Notes under the pieces: model-generated
Database searches by the model: none
What the model was told of the DNA's origin: nothing
The model's input: only the letters and a program-made list of their open reading frames with translations
Shown: positions 1 to 64,000 of the stretch, in pieces
How positions within the stretch are numbered: the first letter of the stretch is position 1
How the letters are laid out: each line of letters begins with the position of its first letter
Translations under genes and position numbers: made by a program
Assembly: GCA_009720755.1 (NCBI GenBank)
Contig: WNKV01000009.1
Coordinates: forward strand, 62,001 to 126,000
DNA from: Rhodoplanes serenus
GTDB lineage: Bacteria > Pseudomonadota > Alphaproteobacteria > Rhizobiales > Xanthobacteraceae
Reading direction: 5' to 3'
DNA length: 64,000 nucleotides

Positions 1-34
1 CACGAGCGTACATGAGACACGAGCGCACATGAGA
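1..34. repeat. 17-bp tandem direct repeat
   Basis: Two adjacent 17-base units (1-17 and 18-34) differ at one base (CACGAGCGTACATGAGA and CACGAGCGCACATGAGA). They are followed by a fragment beginning CACG. They lie just before the NrsF gene and may be inside the end of the gene upstream of the window. No function can be assigned. Confidence 0.6.
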
Positions 35-61
35 CACGTCTCGAAACGAGAGCGGATGTGA
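2..61 (+). CDS. possible 3' end of an upstream gene (partial)
   Basis: Only one forward frame is open from the window edge to a TGA at 59-61, four bases before the NrsF start. The other two frames stop early (13-15 and 30-32). NrsF genes usually follow an ECF sigma factor gene, so this could be the last 19 codons of one. The visible peptide is arginine- and histidine-rich and too short to recognise. The call rests only on frame and spacing. Confidence 0.25.
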   Translation, partial: TSVHETRAHMRHVSKRERM

Positions 62-65
62 GCCG

Positions 66-707
66 ATGAAGACCGACGATCTCCTCCGCGTCCTGGTGGC
101 CGACGGCGGCACGATCGAGCCGCCGGTCGCCACGCGCCTGTGGCGTCTTCTGCCGCTCGGGCTCGCCGCGACGGCGCTGCTGTTCCTCACGACGCTCGGG
201 CCACGTCCGGACATCGCGGCGGCGGTGCAGACGGTGCGCTTCGTCCTGAAGCCGATCGAGATGGCGCTTCCGGCGGTGCTCGCGGCGGCGCTGATGCTCC
301 GGCTGGCCCGACCCACGGACCAGCGGACCGCTCGCCTGAGCGCCGGCCTGGCCGCCGTGGCGGCCCTGCTGGTCGCAGGCGTGCTGGCGGAGCTGGTCGT
401 CGTGCCGTCGTCCGAGTGGGGCCGGCGGCTCGTCGGCGAGCGGGCGGTGGCATGCCTGGTCAGCATCCCGGTGCTGGCGGCGCCGCTGCTGGCGGCGAGC
501 CTCGCGGTTCTCCGCCGGGGTGCACCCCGGCGCCCCGGTCTCGCCGGTGCCGCGGCCGGGCTGTTCGCCGCGACCGCAGGTGCGGCCTTCTACGCGCTGC
601 ATTGCCCCGACGATTCGCCGCTGTTCGTGGCGACCTGGTACTCGCTCGCGATCGTGGCTGTGACTGCGATCGGCGCACTGGCGGGCCGGTGGCTGCTGCG
701 GTGGTGA
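66..707 (+). CDS. NrsF/DUF1109 membrane anti-sigma factor
   Basis: This 213-residue protein matches the NrsF (DUF1109) family in length and layout: a short cytoplasmic N-terminus of about 27 residues, then six hydrophobic segments near residues 28-45, 68-82, 92-113, 128-148, 158-178 and 186-211. NrsF proteins hold an ECF sigma factor of the SigF type at the membrane until an oxidative or metal stress releases it. The N-terminal sequence (TDDLLRVLVADGG) is typical of the family. The partner sigma gene would be expected just upstream, outside the window. The family call is strong; the inducing signal cannot be read from the sequence. Confidence 0.85.
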   Translation: MKTDDLLRVLVADGGTIEPPVATRLWRLLPLGLAATALLFLTTLGPRPDIAAAVQTVRFVLKPIEMALPAVLAAALMLRLARPTDQRTARLSAGLAAVAALLVAGVLAELVVVPSSEWGRRLVGERAVACLVSIPVLAAPLLAASLAVLRRGAPRRPGLAGAAAGLFAATAGAAFYALHCPDDSPLFVATWYSLAIVAVTAIGALAGRWLLRW

Positions 708-709
708 CA

Positions 710-726
710 GGCGGCGTCGCGCCGCC
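710..726 (+). terminator. weak GC hairpin after nrsF
   Basis: A 7-bp GGCGGCG/CGCCGCC stem with a 3-base loop sits three bases after the stop codon. There is no T-run, so it is only a possible terminator. Confidence 0.3.
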
Positions 727-806
727 GCCCCCCGTGCACGGAACAATCCCCGGCGCGGCCGTTTGGTGATCGGGCGCGGCGCACGCCGCCGATCACGGAG
801 GAGCGC

Positions 807-1028
807 ATGCATCACGATGACGAAGCCGGCCATTCGGCCGATGAGCGGTTCGCTCCGATCCTCGGGGCCGCGGTGGTGACCATGTGGAGCCGGCTGCCGC
901 AGGACGTGCAGCACGACCTGTTCGAGGCGGCCGTGCTGGCCGGCCATGCGAACGAGCGCGACGAGAGCCTGCGCGAGAAGCTCGCCCTGTTCCTGCACGA
1001 TCGCCATCCGCGGACGGCCGACGCCTGA
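807..1028 (+). CDS. small hypothetical protein (73 aa)
   Basis: A good ribosome binding site (GGAGGAGCGC before the ATG) supports the start. The product is soluble, acidic and histidine-rich at its N-terminus, and predicted helical, with the segment LPQDVQHDLFEAAVLAGH in the middle. It has no signal peptide or membrane segment. The helical core recalls small stress-related or DNA-associated proteins of alphaproteobacteria, but I do not recognise a family. It stands alone between the anti-sigma gene and a lipoprotein gene. Confidence 0.55.
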   Translation: MHHDDEAGHSADERFAPILGAAVVTMWSRLPQDVQHDLFEAAVLAGHANERDESLREKLALFLHDRHPRTADA

Positions 1029-1169
1029 GGGATCGTTTGAAAACGCGGACGGCGGCCGTTTCGGTCGGCAGGCGTGCCGGGACGCTTCTGCAACCATAAA
1101 GGAAGCGTTAACCATATCGCCTTAGCGTCGGTTCCCGGGGAGAGGGGATCGACAAAGGGTGATCCTCGC

Positions 1170-1418
1170 ATGACCAACCGACGTTCATGGAGCTGGCTCG
1201 TTCCGGTCGCCGCCGCCCTGGCGCTCCCCGGCTGCGCCACCCTGGCCGACACGGGGCCGCTCGGCCCCGCCCCGAAAGCCGCGTCCATGCTGGCCCCGAC
1301 GACGGGCGCCCAGGGACCGCGGGTCAGCACCGCCGCGGCGGCGACCCGCACGGCCGGGCCGGCGCGCGACACGAGCCCGGTCCTGTACCGCATGGTGGTG
1401 ATGGGGGCCGGCTATTGA
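1170..1418 (+). CDS. small putative lipoprotein (82 aa)
   Basis: The product begins MTNRRSWSWLVPVAAALALPGC, a basic head, a hydrophobic stretch and an LPGC lipobox, so it is probably lipidated on the cysteine at residue 22 and anchored to a membrane. The mature part is rich in Ala, Thr, Pro and Gly and looks unstructured, ending in VLYRMVVMGAGY. The ATG at 1170 was chosen over the upstream in-frame ATG at 1074 because only this start puts the signal peptide at the N-terminus, and an AAGGG lies about ten bases before it. No function is apparent. Confidence 0.6.
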   Translation: MTNRRSWSWLVPVAAALALPGCATLADTGPLGPAPKAASMLAPTTGAQGPRVSTAAAATRTAGPARDTSPVLYRMVVMGAGY

Positions 1419-1483
1419 GGGCGGCTGCTCGCGTCGGCGGCGTCCGGCCTTGGAGTCGCCGCTGTCCTCGGGCACAAAGGCGC

Positions 1484-1954
1484 ATGGCCCGATTCCCGAC
1501 CGTCACGTTCCCGACCGTCACGTTCCCGGTTCTCGCGACTGTCGCTCTGGCGACCGTTGCCCTGGCCACCGTCTCGCTGGCGACGGCATCTCCGGCCGGC
1601 GCCGCAGCGGACCCGCCTCGTGCCACGGCGTCGGCGGAGTCCGCCTCCGCGCCTGCCGTGAAGACGGCGGCCAAGTCGAGGCGGACCGCCGTGACGGTGC
1701 GGCCGCGCGGCCGCGGCTACGGCTTCCTGCCGGGCTACGAGCCGCCCGACCGGCCGAACGTCTTCCGCGGCTCGTCCTCGTCGTGGATCGCCCGGCCCTA
1801 TGGTCCGGGTCGCCGCTATCTCACCCCGTCGGGCTGGCAGTGGGTCTATGGCTGGGGCGGCGCTCGCTACTATCAGGGCCGCTGGAACGGCGGCGGCTTC
1901 GGGCCGTGCTGGACCGACACGCCGATCGGCCCAGTGTGGAACTGCGGCCGCTGA
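1484..1954 (+). CDS. secreted Tyr/Gly/Trp-rich hypothetical protein
   Basis: The 156-residue product has a signal-like N-terminus built from internal repeats: TVTFP twice, then three units of the type TVALA, ending in an AxA-type cleavage region around residue 40. The mature C-terminal half is rich in Tyr, Gly, Trp and Arg (for example WQWVYGWGGARYYQGRW) and has two Cys near the end that could form a disulfide. Many alphaproteobacteria have small envelope proteins of this style, without known function. The start at 1484 places the signal peptide at the N-terminus; the frame is open further upstream. Confidence 0.55.
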   Translation: MARFPTVTFPTVTFPVLATVALATVALATVSLATASPAGAAADPPRATASAESASAPAVKTAAKSRRTAVTVRPRGRGYGFLPGYEPPDRPNVFRGSSSSWIARPYGPGRRYLTPSGWQWVYGWGGARYYQGRWNGGGFGPCWTDTPIGPVWNCGR

Positions 1955-1975
1955 GAGGGCGCTCGCCCGTCGCTT

Positions 1976-2500
1976 CTATCGATCCGAGGACCGCGCTGGC
2001 GCGTCGGCCGGGGCGGGCGCTGGCGCTGGCGGCGGCGCAGGTGCGTCCGCCGGTGTCGAGGCCGGTGCGGTGTCGCGGCGCCGCGTGCAGGCCGTCTCGC
2101 GCGGCGTGCAGGCCGGGCCGGGATTGGCGCAGACCGGCCGGCCATCCTCGCCCCGCAGGCAGGTGACACAGCCGTCCCCCCAAGCCAGGCAATCCGCGTT
2201 TCGATCTCCGAAGCTCTGAACCGAGCGGCGCTCCGCCTCGATGTCCACGGTCGGGCCGCTGGGCGCGGCGGGACTGCCGGGGGCGGCGCTGGGCGCAGCG
2301 GGGCTGCCGGTCTCGCCCGGGCTGGCCCGGGTCGGCACGACATGGTCGACGTCGTCGGGGCCGGGCAGGTCGGCGGCGGCGACCGTCGCCGTGGCGGCGC
2401 CGAGGCTGATCGCGAGCGCCGCGAGCCCGACGAGCAGCCGTCGCGCCGGCCGGAGGCTCCTGCGGGCGGAGAATGGACGGCAGGAAAAATCGGTCGGCAT
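1976..2500 (-). CDS. secreted Pro/Ala-rich hypothetical protein
   Basis: The 174-residue product has a basic N-terminus (SARRSLRPARR) and a hydrophobic segment (LLVGLAALAISLGAATATVAA) consistent with a signal peptide. The central part holds six cysteines (residues about 95-130: DCLAWGDGCVTCLRG, then CANPGPACTPRETAC), suggesting disulfides in the periplasm. The tail is low-complexity Ala/Pro. An alternative ATG lies at 2533; 2500 was preferred because of a GGGG six bases upstream. No family is recognised. Confidence 0.5.
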   Translation of the reverse strand: MPTDFSCRPFSARRSLRPARRLLVGLAALAISLGAATATVAAADLPGPDDVDHVVPTRASPGETGSPAAPSAAPGSPAAPSGPTVDIEAERRSVQSFGDRNADCLAWGDGCVTCLRGEDGRPVCANPGPACTPRETACTRRRDTAPASTPADAPAPPPAPAPAPADAPARSSDR

Positions 2501-2574
2501 CGGCGGCCCCGCGGTTCGGTCGGTCGTCCGCATAGCACGAGCGGATCGGCTGTTCAGCTTGGCGTGGGCGCACC

Positions 2575-2964
2575 CTAACCCGCGACGGCGCGCCACAGCA
2601 GCCAGAGGCCGGCGATAGCCGACAGTCCCCACAGGCCGACGATCACCACGGCGGCGGCCCGGCAGGCCGGAAGGCCCACCTCCGCGGCGGCGGCGCGGTG
2701 CTCCGCCATCACGGCGAGCGGAATCAACCGGACCACGAGGGCGATGCCGAGCGGCAGCAGGATCATGTCGTCGAGGAAGCCGAGCACCGGAACGGCATCC
2801 GGGATCAGGTCGATGGGGGACAGGGCGTAACCGGCGATCACCACCGCCAGCGCCTTGGCGAGCCACGGCACGCGCGGATCGCCTGCGGCACGCCACAGGG
2901 CCCCGACGTCACGCTTCAAGGCCTGCGCCCAGGCGATCAACCGGGCCTTGATGTGGTGCCACAT
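2575..2964 (-). CDS. YkvA-family (DUF1232) membrane protein
   Basis: The 129-residue protein contains the DUF1232 core: VPWLAKALAVVIAGYALSPIDLIPDAVPVLGFLDD around residues 33-66, with the hallmark Y-x-x-SPIDLIPD-x-x-P-x-x-G-x-x-DD. A hydrophobic hairpin follows (about 67-82), and another hydrophobic segment is at the C-terminus (about 106-128). The role of the family is not established. The ATG at 2964 is the natural start; the frame stays open far upstream only because of antisense GC bias over the neighbouring HAD and kinase genes. Confidence 0.8.
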   Translation of the reverse strand: MWHHIKARLIAWAQALKRDVGALWRAAGDPRVPWLAKALAVVIAGYALSPIDLIPDAVPVLGFLDDMILLPLGIALVVRLIPLAVMAEHRAAAAEVGLPACRAAAVVIVGLWGLSAIAGLWLLWRAVAG

Positions 2965-3075
2965 GGTGGACCCCGTCGAGATCGCCGCCGGCGCGACAGA
3001 AGGCGTCGCCGGCGAGCGGGCGTGCCGTCGTGTACAACAGAGCCGTCGCGTCCGACGGGCAGGAGAATGGGGCAG

Positions 3076-3990
3076 ATGAGCACGGCAGAATCGCGGCGCG
3101 ATCCCGATCCGGCGCCGACCCGGCTGATCGACGGCATTGCGGCTCTGATGGGCAGGGTCGATGCGGTGCTGGTCGACCAGTGGGGGGTGCTGCATGCCGG
3201 GGGCGACGCCTTTCCGCCCGCGGTGGCGGCGCTGCGGACCATCGCGGCCTCCGGCAAGCCGATCGTGGTGCTGTCGAACTCCGGCCGGCGGGCCGCCCCG
3301 AACGCGGCCCGGATGATCGAGGCGGGCGTGCCGGCCGGGCTGGTCGAGGCGGTGGTCACCTCGGGCGAGGTGCTGTGGCGCTGCTTCGCCGAGGGGCGCG
3401 ACATCGACGGGCTGCGGCCCCGCGCCCTGCACGTCGTCGCCCGCACCGCCGCCGACGTGGCGGAGTGGTTCGACGGCCTCACCGAGCCGCGTCCGGTCGC
3501 GGCGCTCGACGAGGCGGACGCCATCCTGGTGCTCAGCCTGCCCGATGGCTTGGCGCTCGACGACTTCGACGATCTCGTCCGCGCCGGGCTCGCCCGCGGC
3601 CTGCCGATGATCTGCGCCAATCCGGACCGGGTGGCGCCGCGCGACGGCGGCCGGCTGCTCGTCTCCTCGGGGGCGCTGGCGGCCCGTTACGCCGAGGCCG
3701 GCGGCACCGTGCGCTCCGTCGGCAAGCCGTGCCGCACCTTCTTCGAGGCGGCGATCGCCCGCTTCACGCATCTGCCCCGCGGCCGCATCCTGATGATCGG
3801 CGACTCGATGGAGCACGACGTGGCGGGAGGCGCCGCCCTCGGTCTCTCGACGCTGTTCGTGTGCGGCGGCATCCATCGGTCGGCGTTCGAGCGCCTCGAC
3901 GATCCGGCCGAGATCGGCCGCCGCATCGGCCGGCTCGCCCGCGAGCATGGTGTGCCGCCGCCCGACTTCGCCATCGACATGCTGCGGTGA
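3076..3990 (+). CDS. HAD-IIA family phosphatase (TIGR01459 type)
   Basis: The 304-residue protein has HAD motif I in the variant form VDQWGVLHAGG (residues 34-44), motif II with SNSGRR, and motif III/IV GRILMIGDSMEHDVAGG near residue 240. The D-x-W-G-V-x-H form of motif I, where Trp replaces the second Asp, is characteristic of the TIGR01459 subgroup. The substrate is unknown. The ATG at 3076 has AGGAG ten bases upstream. The gene ends nine bases before an FGGY kinase, so the two probably form an operon that phosphorylates a sugar and dephosphorylates a related one. Confidence 0.75.
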   Translation: MSTAESRRDPDPAPTRLIDGIAALMGRVDAVLVDQWGVLHAGGDAFPPAVAALRTIAASGKPIVVLSNSGRRAAPNAARMIEAGVPAGLVEAVVTSGEVLWRCFAEGRDIDGLRPRALHVVARTAADVAEWFDGLTEPRPVAALDEADAILVLSLPDGLALDDFDDLVRAGLARGLPMICANPDRVAPRDGGRLLVSSGALAARYAEAGGTVRSVGKPCRTFFEAAIARFTHLPRGRILMIGDSMEHDVAGGAALGLSTLFVCGGIHRSAFERLDDPAEIGRRIGRLAREHGVPPPDFAIDMLR

Positions 3991-3999
3991 GCCGCGGCC

Positions 4000-5289
4000 A
4001 TGCTGGCGCTCGGCATCGATATCGGCACCTCCGGGGTGCGTACTGCGGTGATCGATCGCGGCGGCGCGCTGGTCTCGTCGGCCCGCGTCGCCATGCCGCC
4101 GCCCGCCGTGATCGCCGGCCGCTCGCAGCAGGACCCGGCGGTGTGGTGGGACGCCGTCGACGCCTGCCTGTCGGCCCAGGCGGCGGCACTGCGCCAGGCC
4201 GGCCACGCGGCCGATGCGGTCACGGCGATCGCGGTCGACGGCACGTCGGGCACCATCCTGCTCGCCGATGCCGATCTGCGGCCCGTTGGGCCGGCGCTGA
4301 TGTACGACTGCGCGGGCCTCGCCCTGGAGGCCGCGGTGATCGATCGCCACGCTCCGGCCGGCACGATCGCCCGTGGGCCGGGCTCGACGGTGGCGCGGCT
4401 CATGGCGCTTCAGGCCGGGGAGGGGGCGCGCCGCGCCCGCTTCGCGCTGCATCAGGCCGACTGGATCGCGGCTCGGCTGACCGGGTGTGGCGGCGTGTCC
4501 GACGAGAACAACGCGCTCAAGCTCGGCTGGAATCTCGATGCCGCCGCTTGGCCCGACTGGCTCGACGCCTGTGGCATCGACCGGCGGCTGTTGCCGGCCG
4601 TGCGGCGGCCGGGCGACAATATCGCGCCGCTGGCCGACGATCTCACCCGCCGCTTCGGCTTCGGTCGCGGCGCCCGCGTGGTGGCCGGCACCACCGACAG
4701 CATCGCGGCCTTCCTGGCGGCGGGCGCCGACCGGGTCGGCGACGGCGTCACCTCGCTGGGCACCACGCTCGTCATCAAGCTTTTGTCGGAGCGGCGGATT
4801 GATGATCCGGCGCGCGGCATCTACAGCCATCGCCTGCGTGGCCTGTGGCTCGCGGGCGGGGCGTCCAACAGCGGCGGCGGCGCGCTGCTCGCCCATTTCG
4901 ACGCGGCCGAACTGCCGGCGCTCTCGGCCCGCATCGATCCCGACCGGCCGACCGGGCTCGACTACTATCCGTTGGCGCGGCCGGGCGAGCGCTTCCCGAT
5001 CACCGATCCGGACATGGCGCCGCATGTGACACCGCGGCCGGCCGACGATGCGGTGTTCCTGCAAGGTCTCCTCGAAGGGATCGCCGCCGTCGAGGCGCGC
5101 GGCTATGCGGCGCTCGCCGCGCTCGGCGGACCACCGCTGCGCCGCGTCCTCACCGCGGGCGGCGGGGCCGCCAACCCGGCCTGGACCCGCATCCGGGCCC
5201 GCCGTCTCGCCGTGCCGGTCGAGGCCGCCCGTCATGTCGATGCCGCGGTCGGCGCCGCCCGCCTGGCGGCGGGGCTGGTGCCGGGCTGA
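4000..5289 (+). CDS. FGGY-family carbohydrate kinase
   Basis: The 429-residue protein has the two-domain ASKHA fold of sugar kinases. The phosphate-1 loop GIDIGTSGVRTAVID is at residues 5-19, AVDGTSGTILLAD near 80-92, and GTTDSIAAFLAAGADRVGD near 229-247 in the second domain. The adenosine-type motif TAGGGAANPAWTRI lies near residue 386. It would transfer phosphate from ATP to a sugar or polyol. It is shorter than classical glycerol or xylulose kinases (about 480-500 residues) and is closer in size to the compact ribulokinase-like group. It is coupled to the HAD phosphatase gene nine bases upstream. Confidence 0.75.
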   Translation: MLALGIDIGTSGVRTAVIDRGGALVSSARVAMPPPAVIAGRSQQDPAVWWDAVDACLSAQAAALRQAGHAADAVTAIAVDGTSGTILLADADLRPVGPALMYDCAGLALEAAVIDRHAPAGTIARGPGSTVARLMALQAGEGARRARFALHQADWIAARLTGCGGVSDENNALKLGWNLDAAAWPDWLDACGIDRRLLPAVRRPGDNIAPLADDLTRRFGFGRGARVVAGTTDSIAAFLAAGADRVGDGVTSLGTTLVIKLLSERRIDDPARGIYSHRLRGLWLAGGASNSGGGALLAHFDAAELPALSARIDPDRPTGLDYYPLARPGERFPITDPDMAPHVTPRPADDAVFLQGLLEGIAAVEARGYAALAALGGPPLRRVLTAGGGAANPAWTRIRARRLAVPVEAARHVDAAVGAARLAAGLVPG

Positions 5290-5308
5290 CGGGCCGCCGT
5301 GCCGGCTG

Positions 5309-6337
5309 TTACCCGACCCGGTGACCCATGAGCGCCACCAGCACGAGGCTGATGCCGAGCAGCGCCAAGAGCGACAGTGTCACCGTGAGCGTCACCCGCC
5401 CGCCGACCTGGCGGATCACCCGCAGGTCGACCGCGAGACCCAGCGCCGCCATGGCGATCACGGTCAGCACCGTGGCGGTCGGCACCAGGACGCCGAGCAC
5501 CGCGTCCGGGATCAGGCCGAGCGAGCGCAGCGCCGTCATCGCCAAGAAGCCGACGATGAACCACGGAACGATCTGGGCGGCCTTGATGCCACCCCCGGCC
5601 TCGCCTTCGCGGCGGGCCCGGCCGACGGCGAGCGACAGGCCGACGATGACGGGGCCGAGCATCAGCACGCGCACGAGCTTCACCAGCGTGCCGACCTGGG
5701 CGCTGGCGAAGCCGACCGGCAGCGTCGCGGCGAGCACCTGCGGCACCGCATAGACGGTGAGCCCCGCCAGCATGCCGTACTGGCCGAGCGACAGGTCGAG
5801 GAGCGGCGCCAGCAGCGGCAGGGTGAGCACGACGATGACGCCGAGCACCGCCGTGAAGGCGATCGACGCGGCGATGTCCTCACTCTTGGCACCGATCACC
5901 GGGGCGACCGCGACGATCGCCGAGTTGCCGCAGATGGAGTTGCCGCAGGCGATCAGGATGGCCAGGCGCCGGGGCAGGCGCAGCGCCCGGCCGATGCCGT
6001 AGCTCGCCGCCAGCGCCACCGCCACCACGGCGGCGATGCCGACCATCAGCCACGGCCCCGCCTGCCACACCATGTGGGCGCTGATCGAGGCGCCGAGCAG
6101 CACGATGGCGATCTCCAGCAGCAGCTTGGCGCTGAACGCGATGCCCGGCGTCCACCGGCTGCCCGGGGTCCAGGCGGTCCGCACCGCGACGCCGATCAGG
6201 ATGGCGATGACGATCGCCTCCACATAGGGCCGGCCGGTCCATCGCTCCTCCAGCCATTGCAGCGCGAGGGCGGCGGCCGCGATGGCCGCGCAGAGCGCGA
6301 CGCCGGGAAGAGGCCGCGCCCAGGATGATGCCGTCAT
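5309..6337 (-). CDS. YeiH/UPF0324 family putative sulfate-type exporter
   Basis: The 342-residue product is almost entirely hydrophobic with about ten membrane segments. It contains the family signatures ALRLPRRLAILIACGNSICGNSAIVAVAPVI (residues about 120-150) and LLLEIAIVLLGASIS. UPF0324 members related to YeiH are proposed exporters of sulfate-like anions. The ATG at 6337 has a GGAGAAG site eight bases upstream; a further upstream ATG at 6385 would add a basic leader without a ribosome site. It converges on the kinase gene with only 19 bases between. A -10-like TATACT occurs on the minus strand (6397-6392). Confidence 0.8.
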   Translation of the reverse strand: MTASSWARPLPGVALCAAIAAAALALQWLEERWTGRPYVEAIVIAILIGVAVRTAWTPGSRWTPGIAFSAKLLLEIAIVLLGASISAHMVWQAGPWLMVGIAAVVAVALAASYGIGRALRLPRRLAILIACGNSICGNSAIVAVAPVIGAKSEDIAASIAFTAVLGVIVVLTLPLLAPLLDLSLGQYGMLAGLTVYAVPQVLAATLPVGFASAQVGTLVKLVRVLMLGPVIVGLSLAVGRARREGEAGGGIKAAQIVPWFIVGFLAMTALRSLGLIPDAVLGVLVPTATVLTVIAMAALGLAVDLRVIRQVGGRVTLTVTLSLLALLGISLVLVALMGHRVG

Positions 6338-6569
6338 TTTTCTTCTTCTCCGTGTCCGGAGAGGATTTGCGGGTGCCCGCAGCATAAGGCAAGTATATTT
6401 TTCTTGTTTTCATGTAATGGCTTGCTGCTCGGTCGACCGCCGGCTGCTGCGGTTGCCGGATATCGCGATGCGCATGCCAGCGCCGGCACGCCACCTCGGC
6501 GCCGCCGGCCGTGCCGACGGTCCGTGGAGGGGCGCTGCCCCGAACGCCGTCCCGTGTGAGACCGGCGCG

Positions 6570-8303
6570 TCAGCCGGCCGCCTTGTGGGCAGCGACGAGC
6601 TGGCTGCGCTCCTCCTCCCAGATCTCGCGCGCCTCGGCGAGCCGCTGCTCGGCCCAGGAGTTGTGCAGGCCGCCGAGCTCCTGAAGGCTGCGCCAGGCGT
6701 CACGGCAGCGGCTCGTCGCCGCGATGACGGCGGGGCTCGGCACGGCGCGGAACAGCCGGTCGTCGGCGTCGATCACGGCCACGTAGGGAATGCGGGCGGG
6801 ATCGGCAGCGTCGGCGGCGAGCCACTGGTCGAGCGGCACCATGGCGTCGGTCCAGGCGGACGCGGGGACGAGCCGGACATGGGCCTCGAGGCGCGGGTCG
6901 CAGACCAGCGGGTCGGCGGCCGTCAGGGCCACGGTGCCGACGACGCGGTGGCCGTCCTGCTCGTACACGAAGGGCTGCAACCACCAGTCCGCATCGGGCT
7001 GCGGATTGTGGTCGGCGACCGACCAGCGCGAAGCGAGGTCGGGACCGGCCGAAGGATCGTAGCAGAACGACGGCATCAGCCGGGCCTGGCCGACGACGGC
7101 GGCCTGGAGATAGGACGGCAGCCCGGCCGGTGCTCCACCGGCCTGGATGGCGAGCAGGGCCGGCCCGTCATAGGCGAGCCCGCGGGCGATGCGGCCGGCC
7201 ATGTGGGCCAGCGCGTCGACGCCCGCCTGGAGCACGAAGGCGTCCTCGATCGCGGCCGCCATGGTGGCGAGCCGGGTGCCCGGCAGCGCGCGCCCGGGCG
7301 CCGCGTCGCCGCCGGCTTCACCGAGAGGATCGGACGAGCGCACCAGGATCTTGATCGGCAAGCCCGCGGCCAGGATGTCGAGCACCTCGCCGCGTCGCGC
7401 CGGACCGTCGTCGTCCAGCCGCAGGAGAACCGCGGGAGCGAGCGCGAGATCGTCGGGCGCCAGCGACGCGACCGAGAAGGCCGCGAAGGCTGTGTCGTGG
7501 CGGCTCTCGTCGTAGCGGCCGTCGCAGTCGAGCGTGGCGATCGTGAGCGCAGCGGCGAGATCCACGATGGCGGCGGTCTCCCGCCGCCACGCCGCGATGG
7601 CGGCGGCCGGATCGGTGGTCACGAGGTCGGCGAGGGCGGTCGGGTCACCCGACCGCAGAGCGTCGAGGCGGGCCGGCGGCACCAGCCGGTCGAGCACCGC
7701 GCGGATGCGGCGGGCGCACGGCTCGGCGAGCGGCGCGCCGGTGGGCGCGTCACCCGCGAGCAGCGCTTCCAGGCGCTCGCGCAGCGTTGCGATGCGGTCC
7801 GCCAGCGCGGTGAGCCGATGGGCCTCGGCCTGCTTCCACAGGTGGGTGACGACGCGGGCCGGAGCCTCGCCGTCGCAGCCGATCACGTCGCCGTCGATCG
7901 TCAGCGCGGCGCGTGCCGCCGCCAGTGCCTCGGCGCGGTCCGGATCGGCATCCGTGAGGGTCGCGGCCGCCGCGTCCCACAGGGCGACGAGATGGCCCCC
8001 GGCGCCGGCGGCGACCCGGCGGCGGATCTCCTGCTCCAGCGCCAGCACATGGCGGCGCGTGCGCTCGCCCGCCGCTCCGCGCGGCGCGATCGTCCGCAGG
8101 ATGTCGTCGACGATGGCGGTGAGCGGCCGGACGGCCGCCGCGGCGTCGTCCGCCTGCACCAGCACCAGCGGATAGTCGTGACGCAGCGCCACGAGGTCGC
8201 GGTACGGCGCCAGCAGGGCCGGGCGCAGCGGCAGACGGGCGGCGACGTCGCCGGTCTCGTCGGCGCTTGGCGAGGAGGGCTGAGCTGTGGTCTGGGCATC
8301 CAT
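6570..8303 (-). CDS. uncharacterised protein, resembles part of large 2-oxoacid:ferredoxin oxidoreductase-like proteins
   Basis: The 577-residue soluble protein is the last gene of the nfnA-nfnB operon. Its C-terminal 300 residues contain LPIKILVRSSDPLGE, AYDGPALLAIQAGG, FCYDPSAGPDLASRW and AWRSLQELGGLHNS. From memory these resemble a region of very large pyruvate/2-oxoacid:ferredoxin oxidoreductase-like proteins, here as a stand-alone polypeptide without thiamine or Fe-S motifs. The N-terminal half is helical and charged and I do not recognise it. The link to Nfn suggests a role in ferredoxin or 2-oxoacid electron transfer, but that is inference. No catalytic residues can be named. Confidence 0.45.
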   Translation of the reverse strand: MDAQTTAQPSSPSADETGDVAARLPLRPALLAPYRDLVALRHDYPLVLVQADDAAAAVRPLTAIVDDILRTIAPRGAAGERTRRHVLALEQEIRRRVAAGAGGHLVALWDAAAATLTDADPDRAEALAAARAALTIDGDVIGCDGEAPARVVTHLWKQAEAHRLTALADRIATLRERLEALLAGDAPTGAPLAEPCARRIRAVLDRLVPPARLDALRSGDPTALADLVTTDPAAAIAAWRRETAAIVDLAAALTIATLDCDGRYDESRHDTAFAAFSVASLAPDDLALAPAVLLRLDDDGPARRGEVLDILAAGLPIKILVRSSDPLGEAGGDAAPGRALPGTRLATMAAAIEDAFVLQAGVDALAHMAGRIARGLAYDGPALLAIQAGGAPAGLPSYLQAAVVGQARLMPSFCYDPSAGPDLASRWSVADHNPQPDADWWLQPFVYEQDGHRVVGTVALTAADPLVCDPRLEAHVRLVPASAWTDAMVPLDQWLAADAADPARIPYVAVIDADDRLFRAVPSPAVIAATSRCRDAWRSLQELGGLHNSWAEQRLAEAREIWEEERSQLVAAHKAAG

Positions 8304-8312
8304 GGCAATTCT

Positions 8313-8361
8313 CCCGCCGGACCGGCGGGCTCCTTCGACAATCTCTCCCGCCCAGGGCGGG
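8313..8361 (-). repeat. pair of similar GC hairpins in the nfnB-to-6570 spacer
   Basis: Two short inverted repeats, 8313-8329 (CCCGCCG/CGGCGGG) and 8347-8361 (CCCGCC/GGCGGG), lie in the 168-base spacer before the last gene of the operon. On the transcribed strand each ends in GGGAGA, the second beside the start codon. They could attenuate or protect the mRNA; no function is shown. Confidence 0.35.
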
Positions 8362-8471
8362 CCTGCTGAAAACGGACCCGAGCGGCCGACGCGGCAGCGA
8401 ATCGGGGGCGAGCCGGCGCCAGGCGGCGCCGGCCGAGCGTCATCGAGAGCGACAGCGCCGAAGGCGACGGG

Positions 8472-9977
8472 TCAGCTCACCCGGACCCGCACGGCATTGC
8501 GCTCCTCGGGGTCGAGGCCGAAGGCGCGCTCCCGCCAGCTCGGCGCCGGCCGATAGACCGCGTCGGTGTCGCGCAGGCCGAGATAGCGCTTCATGCTGCG
8601 CGCCGCCCTGCGGCCGGCCCCCATCGCCTTGATGACGGTGGCGGCGCCGGTGACGATGTCGCCGCCCGCATAGACGCCCGGGATCGAGGTGGCGAGGTCG
8701 GCATCGGTGGCGATGTAGCCGCGCTTGTCGAGCTTGATCCTGGAGGTCTGGCCGATGATCGGGTTGGCGTTGGTGCCGATGGCGACGACGACGAGATCGC
8801 AGTCGAACTCGTATTCGCTGCCGGCGATCGGCACCGGGCTGCGGCGGCCGGAGGCGTCGGGCGCGCCGAGCTCCATGCGGATGCAGCGCAGCGCTCGGAC
8901 ATTGCCTTTGCCGTCGTCGAGCACCTCCACGGGAGCCGTGAGCCACTGGAAGTCGATGCCTTCCTCCTCGGCGTGATGCACCTCCTCGACGCGGGCCGGT
9001 GCCTCGGCGCGGCTGCGCCGATAGATGCAGCGCACCTCGGCGGCGCCGAGCCGCTTGCACACCCGCAGCGCGTCCATAGCGGTGTTGCCGGCGCCGATCA
9101 CCGCCACCCGGGTGCCGATCGGCAGCGGCGTGTCGAAGCCGCCGTCCTTCGCCCGCATCATGTTGCAGCGGGTCAACAGCTCGTTGGCCGACAGGACGCC
9201 GTTGAGATTGTCGCCCGGAATGCCCGGGAAGGTCGGATAGCCGGCGCCGGTGCCGATGAACACCGCGTCGAAGCCCATCTCGCCGATCATCTGCTCGATG
9301 GTGAACAGGCGGCCGACCAGGACGTTGCACTCGAACTTGACGCCGAGCTTCTCCAGGTTGGCGATCTCGGCGTCGATCACGCTGTTCGGGAGCCGGAAGT
9401 CCGGGATGCCGTAGCGCAGCACGCCGCCGGGCACATGGAACGCCTCGTAGACGGTAACGTCGCAGCCCGCCTTGGCCATGTCGGCCGCACACGCCATGCC
9501 GGCCGGTCCGGAGCCGACGATGCCGACCCTGTAGCCGCTCGGCTCGATATAGGGAATGTTGGTCCAGCCGTTGGCGATCGCGGTGTCGCCGACGAAGCGC
9601 TCCAGGCGGCCGATGGCGACCGGCGCCAGCCCCTTCGCCTTGCCGACCACGCAGGCGCCTTCGCACTGGTGCTCCTGCGGGCACACCCGCCCGCACACCG
9701 CCGGCAGCAGGTTGGTCTCGGTGATCACCTCATAGGCGCCGCGAATGTCGCCGGCCGCCAGCCTGGCGACGAAGCCGCGAATGTCGACGCCCACCGGGCA
9801 GCCCTTCACGCAGCCCGGATTGGGGCACTCGATGCAGCGGTCCGTCTCGATCTGCGCCTGCTCGGGCGACAGGCAGAACGTGACCTCGTCGAAGTTGCGG
9901 GCCCGCAGCGTCGGGTTCTGCTCCTCGACATGGGCGCGCTCGCGCGGAATCGTCTTGATGGTCTTCTTCTTCGCCAT
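8472..9977 (-). CDS. nfnB: NfnB-like NADPH-dependent ferredoxin oxidoreductase large subunit
   Basis: The 501-residue protein is of the GltD/NfnB type. Cysteines C48, C51, C56, C60 (CIECPNPGCVKGCPVGVDI) and C95, C99, C105, C109 form the N-terminal Fe-S ligand clusters. A dinucleotide fold VGIVGSGPAGMACAADMAKAG lies near residue 150 and a second, VAVIGAGNTAMDALRVCKRLG, near 290. With NfnA it forms the flavin-based electron-bifurcating NADH-dependent ferredoxin:NADP oxidoreductase. In this setting it could reduce ferredoxin for benzoyl-CoA reductase. A GGGAGGG site precedes the ATG, and only three bases separate it from nfnA. A plain glutamate synthase small subunit is less likely because no large subunit is nearby and nfnA is adjacent. 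Confidence 0.85.
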   Translation of the reverse strand: MAKKKTIKTIPRERAHVEEQNPTLRARNFDEVTFCLSPEQAQIETDRCIECPNPGCVKGCPVGVDIRGFVARLAAGDIRGAYEVITETNLLPAVCGRVCPQEHQCEGACVVGKAKGLAPVAIGRLERFVGDTAIANGWTNIPYIEPSGYRVGIVGSGPAGMACAADMAKAGCDVTVYEAFHVPGGVLRYGIPDFRLPNSVIDAEIANLEKLGVKFECNVLVGRLFTIEQMIGEMGFDAVFIGTGAGYPTFPGIPGDNLNGVLSANELLTRCNMMRAKDGGFDTPLPIGTRVAVIGAGNTAMDALRVCKRLGAAEVRCIYRRSRAEAPARVEEVHHAEEEGIDFQWLTAPVEVLDDGKGNVRALRCIRMELGAPDASGRRSPVPIAGSEYEFDCDLVVVAIGTNANPIIGQTSRIKLDKRGYIATDADLATSIPGVYAGGDIVTGAATVIKAMGAGRRAARSMKRYLGLRDTDAVYRPAPSWRERAFGLDPEERNAVRVRVS

Positions 9978-9980
9978 GGC

Positions 9981-10934
9981 TCACCCTCCCTGGGGCGCGG
10001 GCGCCCCGGCTGCCGCCGAGGCCAGCAGTGCGGCGGCGGTGCGGCCGCGGCAGGTTTCGCTCCAGCGCTCGAAGGCGGCGCGCTCCTGGTCGGCGAACCG
10101 CTTCAGACGCACCATGAGATCGTCGAAGTCGACCTGGTGACCGTCGAAATCCGGACCATCGACGCAGGCGAACTTGATGCCGTCGCCGACCTTGACGCGG
10201 CAGCCGCCGCACATGCCGGTGCCGTCGACCATGATGGGGTTGAGGCTCACCATGGTCTTGAGGAAGTGCGGACGGGTGGTCTCGGCGCATGCCTTCATCA
10301 TGATGGGCGGCCCGATCGCCACCACCTCGTCGATGTCGGCGTGGGTGGCGATCGCCTGCTTCAGGCCCACGGTGACGTTGCCCTTAAGGCCGACCGAGCC
10401 GTCGTCGGTGCAGATGATCAGCTCGTCGCAGCAGGCCCGGAACTTGTCCTCCCAGAACACCAGGTCCTGGCTGCGGAAGCCGACGATGCCGATCACATAG
10501 GCGCCGGCCTCGCGGTGGGCGCGCGCCTGCGGGTAGACCGGGGCGACGCCGAGGCCACCGCCGACGCACACTACCTTGCGGCTGGCGCCGATGTGGCTCG
10601 GCTCGCCCATCGGGCCGGTGAGGGCGTGCAGCGTGGTGCCGACCCGACAGACCTGCTGCATCTCCCGTGTCGTCTTTCCGACAGCCTGGATCACCAGCGT
10701 GATGGTGCCGCGCGTCCGATCGAAGTCCGCGATGGTGAGCGGGATGCGCTCGCCATGCTCGTGCAGCATCACGATGACGAACTGGCCGGGCTTGGCGGCC
10801 TTCGCCATCAGCGGATGGCGGACCTCCAGCAGATAGGTGACGTCGGAGAAGTCCCGGCGGTCGACGATCTCGAAGTCGGAGAGCGTCTGTTGCGTTTGTA
10901 CGGGTGTCTGGGCGGACATCTGTGGGCTCGTCAT
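9981..10934 (-). CDS. nfnA: NfnA-like ferredoxin-NADP oxidoreductase small subunit
   Basis: The 317-residue protein has the ferredoxin-reductase FAD domain (KPGQFVIVMLHEHGERIPLTI), an NAD-binding segment (KVVCVGGGLGVAPVYPQARA) and a C-terminal [2Fe-2S] ligand set, GTGMCGGCRVKVGDGIKFAC. This matches the NfnA/SudB small subunit that carries the bifurcating partner site. The start is uncertain: ATG at 10934 or at 10919, neither with a strong ribosome site. The conserved part begins soon after either. It is the first gene of the nfnA-nfnB-6570 operon and lies about 430 bases downstream of motif site A. Confidence 0.85.
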   Translation of the reverse strand: MTSPQMSAQTPVQTQQTLSDFEIVDRRDFSDVTYLLEVRHPLMAKAAKPGQFVIVMLHEHGERIPLTIADFDRTRGTITLVIQAVGKTTREMQQVCRVGTTLHALTGPMGEPSHIGASRKVVCVGGGLGVAPVYPQARAHREAGAYVIGIVGFRSQDLVFWEDKFRACCDELIICTDDGSVGLKGNVTVGLKQAIATHADIDEVVAIGPPIMMKACAETTRPHFLKTMVSLNPIMVDGTGMCGGCRVKVGDGIKFACVDGPDFDGHQVDFDDLMVRLKRFADQERAAFERWSETCRGRTAAALLASAAAGAPAPQGG

Positions 10935-11481
10935 GCAGGACGCCTGCGCGTTGGGGCGGCCGCAACCTCGCCCCGAAACGATCGAGAACGGTGCGGTCCG
11001 TCCGTTGGTTCTGCGTCTCACCCCGAGGCCGCGGCGCCGGATCGGTGCCGGAACTCGGAGGTCCGCGACGGTCGTGAGCCCCGCACGGTGTGTCGCAATG
11101 ACGACACCGTGGGTGGCCTGCCGGGCGCCGGGCGGCTCTCGCCACACGCACGCCGAGCAGCAAGCAAGGATCGGACCATGGTCGATCCTCCCGTCCCGGT
11201 GGTGCCGCGAATAACACGGCCGCCAACACCGGGCGAGACCGCCATCCGTCGGATACGTGGCGGGCAGGGCCATGCTGTAAGCGAGCGCATGCCGCGTGTA
11301 GGGACGGCGCAGACGGTGTGCGGCTCTTTCGGTTCCTAGTGGTCGATCCGGTTCAATTGCAGCATTAAGGTACCAAAATATATGAAATGAGCAAGCCGAA
11401 CTCGCGCAGCCTTGGTGCGGCACGGCCGTGGTGGCGCTCGGCGACGCGGCGCCGGGTGCCACACGCCGTTGCGTGAGGATG
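10935..11481. other. gene-free stretch upstream of nfnA
   Basis: This 547-base stretch holds no convincing gene. It contains motif site A (11362-11381) in an AT-rich island, with a -35-like TTGCTC on the minus strand 16 bases before TACCTT. This would give an nfn transcript with a leader of over 400 bases. A small minus-strand reading frame (11179-11018, 53 codons, GGGAGG before its ATG) is possible but its composition is not protein-like. Confidence 0.5.
11362..11381 (-). promoter_or_regulatory. GTAC-centred motif, site A (nfn promoter)
   Basis: GCATTAAGGTACCAAAATAT is one of seven related 20-bp sites in the aromatic region. On the minus strand it overlaps a possible core promoter for nfnA (TTGCTC, 16 bases, TACCTT). 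It may be the operator of the BadM-like repressor encoded at 25413-25871; this is inferred from recurrence and position. Confidence 0.5.
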
Positions 11482-14145
11482 CTACGGCGCGTCGCCGAGC
11501 GGCAGCCGGCAGTCCACAACACCGGGATCGGTGCCGGGCCGCAGCGCGAAGCCGCAGCGGCGGGCGAGCCGCAGCATGGCCTCGTTCTCGGCCAGCACCT
11601 GGGCGCCGATGGTGCCGGTGTGCCTGGCGCGATGATGGCGCACGATCTTGTCCATGAGGGTGGTGCCGAGCCCGGTGCCCTTGAGGTCGGAGCGCACCAG
11701 GATGGCGAGCTCGGCGTGGCGGTTGTCGGCATCCGTCGAGGTGCGGACCACGCCCAGCGTCTCCGGCCGGCCATCCAGGCCGGGGCGGGTGGCGATGAAC
11801 GCCATCTCGCGATCGTAGTCGATCTGGGTGAGGCGGGCGAGCTGGTGGTGCTCCAGCTTGCGGGTCGAGCCGTGAAAGCGATAGCGCAGATCCTGCGGGC
11901 TCATCCGGCCGACCAGCTCGGCGTGGGCGGTCTCGTCCTCGGGGCGAATCGGGCGCAGCAGCACGGGGGTGCCGTCGTGCAGCGTCGTGGTCTCCTCCAG
12001 AGCGCTCGGATAAGGCAGGATCGACAGGCGGCGCAGGTCGCTGTCGTCCGGAGGGGCGACGCGAATCCGCGCGTCGACCGCGAGCACGCCCTGGTCGTTC
12101 GAGAACAGCGGGTTGATGTCGCAGGCGACGATCTCGGGATTGTCGACCAGCATGGCCGACAGCCGCACCATCGCCTCCGCGATGGCGTCGCGATCGGCTT
12201 CCGGCCGGGCGCCGTGCGCCTCCAGCCGGCGCGAGATCCGGGTCCGCGCGATCACCTGGCGGGCCAGCGGCAGGTTGAGCGGCGGCAGCGTGACGGTGTG
12301 GTCGCGCACCAGCTCGACGGCGCGCCCGCCCTCGCCGAACACGATCACCGGGCCGAACAGCGGATCGCAGGCGATGCCGAGCATGAGCTGCCGCGAATGC
12401 GGCCTTAGCACCATGCGCTGGACCGCGAAGCCCTCCAGCCGCGCCTCGGGCGCCGTCTGCCGCACGCGCTGGAGAATGCCATCGGCGGCGGCCCGTACCG
12501 CCTCGGCGGTCTCCAGATTCAGGGCGACGCCGCCGACGTCCCACTTGCGGGCGAGATCGGGCGACGAGACGGTGAGCGCCACCGGATAGCCGATGCGGTC
12601 GGCGGCGGCCGCGGCCTCCTCGCCGGAGGCGACCACGATGCTCTCGACCGTCGGAATGCCATAGGCGGCCAGCAGCGCGCGGGTCTCGGGATCGCCCAGC
12701 ATGCCGCCCGGCCGGGCGAGGCCGGCGAGCACGATGGGGCGGGCGATCGCGCGTGCCGGCCGGGTGTCGATCAGGTCGGCCGGCGGCGTCTCCATCAGCA
12801 TCGCCTGGTTGCGACGGTAGTGGACGAGATGGCGGAAGCCGCGGACGGCAGCGCCGATCGATCCGTAGTTTGGCAGTCCCGCGTCGGCGAACAGGCGCAG
12901 CGCCGGGCCGGTGGTCTCGCCGCCGATCCAGCACGCCAGCACGGCGCCGTGACAGCGCTTCTGCGTCTCGATCACGGCGCGCGCCACCTCGGTGCCGTCG
13001 ACGAGGGCGTTGGGGCTGTGGATGATGAGGACGCCGTCGACCTCCATGGCTTCGAGCAGCACCTTCAGGGCTGCCGCATAGGTGGTGGCGGGAACGCCGG
13101 CACCGAGCAAAACGGGATTGCCCGGCACGCAGCCGCGGGGAAGCTGGTCGGCGAGCTTCGCCAGGGTCTCGGGCGCCAGGGGCGTCGCCTCGCCGCCCTC
13201 GGTGGCGTCGATCTCGTCGATCGCCATCAGGGCAGGACTGGCGCCGTTGGACAGCACCGCCAGCCGCTCGCCGCGGATCTGCTTGGAGCGGGCCAGCGTC
13301 TCCACCGCACCGAACAGCTCGTCGATGGTCTCCACCCGCAGCGCGCCGGCGCGTCGCACCGCGGCGTCGAACACCTCGTCGGGCGCCGCCAGCGCCTCCG
13401 CCATGAACGGGCCGATGGCGCGGCCGCCGTCTCGTCCACGGCCGCCGCGGGTCATCAGCACCGGCTTGTTGCGGGCGGCGGCCCGCACCGCCGGCATGAA
13501 TTCGCGACGGGCGTGGATCGCCTCCACATGCAGCAGGATCGCCTTGGTGTCCTCGTCGTTGGCGAGATAGTCGATGACGTCGGCGAAATCGATCTCGGCG
13601 CCGTCGCCGAGCGAGACGATGCACGAGAAGCCGATGCCGCGCGGCCGCGCCCAGTCGAGCACCGCGGCGCACAGCGGCCCCGATTGCGACACGAACGCCA
13701 CCCGGCCGGGACTGGCTGGAAGGTGCGCGAAGCTGGCGTTGAGGCGGGCGCGCGGCACCAGGACGCCGAGGCTGGCGCCGCCGAGCAGGCGCAGCCCGTG
13801 CGGTCGCGCCGCAGCCAGCATGGCGGCGGTGTCGACATCGTCGGCCGCCACGATGGCGGCCCGCGTGCCCTTGCGGCCGAGCGCATCGAGCAGCGCCGGC
13901 ACCGTGGCGCCCGGCGTGCACAGCACCGCGAGATCGGGGCTGAGGGGCAGGGCGGCGACGTCCGGATAGGCGAGCACGCCGGCCACCGCCTGCCGCTTGG
14001 GATTGACCGGCATGATCGGGCCGGGGAACAGCCCGTCGAGCAGGTTGCGCATGACCGTGGCGCCGACCGACCGCGGGCGCTCGCTGGCGCCGATCACGGC
14101 AACCGAGCGCGGCGCGAACAGGGACGACAGGTTCAGAACCGACAT
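11482..14145 (-). CDS. Pat-type protein acetyltransferase (NDP-forming acyl-CoA synthetase domain plus GNAT)
   Basis: The 887-residue fusion begins with a CoA-binding Rossmann domain (SVAVIGASERPRSVGATVMRN, residues 14-34), then succinyl-CoA-synthetase-like and ATP-grasp domains, and ends with a GNAT domain whose acetyl-CoA loop is LKGTGLGTTLMDKIV near residue 830. PatZ/Pat enzymes of this layout acetylate the catalytic lysine of AMP-forming acyl-CoA synthetases; the Rhodopseudomonas palustris homologue is known to act on benzoate-CoA ligase. It follows gcdH on the same strand by 89 bases. Both benzoate-CoA-ligase-family proteins in this window carry a PKTATGK motif that fits the known target pattern. 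Acetate-CoA ligase activity of the front half is the alternative but is usually absent in such fusions. Confidence 0.85.
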   Translation of the reverse strand: MSVLNLSSLFAPRSVAVIGASERPRSVGATVMRNLLDGLFPGPIMPVNPKRQAVAGVLAYPDVAALPLSPDLAVLCTPGATVPALLDALGRKGTRAAIVAADDVDTAAMLAAARPHGLRLLGGASLGVLVPRARLNASFAHLPASPGRVAFVSQSGPLCAAVLDWARPRGIGFSCIVSLGDGAEIDFADVIDYLANDEDTKAILLHVEAIHARREFMPAVRAAARNKPVLMTRGGRGRDGGRAIGPFMAEALAAPDEVFDAAVRRAGALRVETIDELFGAVETLARSKQIRGERLAVLSNGASPALMAIDEIDATEGGEATPLAPETLAKLADQLPRGCVPGNPVLLGAGVPATTYAAALKVLLEAMEVDGVLIIHSPNALVDGTEVARAVIETQKRCHGAVLACWIGGETTGPALRLFADAGLPNYGSIGAAVRGFRHLVHYRRNQAMLMETPPADLIDTRPARAIARPIVLAGLARPGGMLGDPETRALLAAYGIPTVESIVVASGEEAAAAADRIGYPVALTVSSPDLARKWDVGGVALNLETAEAVRAAADGILQRVRQTAPEARLEGFAVQRMVLRPHSRQLMLGIACDPLFGPVIVFGEGGRAVELVRDHTVTLPPLNLPLARQVIARTRISRRLEAHGARPEADRDAIAEAMVRLSAMLVDNPEIVACDINPLFSNDQGVLAVDARIRVAPPDDSDLRRLSILPYPSALEETTTLHDGTPVLLRPIRPEDETAHAELVGRMSPQDLRYRFHGSTRKLEHHQLARLTQIDYDREMAFIATRPGLDGRPETLGVVRTSTDADNRHAELAILVRSDLKGTGLGTTLMDKIVRHHRARHTGTIGAQVLAENEAMLRLARRCGFALRPGTDPGVVDCRLPLGDAP

Positions 14146-14234
14146 GGCGATCCCGTGCGGCGAGACGCCCGCCGGCGGCGGGACGTCCGATTATAGAAGA
14201 GCGTCCCCGGTCCCGGCGAGCTTCAAACGGCTTC

Positions 14235-15422
14235 TCAGGCCACGAAGGCGTTGAGGCCCGTGATGGCGCGGCCGAGAATCAGGGCGTGGACATCATGGGT
14301 GCCTTCGTAGGTGTTCACCGCTTCGAGATTCATGGCGTGGCGGATGACGTGGAACTCGTCCGAGATGCCGTTGCCGCCGTGCATGTCGCGCGCCACCCGG
14401 GCGATCTCCAGCGCCTTGCCGCAGTTGTTGCGCTTGAGCAGTGAGATCATCTCGGGCGAGAAGCGGCCATCGTCGAACAGCCGGCCGAGACGCAGGCAGG
14501 CATGCAGCCCGAGGGTGATCTCGGTCTGCATGTTGGCGAGCTTCCACTGGATGAGCTGGTTGTTGGCGAGCGGGCGGCCGAACTGCTTGCGGTCGAGGGT
14601 GTACTGGCGGGCGGCGTGGAAGCAGAACTCGGCCGCCCCGAGAACGCCCCAGGCGATGCCGTAGCGCGCCCGGTTGAGACAGCCGAACGGTCCCTTGAGG
14701 CCGGTGATGCCGGGCAGCCGGTTGGCGTCCGGAACGAACACCTCGTCCATCACGATCTCGCCGGTCGCCGAGGCGCGCAGCGAGAACTTGCCCTCGATGC
14801 GTGGCGCCGACAGGCCGGGCATGCCCTTCTCGAGCACGAAGCCGCGGATGGCGCCGTCGTCGTCCTTGGCCCACACCACGAAGACGTCGGCGACCGGCGC
14901 GTTGGTGATCCACGTCTTGGTGCCGGAGAGCACCCAGCCGTCGCGGGTCCGGCGGGCGCGGCTGCGCATGCCGCCGGGATCGGAGCCGGCATCCGGCTCG
15001 GTGAGCCCGAAGCAGCCGATCTGCTCGCCGGCCGCGAGGCCGGGAAGATAGCGCCGGCGCTGGTCTTCCGATCCGTAGGCGTAGATCGGGTACATCACCA
15101 GCGAGGACTGCACGCTCATGGCGGAGCGGTAGCCGGAATCGACGCGCTCGACCTCCCGCGCGATGAGTCCGTAGCCGACATAGTTGATGCCGGCGCCGCC
15201 GTAGTCCGGGCTCAGCGTTGGGCCGAGGAAGCCGAGTGCGCCCATCTCCTTCATCACGGCGGTGTCGAAGGTCTCGTGGCGGTTGGCGTCGCGGACTCGC
15301 GGCAGAAGCCGTTCCTGGCAATAGTCGCGCGCCGTGTCGCGCACCATGCGCTCGTCTTCGGTCAGGCAGTCGTCCAGCATCAGCGGGTCGTCCCACAGGA
15401 ACGGATGCTTGTCGGCGGGCAT
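14235..15422 (-). CDS. gcdH: glutaryl-CoA dehydrogenase (decarboxylating)
   Basis: The 395-residue acyl-CoA dehydrogenase oxidises and decarboxylates glutaryl-CoA to crotonyl-CoA with an FAD cofactor. It shows [16 protein letters not shown] and [23 protein letters not shown] (FAD and substrate binding). Near the C-terminus the glutaryl-CoA-dehydrogenase-like [21 protein letters not shown] carries the catalytic Glu. Length and C-terminal motif distinguish it from general short-chain enzymes. The ATG at 15422 has CGGAGAG upstream; an upstream in-frame Met at 15503 would add a spurious leader crossing motif site B'. The gene is divergent from had and is followed by the Pat gene, probably in one operon. 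Confidence 0.9.
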
Positions 15423-15468
15423 TGTCGGACTCTCCGGGAGGGCTGCTGGCGAACTCTGGCCAGTAAAG

Positions 15469-15488
15469 GCAAACAGGTACGATAATGC
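15469..15488 (-). promoter_or_regulatory. GTAC-centred motif, site B' (gcdH promoter)
   Basis: On the minus strand this reads GCATTATCGTACCTGTTTGC, close to site B 131 bases away on the other strand. It ends about 46 bases before the gcdH start, where an operator or core promoter would be expected. No clear TTG -35 hexamer is visible for this copy. Confidence 0.5.
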
Positions 15489-15603
15489 GTGTATCGCTGG
15501 CATGGCGATGCCGCGCCGTCAAGTCCACCGCGTGTCTCTCCGGCGTCGCAAGCGCGGCTCTGTGCGGTGCGACCAACGCGGCCGGCCGGCGACCGCGGGA
15601 GCC

Positions 15604-15638
15604 TTGACCCGCAATCCAGCATTATGGTACGTCAATGC
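15604..15638 (+). promoter_or_regulatory. had-bcr operon promoter with GTAC-centred motif, site B
   Basis: A -35-like TTGACC (15604-15609) is followed after 18 bases by TACGTC, inside the motif GCATTATGGTACGTCAATGC (15619-15638), whose ends form a GCATT/AATGC inverted repeat. It lies 55 bases before the had start and is the only clear promoter before the eight-kilobase had-oah-dch-bcr operon. An operator overlapping the promoter would fit repression by a BadM-type protein. Confidence 0.55.
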
Positions 15639-15693
15639 GTATATTGATGCCGCGTGCCCCCCGACCGCGGCGGCGGCAACGCAGGGGAGAGGA

Positions 15694-16761
15694 ATGTCCA
15701 AGGCTTCGTATCGGTGGGTGACGACGGCGGTCGGCGCGCCCTTGGTCTGCGAGGAGATGGCGGTGCCGGCTCCGGGAGTCGGCCAGGTGCTGGTCGAGGT
15801 CGCCGGCTGCGGCGTCTGCCACACCGATCTCGGCTTCCACTATGACGGGGTGCGCACCAACAAGCCGCTGCCGCTGACGCTTGGCCACGAGATCAGCGGG
15901 CGCGTCGTCGCGGCCGGCGCCGGAGCGGAGAGCTGGGTCGGCCGCGCCGTCATCGTGCCGGCCGTGATTCCGTGCGGCCGGTGCGACGCCTGCCGGCGCG
16001 GCCGTGGCACCATCTGCGCCGAGCAGGTGATGCCGGGCAACGACATCGAGGGCGGCTTCGCCAGCCACATCGTGGTCCCGGCCGCGGGCCTCTGCCCCGT
16101 CGACGAAGCGCGGCTTGCCGCCGCAGGGCTCGCGCTCGCCGACCTCTCGGTGGTGGCCGACGCCGTCACCACGCCCTACCAGGCCGTCGTCCAGGCCGAG
16201 GTCGGGCCCGGCACGCTCGCCGTCGTCATCGGCACCGGCGGGGTGGGCGGCTACTGCGTGCAGATCGCCGCCGCCTTCGGGGCCACCGTGGTGGCGATCG
16301 ACGTCGATGCGAAGAAGCTCGAGATCATCGCGCAGCACGGCGCCGCCAAGACCATCAACGCCCGTGAGGTCGATCAGAAGGCGTTGAAGAAGGAGATCGG
16401 CGCCTTCGCCAAGGAGCGTGGCCTGCCGGCGCGCGAGTGGGTGATCTTCGAGTGCTCCGGCACGGCGGCCGGACAGGCGACCGCCTGGAGCCTGCTGACC
16501 CATGGCGGCACCGTCGCGGTGGTCGGCTTCACCATGGACAAGCTCGAGCTGCGCCTGTCGAACCTGATGGCGTTCCACGCCCGCGCGCTCGGCAACTGGG
16601 GCTGCCCGCCCGAGCTCTATCCCGGTGCGCTCGATCTGGTGCTCGACGGCCGCATCGCGCTCGCGCCGTTTGTCGAGCGTCATCCGCTCGACAGCATCAA
16701 CCAGGTGTTCGCCGACGCCCACGACCACAAGCTGGTGCGGCGCGCCATCATGGTGCCCTGA
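15694..16761 (+). CDS. had: 6-hydroxycyclohex-1-ene-1-carbonyl-CoA dehydrogenase
   Basis: The 355-residue zinc-dependent medium-chain dehydrogenase carries catalytic-zinc residues in CGVCHTD (C39, C42) and GHE (H65, E66), structural-zinc cysteines C94, C97, C100 and C108, and a Rossmann loop [20 protein letters not shown]. In the ring-cleavage branch of benzoyl-CoA degradation Had oxidises the hydroxyl added by Dch, using NAD, to give 6-oxocyclohex-1-ene-1-carbonyl-CoA. The neighbours oah and dch make this specific assignment much stronger than a generic alcohol dehydrogenase. The ATG at 15694 has GGGGAGAGGA directly upstream. It is the first gene of the operon. Confidence 0.92.
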
Positions 16762-16803
16762 GGCGCCACCCGACATTCCGTTTCGCGCTTTCGAGAGGAC
16801 CGA

Positions 16804-17943
16804 ATGACCGCAATCGCCACCACCCACCGGGACGCCGCCGCCGCGCCGGCGCTGAAGGATCACAACCTCGTCGCCGACTTCGGCACGCCCGGCGTGATCT
16901 ACGAGAAGCGACCCGTCCGCACGCCCGACGGCAAGCCGGTGCCGGGCCTGTTCAACGCCTGGATCACCCTCAACAACCCGGCGCAGTTCAACTCCTACAC
17001 GACCGACATGGTGAAGGCGGTGATTCTGGCGTTCCGCGCCGCCTCCAACGCCCGCGACGTCGTCGCGGTGGTGTTCACCGGCGCTGGCGACAAGGCGTTC
17101 TGCACCGGCGGCAACACCAAGGAATACGCCGAGTACTACGCCGGGAATCCGCAGGAGTACCGCCAGTACATGCGGCTGTTCAACGACATGGTCTCGGCGA
17201 TTCTGGGCTGCGACAAGCCGGTGGTGTGCCGCGTCAACGGCATGCGGATCGGCGGCGGCCAGGAGATCGGCATGGCCTGCGACTTCACCGTCGCGCAGGA
17301 CATGGCCCGCTTCGGCCAGGCCGGCCCCAAGCACGGCTCGGCCCCGATCGGCGGCGCCACCGACTTCCTGCCCGTCATGGTCGGCTGCGAGATGGCGATG
17401 GTGTCGGGCTCGCTGTGCGAGCCGTGGTCGGCCCACAAGGCGTATCGCCTCGGCATGATCACCGACATCGTGCCGGCCCTGAAGGTGGACGGCAAGTATG
17501 TCGCCAACCCGCTGGTGATCACCGACCGCTATCTCGACGAGTACGGCCGCATCGTCCACGGCGAGCCGAAGTCCGGCGAGGAGCTCGCCGCCGCCAAGGA
17601 CGTGCTGAAGAAGGGCGTGGTGGATCTCTCGCTCCTCGACGAGAAGGTCGAGGCGCTGTGCGCCAAGATTCTGCTCACCTTCCCGGATTGCTTCACCAAG
17701 ACCATCGAGGAGCTGCGCAAGCCCAAGATCGACGCCTGGAACGCCAACAAGGAGAACAGCCGCGCCTGGCTCGCCCTCAACATGATGACCGAGGCGCGTG
17801 CCGGCTTCCGTGCCTTCAACGAGGGCACCAAGGAGGACCGCGAGATCGACTTCGTGGCGCTCCGCCAGGCGCTCGCGGCCGGCACGCCGTGGACCGACGA
17901 GCTGACCGAGGGCCTGATGCCGAAGGCGAGGGCGGGCCGATGA
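16804..17943 (+). CDS. oah: 6-oxocyclohex-1-ene-1-carbonyl-CoA hydrolase
   Basis: The 379-residue crotonase-superfamily enzyme adds water twice and cleaves the ring C-C bond of 6-oxocyclohex-1-ene-1-carbonyl-CoA, giving 3-hydroxypimeloyl-CoA. It has the oxyanion-hole regions DKAFCTGGNTKEYAEYY (about residue 98) and MRIGGGQEIGMACDF (about 147), and at 379 residues it is longer than ordinary enoyl-CoA hydratases, as is typical of Oah. It lies between had and dch, and its TGA overlaps the dch ATG (ATGA). Presence of Oah indicates the Thauera/Magnetospirillum-type lower pathway rather than the BadKHI route of Rhodopseudomonas palustris. Confidence 0.93.
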   Translation: MTAIATTHRDAAAAPALKDHNLVADFGTPGVIYEKRPVRTPDGKPVPGLFNAWITLNNPAQFNSYTTDMVKAVILAFRAASNARDVVAVVFTGAGDKAFCTGGNTKEYAEYYAGNPQEYRQYMRLFNDMVSAILGCDKPVVCRVNGMRIGGGQEIGMACDFTVAQDMARFGQAGPKHGSAPIGGATDFLPVMVGCEMAMVSGSLCEPWSAHKAYRLGMITDIVPALKVDGKYVANPLVITDRYLDEYGRIVHGEPKSGEELAAAKDVLKKGVVDLSLLDEKVEALCAKILLTFPDCFTKTIEELRKPKIDAWNANKENSRAWLALNMMTEARAGFRAFNEGTKEDREIDFVALRQALAAGTPWTDELTEGLMPKARAGR

Positions 17944-18710
17944 GCGAGCAGCCGCTCAAGGTCTGGCGGGACCGCGACGGCGTCTTGCTGCGGCTTCGCC
18001 TCGCACGCCCGAAGGCCAACATCGTCGACGCCGCGATGATCGGGGCGCTCGACCGTGCCCTGGCGGAGAACCATGACGATCCGCGGCTCTCCGCCGTGCT
18101 GATCGACCACGAAGGGCCGCATTTCAGCTTCGGGGCGAGCGTGCAGGAGCACCTGCCGGGCCAGTTCGAGGCGATGCTGAAGAGCTTCCATGCGCTGATC
18201 CTGCGCCTCGTCGCCGTGCCGGTTCCGGTGCTGGTGGCGGTGCGCGGCCAGTGCCTCGGCGGCGGCATGGAGGTGGCGATCGCCGGCAACCTGATCTTCG
18301 CAGCGCCGGACGCCGCTTTCGGCCAGCCTGAGATTCAGCTCGGCGTGTTCGCGCCGCCGGCCTCCTGCCTGCTGCCGGAGAAGATGCCGCGCGGCGCCGC
18401 CGAGGCGATCTTGTTCTCGGGGCAGCCGATCAGCGGCGAGGAAGCATGGCGACTGGGGCTCGTCCACGCGGTCTCGGCCGACCCGGAAGCGGCGGCGCTG
18501 GCCTGGTTCGACCGGGCGCTCGCGCCGCATTCCCCGTCGTCGCTGCGCCACGCCGTGCATGCCGCCCGCTTCGACCTCGTCGAGCGGCTGCGCGCCAAGC
18601 TCGCTGCGGTGGAGACGCAATATCTCGCCGGTCTGATGTCGACCCACGACGCCGTGGAAGGCCTGAGCGCCTTCCTGGAGAAGCGTCCGGCCAAATGGGA
18701 GGGCCGCTGA
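17940..18710 (+). CDS. dch: cyclohexa-1,5-dienecarbonyl-CoA hydratase
   Basis: The 256-residue crotonase-fold protein hydrates the dienoyl-CoA produced by benzoyl-CoA reductase to 6-hydroxycyclohex-1-enecarbonyl-CoA. The two oxyanion-hole motifs are HFSFGASVQEHLP (about residue 61) and GQCLGGGMEVAIAGN (about 102). The start overlaps the oah stop by four bases, implying translational coupling, and bcrC begins three bases after its stop. The family has broad enoyl-CoA activity, but gene order oah-dch-bcrCBAD fixes the role. Confidence 0.92.
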   Translation: MSEQPLKVWRDRDGVLLRLRLARPKANIVDAAMIGALDRALAENHDDPRLSAVLIDHEGPHFSFGASVQEHLPGQFEAMLKSFHALILRLVAVPVPVLVAVRGQCLGGGMEVAIAGNLIFAAPDAAFGQPEIQLGVFAPPASCLLPEKMPRGAAEAILFSGQPISGEEAWRLGLVHAVSADPEAAALAWFDRALAPHSPSSLRHAVHAARFDLVERLRAKLAAVETQYLAGLMSTHDAVEGLSAFLEKRPAKWEGR

Positions 18711-18713
18711 GCC

Positions 18714-19877
18714 ATGCCGTCCACTGCTGAAATCGTCGCGCGTTGCCAGACGCTGTTCGAGGATCTCGACTTCAAGGAGGCGCGCGCCTGGAAGGCGGCG
18801 GCGCCCGGTCGCAAGGTCGTCGGCTTCATGCCCGTGTACGTGCCGTTGGAGCTGATCCACGCGGCCGGTTGCCTGCCGCTCGGCCTGTTCGGCGGTGGCG
18901 ACCGCATGGAGGTGATCCACGGCGACGCCTACTATCAGAGCTACATCTGCCGCATTCCGCGCTCAACCATCGAGCTCGGTGTCACCGGCCGGCTCGACTT
19001 CGTCGACGGCATGATCTTCCCGTTCGTGTGTGACGTCATCCGCAACCTTTCGGGGATGTGGAAGCTGATGTTCCCGAACGTGTGGTCGAAGTTCTTCGAC
19101 ACGCCGCAGAACTTCGATCCGGAGATCGGCGGGCGCTATTATGTCGAGGAGCTTCGGGAGCTGCGGGACGGTCTCGCCGCGCTGACCGAGCGCGAGGTCA
19201 CCGACGAGGCGATCCGCGCCTCCATCGTCCTCTACAACGAGAACCGCCGACTGGTGCGCGAGGTCTACGCCTTCCGGGCGCGGTTTCCCTGGAAGGCGCC
19301 GAACTCGGAGGTCTATCTGCTGATGCGCGGCGGCTTGATGATGGACGTCGCCGAGCACAACGCCATGCTGGCCGACTACCTCGCCGCCGCCGAGGCGGAA
19401 GACCGGCCGAAGCGCGACAATGTCCGGATCGCGGTCTACGGCTCCTTCTGCGAGCAACCGCCGCTCAATCTCATCAAGTCAATCGAGATGGCCGGCTGCT
19501 ATGTCGTCGAGGACGATTACTCGCTGGTCAACCGCTTCATCACCGCCGACATTCCGGTGGAGGGCGATCCGCTCGAAGCGCTGTCGCTCGCCTATCTGCG
19601 CAGCTCGGTCGAGACCTCGTGCAAGTACGTCCCCCGCGAGGAGGACAAGGGCCGCTATCACATCGAGCAGGTGAAGAAGGCGCGGGCCGAGGGTGTGGTC
19701 TACGCCACCCCGAGCTTCTGCGATCCGGCGCTGCTCGATCGACCGATGATCTGCCGCCGTCTTGGCGAGGCCGGCATTCCGCATATCTCGTTCAAGTATG
19801 CCGAGAACTCCGGCCAGATGCAGCCGATCCGCGAGCAGGCCGGCACCTTCGCCGATTCCATCAAGCTGTGGAGCTGA
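18714..19877 (+). CDS. bcrC: benzoyl-CoA reductase subunit C (BadD-type)
   Basis: The 387-residue protein belongs to the HgdB/BcrB/BcrC family. It contains FMPVYVPLELIHAAGCLPLGLFGGGDRME (about residues 38-65) and YICRIPRSTIELG, with the conserved Cys that bind iron-sulfur clusters in the BcrBC ring-reducing module. With BcrB it binds benzoyl-CoA and adds two electrons at very low potential. The order C-B-A-D is the one known from Thauera bcr and Rhodopseudomonas bad operons. It is spaced three bases from dch and from bcrB. Confidence 0.93.
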   Translation: MPSTAEIVARCQTLFEDLDFKEARAWKAAAPGRKVVGFMPVYVPLELIHAAGCLPLGLFGGGDRMEVIHGDAYYQSYICRIPRSTIELGVTGRLDFVDGMIFPFVCDVIRNLSGMWKLMFPNVWSKFFDTPQNFDPEIGGRYYVEELRELRDGLAALTEREVTDEAIRASIVLYNENRRLVREVYAFRARFPWKAPNSEVYLLMRGGLMMDVAEHNAMLADYLAAAEAEDRPKRDNVRIAVYGSFCEQPPLNLIKSIEMAGCYVVEDDYSLVNRFITADIPVEGDPLEALSLAYLRSSVETSCKYVPREEDKGRYHIEQVKKARAEGVVYATPSFCDPALLDRPMICRRLGEAGIPHISFKYAENSGQMQPIREQAGTFADSIKLWS

Positions 19878-19880
19878 GCC

Positions 19881-21164
19881 ATGACCGAGGTCGTCAAAGA
19901 GCCGTCGATGCTCCTCCAGAAGGAGATGATCGCGCGCAACTACGACGCGATCACCAGCAAGCACGAGAGCGGACGCAAGGTGGCCTCGACCTTCGTGCCC
20001 GGCAATCTCAACGAGCTGCTGCTCTGCTTCGGGATCGTCAACAACCTCCCCGAGATCAATGCCATCCAGAACGGCATGCGCCGCCTCTCCGGCAGCTACA
20101 TCATGGAGGCCGAGAAGTCCGGTCATTCCGAGGACGTCTGCACCTATGTGAAGGCCGACATCGGCATGATGGGCAAGGGCAACATCGCGCCGAACGGCAA
20201 GCCGTTCCCCGAGCCCGACGTGCTGCTCCTGTCCTATACGGGCTGCTACACCTTCATGAAGTGGTTCGAGCTGCTGCGCGAGCAGTACAAGTGCCCGACC
20301 CTCATGCTGCATGTGCCCTACGAGGGTGACGGTCATGCCACCCACAACATGCGCGACTACATCGTCCGGCAGCTCCGCGAGGTGGTGATTCCGGGGCTCG
20401 AGGCGGCGTCGGGCGTCAAGTTCGACATCGACCGTCTGCGCGAGGTGCTGCGCAACTCCGCCAAGGCCGAGGACGATCTCGTCTGGGTGCTGGAGCAGGG
20501 CAAGCGAACGCCGTCGCCGATCGACGCCTATTTCGGCGGCGTCTACTACATCGGGCCGATCTTCACGGCGTTCCGTGGGACGCCCGAGGCGGTGACCTAT
20601 TACGAGATGCTGCGCCAGGAGATCCAGGCGCGCATCGATGCCGGTCGCGGGCCGGTGACGCCGGACGGCACCAGCTTCGACGATCAGAAGTATCGGCTCG
20701 TCGTCGAAGGTCCGCCGAACTGGACCAGCTTCCGCGAGTTCTGGAAGATGTTCTACGACGAGGGCGCGGTCGTGGTGGCGTCGAGCTACACCAAGGTCGG
20801 CGGCATGTACGACCTCGGCTTCCGCCACGATCCGGACCATCCGCTGGAAAGCCTCGCCGACTATTGCCTTGGTTGCTACACCAACCGCAACCTGCCGACG
20901 CGGGTCGACATCCTGGCCAAGTATGTCGAGGAGTTCCAGGCCGACGGCCTGCTGATCAACTCGATCAAGAGCTGCAACAGCTTCTCGGCCGGCCAGCTGA
21001 TGATCATGAAGGAGGTCGAGCGGCGCACCGGCAAGCCGGGCGCGTTCATCGAGACCGACCTGGTCGATCCGCGATACTTCTCGGCCGCGAACGTCAAGAA
21101 CCGGCTCGAAAGCTACTTCCAGATGATCGAGCAGAAGCGCCGCGGCGCCTCCAAGGCCGCGTGA
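19881..21164 (+). CDS. bcrB: benzoyl-CoA reductase subunit B (BadE-type)
   Basis: The 427-residue partner of BcrC shows the family segments [19 protein letters not shown] (about residue 115), [18 protein letters not shown] and [21 protein letters not shown] (about 320), with cysteines expected to ligate Fe-S clusters at the dearomatisation site. Together BcrB and BcrC are the substrate-reducing half of the ATP-dependent class I reductase. The start at 19881 follows bcrC by three bases. The lengths of all four subunits match the class I family. Confidence 0.93.
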
Positions 21165-21175
21165 GGAGGATCACC

Positions 21176-22468
21176 ATGCGCTGCTTCATCGGCATCGATC
21201 TCGGCTCCACCACCACCAAGGCGGTGGTGATGGACGAGAACCAGCAGGTTCTCGGCCGCGGCATCACCAACTCTCGCTCGAACTACGACACCGCCGCCAA
21301 GGTCTCGAAGCAGGAGGCGCTGATCGACACCCGCCTGACGCTGTTCCGGCGCAGCCTCGCGGCGGTGCCCGAGGTGGCCGGGCGGGTCGATCACATCCTG
21401 TCGGACCTCGAGCGCAATTTCCGCCACGTTCAATTTCTGGAACAGCTCGACGACCTGGAGCGCACCTGCGGAGAGAATGTCCGCGGGCCGCGCTTCGCAG
21501 GCCGCGAGAAGGCGGTGCTCGAGGTTCTGGCGGAGGTCTTCAGGCGGCTGCGTGAGCATTCGTCGTCCCTGTTCGCGGCCGGCGCTCGACGCAAGTCGGA
21601 CTTCTTCCGCGATCTCGCCGGCTCGGACTTCATGCATATCGGCGAGACGGTGTGCCGTGACGCCGGGCTGCCGTTCGACCTCGTCCTCAATGTCTACGAC
21701 AAGTCGATCATCGAGGTGGAGAACCGGCCGCCGGCCGGCGACATGGAGGGCAAGTTCATCCGGGCGCTGGAGAAGGGCGCGATGGAGACGAGCCTGATCG
21801 CCAAGCCGGTGCGTGACGCGCTCGCGGTTCCGCTGGAGGAGACCTATGTGGTCGGCACCGGCTACGGCCGCGTCCGCCTGCCGTTCCCGAAGGAGCACAT
21901 TCGCTCGGAGATTCTCTGCCACGGGCTCGGCGCCCACATGATGTATCCCGGCACCCGCACGGTGCTCGACATCGGCGGGCAGGATACCAAGGGCATCCAG
22001 GTCGATCCGGCCGGCATCGTCGAGAACTTCCAGATGAACGACCGCTGCGCCGCCGGTTGCGGCCGCTATCTCGGTTACATCGCCGACGAGATGAACATGG
22101 GCCTGCACGAGCTCGGCCCGCTCGCCATGGCGTCGACCAAGCAGGTGCGCATCAACTCGACTTGCACGGTGTTCGCAGGCGCCGAGCTGCGCGATCGGTT
22201 GGCGCTCGGCGAGAAGCGCGAGGACATCCTGGCGGGCCTGCACCGCGCCATCATCCTGCGCGCCATGTCGATCCTGTCGCGCGCCGGCGGGGTGAAGGAC
22301 CAGTTCACCTTCACGGGTGGCGTCGCCAAGAACGAGGCGGCGGTGCGCGAGCTGCGCAAGCTGATCAAGGAAAACTACGGCGACGTCCAGATCAATATCG
22401 ATCCGGATTCCATCTACACGGGTGCCCTCGGTGGAGCGACCTTCGCGGTGCGCGCCGTGGTGAACTGA
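21176..22468 (+). CDS. bcrA: benzoyl-CoA reductase subunit A (BadF-type ATPase)
   Basis: The 430-residue ASKHA ATPase couples ATP hydrolysis to electron transfer into BcrBC. The first phosphate loop [15 protein letters not shown] is at residues 6-20, and the second, [14 protein letters not shown], near 264. C291 and C295 in [12 protein letters not shown] are placed to bind the [4Fe-4S] cluster shared with BcrD. The start at 21176 follows GAGGAGG at optimal distance. The frame is open far upstream, but that part is antisense-free shadow of bcrB. Confidence 0.94.
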
Positions 22469-22489
22469 CGACGCGATCGGAGGAGACAA

Positions 22490-23332
22490 ATGAGCGAGAT
22501 CGTCACGGCCGGCATCGACATCGGCTCGGGTTGCGTCAAGGCGGTGCTGTTCAAGGTCGATGGAGAGCGCGTCGAATGGCTCGACAAGGAGACGGCGCGC
22601 ATCCGCAATCGCGACCCGTTCCAGCTCGCGGCCGAGGCCCATGATGGCATGCTGGCGCGAGTCGGCCTCGCGCGTCGCGATGTCGCCTACACGGCCTCCA
22701 CCGGCGACGCCGAGAATCTCGGCTTCGCCACCGGCCACTTCTATTCGATGACGACGCACGGGCGTGGCGCCGTCTATCTCAATCCCGAGGCACGGGCAGT
22801 GCTCGATATCGGCGCCCTCAATGGTCGCGCCATCAAGGTCGATGCGGGCGGCCGGGTGCTCACCTACAAGATGACGAGCCAGTGCGCATCCGGGTCCGGC
22901 CAGTTCCTGGAGAACATCGCGCGTTATCTCGGCATCGCCCAGGACGAGATCGGCACCCTGTCGCAGAAGGCCGACAATCCCGAGAAGGTGTCGTCGATCT
23001 GTGCCGTGCTGGCCGAGACCGACGTCATCAACATGGTGTCGCGTGGCATCACCGCCTCGAACATCCTCAAGGGCATCCATGTCTCCATGGCGGTACGGCT
23101 GGCCAAGCTGCTGAAGTCGATCGGGGCTAACGAGGGCGTGGTGCAGATGACCGGCGGGCTCGCGCTCGACGTCGGCCTGGTCTCGGCGCTCAACGAGGCG
23201 TTGGTGCAGGAGAAGGTGTCGCTCGTCGCCACCAGCCATCCGGACTCGATCTATGCCGGGGCGATCGGGGCGGCGCTGTGGGGGGCCTTCCGCCACCAGA
23301 AGCTCGCGCATCTCGAGGAGCTGGCGGCCTAG
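22490..23332 (+). CDS. bcrD: benzoyl-CoA reductase subunit D (BadG-type ATPase)
   Basis: The 280-residue second ATPase subunit pairs with BcrA. It has GIDIGSGCVKAVLFK (8-22), VLDIGALNGRAIKVD (104-118) and the cluster cysteine C132 in TSQCASGSGQFLE. The AD heterodimer accepts electrons from reduced ferredoxin and passes them on when ATP is cleaved. It closes the had-oah-dch-bcrCBAD operon. No ferredoxin gene of the BadB type follows or appears elsewhere in the window. Confidence 0.94.
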   Translation: MSEIVTAGIDIGSGCVKAVLFKVDGERVEWLDKETARIRNRDPFQLAAEAHDGMLARVGLARRDVAYTASTGDAENLGFATGHFYSMTTHGRGAVYLNPEARAVLDIGALNGRAIKVDAGGRVLTYKMTSQCASGSGQFLENIARYLGIAQDEIGTLSQKADNPEKVSSICAVLAETDVINMVSRGITASNILKGIHVSMAVRLAKLLKSIGANEGVVQMTGGLALDVGLVSALNEALVQEKVSLVATSHPDSIYAGAIGAALWGAFRHQKLAHLEELAA

Positions 23333-23345
23333 AAGATCGGGACCG

Positions 23346-23370
23346 GCACGGCGGCTTCCGGCCGCCGTGC
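23346..23370 (+). terminator. hairpin after bcrD
   Basis: A perfect 10-bp stem (GCACGGCGGC/GCCGCCGTGC) with a TTCCG loop starts 13 bases after the bcrD stop. It probably ends the had-bcr transcript although no T-run follows. Confidence 0.55.
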
Positions 23371-23588
23371 TCGATCTCGCAAGGACGATGGCATTTGAAA
23401 CGCCGGTCGCGGGTCACCGCGGCCGGCGTGCCTGTTTGTCGGATCGAGGCCGGACCATCACACCGGGGCTTGAGCACTGGAGAGTGCGCACCCGGAGGCT
23501 TGCGCCGAGCGAGGTGCCTCTTCACGCGAAAGCCCGGACCCCGGGCCCCGGAGAGGGGGATCGGGAGCCCGGGCTCGCGGTTCGGACG

Positions 23589-23612
23589 GGCGGCACGGCG
23601 CGCCGTGCCGCC
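23589..23612 (-). terminator. palindrome after the GNAT operon
   Basis: A perfect 24-base palindrome built from GGCGGCACGGCG and its complement lies three bases beyond the stop of the leftward GNAT gene. It could end that transcript. The remaining bases from 23371 to 23588 hold nothing recognisable. Confidence 0.5.
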
Positions 23613-23615
23613 GGA

Positions 23616-24122
23616 TCACAGCGGCCGATGGAAGCTCAGCCGTTGCGCCGGCGAGAAGCCGCTCCGCTCGAGAAAGGCGAGCAGGTCGAAGTCGTTCCAG
23701 CCGACCCGGGTATACACGGTCTCGACGTTTAGCGAGCGCAGGTTGAGCAGGAGCTGGCTGACGAGTGCCGTACCGACGCGCCGGTGCTGGAAAACGGGCG
23801 AGACGCCGATGGTGTCGAGCACGGCGGAGGGGGCAGTTCGGCCATAGTCGCCGTAGTCGACGCGCGCCATCACGAAGCCGGCGAACTGGCCGTCGATCTC
23901 CGCCACCAGGGAGACGCGCACGCCACTCTCGGTGAGCATCTCGGAGAGCTTACGGCGGTAGTAGGCAGTGCGATCGCGGCGTGCCGCGTCGAGCTTGCGA
24001 TCGATCGCCACGATGTGGGGCAGGTCGTTCTCGGTCATCGAGCGGACCGGAATGCGATCGCGCGCAAGGGCTTCGATATCGTCGCCGGATGGATCACTGA
24101 AATCGGTTTCGACGGTGGACAT
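23616..24122 (-). CDS. GNAT-family N-acetyltransferase
   Basis: The 168-residue protein has the GNAT layout: FAGFVMARVDY (beta 4), then the acetyl-CoA loop SPVFQHRRVGTALVSQLL (about residue 108) and AFLERSGF near the C-terminus. The substrate is unknown. Together with the GNAT gene eleven bases upstream it forms a two-gene operon beginning at motif site C. In R. palustris GNAT enzymes control benzoate degradation (KatA acetylates acyl-CoA ligases, BadL acetylates aminobenzoates), so a regulatory or detoxifying role is plausible. The ATG at 24122 was chosen because it precedes the fold directly. Confidence 0.75.
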   Translation of the reverse strand: MSTVETDFSDPSGDDIEALARDRIPVRSMTENDLPHIVAIDRKLDAARRDRTAYYRRKLSEMLTESGVRVSLVAEIDGQFAGFVMARVDYGDYGRTAPSAVLDTIGVSPVFQHRRVGTALVSQLLLNLRSLNVETVYTRVGWNDFDLLAFLERSGFSPAQRLSFHRPL

Positions 24123-24133
24123 CGGGGCTGCCC

Positions 24134-24604
24134 TCACTGGCTCGGCGCCTGATGACAGGCGCACTGAAGAACGATCTGCGGCGCCAGCTGGAAGCCGGCC
24201 TTGGCGAAGAAGCGCACGAGGTCCTGCTCGGTCCAATCCGCCTCGGATCGCATGGCCTTGACATTGCGCGGCCGCAGCGCGCCCTCCAGCGCCGCCATCA
24301 GGGTGTGGCCGAGCCCTTGGCCACGATGATCGGGGTGGGTGCCGATGGCGTCGACGACGGCCGTGCGTGCGGTCTCTCCGAACTCCCCGTCGAGCACATG
24401 CGCGGAGACGAAGCCGGCGAGCGTGTCGCCCTGCACGGCGACCAGCCAGACAAAGGCGAATGGATCGCGTTGGAAGGCGGCGAACCGTTTCTGATAGAAG
24501 CCGCGACGCGATCGACCGGACACCTGCTGGTCCAGCGCGATCACCGCCTCGACATCGGCCGCCGTGATCGGCCGAACCGTGGTGCTGCTGCTCACGTCAC
24601 ACAT
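24134..24604 (-). CDS. GNAT-family N-acetyltransferase
   Basis: The 156-residue GNAT protein shows LAGFVSAHVLDGEFG, then AIGTHPDHRGQGLGHTLMAAL with the canonical R-G-Q-G-L-G acetyl-CoA loop (about residue 98), and FFAKAGF near the end. It is distantly similar to its downstream neighbour, so the pair may come from duplication. The frame extends to a GTG at 24634, but that start would lie inside motif site C, so the ATG at 24604 is preferred. It is divergent from the SDR gene, with the motif between. Confidence 0.75.
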   Translation of the reverse strand: MCDVSSSTTVRPITAADVEAVIALDQQVSGRSRRGFYQKRFAAFQRDPFAFVWLVAVQGDTLAGFVSAHVLDGEFGETARTAVVDAIGTHPDHRGQGLGHTLMAALEGALRPRNVKAMRSEADWTEQDLVRFFAKAGFQLAPQIVLQCACHQAPSQ

Positions 24605-24618
24605 CCCCGCTGCATGCC

Positions 24619-24652
24619 TTGACCCAATAAGCACATTAGAGTACCTAAATGC
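24619..24652. promoter_or_regulatory. GTAC-centred motif, site C (GNAT/SDR divergent promoter)
   Basis: The motif ACATTAGAGTACCTAAATGC (24633-24652) has imperfect two-fold symmetry. On the plus strand a TTGACC (24619-24624) is spaced 17 bases from TACCTA. It lies in the 76-base space between the divergent GNAT and SDR genes and could control both. Confidence 0.55.
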
Positions 24653-24680
24653 CGTAAAGCCGATATGTCAAGGGGCGGGC

Positions 24681-25400
24681 ATGGCGATCGAGCCAGCATG
24701 GAGCTTTCGGAGCCGGACGGCGGTCGTCACCGGCGGGGTGCGCGGGATCGGGCGGGCGATCGTCGACGGCCTGGTGGCGGGCGGAGCGGTGGTCCATGTG
24801 TTCGACCGGGCCGGCGACGAGGTGCCGCCGGGCGCCATCCTGCACGCGGTCGATGTGGCCGACTCCGCATCGGTCGCGGCCGCGATCGCTGCCGTCGACG
24901 GTCCGGTCTCGCTGCTCGTCAACAATGCCGGCATCACCCGCGACCGCTCGATCGTCCGGATGAGCGACGAGGAGTGGCAGTCGGTGTTACAGGTCAACCT
25001 CACCGGCGCCTTCAACCTGATCCGTGCCGTGGCGTCCGGCATGATTGCGGCGGGCGGCGGCCGCATCGTCAACCTGGTGTCGATCAACGGCCTGCGCGGC
25101 AAGTTCGGCCAAGCGAACTACGCGGCCTCCAAGGCCGGACTCGTCGCGCTGACCAAGACGGCGGCTCGCGAGCTCGGGCCAAAGGGCGTCACCGTGAACG
25201 CGGTGGCCCCCGGCATGGTGATGACCGAGATGACGATGCGGTTGCCGGAGGAGATTCGCCGCAAGGCGCTCGACGAGAGTCAGCTCGGGCGGCTGCCGGG
25301 TGTGAACGACATCGCGGCCGCGGTGTTGTTCCTGCTCTCCGACCACGCGGCCTTCGTCACCGGGCAGGTGCTGCGCGTGGATGCCGGCCAGTATATTTAG
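24681..25400 (+). CDS. SDR-family 3-hydroxyacyl-CoA dehydrogenase-like oxidoreductase
   Basis: The 239-residue short-chain dehydrogenase has TGGVRGIGRA (17-26) for NAD(P), NNAGIT near 79, catalytic Ser in VSINGL and the YAASK motif (Y-x-x-x-K) near 151, and a C-terminal TGQVLRVDAG. It is FabG-like. In this island the missing step after ring opening is oxidation of 3-hydroxypimeloyl-CoA, so that is the most attractive role; acyl-carrier-protein or polyhydroxybutyrate metabolism is the alternative. The ATG at 24681 follows AGGGGCGG. It converges on badM with 12 bases between. Confidence 0.75.
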   Translation: MAIEPAWSFRSRTAVVTGGVRGIGRAIVDGLVAGGAVVHVFDRAGDEVPPGAILHAVDVADSASVAAAIAAVDGPVSLLVNNAGITRDRSIVRMSDEEWQSVLQVNLTGAFNLIRAVASGMIAAGGGRIVNLVSINGLRGKFGQANYAASKAGLVALTKTAARELGPKGVTVNAVAPGMVMTEMTMRLPEEIRRKALDESQLGRLPGVNDIAAAVLFLLSDHAAFVTGQVLRVDAGQYI

Positions 25401-25412
25401 GCGGCTCGCACC

Positions 25413-25871
25413 TCAGGCGCTGCGCGCCACCACGGCGCGGCGCAGCGGTGCGCCGGCTGTGGAGGGCGTGGTCCGGCGGACGATCTTCAGCATGGTGTCG
25501 ATGGTGATGGACGACAGCGTCGCGCGCGTGCTGTCCTCGATCTCGTTCATGACCAGCCGCAGGGCGCGGCCTTCTCGGGTGTCGTCGCCGGCCTCCCGTC
25601 CACCGGCCGCCGGTCCGATCGGTTCGAACACCGCAATGATGTCGAGCAGATTGAGCCGCTTGGCATTGCCGCAGAATCGGTAGCCACCGCCGACGCCGCG
25701 CGACGCTTCGACGATGCCGGCGCGGCCGAGCGTGCGCAGCACCTTGGCGAGATGGTTGGGCGAGATCGAGTACTTTTCGGCGATGTCGGATGCGGCGATC
25801 TGACGATCCGCTTGCGCCGCGAGTTCGAGCACCGCGAACAGGGCGTGCCGCGTCGCAACTTGCAGCTTCAT
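25413..25871 (-). CDS. badM: BadM-like Rrf2-family transcriptional regulator
   Basis: The 152-residue protein has an N-terminal winged helix typical of Rrf2 regulators (MKLQVATRHALFAVLELA, then ISPNHLAKVLRTLGRAGIVEASRGVGGGYRF). It has only one cysteine, in the wing region, so it lacks the three-cysteine Fe-S site of IscR/NsrR, as expected for BadM. In R. palustris BadM represses the benzoyl-CoA reductase operon. Its start overlaps the stop of the upstream BadL-like GNAT gene by four bases. It is the best candidate to bind the GTAC-centred motif repeated through 11-38 kb. Confidence 0.8.
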   Translation of the reverse strand: MKLQVATRHALFAVLELAAQADRQIAASDIAEKYSISPNHLAKVLRTLGRAGIVEASRGVGGGYRFCGNAKRLNLLDIIAVFEPIGPAAGGREAGDDTREGRALRLVMNEIEDSTRATLSSITIDTMLKIVRRTTPSTAGAPLRRAVVARSA

Positions 25872-26356
25872 TCGTCGAGATCCTTCTCGAGTTCGATGAA
25901 GGGCCCGGCCATCATGCCCTGGCTGCGGAAGAACGACATGATCAGCTGCGAGTCGCGGGCGATCATGGTTCGCACCTTGGTGACGCCGGCCTTGCGGAAC
26001 CGCTGGCAGACGGTGTCGAACAGGCGGCTGCCGACCGCGCCTAGCCGGTGGTCCGGATCGACCGCGATGGCGAACACCCAGCCGCAGGGCGGCGATCCGA
26101 ATTCCCAAGCCCGGATCTCGCCGACGATGAAGCCTGTCAGGCTCGTCCCGTTGCGTGCAACGAGAAAGAACTGCTGATCCGGATGGGCGCGCGATCCCTC
26201 CAGCAGGTGCTTCCAATATTTCGGCTTGGCGTTGCCGGTGGTGAGGGCGTCCAGGCGAACGATCAACTTGAGGTCGGTGGAGTCGGCCGAGTCGATGACG
26301 ATCTCGGCAGGCGCGCCGTCGGCTTTAGGCGCGCTGACGGCTTTCTTCTGGGGCAT
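25868..26356 (-). CDS. badL: BadL-like GNAT acetyltransferase
   Basis: The 162-residue GNAT protein contains FFLVARNGTSLTGFIVGEI and FAIAVDPDHRLGAVGSRLFD (acetyl-CoA loop, with RLGAVG replacing the usual RGxGxG). It is coupled to badM by an ATGA overlap. In R. palustris a GNAT named BadL acetylates aminobenzoates and thereby tunes benzoate-gene expression, so position next to badM suggests the same name here; sequence identity was not tested. A GTG at 26410 would extend the protein into motif site F; the ATG at 26356 was chosen. Confidence 0.6.
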   Translation of the reverse strand: MPQKKAVSAPKADGAPAEIVIDSADSTDLKLIVRLDALTTGNAKPKYWKHLLEGSRAHPDQQFFLVARNGTSLTGFIVGEIRAWEFGSPPCGWVFAIAVDPDHRLGAVGSRLFDTVCQRFRKAGVTKVRTMIARDSQLIMSFFRSQGMMAGPFIELEKDLDE

Positions 26357-26410
26357 CGTGCTGACCAGGTTGGATCGTCGGGGGAGTGAATCGTCCGAGC
26401 CGTGATTCAC

Positions 26411-26430
26411 TCCTAATAGTACTGATTTGC
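26411..26430 (-). promoter_or_regulatory. GTAC-centred motif, site F (badL-badM promoter)
   Basis: On the minus strand the site reads GCAAATCAGTACTATTAGGA, with TACTAT resembling a -10 hexamer. It lies 55 bases before the badL start, so the regulator may control its own operon. Sites F and E share the 306-base gene-free space (26357-26662) between badL and the divergent transporter operon; nothing else is apparent there. Confidence 0.45.
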
Positions 26431-26514
26431 ATTTACTTCAAGCCCGCCCGTGGGGACGCAGGCGCGGGCGCCTGGAGGTGCGCGCTCCGTCGCGATGGTT
26501 GGTCGTCAAGACAT

Positions 26515-26549
26515 CTTGACGGTATAGAAGCATTGCGGTACTTCTTTAC
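26515..26549 (+). promoter_or_regulatory. ABC transporter operon promoter with GTAC-centred motif, site E
   Basis: TTGACG (26515-26520) is followed after 18 bases by TACTTC within the motif GCATTGCGGTACTTCTTTAC (26530-26549). The geometry equals that of site B. It is about 115 bases before the binding-protein gene and probably drives the operon that runs through the hcr genes. Confidence 0.5.
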
Positions 26550-26662
26550 GTCTATTGAGGGATTGAGAATGCCGAGCACGGGCGGGGATCGCTCCGGCGC
26601 GCATCCCGGATGCATGTCGGCGACGACCGTCACGGGACAAGAACAATGAATGGAGGGAGCCC

Positions 26663-27853
26663 ATGGCCCATTTGAATGTCGGGTTGAGCCGGCGCCAACT
26701 GCTCGCGATGGCGGCGATAGGGACCGCAGGCAGCGCTCTGCCGCGCCCAGTGTGGGCGGCGCCGCGGCGCATCAAGATCGGCCTGATGCTGCCCTACAGC
26801 GGCACTTTCGCAGCGCTCGGCCACAACATCACTGATGGTTTTCGGCTCCGGCTCGCCGAGTTCGGCGATCGGCTCGGAGGCGCCGAGGTCGAGTTCGTTC
26901 GGGCCGACGACGAGTCGTCGCCGCCCAAGGCGAAGGACAATGCCGCCAAGCTCATCATCAAGGACAAGGTCGACGTGCTGGTCGGTACCGTTCACTCGGG
27001 CGTCGCCGAGGCGATGGTGCAGGTGGCCCGCGAGGAGGGCATTCTCACCATCGTGCCGAACGCCGGCTCCAACCGCATCACCCGCGAGCTGTGCGCGCCG
27101 AATGTCTTCCGCACGTCGTTCTCGAACTGGCAGGCGAACCATCCCTGCGGTGACGTGATGCTCAAGGACGGGCACCGCGACGTGGTGCTGATCTCGTGGA
27201 ACTACGCCGCCGGCAAGGAGATGCTGGGGGGATTCAAGGAGTCGTTCACGGCCGGCGGTGGGCGCGTCGTCAAGGAGTTCATGCCGGACTTCCCGAAGGA
27301 CGAGTTCCAGGCCTACCTCACCGAGATCGCCGCGCTCAAGCCGGATGCCGTCTATGCGTTCTTCTCGGGCGGCGGCGCGCTGAAGTTCATCAAGGATTAC
27401 GCAGCGGCCGGATTACAGGGCAAGATTCCGCTCTATGGCCCTGGCTTTCTCACCGACGGCGTCCTCGTCGGCGCCGGCGCGGCGGCCGAGGGCATCAAGA
27501 CCACGCTCCACTATGCGCACGCGCTCGACAATCCGCTGAACGTCAAGTTCCGCAGCGCCTTCCAAGAAGCGACTGGACGGAAGGCTGACGTGTTCGCGGT
27601 CCAGGGCTATGACTCGGCCTCGCTGCTCGCACAGGGCCTCGCCGCCGTCGGCGGCGATATCGGTGCCAAGAAGGGACTGATCGAGGCCATGCGGAGTGCC
27701 GAGATCGACAGCCCGCGCGGACGCTTCCGTCTGTCGCGATCGCACAACCCGATCCAGGACGTCTACCTGCGCCAGGTCCGCAATGGCGAGGAGGTGGTGA
27801 TCGGAATCGCCGGCAAGGCCGTCGAGGACCCGGCGACGGGCTGCAAGGCCTGA
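26663..27853 (+). CDS. ABC transporter substrate-binding protein (aromatic acid uptake, HbaE-like)
   Basis: The 396-residue protein starts with a twin-arginine-like signal, LSRRQLLAMAAIGTAGSALPRP, then a type I periplasmic binding fold (KIGLMLPYSGTFAALGHNITDGFRLRL). A GGAGGG precedes the ATG. It belongs to the branched-chain amino-acid/aromatic acid class (Peripla_BP_6). Position before the permeases and next to hydroxybenzoate genes suggests it captures benzoate or 4-hydroxybenzoate, as proposed for hbaE-H in R. palustris. The ligand is inferred from context only. Confidence 0.8.
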   Translation: MAHLNVGLSRRQLLAMAAIGTAGSALPRPVWAAPRRIKIGLMLPYSGTFAALGHNITDGFRLRLAEFGDRLGGAEVEFVRADDESSPPKAKDNAAKLIIKDKVDVLVGTVHSGVAEAMVQVAREEGILTIVPNAGSNRITRELCAPNVFRTSFSNWQANHPCGDVMLKDGHRDVVLISWNYAAGKEMLGGFKESFTAGGGRVVKEFMPDFPKDEFQAYLTEIAALKPDAVYAFFSGGGALKFIKDYAAAGLQGKIPLYGPGFLTDGVLVGAGAAAEGIKTTLHYAHALDNPLNVKFRSAFQEATGRKADVFAVQGYDSASLLAQGLAAVGGDIGAKKGLIEAMRSAEIDSPRGRFRLSRSHNPIQDVYLRQVRNGEEVVIGIAGKAVEDPATGCKA

Positions 27854-28042
27854 CGCGGCGCGCCGGCGGCCGGCTTTCCTGTCGGCGGTGGCGCGATGCT
27901 GCCCGGCGCTCGCCGAGATCGTCGCCCGACCGATACCCCGGCCGGGCGGTGGTGCACGGCGACGCGGCCGGGCGGTTCGACCTCGACCGTGGCGTCGACG
28001 TGCGCCGCCTTCCTTTCGATCGGACCTGACGGCAGCTTCGGC

Positions 28043-28912
28043 ATGGATGCGAGCATCTCTTATCTGATCCAGATCCTGAACGGGGTCCAGTACGGCTTCC
28101 TGCTGTTCCTGGTCGCCAGCGGGCTCACGCTCGTGTTCGGCATTATGGGCGTCGTCAACCTCGCGCACGGCGCCTTCTACATGGTCGGTGCCTACTTGGC
28201 GTTCTGGCTGAGCACGGTCACCGGCAGCTTCGCGCTGGCGATCCTGATCGGCGTGCCGATCAGCGTTCTGCTCGGCCTCGTGGTCGAGCGGATCGGGTTC
28301 ACGCATTTGTATCACCGCGATCATCTCTATCAGGTGCTGTTCACGTTCGGTCTGATCCTGGTGATCGGCGAGCTGCGTGCCATCCTGTGGGGCAACGATG
28401 TGCATGGCGTGGCGGTGCCGCCGCTCCTGTCCGGCTCGGTCGCGCTCACCGAGACGCAATCCTATCCGATCTACCGGCTGTTCATTTCGGTCGCCTGCCT
28501 GGCTGCCGCGGTCGTGCTCGCGGCGGTGATCAAGACCACACGGCTCGGCATGATGATCCGTGCGAGTGCAACCAACCGCGAGATGGTGCAAGTGCTGGGC
28601 TTGAACGTCGACCGTCTCTTCATGGTGGTGTTCGGGCTCGGCATCGGGCTGGCGGCCTTCGCCGGCATGATTGCCGCGCCGGTGTCGTCGGTGCACCCGG
28701 GCATGGGCGACGAGATTCTCATCGTCTCCTTCGTGGTCGTCGTCATCGGGGGAGTCGGCTCTATTATGGGCGCCTTCTGGGGCGCGATGCTGATCGGCCT
28801 CGCCGATACCTTCGGGGCCGTGCTGCTGCCGGGCGCAGGCGGTGCCGTCGTCTATGCGCTGATGGCGCTGGTCCTGGCGTGGCGGCCCAACGGCCTGTTC
28901 GCGGGGCGCTGA
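28043..28912 (+). CDS. livH: ABC transporter permease, LivH type
   Basis: The 289-residue membrane protein has about eight hydrophobic segments and the LivH pattern near its start (NGVQYGFLLFLVASGLTLVFGIMGVVNLAHGAFYMVGAY). The ATG at 28043 was chosen because it directly precedes the first membrane segment; the frame is open upstream. The 189 bases before it hold no gene. It pairs with LivM to form the channel of the aromatic acid importer. Confidence 0.85.
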   Translation: MDASISYLIQILNGVQYGFLLFLVASGLTLVFGIMGVVNLAHGAFYMVGAYLAFWLSTVTGSFALAILIGVPISVLLGLVVERIGFTHLYHRDHLYQVLFTFGLILVIGELRAILWGNDVHGVAVPPLLSGSVALTETQSYPIYRLFISVACLAAAVVLAAVIKTTRLGMMIRASATNREMVQVLGLNVDRLFMVVFGLGIGLAAFAGMIAAPVSSVHPGMGDEILIVSFVVVVIGGVGSIMGAFWGAMLIGLADTFGAVLLPGAGGAVVYALMALVLAWRPNGLFAGR

Positions 28913-28915
28913 GCG

Positions 28916-29953
28916 ATGCCGAATCGACCTCTCGTGCTGCCAATCCTCTTCGCGCTGCTGTGTCTCGGCATCGCGTTATTCCCGCTGGTCGGGGACACTT
29001 TCTATGTTCGCCTGGTCGCCAAGATCGTGGTGCTGGCGATCTTCGCCATGAGCCTCGATCTCCTGGTCGGCTACACCGGCCTCGTCACGCTCGGGCACGC
29101 CGCGTTCTCGGGCACTGCCGGTTATGTCACGGCGGCGCTCGTCAACAAGGCCGGCATCGTCGATCTGCCGGCGTTGCTCGTCGCCGCACTGGGCGCGGCC
29201 GGAGCCGCTGCGCTCGTCATCGGCTGGATCAGTGTCCGCACCAGCGGCATCTATCTCATCATGATCACGCTGGCGCTCGGCCAGATGGTGTTCTTCTTCT
29301 TCCACGACGTCGCCTTCTGGGGTGGCGCCGATGGCGTCAACCTCGCGGCCAAGCCCGAGCTGACGATGGGAGGCGTCACCTTGCTCGATCTCGCCGACCG
29401 CATGGTGTTCTACTATGTGGCGCTCGCCTGCCTGGTTCTCGTCTATGCGCTCCTGTTCATGGTGTCGAAGGCGCCGTTCGGGCAGGTGCTGCGCGGCATC
29501 CGCATCAACGAGGGCCGTACCCGGGCGCTCGGCCACGACGTTCAGCGCTACAAGCTCGCGGCCTTCGTCATCGCTGGGCTGCTCGCCGGGCTGGCCGGCT
29601 TCCTCGAGGTGGTGCGCAGCGGATTCATCAGCCCGGCGCATGTGAACTGGCACGAGTCGGCCACGGTTCTGATCGTTGTCATTCTGGGCGGAATGGGGAC
29701 GCTGGTGGGGCCGGTCATCGGCGCGGCCGCCCTGGTTCTGCTGGAGGACTGGTTCGCCAATCTCACCGTCCATTGGAAGCTCTTCGTCGGCCTCTTCGTG
29801 ATCGCCGTGGTGCTGGTCCTGCCGTCCGGTCTGATCGGTCTCGCCGGTCGGATCGGGGCGCTCCGCTGGTCGCAGCGGCTGCGCAGACCCGGTGCGCAGT
29901 CTGCGGTGAGCAAAGGTGCGGAGGTTGCGCGCGAGGGGGCTGGCGATGCGTGA
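28916..29953 (+). CDS. livM: ABC transporter permease, LivM type
   Basis: The 345-residue membrane protein has about nine hydrophobic segments and the LivM signature LVGYTGLVTLGHAAFSGTAGYV (residues 50-71), plus the cytoplasmic EAA-like loop RGIRINEGRTRALGHDVQRYKL. It starts four bases after livH ends and overlaps livG by eight bases, so the permeases and ATPases are co-translated. Confidence 0.85.
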   Translation: MPNRPLVLPILFALLCLGIALFPLVGDTFYVRLVAKIVVLAIFAMSLDLLVGYTGLVTLGHAAFSGTAGYVTAALVNKAGIVDLPALLVAALGAAGAAALVIGWISVRTSGIYLIMITLALGQMVFFFFHDVAFWGGADGVNLAAKPELTMGGVTLLDLADRMVFYYVALACLVLVYALLFMVSKAPFGQVLRGIRINEGRTRALGHDVQRYKLAAFVIAGLLAGLAGFLEVVRSGFISPAHVNWHESATVLIVVILGGMGTLVGPVIGAAALVLLEDWFANLTVHWKLFVGLFVIAVVLVLPSGLIGLAGRIGALRWSQRLRRPGAQSAVSKGAEVAREGAGDA

Positions 29954-30701
29954 GCCGATCCTCGAAACGCGCGGCCTATCGCGGCGGTTCGGGGGGCTGC
30001 GTGCGGTTTCGGCCGTGTCGCTGTCCTTCGAGGCTGGGGTCGTGCATGCGATCCTCGGGCCCAACGGCGCTGGCAAGACCACCACCATCAATCTGCTGTC
30101 GGGCGATCTGTCGCCGAGCGAGGGCACGATCCTCTACAAGGGACGCGACATCACGGCGCTACCCGTGCATGCCCGCGTGCATCTCGGCATCGGCCGCAGT
30201 TATCAGAAGACCAACATCTTTCCCGAGCTCACCTGTCTAGAGAACTGCCGGTTGGGCGCACAGGCGCGGCTGCCCGGCTGGCTGAACCTGGTGAAGTCGG
30301 CGAGCCACTATGGCGAGATCGGGGAGCGGGCCGAGCGTGCGCTGGCGCTGTGTGGACTGGAAGCCCGCGCCGGAGCAGCGGCCGGCACCCTGAGCCACGG
30401 CGAGAAGCGGCAGCTCGAGATTGGCATGACGCTGGCCACCGGGCCTGATCTGCTGCTGCTCGACGAGCCGCTGGCCGGCATGGGAATCGAAGAGTCGCGC
30501 CGGGTGGTCGATCTGCTCAAGCGCCTCGCGACGGACCACACTCTGATCCTGATCGAGCACGACATGGACGCGGTGTTCTCCATTGCCGAGCGCATCACCG
30601 TGATGGTCAACGGCGCCGTGCTGGAGACCGGGAGCGTGGAGGCCGTGCGGGCCAGCCCGGCCGTTCAGGCCGCCTATCTGGGCGAGGAGCACGCCGCATG
30701 A
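29946..30701 (+). CDS. livG: ABC transporter ATP-binding protein, LivG type
   Basis: The 251-residue ATPase has Walker A GPNGAGKTT (about residues 38-46), signature TLSHGEKRQLEIGM, Walker B LLLLDEPLAGMG and the switch histidine in LIEHDM. The LivG-specific insert after Walker A (FPELTCLENCRLGAQ) is present. The start at 29946 overlaps livM by eight bases. Confidence 0.87.
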   Translation: MREPILETRGLSRRFGGLRAVSAVSLSFEAGVVHAILGPNGAGKTTTINLLSGDLSPSEGTILYKGRDITALPVHARVHLGIGRSYQKTNIFPELTCLENCRLGAQARLPGWLNLVKSASHYGEIGERAERALALCGLEARAGAAAGTLSHGEKRQLEIGMTLATGPDLLLLDEPLAGMGIEESRRVVDLLKRLATDHTLILIEHDMDAVFSIAERITVMVNGAVLETGSVEAVRASPAVQAAYLGEEHAA

Positions 30702-31414
30702 GTGCGACCCCGATCATCGAGGCGGTCAGGCTGCACACGCATCTCGGCTCCAGCCACATCCTGCACGGCGTGTCGCTGACGGTCGGCCGTGGGGAGGCCG
30801 TGTGCCTGCTCGGCCGCAACGGCATGGGCAAGACGACAACGCTGCGCACGATTCTCGGGCTGGTGTCGCCGAGCCGGGGTGAGGTGCGCATCAACGGACG
30901 GTCGATGACGGCAGCGCCCCCTCACTGCATCGCGCGCCAGGGCATCGCCTTGGTGCCGGAAGGTCGAGGTGTGTTCCCGAACCTCACGGTGCGCGAGAAC
31001 CTGGTGATGGCGGCGCGTCCTGGTGTCGACGGCCGGCGTGCCTGGACCTACGAGCGCGTGCTCGAGACCTTTCCGCGGCTCGCCGAGCGGCGCAACAATT
31101 TCGGCAACCAGCTCTCTGGCGGCGAGCAGCAGATGATCACCATCGGGCGCGCCCTGATGACCAATCCGGATCTGATCATCCTGGATGAAGCCACCGAGGG
31201 GCTGGCCCCGCTCATCCGCAAGGAAATCTGGGCGGTGATCCGCACCATTCGCGAGGCCGGCATCGCGACGCTGCTGGTCGACAAGAACGTCAAAGATCTG
31301 CTGGCGCTCTGTGATCGCGCCCTGGTGATGGTCAAGGGCCGCATCGTGCTCGATGGAGCGACCGCCGGGCTCGCGCCCGACGACGATGCGCTGGCTCGCC
31401 ATCTCGGGCTGTGA
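30698..31414 (+). CDS. livF: ABC transporter ATP-binding protein, LivF type
   Basis: The 238-residue ATPase has Walker A GRNGMGKTT (41-49), LVPEGRGVFPNLTVRENL typical of LivF, signature QLSGGEQQMITIGRAL and Walker B LIILDEATEGLAP. It overlaps livG by four bases (ATGA). A 49-base gap separates it from the CoA ligase gene, so transport and activation are probably expressed together from site E. Confidence 0.87.
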   Translation: MSATPIIEAVRLHTHLGSSHILHGVSLTVGRGEAVCLLGRNGMGKTTTLRTILGLVSPSRGEVRINGRSMTAAPPHCIARQGIALVPEGRGVFPNLTVRENLVMAARPGVDGRRAWTYERVLETFPRLAERRNNFGNQLSGGEQQMITIGRALMTNPDLIILDEATEGLAPLIRKEIWAVIRTIREAGIATLLVDKNVKDLLALCDRALVMVKGRIVLDGATAGLAPDDDALARHLGL

Positions 31415-31463
31415 AGCGGGTCCGATGGTGCCACGACAGCGCTGAGGGGGAGGAGCCGAACTC

Positions 31464-33074
31464 GTGAAGCCGCTGATCTCGCCGACGCTCTCGGTCGATC
31501 CGACGGTGTCGCCTGCCGCCATCGTGTTCGGCGACGGGTTCAACGTCGCCGTGCCGTTCATCGACCGTCATCTCGACGAGGGGCGGGGCGCCAAGGTGGC
31601 GCTGCGCGCCGTCTCGGGCCGCACCGTCACCTATGCGGATCTGGCTGCGGGGGTGAACCGCTTCGGCAACACGCTGCGGTCGCTCGGGGTTGCGGCCGGC
31701 GATCGTGTCTTGATGGTGGTGAAGGACTGTCCCGAGTTCTTCTTCCTGTTCTGGGGCACCATCAAGGCCGGCATCGTGCCGGTGCCGCTGAACACCATGC
31801 TGCGGACCGACGACTACCGCGGCATGATCGAGCATTCGGGCTGCGCCGCCATGGTGTGGAGCCCGGAGTTCGCCGACGAAGTGGTGCCGGCCATCGCGGC
31901 CGCAAGGCCGGGTCCCGCAGTGGCGGTGCCCATGGAGGGCGAGGGGCGGACGCTGGTGTCGCTCGCCGCCGCGGCCGCCGATCACCTCGATGCCGTGCCG
32001 GCGTCGGCGACGGCGCCGTGCTTCTGGCTGTATTCCTCCGGCTCCACCGGGCGTCCCAAGGCCGCAGTGCATCGCCACCGCGACATGGTGGTCACCAGCC
32101 AGTGGTTCGGGCGCGAGGTGCTGGGCATCGGTGAGGACGATGTCTGCTTCTCGGCGTCGAAGCTGTTCTTCGCTTATGGTCTCGGCAACAGCAACACGGT
32201 GCCGTTGTGGGCCGGTGCATCGACGGTGCTGCTCGACGTCAAGCCGACACCCGAGAACACCTTCGCGGTGATCGAGAAGTACCGCCCGACGCTCTTCCAT
32301 GGCGTGCCGACGCTCTACGCCGCCCAGCTCCAGGCGTTGGAGACCACGAGCCCGGATCTCTCCTCGCTGCGCCTGTGCGTGTCGGCCGGCGAGCCGTTGC
32401 CTGCCGAGGTGTTCCGCCGCTGGAAGGAGCGCACCGGCACGGTCATCCTCGATGGCATCGGCTCCACCGAGGCGCTTCACATCTTCATCGCCAATCGGCC
32501 GCACGATGCGCGACCGGGCTTCAGCGGCATTCCGGTGCCAGGCTACGACGTGCGCATCGTCGATGACGCTGGCCGTGAGGTGCCGGCCGGCGAGAGCGGA
32601 CGCCTTCAGGTGAAGGGCTGGTCGACCGCGGCGTGCTACTGGAACGATCCGGAGAAGACCGCCGCCACCATGCTGGGCGAATGGCTCGACACCGGCGACA
32701 CCTATCGGCGCGACGGCGAAGGCTGGTTCCAGTACTGCGGTCGCAGCAACGACATGATGAAGGTGGGCGGCATCTGGTGCTCACCGATCGAGATCGAGAG
32801 CTGCCTGGTCGAGCATCCCGCCGTGCTGGAGGCCGCCGTCGTCGGCGTGCCCGATGCGGTCGGGCTCGACAAGCCGGAGGCTTGGGTGGTGCTGCGCGCC
32901 GGCGTGCGCCCGGGCGACGAGTTGGCTGAGACACTGACGCAATGCTGCCGCGCGACGCTGGCGCCCTACAAGTTCCCGCGCCGCATCCATTTCGTCGACG
33001 AACTGCCGAAGACGGCGACCGGCAAGATCCAGCGCTTCCGCCTGCGCCGGATGGCCGAGGAGGAGGTGCCATGA
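31464..33074 (+). CDS. benzoate-CoA ligase family protein (probably 4-hydroxybenzoate-CoA ligase)
   Basis: The 536-residue AMP-forming enzyme activates an aromatic acid with ATP and CoA. It has the P-loop YSSGSTGRPKAAVHRHRD (about residue 190), GIGSTEALHIF (about 331) and the C-terminal PKTATGKIQRFRL with the catalytic Lys at residue 521. The start is GTG at 31464 with GAGGAG upstream. Its stop overlaps the hcrC start, so the preferred substrate is probably 4-hydroxybenzoate, whose thioester HcrABC dehydroxylates. It is closely similar to the ligase at 37711. The PX4GK motif around Lys521 fits the target pattern of Pat acetyltransferases. Confidence 0.85.
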   Translation: MKPLISPTLSVDPTVSPAAIVFGDGFNVAVPFIDRHLDEGRGAKVALRAVSGRTVTYADLAAGVNRFGNTLRSLGVAAGDRVLMVVKDCPEFFFLFWGTIKAGIVPVPLNTMLRTDDYRGMIEHSGCAAMVWSPEFADEVVPAIAAARPGPAVAVPMEGEGRTLVSLAAAAADHLDAVPASATAPCFWLYSSGSTGRPKAAVHRHRDMVVTSQWFGREVLGIGEDDVCFSASKLFFAYGLGNSNTVPLWAGASTVLLDVKPTPENTFAVIEKYRPTLFHGVPTLYAAQLQALETTSPDLSSLRLCVSAGEPLPAEVFRRWKERTGTVILDGIGSTEALHIFIANRPHDARPGFSGIPVPGYDVRIVDDAGREVPAGESGRLQVKGWSTAACYWNDPEKTAATMLGEWLDTGDTYRRDGEGWFQYCGRSNDMMKVGGIWCSPIEIESCLVEHPAVLEAAVVGVPDAVGLDKPEAWVVLRAGVRPGDELAETLTQCCRATLAPYKFPRRIHFVDELPKTATGKIQRFRLRRMAEEEVP

Positions 33075-33604
33075 TGCTCGCTCCACAAGATGAGGACCAA
33101 GGCGGCGCCGCGCCGCGCGCCAAGGCGATCCTGATGATCACCCTCAACGGACGCGCGCGACAGGATCTCGTCGACGAGACCATGCTGCTGGTCGACTATC
33201 TGCGCGAGGTGTGTGGTCTCACCGGCACCAAGCAGGGTTGCGATGGTGGCGAATGCGGCGCCTGCACGGTGCTGGTGGACGACCGGCCGCGGCTCGCCTG
33301 CTCCACGCTGGCTCACCAGGTCGCAGGCCGCCGGGTGGAGACCATCGAGGGGCTTGCGCGCAATGGCCGCATGAGCCGGCTTCAGCAGGCGTTCCACGAG
33401 AAGCTCGGAGCCCAGTGCGGGTTCTGCACGCCGGGCATGATCATGGCGGCGGAGGCGCTGCTGCGTCGCAATCCCGATCCGACTCCGGAGCGCATTCGCG
33501 CGGCGCTGTCCGGCAACCTGTGCCGCTGCACCGGATATGTGAAGATCGTCGAATCGGTGCGCGCCGCTGCCGGCCCGGCCGTCGAGGCGGAGGCGGCCCG
33601 ATGA
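33071..33604 (+). CDS. hcrC: 4-hydroxybenzoyl-CoA reductase gamma subunit ([2Fe-2S])
   Basis: The 177-residue protein is the small iron-sulfur subunit of a xanthine-oxidase-family enzyme. C57, C62, C65 and C77 form the plant-type [2Fe-2S] site ([15 protein letters not shown]), and C116, C119, C151 and C153 ([15 protein letters not shown]) the second cluster. It passes electrons from reduced ferredoxin to the Mo site. ATGs at 33071 and 33074 are both possible; GGAGG is better spaced for 33074. The gene overlaps the ligase stop and the hcrA start. Confidence 0.9.
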
Positions 33605-35907
33605 GCACGCTGACGCGACCGCCGCGGATCGGACGACCGACGCCGCTCGTCGATGGCGTCGAGAAGGTCACCGGCCGCGCCAAGTATACGGCCGATCTGC
33701 CGGCGCCCGGCGCGCTCGTCGGCCGCATCCTGCGCAGCCCGGTGCCGCACGGCATTCTGCGGCGCATCGACACCACGGCGGCGGAACGCCTGCCGGGCGT
33801 GGTGGCGGTGGTGACCGGGGCGGACTGCGCCGTGCCGTTCGGGGTGCTGCCGATCGCCCGCAACGAATATCCGCTGGCGCGCGACAAGGTGCGTTACCGC
33901 GGCGAGCCGGTGGCGGCGGTGGCCGCCGTCGACGAGGAGACCGCGGCCCAGGCGCTCGCTCTGATCGCCGTCGAGATCGAGCCTCTCCCGGCCTATTTCG
34001 AGAGCGCCAAGGCGCGGGCGCCCGGGGCCACCCTGTTGCACGAGAACAAGCCCGGCAATGTCGAGCGCGAGGTTCACAACGAGTTCGGCGATGTCGCCGC
34101 CGGCCTCGCGGCCGCCGATCTGGTGCGCAAGCGCAAGTTCACCTTCGCGGAGGTCAACCACGCCCATCTGGAGCTGAACGCCACGCTCGCCGAGTACGAT
34201 CCCGAGCGCGGCTGGCTGACCCTGCACTCCACCACGCAGGTGCCGTATTACGTCCACCTCACCGTGGCCCAGTGCTTGGGGATGGACACCGCCTGCGTCC
34301 GGGTCGTCAAGCCGTTCCTCGGCGGCGGCTTCGGAGCACGCACCGAGGCGCTCGGCTTCGAGATCATCGCGGCGCTGCTGGCCCGCAAGGCGGGCGGCAC
34401 CGTGCGGCTTCAGCTTTCGCGGGAAGAGACGTTCCTGACGCATCGTGGCCGTCCGCAGGCCGACATCACGCTCGAGATCGGGATGACACGCGACGGGCGT
34501 ATCACCGCGTGCGCAGCCGAGTGCACTCAGCGCGGCGGCGCCTATGCGGGCTACGGGATCATCACCATCCTGTACGCCGGCGCGCTGCTGCACGGGCTCT
34601 ATCACCTGCCGACGGTGAAGTACGACGGGTGGCGCGTCTACACCAACCTGCCGCCGTGCGGCGCCATGCGGGGTCACGGAACGGTCGACATGCGGGCCGC
34701 CTTCGAGGCGCTGCTCGACGAGATGGCGACCGAGCTGGGGCTCGATCCGTTCGCGGTTCGCCGGGCGAATCTGCTCACGGCTCCGACCACCACGCTGATG
34801 GGCCAGAAGGTGATGAGCTACGGCCTGGGAGATTGTCTCGACCGGGTCGAGACCGCGTCCGGCTGGCGCGAGCGGCGCGACCGCATGCCGCCGGGGCGCG
34901 GCCTCGGGCTCGCCTGCTCGCACTTCGTCTCCGGCACATCGACCCCCAAGCACTGGACCGGCGAGCCGCATGCCGTGCTCAATCTCAAGCTCGATTTCGA
35001 TGGCGGCATCACCATCCTGACCGGCGCCTCCGACATCGGGCAGGGCTCCTCCACCATCGTGACCCAGGTGGTGGGCGAGGTGCTCGGCTGCGACTGGAGC
35101 CGGCTGCGCGTGGTGAGCACCGACAGCGCCCTGACGCCGAAGGACAACGGCAGCTATTCGTCGCGCGTCACCTTCATGGTCGGCAACGCGGCCATCCAGG
35201 CGGCCGAGAGCCTCAAGGCGATTCTGGTGGCGGCGGCGGCCCGCCGGCTGGAGGCGCGGCCCGAGGAGATCGAGTGCCTGGGCGAGTCGTTCCGGGTCGC
35301 CCACAGCCAGGATCTGGGGCTGTCGTTCTCGGATGTGGTCAAGGAGGCGCTGATCGACACCGGCACCATCACGGTCAAGGGCACCTTCACCTGCCCGAAG
35401 GAATACCAGGGCGACAAGGCGATCCGTGGCAGCGCCATCGGGGCCTCGATGGGCTTCTCCTACGCGGCCCAGGTGGTGGAGTGCTCGGTCGATCCGGTCA
35501 CCGCGCGGGTGACGGTGCACAAGGTGTGGGTCGCGGCCGATGTCGGCCGCGCGCTCAATCCGCTCGCCGTCGAGGGACAGATCCACGGCGCCGTGTGGAT
35601 GGGCATGGGTCAAGCGTTGTCGGAGGAAACGCGGTGGGACGAGGGGCGGGGCCTCGCTACCAACCTCGTCGACTATCGCGTTCCGACCATGGCCGAGAGC
35701 CCCGACATCGAGGTTCATATCGTCGAGAGCCTCGATCCCAACGGGCCATTCGGCGCCAAGGAGGCGAGCGAGGGGCCGCTGGCCGGCTGTATCGGCGCGC
35801 TGATGAACGCCGTGCATCATGCGGCCGGGGTGCGGGCACATGCGGTGCCGTTGACGCCGGAGCGCGTTGCCGATCTGATCGAGGCCAAGGAGAGGACCGC
35901 GTCATGA
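33601..35907 (+). CDS. hcrA: 4-hydroxybenzoyl-CoA reductase alpha subunit (molybdenum)
   Basis: The 768-residue Mo-molybdopterin subunit reductively removes the para hydroxyl of 4-hydroxybenzoyl-CoA to give benzoyl-CoA. It shows the family motifs [36 protein letters not shown] and, near the C-terminus, [15 protein letters not shown] with the conserved active-site Glu region. Length equals that of known HcrA proteins. It overlaps hcrC and hcrB by four bases each, so all subunits are coupled. A general aldehyde or xanthine oxidase is unlikely given the HcrB subunit next to it. Confidence 0.9.
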
Positions 35908-36896
35908 CGACGCTGATGCCGCCGTTCCGCCTGCACCGCCCGGCCTCGCTCGCCGAGGCCATGGCGACGCTCTCCTCAACGCCGGGCGGGCGGCCACTCG
36001 CCGGCGGCACCGATCTGCTGGTCAATCTGCGTCGAGGCATGGGCGCCCCGCCGGCGCTGGTCGATCTCACGTCGATCAACGGGCTCGATCGGATCGACGT
36101 TGGTGCCGACGGGCTCGTGCTCGGCGCTACCGTGGACCTCGCCCGACTGGGCGATGATCCGCGCGTGCGGGCCGGCTGGCCGGCGCTGGCACAGGCCGCG
36201 GCTGCGGTCGCCGGGCCGACCCACCGCGAGGCCGCGACGCTCGGCGGCAACCTGTGTCAGGACACCCGCTGCGTGTTCGTCAACCAGAGCGAATGGTGGC
36301 GCGCCGCCAACAGCTATTGCCTCAAGGTGCGCGGCGACACCTGCCACGTCGTGAAGAAGAGCGAGCGTTGCTACGCCGTCTATGCGGGCGATGTCGCGCC
36401 GGCCCTGCTGGTGCTCGGCGCCTCCGTCGAGACGGCGGGACGCGATGGCACGCGGCGCCTGCCGCTCGCCGATCTGTTCCGCGAGGAGGGGCGCACTCAT
36501 CTGGCGCTGGAGCCGGGCGAGGTCGTCACCGCCATCCGGGTGCCACCACCCGACGGAGCGTCGACGGGCTACCGCAAGGTGCGGGTCCGCGACTCCATCG
36601 ACTTCCCGCTGGCCGGCATTGCCATGTCGCTGCGGCGGTCCGGCGACGGGCTCGCGAGCCTGCGCGTGGCACTGACGGGCATCGCCTCGGCGTCCGTGCT
36701 GGTGCCCGACCTCGACACCATGCTGGGACGGCCGTGGGCGGAGATCGCCGGGCCGCTCGCCGAGGCGGTGCGCAAGGCCTGCAACGCCGTGAAGACCACG
36801 GTGGCGACGCCGAAGTACCGGCGCCGCGTGAGCGCCGCCGCGGCGGTCGCGCTGGGCGCCGAGTTGTGGGCCGGACAGGAGGAGAGCGCGGCATGA
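35904..36896 (+). CDS. hcrB: 4-hydroxybenzoyl-CoA reductase beta subunit (FAD, extra [4Fe-4S])
   Basis: The 330-residue FAD subunit has the flavin motifs [14 protein letters not shown] (30-43) and [10 protein letters not shown] (111-120). It contains the extra loop diagnostic of 4-hydroxybenzoyl-CoA reductase: C123, C139, C147 and C156, spaced 16-8-9, the same spacing as the [4Fe-4S] ligands described for the Thauera enzyme. That cluster lets electrons flow inwards from ferredoxin. The ATG overlaps the hcrA stop. Confidence 0.92.
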
Positions 36897-36991
36897 GAAC
36901 GGCGACGATCGACATGCCCGCGCCGCTTCGCGCGGCGTCGCGGGGTGCTGCCGCTTCGCGGGGTGCTGCGGCTTCGCGGAGCGCCGCATGA
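36893..36991 (+). CDS. possible 32-aa translationally coupled small ORF
   Basis: An ATG overlaps the hcrB stop (ATGA) and the frame's own TGA overlaps the ATG of the thioesterase gene in the same way, with GGAGG before the start. The peptide begins [16 protein letters not shown] and ends in near-repeats of AASRG. It may only keep ribosomes moving between hcrB and the thioesterase gene, or be a chance result of a DNA repeat. No domain is present. Confidence 0.35.
   Translation: MRTATIDMPAPLRAASRGAAASRGAAASRSAA
36927..36985 (+). repeat. short direct repeat array (GCTTCGCGG units)
   Basis: GCTTCGCG recurs four times at short intervals, with two near-identical units GCTTCGCGGGGTGCTGC. The array occupies most of the 91-base space between hcrB and the thioesterase gene. 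Confidence 0.6.
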
Positions 36992-37512
36992 CGGCGCATC
37001 ACACCGGCGGCGAGCGCTCACCGCGCCTGCATCTGCTCACCGAGGCCGAGCAGACGACCACGTTCGTCCACACCATCACGGTCCGTTTCGGCGATTGCGA
37101 CCCGGCCGCGATCGCCTACACGGCGCGCATCCCGGCGTGGTGTCTGGAGGCGATCGAGGCGTGGTGGAAGCACCATGCCGGCTTCGACTGGTACGAGCTG
37201 AACATCGACCGCGGCCTCGGCACGCCCTTCGTCCACATGCGGATGGACTTCCGCGCGCCGGTGACGCCGCGCCATCCGCTCGTCTGCGAGGTGATCATGA
37301 AGCGGCTGGGGCACCGCTCGATCACCCTGGTGGTGGCCGGAGTCCAGTACGGCATTCTTTGCTTCGAGGGCGAATTCGTCTCGGTTTTCGTCGACGCCAA
37401 GGCCATGAAGGCGCGCACGCCGCCGCCCGACATCGTCGAATGTATCCAACAGACGACCCGCCGTCGCGCCGCAGAGCCGGGCGGCCGCCCGCCGCAGCCT
37501 CCGACGGCTTGA
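36988..37512 (+). CDS. 4-hydroxybenzoyl-CoA thioesterase family (4HBT) protein
   Basis: The 174-residue hot-dog-fold protein has VRFGDCDPAAIAYTARIPAW (about residues 32-51), where the Asp in DCDPA matches the catalytic position of the Pseudomonas-type 4-hydroxybenzoyl-CoA thioesterase. It would hydrolyse an aromatic or alicyclic acyl-CoA, releasing trapped CoA from dead-end intermediates. It ends the transporter-ligase-hcr transcript. The last 25 residues are low complexity. The substrate is not fixed by the sequence. Confidence 0.8.
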   Translation: MTAHHTGGERSPRLHLLTEAEQTTTFVHTITVRFGDCDPAAIAYTARIPAWCLEAIEAWWKHHAGFDWYELNIDRGLGTPFVHMRMDFRAPVTPRHPLVCEVIMKRLGHRSITLVVAGVQYGILCFEGEFVSVFVDAKAMKARTPPPDIVECIQQTTRRRAAEPGGRPPQPPTA

Positions 37513-37538
37513 CAGCCGCAATGGCGAAGCCAATAAAA

Positions 37539-37558
37539 GCATAACGGTACCAAATTAT
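37539..37558 (+). promoter_or_regulatory. GTAC-centred motif, site D (second ligase promoter)
   Basis: GCATAACGGTACCAAATTAT overlaps a near-consensus -10 TATAAC (37556-37561). It lies about 150 bases before the ligase gene at 37711 in a small AT-rich island; nothing else is apparent in 37513-37710. Confidence 0.5.
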
Positions 37559-37710
37559 AACAAGTGGACCGCTCGCGCCCCGTGTCGTGCCCCCGGAGAC
37601 AGGGCCGGCACGTCGGCCGCCGATCGAGGTGGCGACGAATGTGCCGATGATGGTCGTGTCGGCGACGATCGTGTCGGCGAGCCGTCCCGCCAAACGAGAG
37701 GGGAACGTAC

Positions 37711-39309
37711 ATGGATCGTCTCGTGACCGAGGACCGTCCGGCGACCGAGGACCGCCTGGGGGCCATCCGCGATCTGGTTTTTCCACCGGGCTTCAACGTC
37801 GCCACGGTGTTCATCGACCGCCATCTGGCGGAGGGGCGGGCCGACAAGGTCGCGGTGCGGACCACGGCGGGCGACACCACCTATGGCGAGCTTGCCGCCG
37901 GCGTGAACCGCTGCGCTCATCTGCTGGTCTCGCTGGGGCTCGCGCGCGGCGATCGCATCCTCATGGTGATCAAGGACACCGTCGATTTCTTCCATGTGTT
38001 CTGGGGGGCCATCAAGGCCGGCATCGTGCCGGTGCCACTGAACACGCTGCTGCGCGCCAAGGACTTTGCCTACATGATCGAGAACTCCGAGTGCGCCGCG
38101 CTGGTGTACTCGCCGGAGTTCGCCGGCGAGGTCGAGGCGGCCCTCGGCCTGGTGGACCGGCACCCGCGTGTGGTGATGCGCACGGAGGGCGATGCCGATA
38201 CGCTCTCGGCGCGTCTCGCCGATCTCCCGGATGTGTTCGATGCGGTGCCGGCCTCGGCCGAGGACGATTGCTTCTGGCTCTACTCGTCGGGCTCGACCGG
38301 CAGCCCCAAGGGCGCAGTGCACCGTCATCGCGACTTGGTGGCGACCAGCGAGCTGTACGGCGTCCGCACCCTCGGCATCCGGGCCGACGATGTCTTCTTC
38401 TCGGCCGCCAAGCTGTTCTTCGCCTATGGGCTCGGCAACGGCATGTCGTTCCCACTATGGGTCGGCGGCACCGCGGTGCTGCTCGCCGAGCGGCCGACGC
38501 CGGAATCGACCTTCGCGACCATCGAGCGATTCAAGCCGACGCTCTATTTCGGCGTGCCGACGCTCTATGCGGCGCAGCTCCAGGCTCTCGATCAGGCGAC
38601 ACCGGACCTGTCCTCGATCCGGCTGTGCGTGTCGGCCGGCGAGGCGCTGCCAGCCGACATCTTCCGGCGCTGGCGGGAGCGCACCGGCCTTATCATCCTC
38701 GATGGGATCGGCTCTACCGAGGCGCTGCACATCTTCATCTCCAACCGCGCGGGCGAGCATCGGCCCGGCTCGACGGGGCGGCTGGTCGAGGGCTACGACG
38801 CCATCATCGTCGACGAGAGCGGCGCCGCGCTGCCGGCGGGCGAGCCGGGCCGGCTGCTGATCTCCGGGCCATCGACGGCGCGCTGCTACTGGCGCAATCC
38901 GGAGAAGACGGCGGCCACCATGATGGGGGCGTGGCTCAACACCGGCGATACCTATCAGCGCGACGTCGAGGGATTCTTCTACTACTGCGGCCGCTCCGAC
39001 GACATGCTGAAGGTCGGTGGCATCTGGTGCTCGCCGTTCGAGATCGAGGCGACGCTGATCGAGCATCCGGGGGTGCTGGAGGTCGCCGTCGTCGGGCGCG
39101 TCGATCCGGAAGGGTTGGTCAAGCCCGAGGCATGGATCGTGCTCGCCGATGGTGTGCGGCCGACCGAATCGCTGGTCGAGGATCTCACCCGCCACTGCAA
39201 GTCGCGGCTCGCGCCCTACAAGTTTCCGCGCGAGTTCCACTTCGTCGACGAGCTGCCGAAGACCGCGACCGGGAAGATCCAGCGGTTTCGCCTGCGCATC
39301 GAGGAGTGA
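37711..39309 (+). CDS. benzoate-CoA ligase family protein (probably benzoate-CoA ligase)
   Basis: The 532-residue AMP-forming ligase is a close paralogue of the protein at 31464, sharing most motifs: YSSGSTGSPKGAVHRHRD, GIGSTEALHIF and PKTATGKIQRFRL with catalytic Lys522. It is transcribed alone from site D. With the first ligase assigned to 4-hydroxybenzoate by context, this one is the better candidate for benzoate (BadA-type) or another hydroxybenzoate. GAGAGGGGAA lies upstream of the ATG. PX4GK around Lys522 fits acetylation control by Pat. Which ligase uses which acid is inferred. Confidence 0.85.
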   Translation: MDRLVTEDRPATEDRLGAIRDLVFPPGFNVATVFIDRHLAEGRADKVAVRTTAGDTTYGELAAGVNRCAHLLVSLGLARGDRILMVIKDTVDFFHVFWGAIKAGIVPVPLNTLLRAKDFAYMIENSECAALVYSPEFAGEVEAALGLVDRHPRVVMRTEGDADTLSARLADLPDVFDAVPASAEDDCFWLYSSGSTGSPKGAVHRHRDLVATSELYGVRTLGIRADDVFFSAAKLFFAYGLGNGMSFPLWVGGTAVLLAERPTPESTFATIERFKPTLYFGVPTLYAAQLQALDQATPDLSSIRLCVSAGEALPADIFRRWRERTGLIILDGIGSTEALHIFISNRAGEHRPGSTGRLVEGYDAIIVDESGAALPAGEPGRLLISGPSTARCYWRNPEKTAATMMGAWLNTGDTYQRDVEGFFYYCGRSDDMLKVGGIWCSPFEIEATLIEHPGVLEVAVVGRVDPEGLVKPEAWIVLADGVRPTESLVEDLTRHCKSRLAPYKFPREFHFVDELPKTATGKIQRFRLRIEE

Positions 39310-39373
39310 AGGCGGGGCGGCGGCCGCTTGCGGCGATGAACGAAGGCAACGTGCGACGGGGACGCGCGACGCT

Positions 39374-39396
39374 GGCGCCGGCCGTCACCCGGCGCC
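39374..39396. terminator. hairpin between the ligase and gntR
   Basis: An 8-bp stem (GGCGCCGG/CCGGCGCC) with a short loop lies between the convergent ligase and GntR genes and may serve both. It marks the border between the two regulated regions. Confidence 0.45.
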
Positions 39397-39401
39397 GCCG
39401 G

Positions 39402-40202
39402 TCATCGATCCGCCATCGCGGCCCGTCGGGAGCCGACGGCCCGGCGCGGCTTCTTGGGCGCGGCAATCGGTTCCGGCACCTTCCGTCGTGCCTCCCGGCC
39501 CGGCGGTCGCGACAGTGCCTCGACGATCAGCTTGGTCGCCTCGTCGATATGGTCGGCCATCAGCTTGATGGTGGCCTCGACGTTGCGGCTCAGCGCCGCG
39601 TCGACGATCTTCTGATGCATCAAGGTGCGTGGCGCCCCGCCCACGCCGCTGCGGGTGGACAATCGGCGGTAGCGGTCGAACAGGTCGGAGAGCAGCTGAT
39701 GAATATGAAGGAGGCAGGGCGAGTTGCAGCACGACACCAGCTCGTAGTGGAAGTCGCGATGGCGCTGCTCCCACTCCTCCTCGTCGACCTTCTTGCCGGC
39801 CTTCTCGGCCAGGATGATCCGGTGATGCGCCGCGACCATCCGGGCTTCCCACGAATCGTCGCCGTTCTCGATCGAGAGGCGCAAGGCGACGCTCTCGATC
39901 TGCTTGCGCACCATCGCGATGTCGAGAATGTCGTGAACCGAGACGGCGGCGACGCGAAAACCGCGCTGGCCCGTGGCCACCACCAGGCGATTCTCCGCCA
40001 AGCGTGACAGCGCCTCCCGCAGCGGGCTGAGCCCGACCCCGTAGGCATCACGCAAGCTCTGAAACCGCAACTTGGTGCCGGGTTGAAGCCGCGAGCTCAG
40101 GATGTCCTGCCGGAGCTTCTCGAACACCTCGTTGCCGAGCGTGCTCGGCTCCTTCGTGGCGCTGCGAACGGCAGGGATGGCAAACTGTAGGCTTTCTCGC
40201 AT
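39402..40202 (-). CDS. GntR-family regulator (FadR/FCD type)
   Basis: The 266-residue protein has a GntR winged helix at residues 20-90 (EVFEKLRQDILSSRLQPGTKLRFQSL, then SPLREALSRLAENRLV) and an FCD-type helical ligand domain with metal-binding-like Asp and His in AAHHRIILAEK and HRDFHYELVSCC. The tail after residue 235 is basic and disordered. Its own upstream region carries a TTCGAT site (40272-40283), and similar sites precede four other promoters of the 40-54 kb cluster, so it is the likely regulator of that cluster. The ligand is unknown. Confidence 0.82.
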   Translation of the reverse strand: MRESLQFAIPAVRSATKEPSTLGNEVFEKLRQDILSSRLQPGTKLRFQSLRDAYGVGLSPLREALSRLAENRLVVATGQRGFRVAAVSVHDILDIAMVRKQIESVALRLSIENGDDSWEARMVAAHHRIILAEKAGKKVDEEEWEQRHRDFHYELVSCCNSPCLLHIHQLLSDLFDRYRRLSTRSGVGGAPRTLMHQKIVDAALSRNVEATIKLMADHIDEATKLIVEALSRPPGREARRKVPEPIAAPKKPRRAVGSRRAAMADR

Positions 40203-40526
40203 CAGGTGGAACCGTCGCCCGTGACTCGTGAGAAAGCACTATCGCACAACTTCATTGTCCGCGAAAGGCGGAAATTTCGATAACTTGGCCTTCGTCGGCC
40301 ACTTGGCCATCGTTTCAGCCAAGTCGAATATGTCCATGGTGCGGGTTTCTCGCGCATCGCTGTCGCATTTCGGACATTCAGGCGATGATCGTCTGGCCGG
40401 AATCGAACGCGGCGCCGCAACCGTCGGGGGTCGCGGCGCCGTGCCGTCCGTCGCACCGGCAGCCGAGCCACAGCGGCACCGACCGGAGCCGATCAGCGCC
40501 CGCTGCGAGACTCGAGCCGTGCGGCG
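40203..40526. other. gene-free stretch upstream of gntR
   Basis: This 324-base stretch between gntR and the carbamate kinase gene holds site R1 and an ACTTGGCC direct repeat (40283-40290 and 40301-40308). No gene is seen; the rest may be the 3' untranslated part of the kinase transcript. Confidence 0.5.
40272..40283 (-). promoter_or_regulatory. TTCGAA-type motif, site R1 (gntR promoter)
   Basis: AAATTTCGATAA lies 70 bases before the gntR start and matches the other four sites of the set except at one core base. Its presence suggests autoregulation by the GntR protein. Confidence 0.5.
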
Positions 40527-41489
40527 TCACACCCCATCCGCCACGATGTGGGTGCCGGTGTCCCCCTGAATGACCGCGATCGCATCCTCCAGGCGCCCGA
40601 TCATGACCCGGCTGCCGCCGCCTTCGAGGAACTGGATCGCGGCATCGATCTTCGGCCCCATGCTGCCCGGCGGGAAGTGGCCTTCGGCATGCAGCTTGCG
40701 GATCTCCGACAGCGACACGCGGTCGAGCGCCTGCTGGTTCGGCTTGCCGAAGTTCACGGCCACCCGCGGCACCGCGGTGAGGATCATCAGGTCGCGGATT
40801 CCGAGCCCATTGGCGAGGAGCGCCGAGGTGCGGTCCTTGTCGATCACCGCGTCGATGCCGGCGTAGGCGCCCCCGGCGGAGCGCACCACCGGCACGCCGC
40901 CACCCCCTCCGGTCACCACCACGGCCCCGCTCTGCGCCAGCGTGTCGATCAGGGACACGTCGAGAATGCGCTTGGGCATCGGCGAGGGCACCACATGGCG
41001 CCACCCGCGCCCGGAATCCTCTCGCATGTCCCAACCGAGCTCGGCGCTCAGCTGGCCCGCCTCCTCCTCGGAGTAGAAATAGCCGATCGGCTTCGACGGG
41101 TTCTGGAAGGCAGGATCGGCAGGGTCGACCTCGATCTGGGTCAGCAGGGAGGCGACCGGCCGATCATTGCCGGCCTCGCGCAGAACGTTGGCGAGCGCCT
41201 GGGTCAGCACATAGGCGATGCCGCCCTGGCTGTGGGCCACGCAGATGTCGAGCGACATGGGCTCCACCCGATGGCGTGCGAGCGATTGGCGCAGCAGGAT
41301 CTTGCCGACCACCGGCCCATTGCCGTGGGTGATGATCAGCCGGTTGTTGAGCTGCATGACGGGCAGCAGCGAGCGGCCGAGCTCCGTCGCGATCGCGACC
41401 TGCTCGAGAGGGGTCCCGCGGATGCCTTCCGGGTGGATCGCGTTGCCGCCGACGGCGATGACGAGTGCTTCGGGAATGTCTTTGCCCAC
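40527..41489 (-). CDS. arcC: carbamate kinase (ArcC/AllK family)
   Basis: The 320-residue amino-acid-kinase-fold protein has VIAVGGNAIHPEG (10-22), THGNGPVVGKILLRQ (54-68), VVTGGGGGVPVV (about 209-220), the DKDRTSALLANGLG segment and PPGSMGPKIDAAIQFLEGG. It interconverts carbamoyl phosphate plus ADP with carbamate plus ATP. The start is GTG with GGAGG upstream. No arginine deiminase genes are nearby; the divergent neighbours are YlbE- and AllH-like genes, as in the Escherichia coli allantoin/oxamate cluster, so it probably recovers ATP from carbamoyl phosphate made there. Confidence 0.9.
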   Translation of the reverse strand: MGKDIPEALVIAVGGNAIHPEGIRGTPLEQVAIATELGRSLLPVMQLNNRLIITHGNGPVVGKILLRQSLARHRVEPMSLDICVAHSQGGIAYVLTQALANVLREAGNDRPVASLLTQIEVDPADPAFQNPSKPIGYFYSEEEAGQLSAELGWDMREDSGRGWRHVVPSPMPKRILDVSLIDTLAQSGAVVVTGGGGGVPVVRSAGGAYAGIDAVIDKDRTSALLANGLGIRDLMILTAVPRVAVNFGKPNQQALDRVSLSEIRKLHAEGHFPPGSMGPKIDAAIQFLEGGGSRVMIGRLEDAIAVIQGDTGTHIVADGV

Positions 41490-41570
41490 TGGGTTCCTCC
41501 ACGGAGTCAGGCGTCCGGAGGTCGGCCGGACCGTCGCGATCCAGTAGCCCGGATAAACTGCTGGATCAAC

Positions 41571-41585
41571 AAAATTTCGAAAATC
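41571..41585. promoter_or_regulatory. TTCGAA-type motif, site R2 (kinase/ylbE divergent promoter)
   Basis: AAAATTTCGAAAATC sits in the 200-base divergent space between the carbamate kinase and the first YlbE-type gene. It is the most symmetric copy of the set. Confidence 0.55.
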
Positions 41586-41603
41586 AGTATGTTGATCGAT
41601 ATC

Positions 41604-41631
41604 TTGAAAATTCTCCCATGTTCTGTAGAGT
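41604..41631 (+). promoter_or_regulatory. sigma-70-like promoter of the first ylbE operon
   Basis: TTGAAA (41604-41609) and TAGAGT (41626-41631) are spaced by 16 bases, about 60 bases before the GTG start. Site R2 lies just upstream of the -35. Confidence 0.5.
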
Positions 41632-41689
41632 GTCGGGCGATCGCGCCCCAGGGGCAGCTCCGGGTCGCTGGCACAGAGGAGAGACGGCG

Positions 41690-42943
41690 GTGGATAAAAT
41701 CGAAGCCGCGAACAAAGAGGTGCTCGGCCGGATTCTCCGGGCGGACCCGGTCCTGGTCGATGTGAAGCCCGCCGGAGAGGTGATCGAGGGCTTGGAGCGC
41801 GGCACCATCCTGCATGCGGGGCCGCCGATCGAATGGAGCCGGATGTGCGGCCCCATGCAAGGGGCGGTGTGCGGGATTGCGGTGTTCGAGGGGCTGGCGA
41901 AGACTCTCGATGAAGCCGCCGAAGCCGCGGCGTCCGGTGCGTTCCGGTTCCAGCCCAACCATCACTTCGGGGCCGTCGGCCCCATGACCGGGATGATCAC
42001 CCCGAGCCAGCCGGTGCTCGTCGTCGAGAACCGCGCCTTCGGCAATCGTGCCTACAGCACCATCAACGAAGGGCTGGGCAAGGTGCTGCGGTTCGGCGGA
42101 AACGACGCCGAGGTGCTGGCCCGGCTGCGCTGGATCGCCGACGAGCTCGGCCCGGCGCTGTCGGCCGCGCTGCGGCAGTGCGGCGGCATTCCCCTGAAGG
42201 GCATCGTGTCGCGCGGGCTCGCGATGGGCGACGAGATGCACCAGCGCAACGTCGCCTGCTCGTCGCTGTTCCTGCGCGAGATCGCGCCGCCGCTGGCGCG
42301 CGCGCTCGACGGCTCGGGCGGCGCGCTCGCCCGGGTTCTGGAGTTCGTCGCCAAGAACGATCAGTTCTTCCTGAATATCGCGATGGCGATGGCGAAGTCG
42401 ATGACCGACCCGGCGCGCGGCGTCGACGGCTCGACGATCGTGACGGCGATGAGCCGCAACGGCACCGAGTTCGGCATTCAGGTCAGCGGCACGGACCGGC
42501 AGTGGTTCACGGCGCCGGTGGAGATGCCGGTCGGCATGTACTTTCCCGGCTATTCGGAGAAGGACGCCAACCCCGACATGGGCGACTCGGCCATTGTCGA
42601 GGTGGTTGGGCTCGGCGGCTTCGCGATGGCGTCCGCCACCGCGGTGGCCGGCTTCGTTGGCGCCGGCTCGGCGAGCGAAGCCGCGCAGTACACCCGATCG
42701 ATGTATGAGATTACCGCCGCACAGAATCCCGATTGGTCGATGCCCAACCTCGACTATGCCGGGGTGCCGACCGGGATCGACATCCGCAAGGTTCTCCGCA
42801 CCGGCATCACGCCCTACATCAACACCGGCATCGCGCATCGGCTCGCTGGTGTCGGCCAGGTGGGGGCCGGCATCGCGCGGGCGCCACTCGCCTGCTTCGA
42901 GCAAGCTCTCACGACATTGGCGCAGCGGCTCGGAGTGGACTGA
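41690..42943 (+). CDS. YlbE/AllG-family protein (DUF1116), copy 1
   Basis: The 417-residue protein matches E. coli YlbE/AllG in length and in the segments TILHAGPPIEWSRMCGPMQGA (about 38-58), NHHFGAVGPMTGM, VLVVENRAFGNRAYSTINEG and AKNDQFFLNIAMAMAK. AllG is a subunit of an oxamate carbamoyltransferase with FdrA (AllF) and AllH. The start is GTG at 41690 with GAGGAG eight bases upstream; the frame is open further back through the promoter. It is followed by the DUF2877 gene. A second copy is at 51136. The exact substrate here is unknown. Confidence 0.85.
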   Translation: MDKIEAANKEVLGRILRADPVLVDVKPAGEVIEGLERGTILHAGPPIEWSRMCGPMQGAVCGIAVFEGLAKTLDEAAEAAASGAFRFQPNHHFGAVGPMTGMITPSQPVLVVENRAFGNRAYSTINEGLGKVLRFGGNDAEVLARLRWIADELGPALSAALRQCGGIPLKGIVSRGLAMGDEMHQRNVACSSLFLREIAPPLARALDGSGGALARVLEFVAKNDQFFLNIAMAMAKSMTDPARGVDGSTIVTAMSRNGTEFGIQVSGTDRQWFTAPVEMPVGMYFPGYSEKDANPDMGDSAIVEVVGLGGFAMASATAVAGFVGAGSASEAAQYTRSMYEITAAQNPDWSMPNLDYAGVPTGIDIRKVLRTGITPYINTGIAHRLAGVGQVGAGIARAPLACFEQALTTLAQRLGVD

Positions 42944-43027
42944 GCCGCCGGGGGTGCAGGTTTAACGACGCGGACCGTGGGCCGCCGCGGCGGGCGGCGT
43001 TCCAGGCCGCTGCGGCGGCACTTTCAC

Positions 43028-43058
43028 GAGACCCGCCGCCGGCGAGGCGGCGGGTCTC
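43028..43058 (+). terminator. strong hairpin between ylbE copy 1 and DUF2877
   Basis: A perfect 13-bp stem (GAGACCCGCCGCC) with a 5-base loop lies in the 180-base space between the genes. Without a T-run it may attenuate rather than stop transcription into the DUF2877 gene. Confidence 0.5.
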
Positions 43059-43123
43059 TCGTCCGAACGAATTATTCGCCGAGGCAGCCTGCCTCGGCGG
43101 CTCGCAGCGCCTTCGAGGGCTCG

Positions 43124-43987
43124 ATGCAAGCGCAATCGGGAGATGCCGGATTCATCCGCGCCGTCGAAACGAAACGGCGCGCCGGGGTGGTGCACAGCGT
43201 GTTCAATCGCGCGCTGAACCTGCGCTTCGACGATGGACCTGATCTCTACACGCTGATATCGCGACGCAAGCTCCGGGCGCCGAACACGTTGAACCTCGGC
43301 GATGTCGATTTCCACGCGGCGGCCGTCGTGGTCGGCGATAGGGTCACAGCTGCTGACGGCACTCTCGATATAGCCGGCAAGCTCCGGGTCGGCGTCGCCA
43401 GGGCCTCGTCGTGGCAGCCGACCATTCCGGCGCTCCATCACGATGCGGACCGAATGCGGGTCGGGCTGGAGATCGCCCGCAGCTTCGTGCTGCGTCACGG
43501 CATGCGGGGCGGGGCGCTCGAGGACCACTGCGGCCCGTTGCTGTCGCGCATGGTCAGCCGAAGGATCGGGGACGAGAGCGATGGCCTCGTGGCCGCGTAT
43601 CGGGCCGGGCGGATCGCCGAGGCGGTCGATCATGCCTCTCGCCTGATCGGCCTCGGCCCCGGGCTCACTCCGTCCGGAGACGACCTGCTGCTGGGCTTCA
43701 TCGCGGCGCTGCAGACCCGCCGGCCGCTGCCGGCGGAGGCCGCCGCGTTCGGCGCGGCCGTGGTCCGCATCGCTCGGTCCTCCACCAACGACATCAGCCT
43801 CGCGGGGCTGGTGGCGGCGGCCGACGGTGCAGCCGGTGAGGCGGTGTCCAATCTGCTCTGCGCCATCTGCAACGCAGCCATACCGGCGATCGAGGCGGCT
43901 GTGCGCGATGTCCTGACGATCGGAGCGTCCTCCGGGACCGACATGGCTGTCGGCGTGATGAGCGGACTGCGGGCGAGCTGCCGCTGA
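43124..43987 (+). CDS. DUF2877 protein (AllH/YlbF type)
   Basis: The 287-residue protein carries the family core LIGLGPGLTPSGDDLLLGFIAAL (about residue 181) and ARSSTNDISLAGLVAAADG, with a C-terminal IGASSGTDMAVGVMSGL. DUF2877 proteins accompany FdrA and YlbE and form the third subunit (AllH) of oxamate carbamoyltransferase in E. coli. It follows the first YlbE copy on the same strand. The ATG at 43124 has GAGGG upstream. Confidence 0.82.
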   Translation: MQAQSGDAGFIRAVETKRRAGVVHSVFNRALNLRFDDGPDLYTLISRRKLRAPNTLNLGDVDFHAAAVVVGDRVTAADGTLDIAGKLRVGVARASSWQPTIPALHHDADRMRVGLEIARSFVLRHGMRGGALEDHCGPLLSRMVSRRIGDESDGLVAAYRAGRIAEAVDHASRLIGLGPGLTPSGDDLLLGFIAALQTRRPLPAEAAAFGAAVVRIARSSTNDISLAGLVAAADGAAGEAVSNLLCAICNAAIPAIEAAVRDVLTIGASSGTDMAVGVMSGLRASCR

Positions 43988-44136
43988 CGTGATCCGGCGG
44001 CGCGCCGGATGCGATACCGACGTGAGCGGGCCGCAGGGTTTCCACCAGCCGTGCGACGTACGGAAACAGCGTTCGAGTTCCACCTGACGGAACACGTCTG
44101 AGAAGGCCCAATGACGCCTTCGATCTGGCCACGCCC

Positions 44137-44166
44137 GAGACGCCTCGCGCTTGGGCGAGGCGTCTC
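44137..44166 (+). terminator. hairpin after the ylbE-DUF2877 operon
   Basis: A perfect 12-bp stem (GAGACGCCTCGC) with a GCTTGG loop lies 150 bases after the DUF2877 stop. It is in a 388-base gene-free stretch (43988-44375) that otherwise contains only site R3 and the transporter promoter. Confidence 0.55.
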
Positions 44167-44298
44167 CCGCGTCCTTCATCGATCCCGCGAGCGCGCCGCG
44201 CGGGGCGTCATGCGTGTCGCTCAACCCGCCTTCAACTCTGTCACGCTGCGGTTGCCGCGCGGTCGGGTGAGTATTCATCCGGACCATGGAGAAGCCAT

Positions 44299-44312
44299 GG
44301 AAATTCGAAATT
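44299..44312 (+). promoter_or_regulatory. TTCGAA-type motif, site R3 (MFS transporter promoter)
   Basis: GGAAATTCGAAATT lies 64 bases before the preferred transporter start. It argues that the in-frame ATG at 44286, which precedes the site, is not used. Confidence 0.5.
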
Positions 44313-44375
44313 ACGCTAGACGGCGCCGATCATCGTTTTAGTATGCGATCAACGAGCTCGGCTGTTTCACGAACG

Positions 44376-45704
44376 ATGGAGAATGAGGTGTCTACCGAAA
44401 CACTCACGCCGCCCCGATCAGGGTCGGCGTCGGCCGGCAACTATCGATGGCTCCAGCTCGCCCTCGGTATCATCTGCATGGTCGCGGTTGCCAACGTCCA
44501 GTACTCCTGGACCTTGTTCGTTCCTGAGATCCAGAAGACCTATGGATGGTCGCGGGCTTCGATTCAGACGGCATTCACGATATTCGTGATCATCCAGACC
44601 TGGGTGACCCCGGTGGTCGGCGTCGGGATCGACCGCTTCGGTCCGCGTCCGATCGCCATGCTGGGCGGCACGGCGGCCGGTCTCGCCTGGATCATGAACT
44701 CCTTCGCGTCGTCGCTCACCGGGTTCTATATTGGTGCCGCCATCGGCGGCATCGGGGCGAGCTGCATCAACGCCTGCGCGGTCAACAACGCGCTCAAATG
44801 GTTCCCGGATCGCCGCGGCCTGGCCGTCGGGCTGTCCGCCGCGGGGTACGGCTCGGGCACGATCATCACGACACTGCCGATCGCCAACATGATCCAGAGC
44901 AGTGGTATCAGCACGACCTTCCTGACCTTCGGGATCATCCAGGGACTGGTGATCGTCGCGGCAGGGCTCTTCCTGCGGGCGCCCCGCAAGGACCAGGTCA
45001 GCTACTCCACCAAGCTGGTCCAGTCGCGCCGCGACTACACGCTCGGTGAGGCGATCCGGACTCCCGTGCTCTGGGTCTTAATGGTGATGTTCACATGCAC
45101 CATCACGGGCGGCCTGATGGCGGTGGCGCAGCTCAGCCTCATCGCGCAGGACTTCGGCGTGAAGGACATCCACGTCAACGTGTACTTCTTCAGCATGGCG
45201 GCCCTGCCGTTCGCGCTGATGCTCGACCGTTTCATGAACGGCCTGTCGCGACCGTTCTTCGGCTGGGTGTCAGACACCATCGGCCGCGAGAAGACGATGT
45301 TCATCGCCTTCTCTCTCGAATCGATCGGAATTCTGGCGCTGGCGACGTTCGGCTCCAATCCATGGCTGTTCGTCATCCTGTCCGGCGTCGTGTTCCTGGC
45401 CTGGGGCGAGGTCTACAGCCTGTTCGGCGCCATCACGGGCGATGCCTTCGGCACCAAGCACGCCGGCAAGATCTACGGCATCCTGTTCCTCTCGAAAGGC
45501 TTCGCGGCCCTGTTCGTTCCTGTCGGCAACCTGATCATGGAAGCGACGGGCTCGTGGGCCACGGTTCTGTACATCGTCGCATCGCTGGACTTCATCGCGG
45601 CGACCTCGGCGCTGTTCATCCTGCGGCCGCTTCTCCTGCGCCATCACGCCAAGGACGCGACCACCAACGCCGCCATGGCGAGCGTCGGCAAACCCGCCCA
45701 TTGA
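44376..45704 (+). CDS. OFA-family MFS transporter (oxalate/formate antiporter-like)
   Basis: The 442-residue protein has twelve membrane segments and resembles the OxlT/OFA group: NVQYSWTLFVPEIQKTYGWSRASIQ near the start, IGGIGASCINACAVNNALKWFPDRRGLAVGLSAAGYG in the first half, and RPFFGWVSDTIGREKT in the second. Such transporters move small carboxylates such as oxalate, oxamate-like or formate anions. The start is uncertain: ATG 44376 was chosen, and GTG 44388 has the better ribosome site; earlier ATGs (44343, 44286) overlap the promoter. Its place between the AllGH-like genes and the permease suggests import of the pathway substrate or export of its acid product. Confidence 0.8.
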   Translation: MENEVSTETLTPPRSGSASAGNYRWLQLALGIICMVAVANVQYSWTLFVPEIQKTYGWSRASIQTAFTIFVIIQTWVTPVVGVGIDRFGPRPIAMLGGTAAGLAWIMNSFASSLTGFYIGAAIGGIGASCINACAVNNALKWFPDRRGLAVGLSAAGYGSGTIITTLPIANMIQSSGISTTFLTFGIIQGLVIVAAGLFLRAPRKDQVSYSTKLVQSRRDYTLGEAIRTPVLWVLMVMFTCTITGGLMAVAQLSLIAQDFGVKDIHVNVYFFSMAALPFALMLDRFMNGLSRPFFGWVSDTIGREKTMFIAFSLESIGILALATFGSNPWLFVILSGVVFLAWGEVYSLFGAITGDAFGTKHAGKIYGILFLSKGFAALFVPVGNLIMEATGSWATVLYIVASLDFIAATSALFILRPLLLRHHAKDATTNAAMASVGKPAH

Positions 45705-45713
45705 GGCGACCGA

Positions 45714-45739
45714 GGCCCGCCCGGCTGCACGGGCGGGCC
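45714..45739 (+). terminator. rho-independent terminator after the MFS gene
   Basis: A 9-bp GGCCCGCCC/GGGCGGGCC stem is followed by TTCGTTCTTC, nine bases after the stop codon. This is the most convincing intrinsic terminator in the window. Confidence 0.7.
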
Positions 45740-45811
45740 TTCGTTCTTCGGCCGCTCCAGGCGGCGCACACGATCGAGCGGCGCGCTTCGCCTTCCCTTC
45801 GGCACCAGAGA

Positions 45812-45839
45812 GAACAGCCGGCCTGCGGGCCGGCTGTTC
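45812..45839. terminator. second hairpin in the 45.7-46.1 kb spacer
   Basis: A perfect 12-bp stem (GAACAGCCGGCC) with a TGCG loop lies inside the 368-base gene-free stretch 45705-46072. That stretch also holds site R4 and no gene. Confidence 0.5.
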
Positions 45840-45930
45840 GCGTTTCGCGCGAGGCGGTGTCGATGTGACGGACATCCGGAGAATGGGGATGTCGGGGTTT
45901 GCAGCCAAAGATCGTATAACCTACAAAAAC

Positions 45931-45950
45931 AATAATTTCGAAAATATATT
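45931..45950 (+). promoter_or_regulatory. TTCGAA-type motif, site R4 (lactate-permease-like gene)
   Basis: AATAATTTCGAAAATAT runs directly into a -10-like TATATT (45945-45950) about 120 bases before the permease start, so a bound protein would block the promoter. Confidence 0.55.
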
Positions 45951-46072
45951 GCATCGCCATCTTGTGCGGAGTAGCGTGAAATGCCGTCCGGCACGGACGG
46001 CCCGAGCCGTTGGTTGCCTGCGCTCGCTCTCGGCGACGGCGGCTCGAAGCGACGGTCAGCGAGGTGTCTGTG

Positions 46073-47665
46073 ATGTCCCTGCCTATGAATGTCGTCACCT
46101 GGTCAGGGGCCGCACTGTCCATCATCCTCCTCGTCTACCTTCTGGTCTGGCGACGATGGTCGGCCGTGCAGGCGTCCGCTGCCGGGGCGTTGATCGCGAT
46201 CGTGATCGCGTTCGGGCTCTACGGCGCAACGCCGCAAGGGGTCGGAGTCGAGGTCGCCAAGGGCGTGTGGAACAGCGTGTCGATCATCGCCGTCATCGTG
46301 CCCGCCATCCTGATCTACGAGGTCAGCCGGGAGGTCGGCGGGTTTGGGACGATCCAGCGCGAGCTGTCGCGCCTCATCCCCGACAAGCTGCTCCAGGTCA
46401 TCGCGTTGGGCTGGTGCTTCTCCAGCTTCCTTCAGGGACCCTCCGGGTTCGGCGTGCCGATCGCGGTGACGGCGCCGCTGCTCATCGGGATCGGCGTGAA
46501 GCCGTTCTGGGCCGTGCTGGTGCCGCTGATGGCGCACGCCTGGGCCAACACGTTCGGCACGCTGGCGCTCGCCTGGGAGGCGCTCGTCCAGCAGACGACC
46601 CTGATCGCCGACGCAACCCTCTATTGGGAGACGGCCTTCAAGACCGGACTGCTGACAGGGCTGCTCTGTGTGATCGCTGGCAGTCTGCTGTGCTGGCAGT
46701 ACGCCCGTTTCGCCGGCCTGCGTCGCGGATGGCCGGCGGTCCTCGTGGTGGGCCTGATCCAGGCGGGTGGGCAGCTTCTGCTCACGCAGATCACGCCGAC
46801 GCTGTCGGTGGTGATCCCGACGACCCTCGCGCTCGGCGTGGTGTTTGCGCTCGGGCGGCTGCCGCGCTACGCGCGCTCCTATGCGGACGGCAGCCCCATG
46901 CTGGTGGACGTGCCGGAGGGGGCGAGCGACAAGAGCCCGTTGACCATCCACGAAGCGCTGCTGCCCTATTACATCCTGGTTGGCGTATCGGTTTTCGTGC
47001 TGCTCACGCCCGGAGTGAACGCCGCGCTCGGCGCCTGGAAGATGAGTGTCGCGTTCCCGGAGACCAGCACGGCATACGGATTCGTCAACAAGGCGCAGCC
47101 GGTCTACGGGTCGGTGTCGTGGCTCACCCATTCCGGCTTCTTCCTGGTCCTCGCGGCCGCCGCCTCGTGCGCCTATTTCGGCTCGAAGGGCCTGATCCGT
47201 CGCGACGGCCTCGTCCGGATTCTCGCTGACACCGCCCGCAAGTCGGTGCCGGCGGCGATCTCGGTGGCGCTTTTGCTGACGATGAGCAAGGTGATGACGG
47301 GCAGCGGGCAGATCGAGGTGCTGGCGCGTGGCACGGCCGGCGCGACCGGGGCCTACTATGCGGCGCTGGCACCTCTGGTCGGCACCCTCGGAGCCTTCAT
47401 GTCGTCGAGCAATGTCAGCTCCAACATCCTGTTCGGGCAGTTCCAGGAATCGATGGCGCAATTCACCGGCAAGAGCGTGTCCAGCATCCTGGCGGCGCAG
47501 ACCAGCGGGGCCGCCATCGGAACGATGTTCTCACCGTCGAAGGTTCTCCTCGGCACCACGACGGCTGGAATCGTCGGCCAGGAGGGCGCCATCATCAAGA
47601 AGCTGCTCGTCGTCGCCGTGGTGGCGGCCGCCCTGATGGGGCTGGTCACCGCCTTGGCCGTCTGA
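46073..47665 (+). CDS. LctP/L-lactate permease family transporter
   Basis: The 530-residue protein has about 13 membrane segments and the family signatures FSSFLQGPSGFGVPIAVTAPLLIGIGV (about residues 115-141), AHAWANTFGTLALAW and, near the C-terminus, GTLGAFMSSSNVSSNILFG and GQEGAIIKKLL. Characterised members import L-lactate or glycolate with protons. Given the surrounding ureide genes the substrate may be another hydroxy- or oxo-acid. GAGGTG lies six bases before the ATG at 46073. Confidence 0.82.
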   Translation: MSLPMNVVTWSGAALSIILLVYLLVWRRWSAVQASAAGALIAIVIAFGLYGATPQGVGVEVAKGVWNSVSIIAVIVPAILIYEVSREVGGFGTIQRELSRLIPDKLLQVIALGWCFSSFLQGPSGFGVPIAVTAPLLIGIGVKPFWAVLVPLMAHAWANTFGTLALAWEALVQQTTLIADATLYWETAFKTGLLTGLLCVIAGSLLCWQYARFAGLRRGWPAVLVVGLIQAGGQLLLTQITPTLSVVIPTTLALGVVFALGRLPRYARSYADGSPMLVDVPEGASDKSPLTIHEALLPYYILVGVSVFVLLTPGVNAALGAWKMSVAFPETSTAYGFVNKAQPVYGSVSWLTHSGFFLVLAAAASCAYFGSKGLIRRDGLVRILADTARKSVPAAISVALLLTMSKVMTGSGQIEVLARGTAGATGAYYAALAPLVGTLGAFMSSSNVSSNILFGQFQESMAQFTGKSVSSILAAQTSGAAIGTMFSPSKVLLGTTTAGIVGQEGAIIKKLLVVAVVAAALMGLVTALAV

Positions 47666-47682
47666 TCGATGGAGCATTGACC

Positions 47683-47862
47683 ATGAACCCGTTGCGCTGG
47701 AACGAGCAGGGCCGCATGAGCGCCGCGCTGGCGGCGCTGTGCGCGTCGGCTGTCCTGCTGAGCAGCCCCGACAGCACAGGGCCGGTGAGCTACACGCTGG
47801 GCTGGGCGCTGCTGGTGGCGTCGCTGCTGCTGCCCCTGTATTCCTGCGTGCGCCGGAGCTAG
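47683..47862 (+). CDS. small two-helix membrane protein (59 aa)
   Basis: Starting 17 bases after the permease stop with GGAG upstream, this short protein has two hydrophobic stretches (AALAALCASAVLLSS and LGWALLVASLLLPLYS). It may be an accessory or stabilising subunit of the permease. I do not recognise a family, and its stop codon falls at the edge of the following repeat element. Confidence 0.5.
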   Translation: MNPLRWNEQGRMSAALAALCASAVLLSSPDSTGPVSYTLGWALLVASLLLPLYSCVRRS

Positions 47863-47964
47863 AGCATTTTCCGGCGAAGTGGATGCCGGTTCGCCGTCGA
47901 AAATGCGATCACACAAGGACTTCTAGAGTGGAGTCCGATCCAGTTTGATCGGATTCCACTCTAG
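47861..47964. repeat. Rhizobiales-type intergenic repeat with long inverted repeat
   Basis: The segment begins AGAGCATTTTCCGGCGAAGT and ends in an 18-bp inverted repeat (47923-47940 and 47947-47964) with one mismatch and a 6-base loop. From memory, the opening matches a small repeat scattered between genes in Bradyrhizobium- and Rhodopseudomonas-like genomes. It can act as a bidirectional terminator between the convergent permease and AtzH-like operons. Confidence 0.7.
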
Positions 47965-48052
47965 CGGGAGCAAGCTGTTGCGCCGCGCCACCGCCGCCAC
48001 ATGTGTAATGCGGGGCGGCGTGCCGGTGTCGGCCGGCGCGGAGTGTGCGGGT

Positions 48053-48442
48053 TCAGTCCGCCGGCCGGTCGATCACGCTCACATGGGCGGCGACGATGCG
48101 CCAGCCTTGGGGGAGGCGCACCCAGCTCTGCATCTGACGGCCGATCTTCGCGGGGTCTCCGTCACGCTCGAACAACGTGGACGCGACGGCGAAGTCATTG
48201 CCATAGGTCGTGATGACCGTCCGCGACAGCCGGCGGTCCAGTCCGTGGGACAGCCGGGCGCGGCGGAACGTTTCGATCTCGGCGAAGCCGTAGAGGTTCT
48301 CTCCGGCGCCGTAGCGGATCGTTCGCGCATCGTCGAGGAACAGAGCCCCGAGCGTCTGCACGTCGTTTGAGACGAGAGCCCGCTCGTATTGCGCGAAGGC
48401 GCGCGCGACCTCGGCGATCACCTCCGGCCTGTCGATATCCAT
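48053..48442 (-). CDS. AtzH/HpxZ-like protein (DUF3225, SnoaL-like fold)
   Basis: The 129-residue protein contains FAQYERALVSNDVQTLGALFLDDARTIRYGAGENLYG (about residues 13-49) and ends with WVRLPQGWRIVAAHVSVID, typical of the DUF3225 group related to AtzH and HpxZ. These genes accompany amidases in cyanuric acid, oxalurate and allantoin catabolism. It is the last gene of the leftward operon that starts with the ring-opening amidohydrolase, which fits that pattern. A GTG at 48448 is an alternative start. Confidence 0.75.
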   Translation of the reverse strand: MDIDRPEVIAEVARAFAQYERALVSNDVQTLGALFLDDARTIRYGAGENLYGFAEIETFRRARLSHGLDRRLSRTVITTYGNDFAVASTLFERDGDPAKIGRQMQSWVRLPQGWRIVAAHVSVIDRPAD

Positions 48443-48482
48443 GGCCACATCACCGGATTGTTTTGCGTGACGGCGAGCCGCC

Positions 48483-49046
48483 TCACATCCACTTGGAGAC
48501 CTGGACCGGCCGATGATTCCGCAGGCCGTCGAGGAGGAGCTTCGGCTCGGATGCGACGATCAGCATGCTGCGCTGCTGGGAGGGTAGAAACCCTTCCGCC
48601 ACCATGGTGTCGAGGAACTGGAGAAATCGGTCGTAGAAGCCGCCGATATTGTAGAGGCCGAGTGGCTTGCGGTGGCCGTCGAACTGCGCATTCACCCACA
48701 TCTCGACGAGCTCCTCCACGGTGCCGAGGCCACCCGGCATGGCGATGAAGCCGTCGGCGACCGCAGCCATGCGGATCTTCCGGTCCGCCCGCGAGGCCAC
48801 CACCTCGGATACCGCCAGCTTGTCGTACAGCTGTCCCTTGTCGACGAGCACCTGCGGGACGATGCCGTGCACGGTGCCGCCCCGGCTGCACGCCGCATCC
48901 GCGACGATCTTCATGAGGCCACGGCTGGTGCCGCCGAACACGAGCGTGATGCCCTGATCGGCGAGCGCGCGGCCGAGTGCGGCGGCGGCTTCGCTGTAGA
49001 TCCGGGAATGTCCGTGGTTCGAGCCGCAGAAGATGGCGAGCTTCAT
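48483..49046 (-). CDS. LOG-family nucleotide phosphoribohydrolase
   Basis: The 187-residue protein has the LOG lysine-decarboxylase-like fold with FCGSNHG, FGGTSRGLMKIVADAA, SRADRK (conserved Arg) and the hallmark PGGLGTVEEL (residues about 102-111). LOG enzymes release the base from a nucleoside 5'-monophosphate, giving ribose 5-phosphate. In this operon a free pyrimidine-like base could be the product that feeds ring oxidation and opening, but no uracil-oxidising genes are present. Cytokinin activation is the other known role. Confidence 0.82.
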   Translation of the reverse strand: MKLAIFCGSNHGHSRIYSEAAAALGRALADQGITLVFGGTSRGLMKIVADAACSRGGTVHGIVPQVLVDKGQLYDKLAVSEVVASRADRKIRMAAVADGFIAMPGGLGTVEELVEMWVNAQFDGHRKPLGLYNIGGFYDRFLQFLDTMVAEGFLPSQQRSMLIVASEPKLLLDGLRNHRPVQVSKWM

Positions 49047-49145
49047 CGGGTGTATCCACTGGCTGGAGCGCTGCGGCCGCGACCCGAGGGCCGCGGCCGC
49101 AGGCCGGCGATCGGTTGTGCGAGATCGCCGGGCGCGGTCACGGCG

Positions 49146-49571
49146 TCAGCCGAAGGTCTGAGCACCCTCGATCGCGGCGAGCCCGGCCTTGGTGACCTCG
49201 AGATCCTCCTCGCCGGTCTGGGAGCCGCATCCGATTCCGCCGATGGTGATGCCATCGACGATGATCGGGAGTCCACCCTTGAGATTCACCAGCCGACCGG
49301 ACGTCGCATGGGCGAGCCTGAACTCCAGATCGCCCTGGATGCCGCCGGTGGGGCCGCGACTCGAAGCGGCGGTCGCGGCCTTCCGGATTGCCGACTCGAT
49401 GCTGAGGATCTTGCCGCCGTCCATGCGGGTGAAGGCGAGCAGGTTGCCGCCCTCGTCGACGACCGCGATGCACTGGGGCTTGCCCATCTGGACCGCCTTC
49501 GCCACGGCGGCTTCGAGGATACGCATGGCGCCTGCGTGAGTGAGCCGCAGGTGCTTCTCGACATTGCTCAT
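49146..49571 (-). CDS. GlcG/HbpS-family protein (DUF336)
   Basis: The 141-residue protein has the GlcG fold: LTHAGAMRILEAAVAKAVQMGKPQCIAVVDEGGNLLAFTRMDG at the front and GGLPIIVDGITIGGIGCGSQTGEEDLEVTKAGLAAI at the back. Members bind haem or small cofactors or occur as uncharacterised parts of catabolic operons (glycolate, propanediol, ureides). It lies 21 bases after the amidohydrolase gene. No catalytic residues are known. Confidence 0.82.
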   Translation of the reverse strand: MSNVEKHLRLTHAGAMRILEAAVAKAVQMGKPQCIAVVDEGGNLLAFTRMDGGKILSIESAIRKAATAASSRGPTGGIQGDLEFRLAHATSGRLVNLKGGLPIIVDGITIGGIGCGSQTGEEDLEVTKAGLAAIEGAQTFG

Positions 49572-49592
49572 CGGTCTGTGTCCGTTCGGTCG

Positions 49593-50711
49593 TTACGCTT
49601 TCGCCTCGGCGATGACGCAGAGCAGGTTTGCGCCGGGCGGGCCCTGGTGCTCGGCACCGGCCGAGGCGAGGAACTGGGTGTCGCCGACGATCGTCGCCAC
49701 GATGGCGTGTGCCACGGCCTTGGCCTGAATGCCGCAGAACGGCGCCAGGAAGTCCGAGTGGAGGACGTGCCGCCGGCCGCGCACGTTGGTGACGTAGTCG
49801 GCGCCCGCATTCACCAGCACGCCGGCGATGCGCTTGCGGTCGTCTTCGGTGAGAATGCCGTCCTTCAGCGACAGGCCGGCGTTCACGAACGCCTGACGGG
49901 CGCCCGCGATGTCGAGCTGGTCCTGCATCACGCCATGCGCCGCGACCAGGCGCCCCGGCGCGCCCTTGACGTTGCCGAGCACCATCACGCGGCAGGCGAC
50001 CTGCTCGCCGCCCGCCGAGGTGGAGGCCACCGACGAGTAGAGGGTCTTGTCGACATTGATGACGCCGTCCCGCAGCTTGCTGCGGTCGACCTCGCCGGTG
50101 GCGACGGCGATGCCGAGAGCGCAGGCGCCTTTCGCCAGCGAGGATGCGACCGCTGGGTTCATGGCGACGACCTTCTGGTTGCGGCTTTCGGCGTCGGCGA
50201 TGCGGGCCGGCGTCATCGCCGGGCACTTCACCTCGACGCACTCGATATCGGCGGGATCGGTGATTCCGGCGTCAGCCATCGCGCGCTTCACCGTCTCGGC
50301 CACGAGATCGACCTCGATCATCGTGCCGTACTCCTCGGGCTTGAGCTCGCGCGAGCTGGCGACGCCGATCGCCAAGCGCTTGGCGGTGCCTTGCGCGGGC
50401 GCCGTGGCGGGCTGCTTGATGAACAGGTAGATGTGGGGCGTCATGATGCCCCCTACGCCGCCGATCATCATCATCGGGATCTTGGCGAACACCTCGGCGC
50501 GGGAGAGGCCGAGTCGCTCCGACAGGAGCACCTCCATGGCCAGCGTCGCGTAGCCGCGGGCATAGGGGTCGCCTTCGGTCTGCTCCATGATCGCCACGAC
50601 GTGCCGTGGGTCCACCTCCTTGCGGTCGAAGAGCGCGGCGACTTGCGAGACGTCTCCGGGCGAACTCATCGGAACGCAGACGACTCGGGATTCCAGCAGC
50701 TGGTTGGACAT
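49593..50711 (-). CDS. ring-opening amidohydrolase of the cyanuric acid hydrolase/barbiturase family (divergent)
   Basis: The 372-residue protein has the three-fold repeat of the cyclic amide hydrolase family. Domain B keeps its Lys (VEVKCPAMTP, K162) and Ser (ASTSAGGEQ, around S230-S232), and domain C keeps SAGAEHQGPPG. In domain A the family KTEG lysine is Gln (EQTEG, residue 44) and the GGTEGVLSPH-type motif is GGVGGIMTPH with Thr for Ser. In domain C the expected Lys is Asn (VLVNAG). The domain B dyad, thought to be catalytic, is intact, so it is probably active on a cyclic amide other than cyanuric or barbituric acid. AGGAG lies eight bases before the ATG. It heads a four-gene leftward operon and is divergent from the fdrA operon. 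Confidence 0.82.
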   Translation of the reverse strand: MSNQLLESRVVCVPMSSPGDVSQVAALFDRKEVDPRHVVAIMEQTEGDPYARGYATLAMEVLLSERLGLSRAEVFAKIPMMMIGGVGGIMTPHIYLFIKQPATAPAQGTAKRLAIGVASSRELKPEEYGTMIEVDLVAETVKRAMADAGITDPADIECVEVKCPAMTPARIADAESRNQKVVAMNPAVASSLAKGACALGIAVATGEVDRSKLRDGVINVDKTLYSSVASTSAGGEQVACRVMVLGNVKGAPGRLVAAHGVMQDQLDIAGARQAFVNAGLSLKDGILTEDDRKRIAGVLVNAGADYVTNVRGRRHVLHSDFLAPFCGIQAKAVAHAIVATIVGDTQFLASAGAEHQGPPGANLLCVIAEAKA

Positions 50712-50860
50712 TCCATAGACTCCTTTGGTCCGGTGGCGGCTCTCCGCCACCGGCCTTGCCGCGTCCGCTTGGTTGGTCCCGGGCCGCGGTGTCGGCTTTT
50801 CGTCCCGTCATCGGGACTGCCATTTGATACTACAATGCCGTCGATATAGCATCAATCGTA

Positions 50861-50874
50861 GAATTTCGAATTTC
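50861..50874. promoter_or_regulatory. TTCGAA-type motif, site R5 (amidohydrolase/fdrA divergent promoter)
   Basis: GAATTTCGAATTTC lies in the 252-base space between the leftward amidohydrolase operon and the rightward fdrA operon and could control both. The surrounding 60 bases are AT-rich, unlike the flanking genes. Confidence 0.55.
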
Positions 50875-50963
50875 TGTTGTTTCACGGTTCATCCTGGGGT
50901 AGGGTCGCGATCGATCGAGAGCGGTTGGCCGCGGCGCGGCGCCGCCACTGACGGAGAGACCAG

Positions 50964-51134
50964 ATGGAAGTCGACAAGCTTCTCAACACCGAGGTGCGGG
51001 TGATCAATGTCGGGTTGCGCGCCTTCGCGCAGGACCTGGAGAGCCGCAAGTCTCCCGTCGTGCATGTCGATTGGTCGCCCCCGCCGGCGTCGAGCGTGAA
51101 GTTCGGCAGCTTGCTCGATCGGCTGGGAGTCTGA
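50964..51134 (+). CDS. 56-aa protein resembling the C-terminal module of FdrA
   Basis: The frame starts at an ATG with GGAGAG five bases upstream and ends two bases before the YlbE start. The peptide contains VRVINVGLRAFAQDL and SPVVHVDWSPPP and ends in LLDRLGV. From memory this is the motif with which full-length FdrA proteins end (INVGL...VVHVDWRPPA). The FdrA encoded downstream lacks it at its own C-terminus, and the two together (506 plus 56) approach the length of E. coli FdrA. It therefore looks like a split-off FdrA module moved to the front of the operon. Confidence 0.7.
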   Translation: MEVDKLLNTEVRVINVGLRAFAQDLESRKSPVVHVDWSPPPASSVKFGSLLDRLGV

Positions 51135-51135
51135 G

Positions 51136-52392
51136 ATGACCGACATCGCCTCACGCATCGAAGCGGCGAACCGAGAGGCGCATCGGCGCATGCTCGGGGC
51201 CGACCCCGTGCTGGTCGACGTGATGCTGGCCAGGGATGCGATTCCCAACCTGCCGCCGCGCACCGTTCTGCATGCCGGCCCGCCGATCTCCTGGGAGCGG
51301 ATGTGCGGCCCCATGCGGAGCGCCGTGGCCGGCGCTCTGGTGTTCGAGGGCTGGGCGTCGGACCTCGCCGAGGCGGAGACCGTGGCGGCCTCCGGCGGCG
51401 TGCGGTTCGAGCCCAACCACCACTATGACGGGGTCGGCCCGATGACCGGCATCACCACCCCCGGCGTGGCGGTGCTGGTGGTGGAGAACCGCGCCTTCGG
51501 CAACCGCGCGTTCTGCACCGTGAACGAAGGCATGGGCAACGTCATGCGGTTCGGCGGCAACGACCAGGAGGTGCGCGACCGCCTGGCATGGATCGCCGGC
51601 GTGTTCGGGCCCGCGGTCGGGGCGGCGTTGCGGCGGCGGGGCGGCGTTCCGCTCAAGGGCCTGATCGCCCGCGGCCTGACCATGGGCGACGAGATGCACA
51701 TGCGCAATGCCGCCTGCACGGGGCTGATCCTGCGTGAGCTCGCTGCCGATCTGGCCGAGGTAGCGCCCGCGGATCTCGGGCGGATGCTGCGCTTCATCTC
51801 CGGCAATGACATGTTCTTCCTCAACATCGCCATGGCGATGGCCAAGGCGGTGGCGGCGCCGGCGCACGGAATCCCATACGCCACCGTGGTCACCACGATG
51901 GCGCGCAACGGCACCGACTTCGGCATCCGCCTCTCCTCGACCGGCGACGCCTGGTTCACCGGGCCGGCCCAGATGGCGCGCGGCCTGCTGTTCGCCGGCT
52001 TCACCGAGGCGGACGGCAATCCCGACATCGGCGACTCCTGCATCACCGAGACGGTGGGGCTCGGCGGCTGTGCCATGGCGGCGTCACCCGCGGTGGTGGG
52101 GTTCGTCGGCGCCGGCGCGCTGTCGGATGCGATCGGCTACACGCGCAGCATGAGCGAGATCACTGTCGGGCCGAATCCGGAATGGACGATGCCGACCATG
52201 GCGATGGCCGGCGTTCCGACCGCGATCGATGTCCGCAAGGTGCTGTCCACCGGCATTCTCCCCGTCATCAACACCGCCATCACCAATCGGCAGCCCGGGC
52301 GCGGCCAGATCGGGGCCGGCATCGTCAATCCGCCGCTGGAGTGCTTCCAGCAGGCGCTGATGAGGTTCGCCGAAGTTCACGGAGCTCTCTGA
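51136..52392 (+). CDS. YlbE/AllG-family protein (DUF1116), copy 2
   Basis: The 418-residue protein is a clear paralogue of the one at 41690, sharing VLHAGPPISWERMCGPM (about 43-59), NHHYDGVGPMTGI, VLVVENRAFGNRAFCTVNEG and SGNDMFFLNIAMAMAK. Here it is directly followed by fdrA and preceded by the FdrA C-terminal module, so all three probably form one carbamoyltransferase-like complex. A GGGAG ribosome site lies within the end of the small gene. Confidence 0.87.
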   Translation: MTDIASRIEAANREAHRRMLGADPVLVDVMLARDAIPNLPPRTVLHAGPPISWERMCGPMRSAVAGALVFEGWASDLAEAETVAASGGVRFEPNHHYDGVGPMTGITTPGVAVLVVENRAFGNRAFCTVNEGMGNVMRFGGNDQEVRDRLAWIAGVFGPAVGAALRRRGGVPLKGLIARGLTMGDEMHMRNAACTGLILRELAADLAEVAPADLGRMLRFISGNDMFFLNIAMAMAKAVAAPAHGIPYATVVTTMARNGTDFGIRLSSTGDAWFTGPAQMARGLLFAGFTEADGNPDIGDSCITETVGLGGCAMAASPAVVGFVGAGALSDAIGYTRSMSEITVGPNPEWTMPTMAMAGVPTAIDVRKVLSTGILPVINTAITNRQPGRGQIGAGIVNPPLECFQQALMRFAEVHGAL

Positions 52393-52395
52393 ATC

Positions 52396-53919
52396 ATGAC
52401 CATTCTCGTCAACGAGGTGCGGCGCGGGTTCTACATGGACTCGGTCGCGCTGATGCGGATCTCGCGCAGCGTCGGCGCCATGCCGGGGGTGAAGGGTGCC
52501 GCGCTGATGATCGGCTCGGTGACCAACAAGGCGCTGATGCGGGACGCCGGCCTTCTGGGTGCGACCGGCGAGGACGCCGGCCCGAACGATCTCGTGCTCG
52601 CGGTCCGGGCCGAGAGCGAGGAGGCGGCGACCACCGCGCTGTCGTCGGCGGCGGGTCTTCTCGACAAGCCGCCGTCGGTCGGGCAGGGCGCCTCGGAGTG
52701 GCTGCCGAAGACGCTCGACACCGCCGTGCAGCAGCTCCCCGGTGCCAATCTGGTGCTGATCTCGGTGCCGGGCGAGTTCGCGACGGCAGAGGCGCGGCGG
52801 GCGCTCCGGCGCGGCCTCAACGTCCTCATGTTCAGCGACAACGTGCCGCTCGCCGACGAGGTGGCGCTCAAGCAGGAGGCGCAGCAGCGCGGCCTGCTGA
52901 TGATGGGACCGGACTGCGGCACCGCCATCATCGGCGGCACGCCGCTGGCGTTCGCCAACGAGGTGCCGCGCGGCTCCATCGGTCTCGTCGGCGCCTCTGG
53001 CACCGGCTTGCAGGAGGTCTCGACGCTGATCGGGCGCAGCGGCGCCGGCGTGTCCCATGCGATCGGGGTCGGTGGCCGCGATCTCAAGGAGGCGGTCGGC
53101 GGCATCACCACGCTGATGGCGATCGATGCGCTCGACCGTGATCCGGGCACCGAGCAGATCGTGATCATCTCCAAGCCACCGGCTCCGTCGGTGGCCAAGC
53201 GGGTTCTCCAGCGCGTCGGCGAGAGCCGCAAGCCGGTCACCGTCTGCTTCCTCGGCGTCGACGACATGGCGCTGCCCGCCAACGCCGTGCTGGTTTCCGA
53301 TCTGCGCAGCGCCGCCGAGCGGGCGCTCGGGGGCGGGCGACTGCCGTGGTCCGATCGGCCCACGGTGGCGGCGCTGGCGGCGACCGTCGGGGCCGGACGG
53401 CAGCGCATCGCCGGCCTGTTCTGCGGCGGCACGCTGTGCGGCGAGGCTCAGCTCATGCTGCGCCGGGCCGGGCTCGCGGTCTCCTCCAACGCGCCGGTGA
53501 CCGGCGTCGCGACGCCGAAGGAAGCGCCCGGGGCTCACCGCCTCCTGGATCTCGGCGACGACGAGTACACGGTCGGGCGTCCGCACCCGATGATCGACCC
53601 GTCGTTGCGAGACGACATGGTGCGGGCCGCCTTTACGGACCCGGAGGTCGGGGTAGTCCTCGTCGACGTGGTGATCGGCTACGGCGCCCACGACGATCCG
53701 GCGACCGATCTGGTCGCCGTGCTGCCGGCCGCGGCTGAGCGCGGCGCCGTGGTGATCGCGTCGGTGTGCGGCACCGACCAGGATCGCCAGGGCTACGCCC
53801 GCCAGGTCGGTATCCTGCGTGACGCCGGTGTCGTCGTGGCGCCGTCCAACGCGCACGCGGCCGAGCTGGCGGCGGAGCTCGCCGGCGCGCTCGCCGCGGC
53901 TGGCGGGTCGTCGCGCTGA
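52396..53919 (+). CDS. fdrA: FdrA/AllF-family protein, lacking the C-terminal module
   Basis: The 507-codon gene encodes a protein with two succinyl-CoA-synthetase-like Rossmann halves. The N-terminal half contains MRISRSVGAMPGVKGAALMIGSVTNKALM, then MMGPDCGTAIIGGTPLAFANEV and IGLVGASGTGLQEVSTLIGRSGAGVSHAIGVGG (about residues 195-227); the later half has AGLFCGGTLCGEAQLMLRRAG. FdrA (AllF) is part of oxamate carbamoyltransferase in E. coli, which phosphorolyses a carbamoyl compound to carbamoyl phosphate. The protein ends in an Ala-rich helix without the VNVGL...HVDW module, which is encoded separately at 50964. Confidence 0.88.
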   Translation: MTILVNEVRRGFYMDSVALMRISRSVGAMPGVKGAALMIGSVTNKALMRDAGLLGATGEDAGPNDLVLAVRAESEEAATTALSSAAGLLDKPPSVGQGASEWLPKTLDTAVQQLPGANLVLISVPGEFATAEARRALRRGLNVLMFSDNVPLADEVALKQEAQQRGLLMMGPDCGTAIIGGTPLAFANEVPRGSIGLVGASGTGLQEVSTLIGRSGAGVSHAIGVGGRDLKEAVGGITTLMAIDALDRDPGTEQIVIISKPPAPSVAKRVLQRVGESRKPVTVCFLGVDDMALPANAVLVSDLRSAAERALGGGRLPWSDRPTVAALAATVGAGRQRIAGLFCGGTLCGEAQLMLRRAGLAVSSNAPVTGVATPKEAPGAHRLLDLGDDEYTVGRPHPMIDPSLRDDMVRAAFTDPEVGVVLVDVVIGYGAHDDPATDLVAVLPAAAERGAVVIASVCGTDQDRQGYARQVGILRDAGVVVAPSNAHAAELAAELAGALAAAGGSSR

Positions 53920-53967
53920 GCGGCGACCTCGCGTCAGAGCGCAAGCGCCGCGTCAGAGCGCAGGCGT

Positions 53968-53992
53968 GTCGGCCGCCGCAACGGCGGCCGAC
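53968..53992. terminator. bidirectional hairpin between fdrA and the isochorismatase gene
   Basis: A perfect 11-bp stem (GTCGGCCGCCG) with a 3-base loop lies between the convergent genes. A short direct repeat (GCGTCAGAGCGCA, twice) lies just before it. Confidence 0.6.
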
Positions 53993-54086
53993 CGCGCCGC
54001 CGCGGTGCGCCCGAGCACCACGGCGGTGATGAGGCCGCCGCCGGCGGTTCGACGGGTGCGGTCGTGATCACAACAACCGGGACGGC

Positions 54087-54698
54087 TCAGGCGCTCTCGA
54101 TGGCGGCGATCGTCTCGGCCACGGTGGCGATGCGGGCGACCGGCGCCAGCGCCGCGATGGCGGTGTCATGCACGGCCGGCGAGAACGCCGCGCAGCCATC
54201 GGAGAGGACGGTCACGTCGATGTCGCGCACATGGGCGTCGCGCACCGTCGAGGCGACGCCGCCATTGGTGACGATGCCGCCGACGATCAGCCGCTCGATG
54301 CCGCACTTGCGCAGCACCCATTCGAGTCGTGTCTGATAGAAGGCCGAGTAGGCGATCTTCTCGATCACCAGGTCGGCGGGCGCCAGCGTATCGACCAGCC
54401 GGTGGCCCCAGCCTCCGGGTAGGAAGTCGCCCGTCTTCAGGAACGGCCGCAGGGTCTTCAGATGCGGCGACACGATCGGCTCGCCGCCCTTGGCTGGCAC
54501 CAGCGTGAACTGTGTCGAGATGATCCAGCCGCTGGCGGCGCGCAGGCGGTCGGCGAGCGGCTTCAGCCGCTCGGGCAGAGCGGCGATCTCGGGCGCACCT
54601 TGGCCGGCCCGGCCATAAGCGCCGTCGGGGTGCAGAAAGTCGTTCTGGAGGTCGACGATCAGGAGCGCGGTGCGCGCGACCGGCACGGCATGGTCCAT
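54087..54698 (-). CDS. isochorismatase-fold hydrolase without the catalytic cysteine
   Basis: The 203-residue protein has the cysteine-hydrolase fold: D16 in LLIVDLQNDF, K114 in VIEKIAYSAF, and the loop GIVTNGGVAST at 141-151. In biuret, N-carbamoylsarcosine and nicotinamide hydrolases the loop is GxxTxxCVxxT; here position 147 is Gly instead of Cys. True isochorismatases also have Gly there and use Asp and Lys, so an ether-bond or other non-amidase reaction is possible. It is the last gene of the HyuAB operon, ten bases after hyuA. A carbamoyl amidase role is therefore doubtful despite the context. Confidence 0.8.
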   Translation of the reverse strand: MDHAVPVARTALLIVDLQNDFLHPDGAYGRAGQGAPEIAALPERLKPLADRLRAASGWIISTQFTLVPAKGGEPIVSPHLKTLRPFLKTGDFLPGGWGHRLVDTLAPADLVIEKIAYSAFYQTRLEWVLRKCGIERLIVGGIVTNGGVASTVRDAHVRDIDVTVLSDGCAAFSPAVHDTAIAALAPVARIATVAETIAAIESA

Positions 54699-54708
54699 GG
54701 GCGTATCC

Positions 54709-56784
54709 TCAGTGCCGGCCGGCGCGCGTGATGATCAGATTGCCGAAGCGGTCGACGCGGGCGACGAGCCCCGGGTCCACCACCGTGGTGGCGTCGGGCT
54801 GCTCCAGCACGGCGGGGCCGGCGATCTCGGCGCCGACCGGCAGGTCGAGCCGCGACCACACCGCGGTGTCGTGCCAGCGCCCCGCGAACCACACCGGACG
54901 GGCACCACGCCGTGCCGCGTCGAGGCTCGCGTCGGCCGGCGGCGCGAGCGCCGTCAGGTCGAAGTGCGGCCGGCGGCCGATCGCCGTGGTGCGCAGCGAC
55001 ACGATGCGGATGCCGAGCCCTGGCAGCAATCGGCTGAACGCCGTGAGATAGGCGCGCTCGAACGCCGCGCGCACCAGCGCCTCGGTCACGCCAGTGGCGC
55101 CGTCGCGCACGGTGACGGCGACCGGCACCTCGACCGTGTGGGTCTGGCCGACATAGTGCATGTCGAGCGCGAACACGATGTCAATGCGCTCGACCGGCAG
55201 GCCGGCGCCGGCCACCACGTCGCGCACCTCGGCGGCCTCGGCCACCATGCGGGCATCGAGGGCGGCGGCGTCGAGCCCGTCCAGCGTCAGGTTGAGGGTG
55301 CGCACCTGGTCGTGCCGGATGTCGGCGATCACGCAGCCGAGCGCGCTGGTGACGCCGGGGAAGCGCGGCACCAGGGCGCCCTTGAGCCCGACATCGTCGA
55401 TCAGCGCGCAGACATGCAGGGCGCCACCGCCGCCGAACGGCACCGCGACGTAGCGGCCGGGATCGTGGCCGCGCTCGATCGACACCAGCCGGATGGCACC
55501 CGCCATGCGGGCGTCGGCGATCCGCACGATCGCCTCGGCGGCCGCCATCGGATCGAGCCCGAGCGGCTCGCCGACATGGTGTCGGATCGCCTCGCGCGCC
55601 GCCTCGACGTCGAGCCGCGCCAGCGCGCCGCCGATCGGCCGCTCGGCATTGATGCGGCCGAGCACCACATTGGCGTCCGTCAGGGTCGGCCGGTCGTTGC
55701 CGTGGCCGTAGCACACCGGACCGGGGCGCGAGCCGGCGCTTTCCGGGCCGACCTGGAGGAGCCCGCCCTTGTCCACATGGGCGATGGAGCCGCCGCCCGC
55801 CCCGATGGTGGTGATCTCGATCATCGGGGTGCGCACCACCAGGCCGAAATCGATGGTGGTCTGGGCGGCGAGCGCGGTGGCTCCGCCGGTGACCAGCGAG
55901 ACGTCGAACGAGGTGCCGCCGAGATCGCCGGTGATCACGTCCGGGTAGCCCGCCGCCGTCGCGATGGCGGCGGCCGCGATGACGCCGGCGGCCGGCCCCG
56001 ACAGCGCGGTGCGCACCGGCAGCCGGCGCGCCGTCGCGGTCGACATCACGCCGCCGTTCGACTGCACGATGTGGAACGGTCCGCCGAAGCGAGACGAGGC
56101 GAGGGCGCGTTCCAGCTTGGCCAGATAGGACCCCACCACCGGCTGGAGATAGGCGTTGAGCGCCGTCGTCGAGGTGCGCTCGAACTCGCGGATCTCGGGC
56201 AGGATCTGTGACGAGCAGGCGACGTGGTCGTTGGGCCAGACCGACCGCACGGCCTCCAGGGCGGCGCGCTCGTTGGCATCGTTGGCATACGCATTGATGA
56301 AGACGATCGCCACTGCCTCGGCGCCGCGGGCGATCAGCGCTTGCGCGGCCGCCCGCACCGCGTCGGGATCGACCGGCACTCGCACGGTGCCGTCGGCCAG
56401 CGTCCGCTCCTCGACCTCGAACCTGAGATCGCGGTCGATCACCGGCACGAAGTCGCCCCACAGGCCCCAGGTGTGGCGGCGGTCGCGGCGGCGCATCTCC
56501 AGCACGTCGCGGAAGCCCGCCGTGGTGATCAGCCCGGCGCGGGCGCCCTTGCGCTCCAGGAGTGCGTTGGTGCCGACCGTGGTGCCGTGCACGATGGAGC
56601 CGAGCTCGCCGACCGCGCCGAAGCATTCGAGCCCGGCCAGGAAGCCGACTGCCTCGTCGCCGCGGTTGGACGGCACCTTGGCGGTGCGGAACGTGGCACT
56701 CGCCGCGTCGAAGCAGAACAGATCCGTGAAGGTGCCGCCGACATCGACGCCGACGATCGATCCCCCGCTCGCACGCACGCTCAC
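54709..56784 (-). CDS. hyuA: hydantoinase/oxoprolinase subunit A (HyuA)
   Basis: The 691-residue ASKHA-type subunit has GVDVGGTFTDLFCFD (12-26), HGTTVGTNALLERKGARAGLITTAGFRDVLE (about 65-95), GDLGGTSFDVSLV (about 287) and VPFGGGGALHVCAL. HyuA-HyuB proteins cleave lactam or hydantoin rings with ATP (5-oxoprolinase, N-methylhydantoinase) or carboxylate ketones (acetone and acetophenone carboxylases). It overlaps hyuB by four bases. Here the two-subunit form and absence of a third subunit favour a lactam or hydantoin hydrolase. Confidence 0.88.
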   Translation of the reverse strand: MSVRASGGSIVGVDVGGTFTDLFCFDAASATFRTAKVPSNRGDEAVGFLAGLECFGAVGELGSIVHGTTVGTNALLERKGARAGLITTAGFRDVLEMRRRDRRHTWGLWGDFVPVIDRDLRFEVEERTLADGTVRVPVDPDAVRAAAQALIARGAEAVAIVFINAYANDANERAALEAVRSVWPNDHVACSSQILPEIREFERTSTTALNAYLQPVVGSYLAKLERALASSRFGGPFHIVQSNGGVMSTATARRLPVRTALSGPAAGVIAAAAIATAAGYPDVITGDLGGTSFDVSLVTGGATALAAQTTIDFGLVVRTPMIEITTIGAGGGSIAHVDKGGLLQVGPESAGSRPGPVCYGHGNDRPTLTDANVVLGRINAERPIGGALARLDVEAAREAIRHHVGEPLGLDPMAAAEAIVRIADARMAGAIRLVSIERGHDPGRYVAVPFGGGGALHVCALIDDVGLKGALVPRFPGVTSALGCVIADIRHDQVRTLNLTLDGLDAAALDARMVAEAAEVRDVVAGAGLPVERIDIVFALDMHYVGQTHTVEVPVAVTVRDGATGVTEALVRAAFERAYLTAFSRLLPGLGIRIVSLRTTAIGRRPHFDLTALAPPADASLDAARRGARPVWFAGRWHDTAVWSRLDLPVGAEIAGPAVLEQPDATTVVDPGLVARVDRFGNLIITRAGRH

Positions 56785-58592
56785 GCTTCGGCTCCTTCAC
56801 GCAGTTTGGCGGTGGCCGCCGCGTCGATCTCGCCCGCCTCCGTGAGGGCCACGCCATAGAGAGCGCGGGCCGCCTCGCGGCCGACGTAACCGAGCCGCAC
56901 GTCACGGGCGACGAGCGCCGGCGGCCGCTCATGCGGCAGGCCGAAGCCGCCGCCGCCCGGTGTCTCCAGTCGCACCCAGCGGCCCTGGCGGATCGCCACG
57001 TCGGTGACCTTGGAGGCGAGGGGCGGCGATGCCTCCCCGTCGTCGGTCTGCCAGGAGAAGCGGTTGAGCGCCGCCGGCAGGCCGCCGCCGACGCCGAACG
57101 GCGCGAAGCGGCCGCGCTCGCCGAGCAGGAACACGTCGGCGCCGTCCTTCGCCAGCACCTCGATCTCGTAGACGGCGCCGAGTCCGCCGCGATGGCGGCC
57201 GGCGCCGGCGCTGTCGGGCCGCAGCGCCCACTGGGTGAACATCACCGGATAGGCCGCCTCCAGGATCTCGACCGGCGGAATGGTGGCGGTGGAGATCGGG
57301 TTGTTGGCGTGGTTGAGGCCGTCGCTCTCCGGGTTGCCGCCGAGCCCGCCGCCATAGAACGAGAACATCACGAAGCGCGAGCCGTCGTCGCGGTGGCCGG
57401 CGAGCGACAGCGCGTTGATGGTGCCGAAGGGGCCGGCAGTGGCGCGCTCCGGCACGGCGCGGGCGAGCGCTCCGAACACCACGCCGATCACCCGCAGGAT
57501 GGTCTCGGTGTAGCCGCCGACCGGCTTCGGCGCCGAGACGCCGAGCAGCGTCGTCTCCGGGATGACGAAGTCGATCGGCGCCAGGCAGCCGGCATTGGCG
57601 GGCACGTCCGGGAAGACGTGCTTGAGCGCGACATAGCAGCACGCGACCGCGGTCGAGCGGGCGATGTTGAGCGGCCCGCGGCAGGGCGGCGACGAGCGCG
57701 AGAAGTCGAGTGTCATGCGGTCGCCGGCGACCGTGAGATCGAGCGCGATGCGCAACGGCGTATCGACGATGCCGTCGTTGTCGAGGAAGTCCTCGAACGA
57801 GAAGGTTCCGTCCGGCAATGCCGCGACGGCGTCGCGCATCAGCGCCTCGGCGCGGGCCGTGAAGGCGTCGAAGGCGGCCGTGATGGTCGCCTCGCCGTAG
57901 TCGTCGAGCAGCGCGTTCAGCCGCTTCTCGCCGAGATCGAGGGCGTTGAGCTGGCCGGCGAGGTCGCCGCGGTTGGACACCGGCACCCGCGAGTTCGCCG
58001 CCAGGATGGCGACGATGTCCTCGTCGATCACTCCGGCGCGGGCGAGCCGCACGGGCGGGATGCGCACGCCCTCCTGGAAGCTCTCGGTGGCGCGGGCATT
58101 GAAGCCGCCCGGCACGTTGCCGCCGATGTCGAGCCAGTGGCCGACCGAGGCGAGCCAGCAGAACAGCCGGCCCTGGCGGAACAGCGGCTGCACCAACCGC
58201 ATGTCGTTGAGGTGGGTGCCGCCGAGATAAGGATCGTTGAACAGGAACACGTCGCCGGGCGCGAGCACCGCGCGCCCGGCGGCAGCCTCCTCGGCCACCT
58301 TGTCGATCACCGCCTTGACGGCGAACGCCATGGCGCCGACGAAGATCGGCAGGCCCTTGCCGCCTTGCACCAGCGTGGCGCCGGTCTCGGCGTGGTAGAG
58401 GCCGTGGCAGGCGTCGCGCGCTTCGGCGATGATCGGGTTGAAGGCCGAGCGGTAGAGCGTCGCGTCCATCTCGTCGACGATCTGCTCCAGTCGGCCTTTC
58501 AGCACCGCGAGCGTCACCGGATCGAGTGGGCGCGCGAGCGGCATCGCGGGCGTGCCGAGTATTGAGTCGCCCAGGGTGTCGAGCGCCGTCAT
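56781..58592 (-). CDS. hyuB: hydantoinase/oxoprolinase subunit B (HyuB)
   Basis: The 603-residue subunit starts its domain with LDPVTLAVLKGRLEQIVDEMDATLYRSAFNPIIAEARD (about 24-61) and has GDVFLFNDPYLGGTHLNDM (about 116-134) and RPDSAGAGRHRGGLGAVYEIEVL, all typical of HyuB. Near the C-terminus a Gly-rich LETPGGGGFGLPHERPPALVA is present as usual. It overlaps both neighbours by four bases, so the lyase, HyuB and HyuA are made in step. Confidence 0.88.
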   Translation of the reverse strand: MTALDTLGDSILGTPAMPLARPLDPVTLAVLKGRLEQIVDEMDATLYRSAFNPIIAEARDACHGLYHAETGATLVQGGKGLPIFVGAMAFAVKAVIDKVAEEAAAGRAVLAPGDVFLFNDPYLGGTHLNDMRLVQPLFRQGRLFCWLASVGHWLDIGGNVPGGFNARATESFQEGVRIPPVRLARAGVIDEDIVAILAANSRVPVSNRGDLAGQLNALDLGEKRLNALLDDYGEATITAAFDAFTARAEALMRDAVAALPDGTFSFEDFLDNDGIVDTPLRIALDLTVAGDRMTLDFSRSSPPCRGPLNIARSTAVACCYVALKHVFPDVPANAGCLAPIDFVIPETTLLGVSAPKPVGGYTETILRVIGVVFGALARAVPERATAGPFGTINALSLAGHRDDGSRFVMFSFYGGGLGGNPESDGLNHANNPISTATIPPVEILEAAYPVMFTQWALRPDSAGAGRHRGGLGAVYEIEVLAKDGADVFLLGERGRFAPFGVGGGLPAALNRFSWQTDDGEASPPLASKVTDVAIRQGRWVRLETPGGGGFGLPHERPPALVARDVRLGYVGREAARALYGVALTEAGEIDAAATAKLREGAEA

Positions 58593-59530
58593 CGGATCTC
58601 CTCGCTGGTCGTGGCCGCGGCCCCCTCGTGATCGGGCTGCATGGCGTCGTCGCCAGCTCCGGGGCCGGCCTCGTAGCGGCGCCCCAGCGTCAGCATCTCG
58701 GGGGTGCCGATCAGTGCGTTCAGGGCATCGAAATCGAACATGCGATCGCGGAACGCCGCCGTCGATCCGTCGCGGGCGAGCGTCGCGTAGAAGTCCTGCG
58801 CGGTGCGGGCGAGCGCCCGCACGATGGCGCCCGGGAAGATGACGAGCTGGAAGCCGAGCGCCTGAAGCTCGCTCGCCTCGGCGAGTGGCGTCTGGCCGCC
58901 TTCCACCATGTTAGCCATCAGCGGCTTGATGCCGCCGAGTGCCGCCGTGATGCGGCCGAGCTGTTCGTGCGAGCGCGGCGCCTCGACGAACAGCAGGTCG
59001 GCGCCGGCCTCGGCATAGCGCTGTGCGCGCTCGATCGCTCGATCGATGCCGTCGATCGCGACGGCGTCGGTGCGGGCGATGATCAGGGTCTCGGCCGACC
59101 GGCGGGCATCGACGGCGGCGCGGATCTTTCCCGCCATCTCGGCGGCCGGCACGATGGTCTTGTCGGCGAGATGGCCGCACCGCTTGGGGAAGGTCTGGTC
59201 CTCGAGCTGGATCGCGGAGGCGCCGGCGCGCTCGAGCAGCCGCACCGTGCGGGCGACGTTGAGGGCGTTGCCGTATCCGGTGTCGGCGTCGACCACCAGC
59301 GGGAGGTCGACCCGGTCGCGGATCAGCGTCACCGTCGCGGCGACCTCGGTCATCGACACGAGGCCGATATCGGGGCGGCCGAGCCGCGTGTAGGCGATCG
59401 CGGCGCCCGAGACATAGAGGGCCGGAAAGCCCGCCCGTTCGGCGATTGTCGCCGTCAGGGCATCGTAGACGCCGGGCGCCACCACGATGGGCGGATGCGC
59501 CAGCCGGTCGCGCAGCGAGGGTCTAGCCAT
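58589..59530 (-). CDS. isocitrate lyase/PEP mutase superfamily C-C lyase
   Basis: The 313-residue TIM-barrel protein has APGVYDALTATIAERAGF, metal-binding D81 and D83 (DADTGYG), QLEDQ and the KRCGH motif (116-120). The Cys in KxCGH marks the lyase branch (isocitrate, methylisocitrate, dimethylmalate or related 2-hydroxy-acid lyases) rather than phosphomutases. It would split a substituted malate-like acid into pyruvate, glyoxylate or a similar oxo-acid plus a second acid, a sensible step after HyuAB opens a ring. The C-terminal 25 residues are an unstructured extension. Confidence 0.82.
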   Translation of the reverse strand: MARPSLRDRLAHPPIVVAPGVYDALTATIAERAGFPALYVSGAAIAYTRLGRPDIGLVSMTEVAATVTLIRDRVDLPLVVDADTGYGNALNVARTVRLLERAGASAIQLEDQTFPKRCGHLADKTIVPAAEMAGKIRAAVDARRSAETLIIARTDAVAIDGIDRAIERAQRYAEAGADLLFVEAPRSHEQLGRITAALGGIKPLMANMVEGGQTPLAEASELQALGFQLVIFPGAIVRALARTAQDFYATLARDGSTAAFRDRMFDFDALNALIGTPEMLTLGRRYEAGPGAGDDAMQPDHEGAAATTSEEIR

Positions 59531-59599
59531 GGCGCCGGCTCTCCAGGAGGCGGGACCTGTGGTCCGATATGATCGAGGCGTGCGGCACGGGGGGCTCCG

Positions 59600-60311
<712 letters not shown>

Positions 60312-60319
<8 letters not shown>

Positions 60320-61058
60320 GGCCGGCCCTCGCGCGGTCGAGCCGGGCGGCGGCGCCATGGCCCAGATAGGCTTCGATCACCCGCGCATCGCGGGCGACCG
60401 TCTCGGGCGCGCCCTCGGCGATCAGCCGGCCCTCGGCCAGCACGTAGATGTGCTCGGAGAGCGCCATCACGGCCTGCATCACGTGCTCGACCATCAGGAT
60501 GGTGATGCCGCGGTCGCGCAGGCCGCGCACCACCGGGATCATGTCGCGGATCTCGGACGGATTGAGGCCGGCCAGCACCTCGTCGAGCAGAAGAAGGCGC
60601 GGCTCGGTGGCCAGCGCGCGGGCGAGCTCCAGCCGCTTGCGGCCGGCCACCGTCAGCCCCGCCGCCGGCTCGTCGAGCGCGGCCGACAGGCCGACCTCGG
60701 CGGCGATCGCCTCGGCGCGGCACAGCGCCTCGGCGCGGGCGCGATGGCGCAGATGGGCGCCGACCGCGATGTTCTCGCGCACCGTCAGGCCGGCGAACGG
60801 CTGCACCACCTGGAAGGTGCGGGCGATGCCGCGCACGGCGCGCCGGTGCGGCGGCTCGGCGGTGACGTCGATGTCGTCCAGCAGGACCCGCCCGGCAGAC
60901 GGCGCCACGAAGCCGGCGATGACGGCGAACAGCGTCGTCTTGCCGGCGCCGTTGGGGCCGATCAGCCCGGTGATGCGGCCGGGTGCAACCGTGAGGGACA
61001 CGTCGTTGACGGCGACGAGGCCGCCGAACCGCCGGGTGACGTGCTCGACCCTCAGCAT
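60312..61058 (-). CDS. livG: ABC transporter ATP-binding protein, LivG type (second importer)
   Basis: The 248-residue ATPase has Walker A GPNGAGKTT (about 35-43), RTFQVVQPFAGLTVRENIAVGAHL, a degenerate signature LTVAGRKRLELARAL (V-A-G-R in place of S-G-G-Q) and Walker B LLLLDEVLAGLNP. The altered signature is common in LivG. It overlaps livM by seven bases. Confidence 0.87.
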
Positions 61059-62059
61059 CGCTCGCCTCCCGTTGCGGTCGGGGTGGTCGTCGGGGTGGCG
61101 GGACGGCGCCATCGTCGCCACAGGCGTCCGGCCATGCCGGTGGCGCCGTCGGGCGCGAAGGCGACCGCGAGGATCAGCAGCGCCCCAAACACCACCAGGC
61201 TGATGCCGGGGATCTCGCCGGCCAGATGGCCGGTGAGGTGACCGAGACCTTGCAGCACGACGGCGCCGACCAGCGGCCCGAACACCGTGCCGATGCCGCC
61301 GATGATCGGCGCCACCAGCGCCTCGACCGAGATCCAGGCGCCGTAGGCGATGCCGGCATCGAGGAACAGGAAATACTGGGCATAGAGACCGCCGCTCGCC
61401 GCCGTGAGACCGGCCGAGAGCGTGATGGCGAGGAGCTTGACCCGCAGCGGATCGACCCCGAGGGCGCGGGCCGCGTCCTCGTTCTCGCGCACCGCGACCA
61501 GATGGGCGCCGAAGCGCGATCGCTCGATCGCGCGCGTCAGCACGAGGCCGATCGCCACGACGGCGAGCCCGACCCAGAAAAAGGTGCCGCGGCTGGCGAA
61601 CTGGAAGTTCTCCGGTCGTACGTCGAGTCGGATCAAGACGCCTGCGGCCCCGCCGGTGATCCCGGCCGCATTGGCCAGGATGCGGAACACCTCGGCGAAC
61701 GCCAGGGTGATCAGCGCGAAGTAGGAGCCGCGCAGCCCGGAACGGAACGACAGGAAGCCGATCACGGCACCCACGGCGGCGCCTGCCAGGATGCCGAGCA
61801 GGACGGTCGCCCACGGGTTCCAGCCGGCCTGCGTCTGGAGCAGCGCCGTCACATAGGCGCCGGTGCCGAAGAAGGCGGCATGGCCGAACGAGTATTGGCC
61901 GCCATAGCCGCCGAGCAGGTTCCAGCCTTGCGCCGCCACCGCGACGATGAGGGTGAAGACGAGAAAGTTGATCACCGTGTTGGAGGTGACGACCAGCGGC
62001 ACGACGGCGGCGAGCGCCACGACGGCCGCGATCGGGAGATAGGCGGCGACGCGGCTCAT
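61052..62059 (-). CDS. livM: ABC transporter permease, LivM type (second importer)
   Basis: The 335-residue membrane protein has about ten hydrophobic segments and the LivM signature LLGGYGGQYSFGHAAFFGTGAYV (about 48-70), plus the coupling loop AVRENEDAARALGVDPLRVKL. The ATG at 62059 overlaps the livH stop by four bases. The C-terminus is basic and Thr/Pro-rich. Confidence 0.87.
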   Translation of the reverse strand: MSRVAAYLPIAAVVALAAVVPLVVTSNTVINFLVFTLIVAVAAQGWNLLGGYGGQYSFGHAAFFGTGAYVTALLQTQAGWNPWATVLLGILAGAAVGAVIGFLSFRSGLRGSYFALITLAFAEVFRILANAAGITGGAAGVLIRLDVRPENFQFASRGTFFWVGLAVVAIGLVLTRAIERSRFGAHLVAVRENEDAARALGVDPLRVKLLAITLSAGLTAASGGLYAQYFLFLDAGIAYGAWISVEALVAPIIGGIGTVFGPLVGAVVLQGLGHLTGHLAGEIPGISLVVFGALLILAVAFAPDGATGMAGRLWRRWRRPATPTTTPTATGGERC

Positions 62060-62928
62060 GCCCGGGCTCCGAACAGGCCGGTCGGCCGAAACAGCAGGAT
62101 GGCGATGAAGATGGCGAAGATGCCGATCTGTCCCAGGCTCTCGCCGAAATAGAGGCCGCTCAGGCTCTCGACGACGCCGATGAACAGACCGCCGATCAGC
62201 GCCCCGGGAATCGACCCCATGCCGCCCAGCACCACGATGGTGAAGGCGACGAACACGAAGGCGCCGCCCGCCCGCGGGCTGACGTAGAAGGTCGGCATCA
62301 GCAGGCAGGCAGCGACGGCGAGGCAGGCGGTGCCGAGCCCGAAGGTGACGGCGTACACATGGGCGACGTCGATGCCGACCAGCGCGGCGCCGAGCTTCTC
62401 CTTCGCCACCGCGCGGATCGCCTTCCCGGTGTCGGTGAGCGCCAGCAGCGCCCACAGCGCGGCGGCGACCACGACCGATACTCCGAAGGCGATCACCCGC
62501 GGCAGGGCCAGGAGCGCGAAGTCGAGATCGATCGACATGAAGGCATAGGGCACGTCGATGGTGCGGGTATCGGAGCGGAAGATCGCCAGCAGCAGGTTCT
62601 CGATCAGGATCGACAGGCCGAGCGTGACCAGCAGGATGTTGGCGTCGTTGCCGTGGCTCGCCGGTCCGATGACGAAACGCTGGAGCGCGTAGCCGATGAT
62701 GAAGAACAGCGGCACCAGCGGCACCATGGCCACATAGGGATCGAGGCCGAGCCACAGTTTGAGCACCAACACCGCGAACATGGCGGCGGTGAGCAGCGCC
62801 CCGTGGGCGAAGTTGATGATGTGCAGCACGCCGTAGACGAGCGTCAGCCCGAGCGCCACCAGCGCATAGACGGCGCCGGTGAGCAGGCCGTTGAGCACGG
62901 CGGTGGCGACGATCTCGGGCGAGAACAT
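62056..62928 (-). CDS. livH: ABC transporter permease, LivH type (second importer)
   Basis: The 290-residue permease begins MFSPEIVATAVLNGLLTGAVYALVALGLTLVYGVLHIINFAHGALLTAAM, the LivH pattern, and has about eight membrane segments. The ATG at 62928 was chosen over 62991 because it directly precedes the first membrane helix. It is not closely similar to the permease at 28043, so the two importers were not made by a recent duplication. Confidence 0.85.
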   Translation of the reverse strand: MFSPEIVATAVLNGLLTGAVYALVALGLTLVYGVLHIINFAHGALLTAAMFAVLVLKLWLGLDPYVAMVPLVPLFFIIGYALQRFVIGPASHGNDANILLVTLGLSILIENLLLAIFRSDTRTIDVPYAFMSIDLDFALLALPRVIAFGVSVVVAAALWALLALTDTGKAIRAVAKEKLGAALVGIDVAHVYAVTFGLGTACLAVAACLLMPTFYVSPRAGGAFVFVAFTIVVLGGMGSIPGALIGGLFIGVVESLSGLYFGESLGQIGIFAIFIAILLFRPTGLFGARA

Positions 62929-63069
62929 GGGCGCGACCGGGTTCGAGATGAACTCCCGCCCCGCCGCGCGGGCGGCGGAAGCGAATGGCAAGCAGCGCCG
63001 GCCTCGCGTCGCGCGACGAGCCGCGGTCCATGCCGCGGCGGCGTGGGACGGGCCGAGCCGCAGCGGCGA

Positions 63070-64000
63070 TCAGGCCGGCATCGGGAACACCGGCTTGCCG
63101 TCGGCGAACATGTCCGGATAGATCACCTTGATGTCGTTGCCTTGAACCTGGAGGTTGACGGGCGCGGCGCCGGTGTTGGTGCCGTCGACGAACTTGGTCG
63201 GCCCGTAGGGCATGATATGGCCGTCGAAGGTCGACGCCGCGAGCGCCTCGATCACGGCGGCGCGGTCGGTGGACTTTGCCCGCTCCAGCGCGTCGGCGAG
63301 GAACAGCATGGCCGAGTAGTTGAGCGGGATGTTGTAGGTCCAGAAGGCGCCGCGGGCCTCGACCTCCTTGCGCAGCGCGATGGCTTTCGGGTTGCGCGGG
63401 TCGTGCCAGTGATTGCAGTCCATCATCAGGTTGGCAGCCTCGGGGAACTCCTTCACGAAGCGGAAGTTGGAGGCGGCGCCGTTGAGCACCGCATAGATCG
63501 CCTTCGGCCGGATGCGCTGCTGCTGCATGGTGCGGGCGAGCAGCACATACTCGCCATAATAAGAAGACGGAATCACGAGGTCCGGCCTCTTGGCCCGGAT
63601 CTGGAGCGCCACATTGGACATGTCGCGGGTCGGGGTCGGGTGTGCGATGGTCTCTAGCACCTCGAAGCCGCGCTTGGGCAGCTCGGTTTGCAGCAGCTTG
63701 GCAAGCCCGGAGCCGAACAGGCCGTCCTCGTGGATCAGCACCACGGTGCGGGCCGGCTTGCCGGCGGCATCGTTGATGCGCACCAGATTGTCGAGCGCCT
63801 GGGTGGCGCAGGTGCCGAAGCCGGGCGCGATGCGGAAGGTGTTCTTCAGGCCGCGCCGGACGATTTGATCCGAGACGCCGACATCGACCACGTAGGGCAG
63901 ATCGTAGCGGGCCGCCGCCTGGGTGGTGGCGAGGCAGATGGCCGATGCGTAGCCGCCGACCACGGCGACGACGCCCTCGCCCTGCATCCGCTCCACCTCC
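63070..64000 (-). CDS. ABC transporter substrate-binding protein (partial, 5' end outside the window)
   Basis: The visible C-terminal 310 residues or so are a type I periplasmic binding protein of the LivK/Peripla_BP_6 class, with VVAVVGGYASAICLATTQAAARYDLPYVV at the start and TVVLIHEDGLFGSGLAKLL in the middle. The N-terminus and signal peptide lie beyond the window. It is about 140 bases upstream of livH and would choose the ligand that the HyuAB pathway degrades. The ligand cannot be read from the sequence. Confidence 0.85.
   Translation of the reverse strand, partial: EVERMQGEGVVAVVGGYASAICLATTQAAARYDLPYVVDVGVSDQIVRRGLKNTFRIAPGFGTCATQALDNLVRINDAAGKPARTVVLIHEDGLFGSGLAKLLQTELPKRGFEVLETIAHPTPTRDMSNVALQIRAKRPDLVIPSSYYGEYVLLARTMQQQRIRPKAIYAVLNGAASNFRFVKEFPEAANLMMDCNHWHDPRNPKAIALRKEVEARGAFWTYNIPLNYSAMLFLADALERAKSTDRAAVIEALAASTFDGHIMPYGPTKFVDGTNTGAAPVNLQVQGNDIKVIYPDMFADGKPVFPMPA

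Follow-up and report, generated by a model that had tools for sequence, protein, structure and literature searches.

The stretch of DNA analysed here (the window) comprises 64,000 nt of Rhodoplanes serenus (GCA_009720755.1, contig WNKV01000009.1, positions 62,001 to 126,000 of the forward strand; genome G000). Profile searches place a cluster at 39402-53919 that encodes a ring-opening amidohydrolase, the subunits of an AllFGH-type carbamoyltransferase, a carbamate kinase, and two transporters (Table 1). Every gene that a preliminary description of this DNA had named was found in its place by profile matches, and what was called the small module there is taken here to be the short plus-strand open reading frame listed under that name. 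The GntR/FCD regulator and LOG-family genes were absent from that list.

Table 1. Genes and operator copies of the cluster (positions in the window)
Feature	Position	Strand	Evidence
GntR/FCD transcriptional regulator (CsiR-like)	39402-40202	-	Pfam GntR + FCD; PRK11534 147 bits, below cut-off 218
Operator copy, GntR promoter side	40273-40284		AATTTCGATAAC, 2 mismatches, intergenic
Carbamate kinase (AllK/ArcC type)	40527-41489	-	PRK12352 330 bits, cut-off 266; arcC 338, cut-off 358
Operator copy between carbamate kinase and AllG1	41573-41584		exact AATTTCGAAAAT
AllG1 (YlbE/DUF1116)	ORF 41465-42943, refined start 41690 (likely)	+	Pfam AllG 299 bits
AllH (YlbF/DUF2877)	42977-43987	+	Pfam AllH 81 bits, cut-off 25
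Operator copy ahead of MFS	44301-44312		AAATTCGAAATT, 2 mismatches
MFS transporter, oxalate/formate antiporter family	ORF 44286-45704, refined start 44376 (likely)	+	TIGR04259 563 bits, cut-off 335
Operator copy ahead of LctP	45934-45945		exact AATTTCGAAAAT
LctP, lactate-permease family transporter	46010-47665	+	Pfam Lactate_perm 255 bits
AtzH/HpxZ-like protein	48053-48448	-	Pfam AtzH-like 190 bits; NF033625 HpxZ 195 bits, cut-off 135
LOG-family (nucleotide 5'-monophosphate phosphoribohydrolase-like)	48483-49046	-	TIGR00730 153 bits, cut-off 96
GlcG/HbpS-like protein	49146-49571	-	Pfam HbpS-like 109 bits
Divergent ring-opening amidohydrolase, AtzD/barbiturase family	49593-50711, open frame to 50750	-	Pfam PF09663 Amido_AtzD_TrzD 368 bits
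Operator copy between amidohydrolase and small module-AllG2-FdrA operon	50862-50873		AATTTCGAATTT, 2 mismatches
Small module, 56-aa free-standing homologue of AllF/FdrA C-terminal module	50964-51134	+	E. coli AllF comparison
AllG2 (YlbE/DUF1116), amidohydrolase-linked clade	51136-52392	+	Pfam AllG 279 bits
FdrA/AllF without C-terminal module	52396-53919	+	PRK06091 493 bits, cut-off 433

The earlier claim that the cluster stands under one motif is borne out. AATTTCGAAAAT with at most two mismatches is present at five places, all of them intergenic once gene starts are refined (nine strand-matches against 0.41 expected; none of 100 shuffles reached nine), and the scan found no further copy in the window, including at the isochorismatase-HyuA-HyuB genes at 54087-58592. 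Throughout the 5.5-Mb genome the motif with at most one mismatch occurs four times, and the two exact occurrences both lie in the cluster; a control pattern occurs once. Similar operator-like sites are present at the amidohydrolase loci of other genomes (L033, L034, and L035), and locus L100 has a one-mismatch site, ATTTCGAAAT, at 6100 between its carbamate kinase and AllG1 genes. L033, L035, and L100 encode a GntR homologue close to the cluster. The five copies appear to tie the cluster genes together as one catabolic regulon, of which the neighbouring GntR protein is probably the regulator and would bind the operator.

With family profiles, the amidohydrolase scores 368 bits for PF09663 (cut-off, 25) and 310 bits for TIGR02714 (cut-off, 153), and with the cyanuric acid hydrolase profile NF052395 it stays below the cut-off (314 against 360 bits). 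Three close homologues emerged when 84,980 genomes were scanned with a pattern, and the four members are 73 to 85% identical across lineages. All four have K175, S245, E249, and R65 (a Ser-Lys dyad, the Glu, and the first Arg), residues that are the same in all 35 other relatives compared. The equivalents of Lys42, Ser85, and Lys296, invariant in these 35, are Gln, Ile, and Asn in all four members; two of the three Ser-Lys dyads are thus broken, and none of the four has all three dyads of the AtzD/TrzD/barbiturase family. Lys also replaces Arg195 and Arg325, two of the three substrate-binding arginines, and Ala replaces Gly345. The window enzyme shows one of the five cyanuric acid hydrolase signature residues (Arg195, Thr321, Arg325, Gly345, and Gly346) and one of the five of barbiturase (Asn195, His321, Lys325, Val345, and Ser/Ala346). 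We rejected its assignment as a cyanuric acid hydrolase because of the broken dyads, the signature, and the NF052395 score, and its assignment as a barbiturase because of the signature and a position outside the clade of barbiturase 5hwe. The former label of a barbiturase/cyanuric-acid-type hydrolase is not supported, as three residues invariant in 35 relatives are changed. Judged by sequence, the window enzyme and its homologues are a new clade of the AtzD/barbiturase family. As to the Toblerone fold of this family, an AlphaFold2 model built from the four sequences was poor (mean pLDDT, 48).

According to PMC3758960, every one of the 68 homologues known at the time has all three Ser-Lys dyads. 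Among 119 sequences, one dyad alone was absolutely conserved, Ser226-Lys156, together with Glu230 and Arg52 (PMC4051656), and for this reason the window enzyme is still counted as a family member. In the Azorhizobium cyanuric acid hydrolase, mutation of Lys40 or Lys285 costs about 10^4-fold, that of Ser79 10^7- to 10^8-fold, and the change of Arg188 to Lys some 5,000-fold (PMC4051656). Lys40, Lys285, and Ser79 correspond to the three residues changed in the window enzyme, and the Arg188-to-Lys change is also present here. The catalytic dyad of AtzD proposed by Peat et al. is Ser85-Lys42 (PMC3758960); this dyad is lost here, and if they are right, the clade has no activity as it stands. Three symmetric dyads are described in the literature, which is split on the catalytic one; a clade that keeps a single Ser-Lys-Glu site therefore offers a direct test of this question, and also of the way in which the three-fold pocket came to accept another substrate.

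AllF, AllG, and AllH, the subunits of the AllFGH oxamic transcarbamylase, are all encoded in the cluster, with the C-terminal module of AllF as a separate open reading frame. FdrA matches residues 6-499 only of E. coli AllF, and the small module, which has no Pfam match, is 52% identical to residues 511-554 over 44 aa. AllH is the sole match in the whole genome. The carbamate kinase exceeds the cut-off of the catabolic kinase profile PRK12352 and stays below that of the arcC equivalog. In trees, AllG2 forms its own clade with the AllG proteins of L033-L035 (support, 0.996), and AllG1 groups with those of L100, L101, L103, L081, and L112 (support, 0.762), the last of which adjoins a PucG-like gene; FdrA of L035 falls with L081/L103, apart from the other three cluster FdrA proteins. 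The one-step scheme set out below gives no account of the two AllG paralogues. The AtzH/HpxZ-like protein matches the DUF3225 profile, is 52% identical to AtzH of pADP-1, and keeps Tyr22 and Arg46, the residues named for AtzH/HpxZ in PMC6219798, as does AtzH in the alignment. Its HpxZ label is no pointer to oxalurate, as AtzH from pADP-1, a protein of cyanuric acid degradation, carries this label too.

In all three homologous loci, which belong to metagenome-assembled genomes of three lineages (G572, G573, and G574), small module-AllG2-FdrA genes are divergent from those for the amidohydrolase and GlcG, and small module homologues are present in L033-L035. GlcG adjoins the amidohydrolase in all four clusters, the LOG-family gene is nearby in three, an MFS gene in two, and an AtzH/HpxZ-like gene in one. 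Each homologue genome has one AllH. In G573, AllH, carbamate kinase, AllG1, and GntR genes follow on the same contig, with an operator-like site between carbamate kinase and AllG1; in G574, a different contig carries AllG1 and AllH, and no carbamate kinase was found in the stretches examined. In the phylum, AllG was found in 16 genomes out of 398 (one of them G000), with 15 above the cut-off, so that a chance pairing with the amidohydrolase is unlikely. None of 15 AllG regions from other genomes contains an AtzD homologue.

Across loci, the carbamoyltransferase set is paired with ring-openers of four kinds. A copy of TrzD, identical over the aligned part, lies in an FdrA-DUF1116-carbamate kinase-DUF2877 operon on plasmid pSR8; a Moorella-like hydrolase is paired with DUF2877, FdrA, DUF1116, and carbamate kinase, and 47 of the 48 plasmid records, all of one close lineage, have its AllG at a distance of 5.25 to 5.58 kb; and a barbiturase-clade enzyme is paired with FdrA and AllG. 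The proposal of the preliminary description that a ring-opening amidohydrolase is coupled to a carbamoyltransferase of the AllFGH type and carbamate kinase is thus supported by this recurrence, and by operator-like sites both in the window and at the homologous loci.

We infer the following reactions and substrates. The amidohydrolase, with its one Ser-Lys-Glu site, would open a cyclic ureide to an N-carbamoyl carboxylate. AllF (two polypeptides), AllG2/AllG1, and AllH would move the carbamoyl group to phosphate, leaving an amide acid, and carbamate kinase would convert carbamoyl phosphate and ADP into ATP, NH3, and CO2; the MFS and LctP transporters may carry the carboxylate. We regard this route, from cyclic ureide to ATP in one regulon, as the best reading and as likely, and the coupling of amidohydrolase and carbamoyltransferase itself as quite likely. 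Oxalurate as the product, from parabanate or a related oxalyl ureide, is a first guess that we hold as possible but doubtful. The grouping of AllG1 with the L112 AllG and the oxalate/formate-type MFS transporter point to oxalurate; the slow spontaneous hydrolysis of parabanic acid at neutral pH (PMC5703782) counts against parabanate. It is also conceivable, though improbable, that two steps occur: the amidohydrolase would open a ring from uric acid oxidation or a triazine ring (e.g., oxonate) to an oxalylbiuret-type chain, from which AllG2 and the split AllF would take a first carbamoyl group, leaving oxalurate, and AllG1 a second, leaving oxamate, while carbamate kinase would make two ATP per ring. 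In this reading, phosphate-dependent carbamoyl stripping would be a general, mobile way to gain ATP from ureides, triazines, and barbiturates once their rings are open.

The amidohydrolase may instead open a triazine- or barbiturate-like ring (cyanuric acid, an ammelide-type compound, oxonate, or a 5-substituted barbiturate), with the terminal carbamoyl group coming from a biuret- or ureidomalonate-type product and oxalurate uninvolved. All residues of the cyanuric acid hydrolase signature are present in the ring-openers of L119 and L123, that of L023/L050 has four of the five barbiturase signature residues, L120 also has atzF, and the likeness to pADP-1 AtzH fits as well. BMP-type ABC transporters and cytosine-deaminase-like amidohydrolases are common to L034 and L123, but they are only 26 to 42% identical. 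The replaced dyad residues, arginines, and Gly345 and the NF052395 score speak against such a substrate for the window enzyme, and neither atzF nor a biuret hydrolase gene was seen among the operator-bearing genes. We consider this alternative unlikely. The amidohydrolase could also be a pseudo-enzyme that binds or regulates, with the carbamoyltransferase running in reverse or on an open-chain ureido acid imported by MFS or LctP; this would suit its broken dyads, including the one proposed by Peat et al., and its substituted arginines. We give this little credence, as the absolutely conserved dyad with its Glu and Arg is kept in all four members, which are well conserved across lineages.

In E. 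coli, anaerobic allantoin degradation is known to end with AllFGHK (PMC11326118), and this set could serve ordinary allantoin or ureidoglycolate catabolism here as well, with the amidohydrolase an unrelated neighbour. The search covered AllB, PuuE, AllD, and PucG. In G000 the best scores are below the cut-offs (AllB, 259 against 358 bits; PuuE, 107 against 425; AllD, 212 against 496) and PucG has no homologue, so that in G000 neither an allantoinase (AllB or PuuE) nor an oxalurate-forming enzyme (AllD or PucG) was found at these cut-offs, in line with the earlier statement, for the genes searched, that allantoin genes are lacking. The same three are below the cut-off in G573, whose best PucG homologue is 31% identical. 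PuuE is over the cut-off in G572 and G574, and G574 also has a 65% PucG homologue, so AllFGH there may serve allantoin. The common operator, the conserved divergent gene order, and the recurrence of the pairing with other ring-openers argue against this explanation for the window, for which we think it improbable.

The suggestion that such a path would be new stands only in part. Public records already contain the pairing, one instance being the copy of TrzD, a characterised cyanuric acid hydrolase, and no paper on it was found among the open-licence matches listed. The pairing suggests that AllFGH may act after ring-opening amidohydrolases in a wider range of cases, TrzD included. If so, ring opening would be followed not only by hydrolysis through AtzE or BiuH, the described route, but also by one that recovers ATP via carbamoyl phosphate. 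The gene coupling points to a life on cyclic nitrogen compounds.

The window enzyme shares its Pfam family with TrzD and AtzD and keeps Lys162, Ser233, Glu237, and Arg54, but it is only 39 to 42% identical to them and lacks a four-residue loop, besides the replacements at Lys42, Ser85, Lys296, Arg195, and Arg325. With barbiturase (PDB 5hwe) it has in common a Lys at the Arg325 position, whereas it is 36% identical, is without Asn195, His321, and Val345, and falls in a separate clade. Homologues of all four E. coli genes allFGHK (formerly fdrA-ylbE-ylbF-ybcF) are present (identities: FdrA, 41%; AllG1, 51%; AllG2, 44%; carbamate kinase, 41%; AllH, about 30% over 108 to 138 aa). The function of E. 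coli AllFGH, assigned in 2024, lies in allantoin degradation, and the complex interconverts oxalurate and oxamate plus carbamoyl phosphate (PMC11326118). The window differs in its split AllF, with the C-terminal module ahead of AllG2, in two AllG genes, in having the searched allantoin genes below the cut-off, and in a ring-opening amidohydrolase under the common operator. The AtzDGEHF operon of pADP-1 likewise combines a ring-opener and an AtzH-like protein, with a BMP transporter close by, but it goes on with AtzG, AtzE, and AtzF, where the window has the AllFGH/carbamate kinase set. In Nitrospira_D, allFGHK adjoins triuret-degradation genes with bmpA-nupABC (PMC12625717); the same source reports no cyanuric acid hydrolase gene in those nitrifier metagenome-assembled genomes.

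We chose the genes by third-position G+C and profile matches in the window (bases 62001-126000 of contig C51 in the 5.5-Mb Rhodoplanes serenus genome; 69% G+C). The cluster extends from the carbamate kinase through FdrA. The preliminary description had placed it under one motif, and this is borne out by the motif scan: with up to two mismatches, AATTTCGAAAAT has five sites in the window, every one of them intergenic, with 9 strand-matches against 0.41 expected. At no more than one mismatch there are four sites in the whole genome, and both exact ones lie in the cluster. Similar sites (ATTTCGAAAT-like) occur in the amidohydrolase/AllG2 promoters of three homologous loci (L033, L034, and L035) and between the kinase and AllG1 in L100, a further stretch; a GntR homologue is present in L033, L035, and L100. 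We infer that the GntR regulator binds to these operator sites. The isochorismatase-HyuA-HyuB genes downstream carry no operator copy in the window scan at up to two mismatches and were excluded from the system, and the longer run that they begin is treated as separate for the same reason.

Features of the cluster, its neighbors, and related stretches (positions refer to the window unless another stretch is named)
Feature	Position	Strand	Remarks
GntR/FCD regulator	39402	-	first gene in cluster order
Carbamate kinase		-	diverges from AllG1-AllH (+)
Oxalate/formate-type MFS		+	after AllG1-AllH
LctP		+	after MFS
Amidohydrolase-GlcG-LOG-AtzH/HpxZ		-	diverges from 56-aa ORF, AllG2, FdrA (+)
56-aa ORF	50964-51134	+	small module
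AATTTCGAAAAT-type sites			before GntR; kinase/AllG1; before MFS; before LctP; amidohydrolase/small module-AllG2 operon
Isochorismatase-HyuA-HyuB	54087-58592	-	excluded
Minus-strand run	54087-63996	-	isochorismatase hydrolase, HyuA, HyuB, PEP-mutase/methylisocitrate-lyase-like gene, LIV-type ABC transporter genes; possibly a pathway of the N-carbamoyl or hydantoin type
Preceding genes	26663-39309		LIV-type ABC transporter, two AMP-binding (acyl-CoA ligase-like) genes, thioesterase-like gene, molybdopterin-binding dehydrogenase subunit; these probably belong to another pathway
AllF C-terminal module	L090 7211-7342		place-changing module set
AllF module	L050 3894-3983		within AllG frame
AllF module	L123 12540-12680		at AllG start (N-terminal)
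M20-type stretch	L112 1105-6064		M20-type amidohydrolase, PucG-like aminotransferase, AllG, FdrA (names from sequence reading)
pSR8, Aminobacter sp. SR38	L123 10984-23403 (NZ_CP062120.1)		FdrA-DUF1116-ring-opening amidohydrolase-carbamate kinase, then amidohydrolase, BMP transporter, DUF2877
pE51_002, C. freundii	L119 13731-23809 (NZ_CP042536.1)		ring-opener, NCS2 symporter, DUF2877, FdrA, DUF1116, carbamate kinase, LysR
pAPEC-O2-ColV, E. coli	L122 9830-14823 (NC_007675.1)		DUF1116, carbamate kinase, then cytosine permease, LysR regulator

We scanned 84,980 species genomes with a pattern for close homologues of the amidohydrolase. This gave three loci, which lie in MAGs assigned to Hyphomonadaceae (85% identity), Burkholderiales (79%), and Alphaproteobacteria (73%). 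All three have the small module, AllG2, and FdrA divergent from the amidohydrolase and GlcG; the two halves are separated in L034 by genes for a BMP-type ABC transporter and by two deaminase-like genes. With the window included, GlcG is found in all four clusters, LOG in three, MFS in two, and AtzH/HpxZ in one. The three genomes (G572, G573, and G574) each have one AllH, together with an AllG placed in the AllG1 group (tree support, 0.762), so that two AllG paralogues are present in all four genomes. In the Burkholderiales genome G573, FdrA is followed by AllH, the kinase, AllG1, and GntR on a single contig. G572 has a second set (AllH-kinase-FdrA-AllG-small module), and about 24 kb of the same contig separates it from the first FdrA. 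In G574, AllG1-AllH lies on a different contig from the amidohydrolase locus, no kinase was seen within the stretches taken, and FdrA falls outside the group formed by the other three in a tree from which the FdrA of L112, cut by a contig end, was excluded. The gene system is real, conserved, and probably co-regulated.

The FdrA of the window lacks the C-terminal part of AllF, and the separate 56-aa ORF matches the E. coli AllF C terminus with 52% identity over 44 residues, indicating that AllF is in two pieces here. The position of this module varies: it is C-terminal in E. coli AllF, free-standing in the window, and found at further places in other stretches (see the table).

The amidohydrolase had been labeled a barbiturase/cyanuric-acid-type hydrolase, and this label is not supported. 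We compared it with 35 relatives (29 from genomes, 4 PDB chains, and 2 from plasmids, one plasmid sequence being the same as one PDB chain), after dropping the window itself (L030). The window enzyme and its three homologues form a clade with support of 1.0 on a long branch, and three positions invariant in 35/35 relatives are changed in it (AtzD numbering): Lys42 to Gln, Ser85 to Ile, and Lys296 to Asn. Arg195 and Arg325 have become Lys, Glu89 Gly, and Gly345 Ala, and a four-residue loop is absent; Lys162, Ser233, Glu237, Arg54, and Ser344 are retained. A classification of cyclic amide hydrolases was reportedly made in 2017; the six groups and signature residues used here come from section 12 of PMC3758960. 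According to passages of PMC4051656, changing Lys40 or Lys285 of the Azorhizobium cyanuric acid hydrolase to Ala costs about 10^4-fold activity and changing Ser79 to Ala 10^7- to 10^8-fold, these being the equivalents of the three altered positions, and Arg188 to Lys costs about 5,000-fold. Peat et al. proposed a Ser85-Lys42 dyad (in the part of PMC3758960 seen), which is lost in the window clade. Passages of PMC4051656 name Ser226-Lys156 as the sole absolutely conserved dyad in the family, and the Moorella study, in the passages of PMC6557486 seen, likewise favors its equivalent. This dyad is kept, so hydrolase activity of the window enzyme is possible provided that the view of PMC4051656 and PMC6557486 is right. 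Judged by its residues, the three-fold symmetry of the pocket is gone, and by these tests the enzyme is a family member that qualifies as neither cyanuric acid hydrolase nor barbiturase. Together with its three homologues, it is a new ring-opener clade. An AlphaFold2 model from four sequences only had a mean pLDDT of 48. Another AtzD subgroup (L008, L021, and L025; neighborhoods compared only against the window genes) is 40-41% identical to the window enzyme and has Glu at the Thr321 position.

The oxalate/formate equivalog MFS, the AllG1 group, and the known AllFGH activity speak for oxalurate as the candidate product of ring opening. Parabanate would give oxalurate in a single step, but it also undergoes slow spontaneous hydrolysis, according to a passage of PMC5703782. 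The HpxZ label is not evidence for oxalurate, because AtzH of pADP-1 bears the identical name, and we dropped it. Triazine-like rings may also be substrates, since the BMP transporter and cytosine-deaminase-like amidohydrolase of L034 are alike in kind to those of the TrzD cluster, although only 26-42% identical. The presence of two AllG paralogues in each of the four genomes hints at removal of two carbamoyl groups.

Alternatively, the AllFGH set could be fed by allantoin. The preliminary description had seen no allantoinase or related genes, and a search of the R. serenus genome for AllB, AllD, PuuE, and PucG agrees: the first three are all under their cut-offs, and no PucG homologue was found. 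The same three are under cut-offs in G573, where the best PucG-type match is an aminotransferase of 31%. PuuE is over the cut-off in G572 and G574, and G574 also has a 65% PucG homologue; therefore, allantoin could supply the set in these two genomes. The stretch L112 has an apparent allantoate-to-oxalurate-to-carbamoyl phosphate arrangement. Oxamate amidohydrolase HpxW is a member of the GGT family. A GGT-family protein adjoins AllG1-AllH in G574, with 54-59% homologues in G572, G573, G462, and R. serenus (there on another contig than the cluster), so oxamate may be converted further to oxalate. For the window, we consider coupling of ring opening to carbamoyl phosphate likely.

AllG is uncommon: it is found in 16 of 398 phylum genomes, R. 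serenus included (15 over the cut-off), and in 4 of 27 genomes carrying other AtzD-family genes. The phylum search gave 19 AllG places outside R. serenus; 15 regions were taken, leaving out those with weak scores (G212, G372, G474, and G420), and none contained an AtzD homologue, so that pairing with a ring-opener is a minority arrangement of AllG. In genome G032, a barbiturase-clade enzyme with four of the five barbiturase signature residues is encoded on the same strand as AllG and FdrA and lined up with them. Its second AllG-FdrA set is preceded by genes that read as allantoate amidohydrolase-like and PucG-like (by sequence rather than profile). No further FdrA-linked barbiturase was found in the family of G032, which consists of that one genome; a barbiturase-like match lies on a Nonomuraea record lacking annotated features. 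Judged by titles, abstract openings, and passages, we recognized no description of the amidohydrolase-FdrA/AllG/kinase pairing among the open-licence papers listed.

The pairing recurs on plasmids. The pE51_002 operon sits between IS26 copies in the one record examined. Its type of ring-opener (at least 90% identity) is found in 48 plasmid records, 47 of which have the cognate AllG (at least 90%). The two starts are 5.25-5.58 kb apart in 46 records and 25.3 kb apart in one 30.6-kb record, or 5.26 kb the other way if it is circular. Because these are close copies, we count the 48 records as one event. On pAPEC-O2-ColV, whose gene table is incomplete, no ring-opener is among the genes listed for the stretch. 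A K. quasipneumoniae plasmid (L120, NZ_CP084773.1) has the same ring-opener and gene kinds as pSR8, plus atzF, and its transporter had no match to NMT1 proteins by sequence comparison. The likely coupling of ring opening to carbamoyl phosphate is wider than first claimed, and the gene pairing is found on pSR8, on pE51_002, and in G032. The ring-opener of pE51_002 shares 73% identity with the Moorella enzyme and, at 581 bits, exceeds the cut-off of 360 for cyanuric acid hydrolase; that of pSR8 matches TrzD (5t13) at 100% identity (rounded) across the aligned columns.
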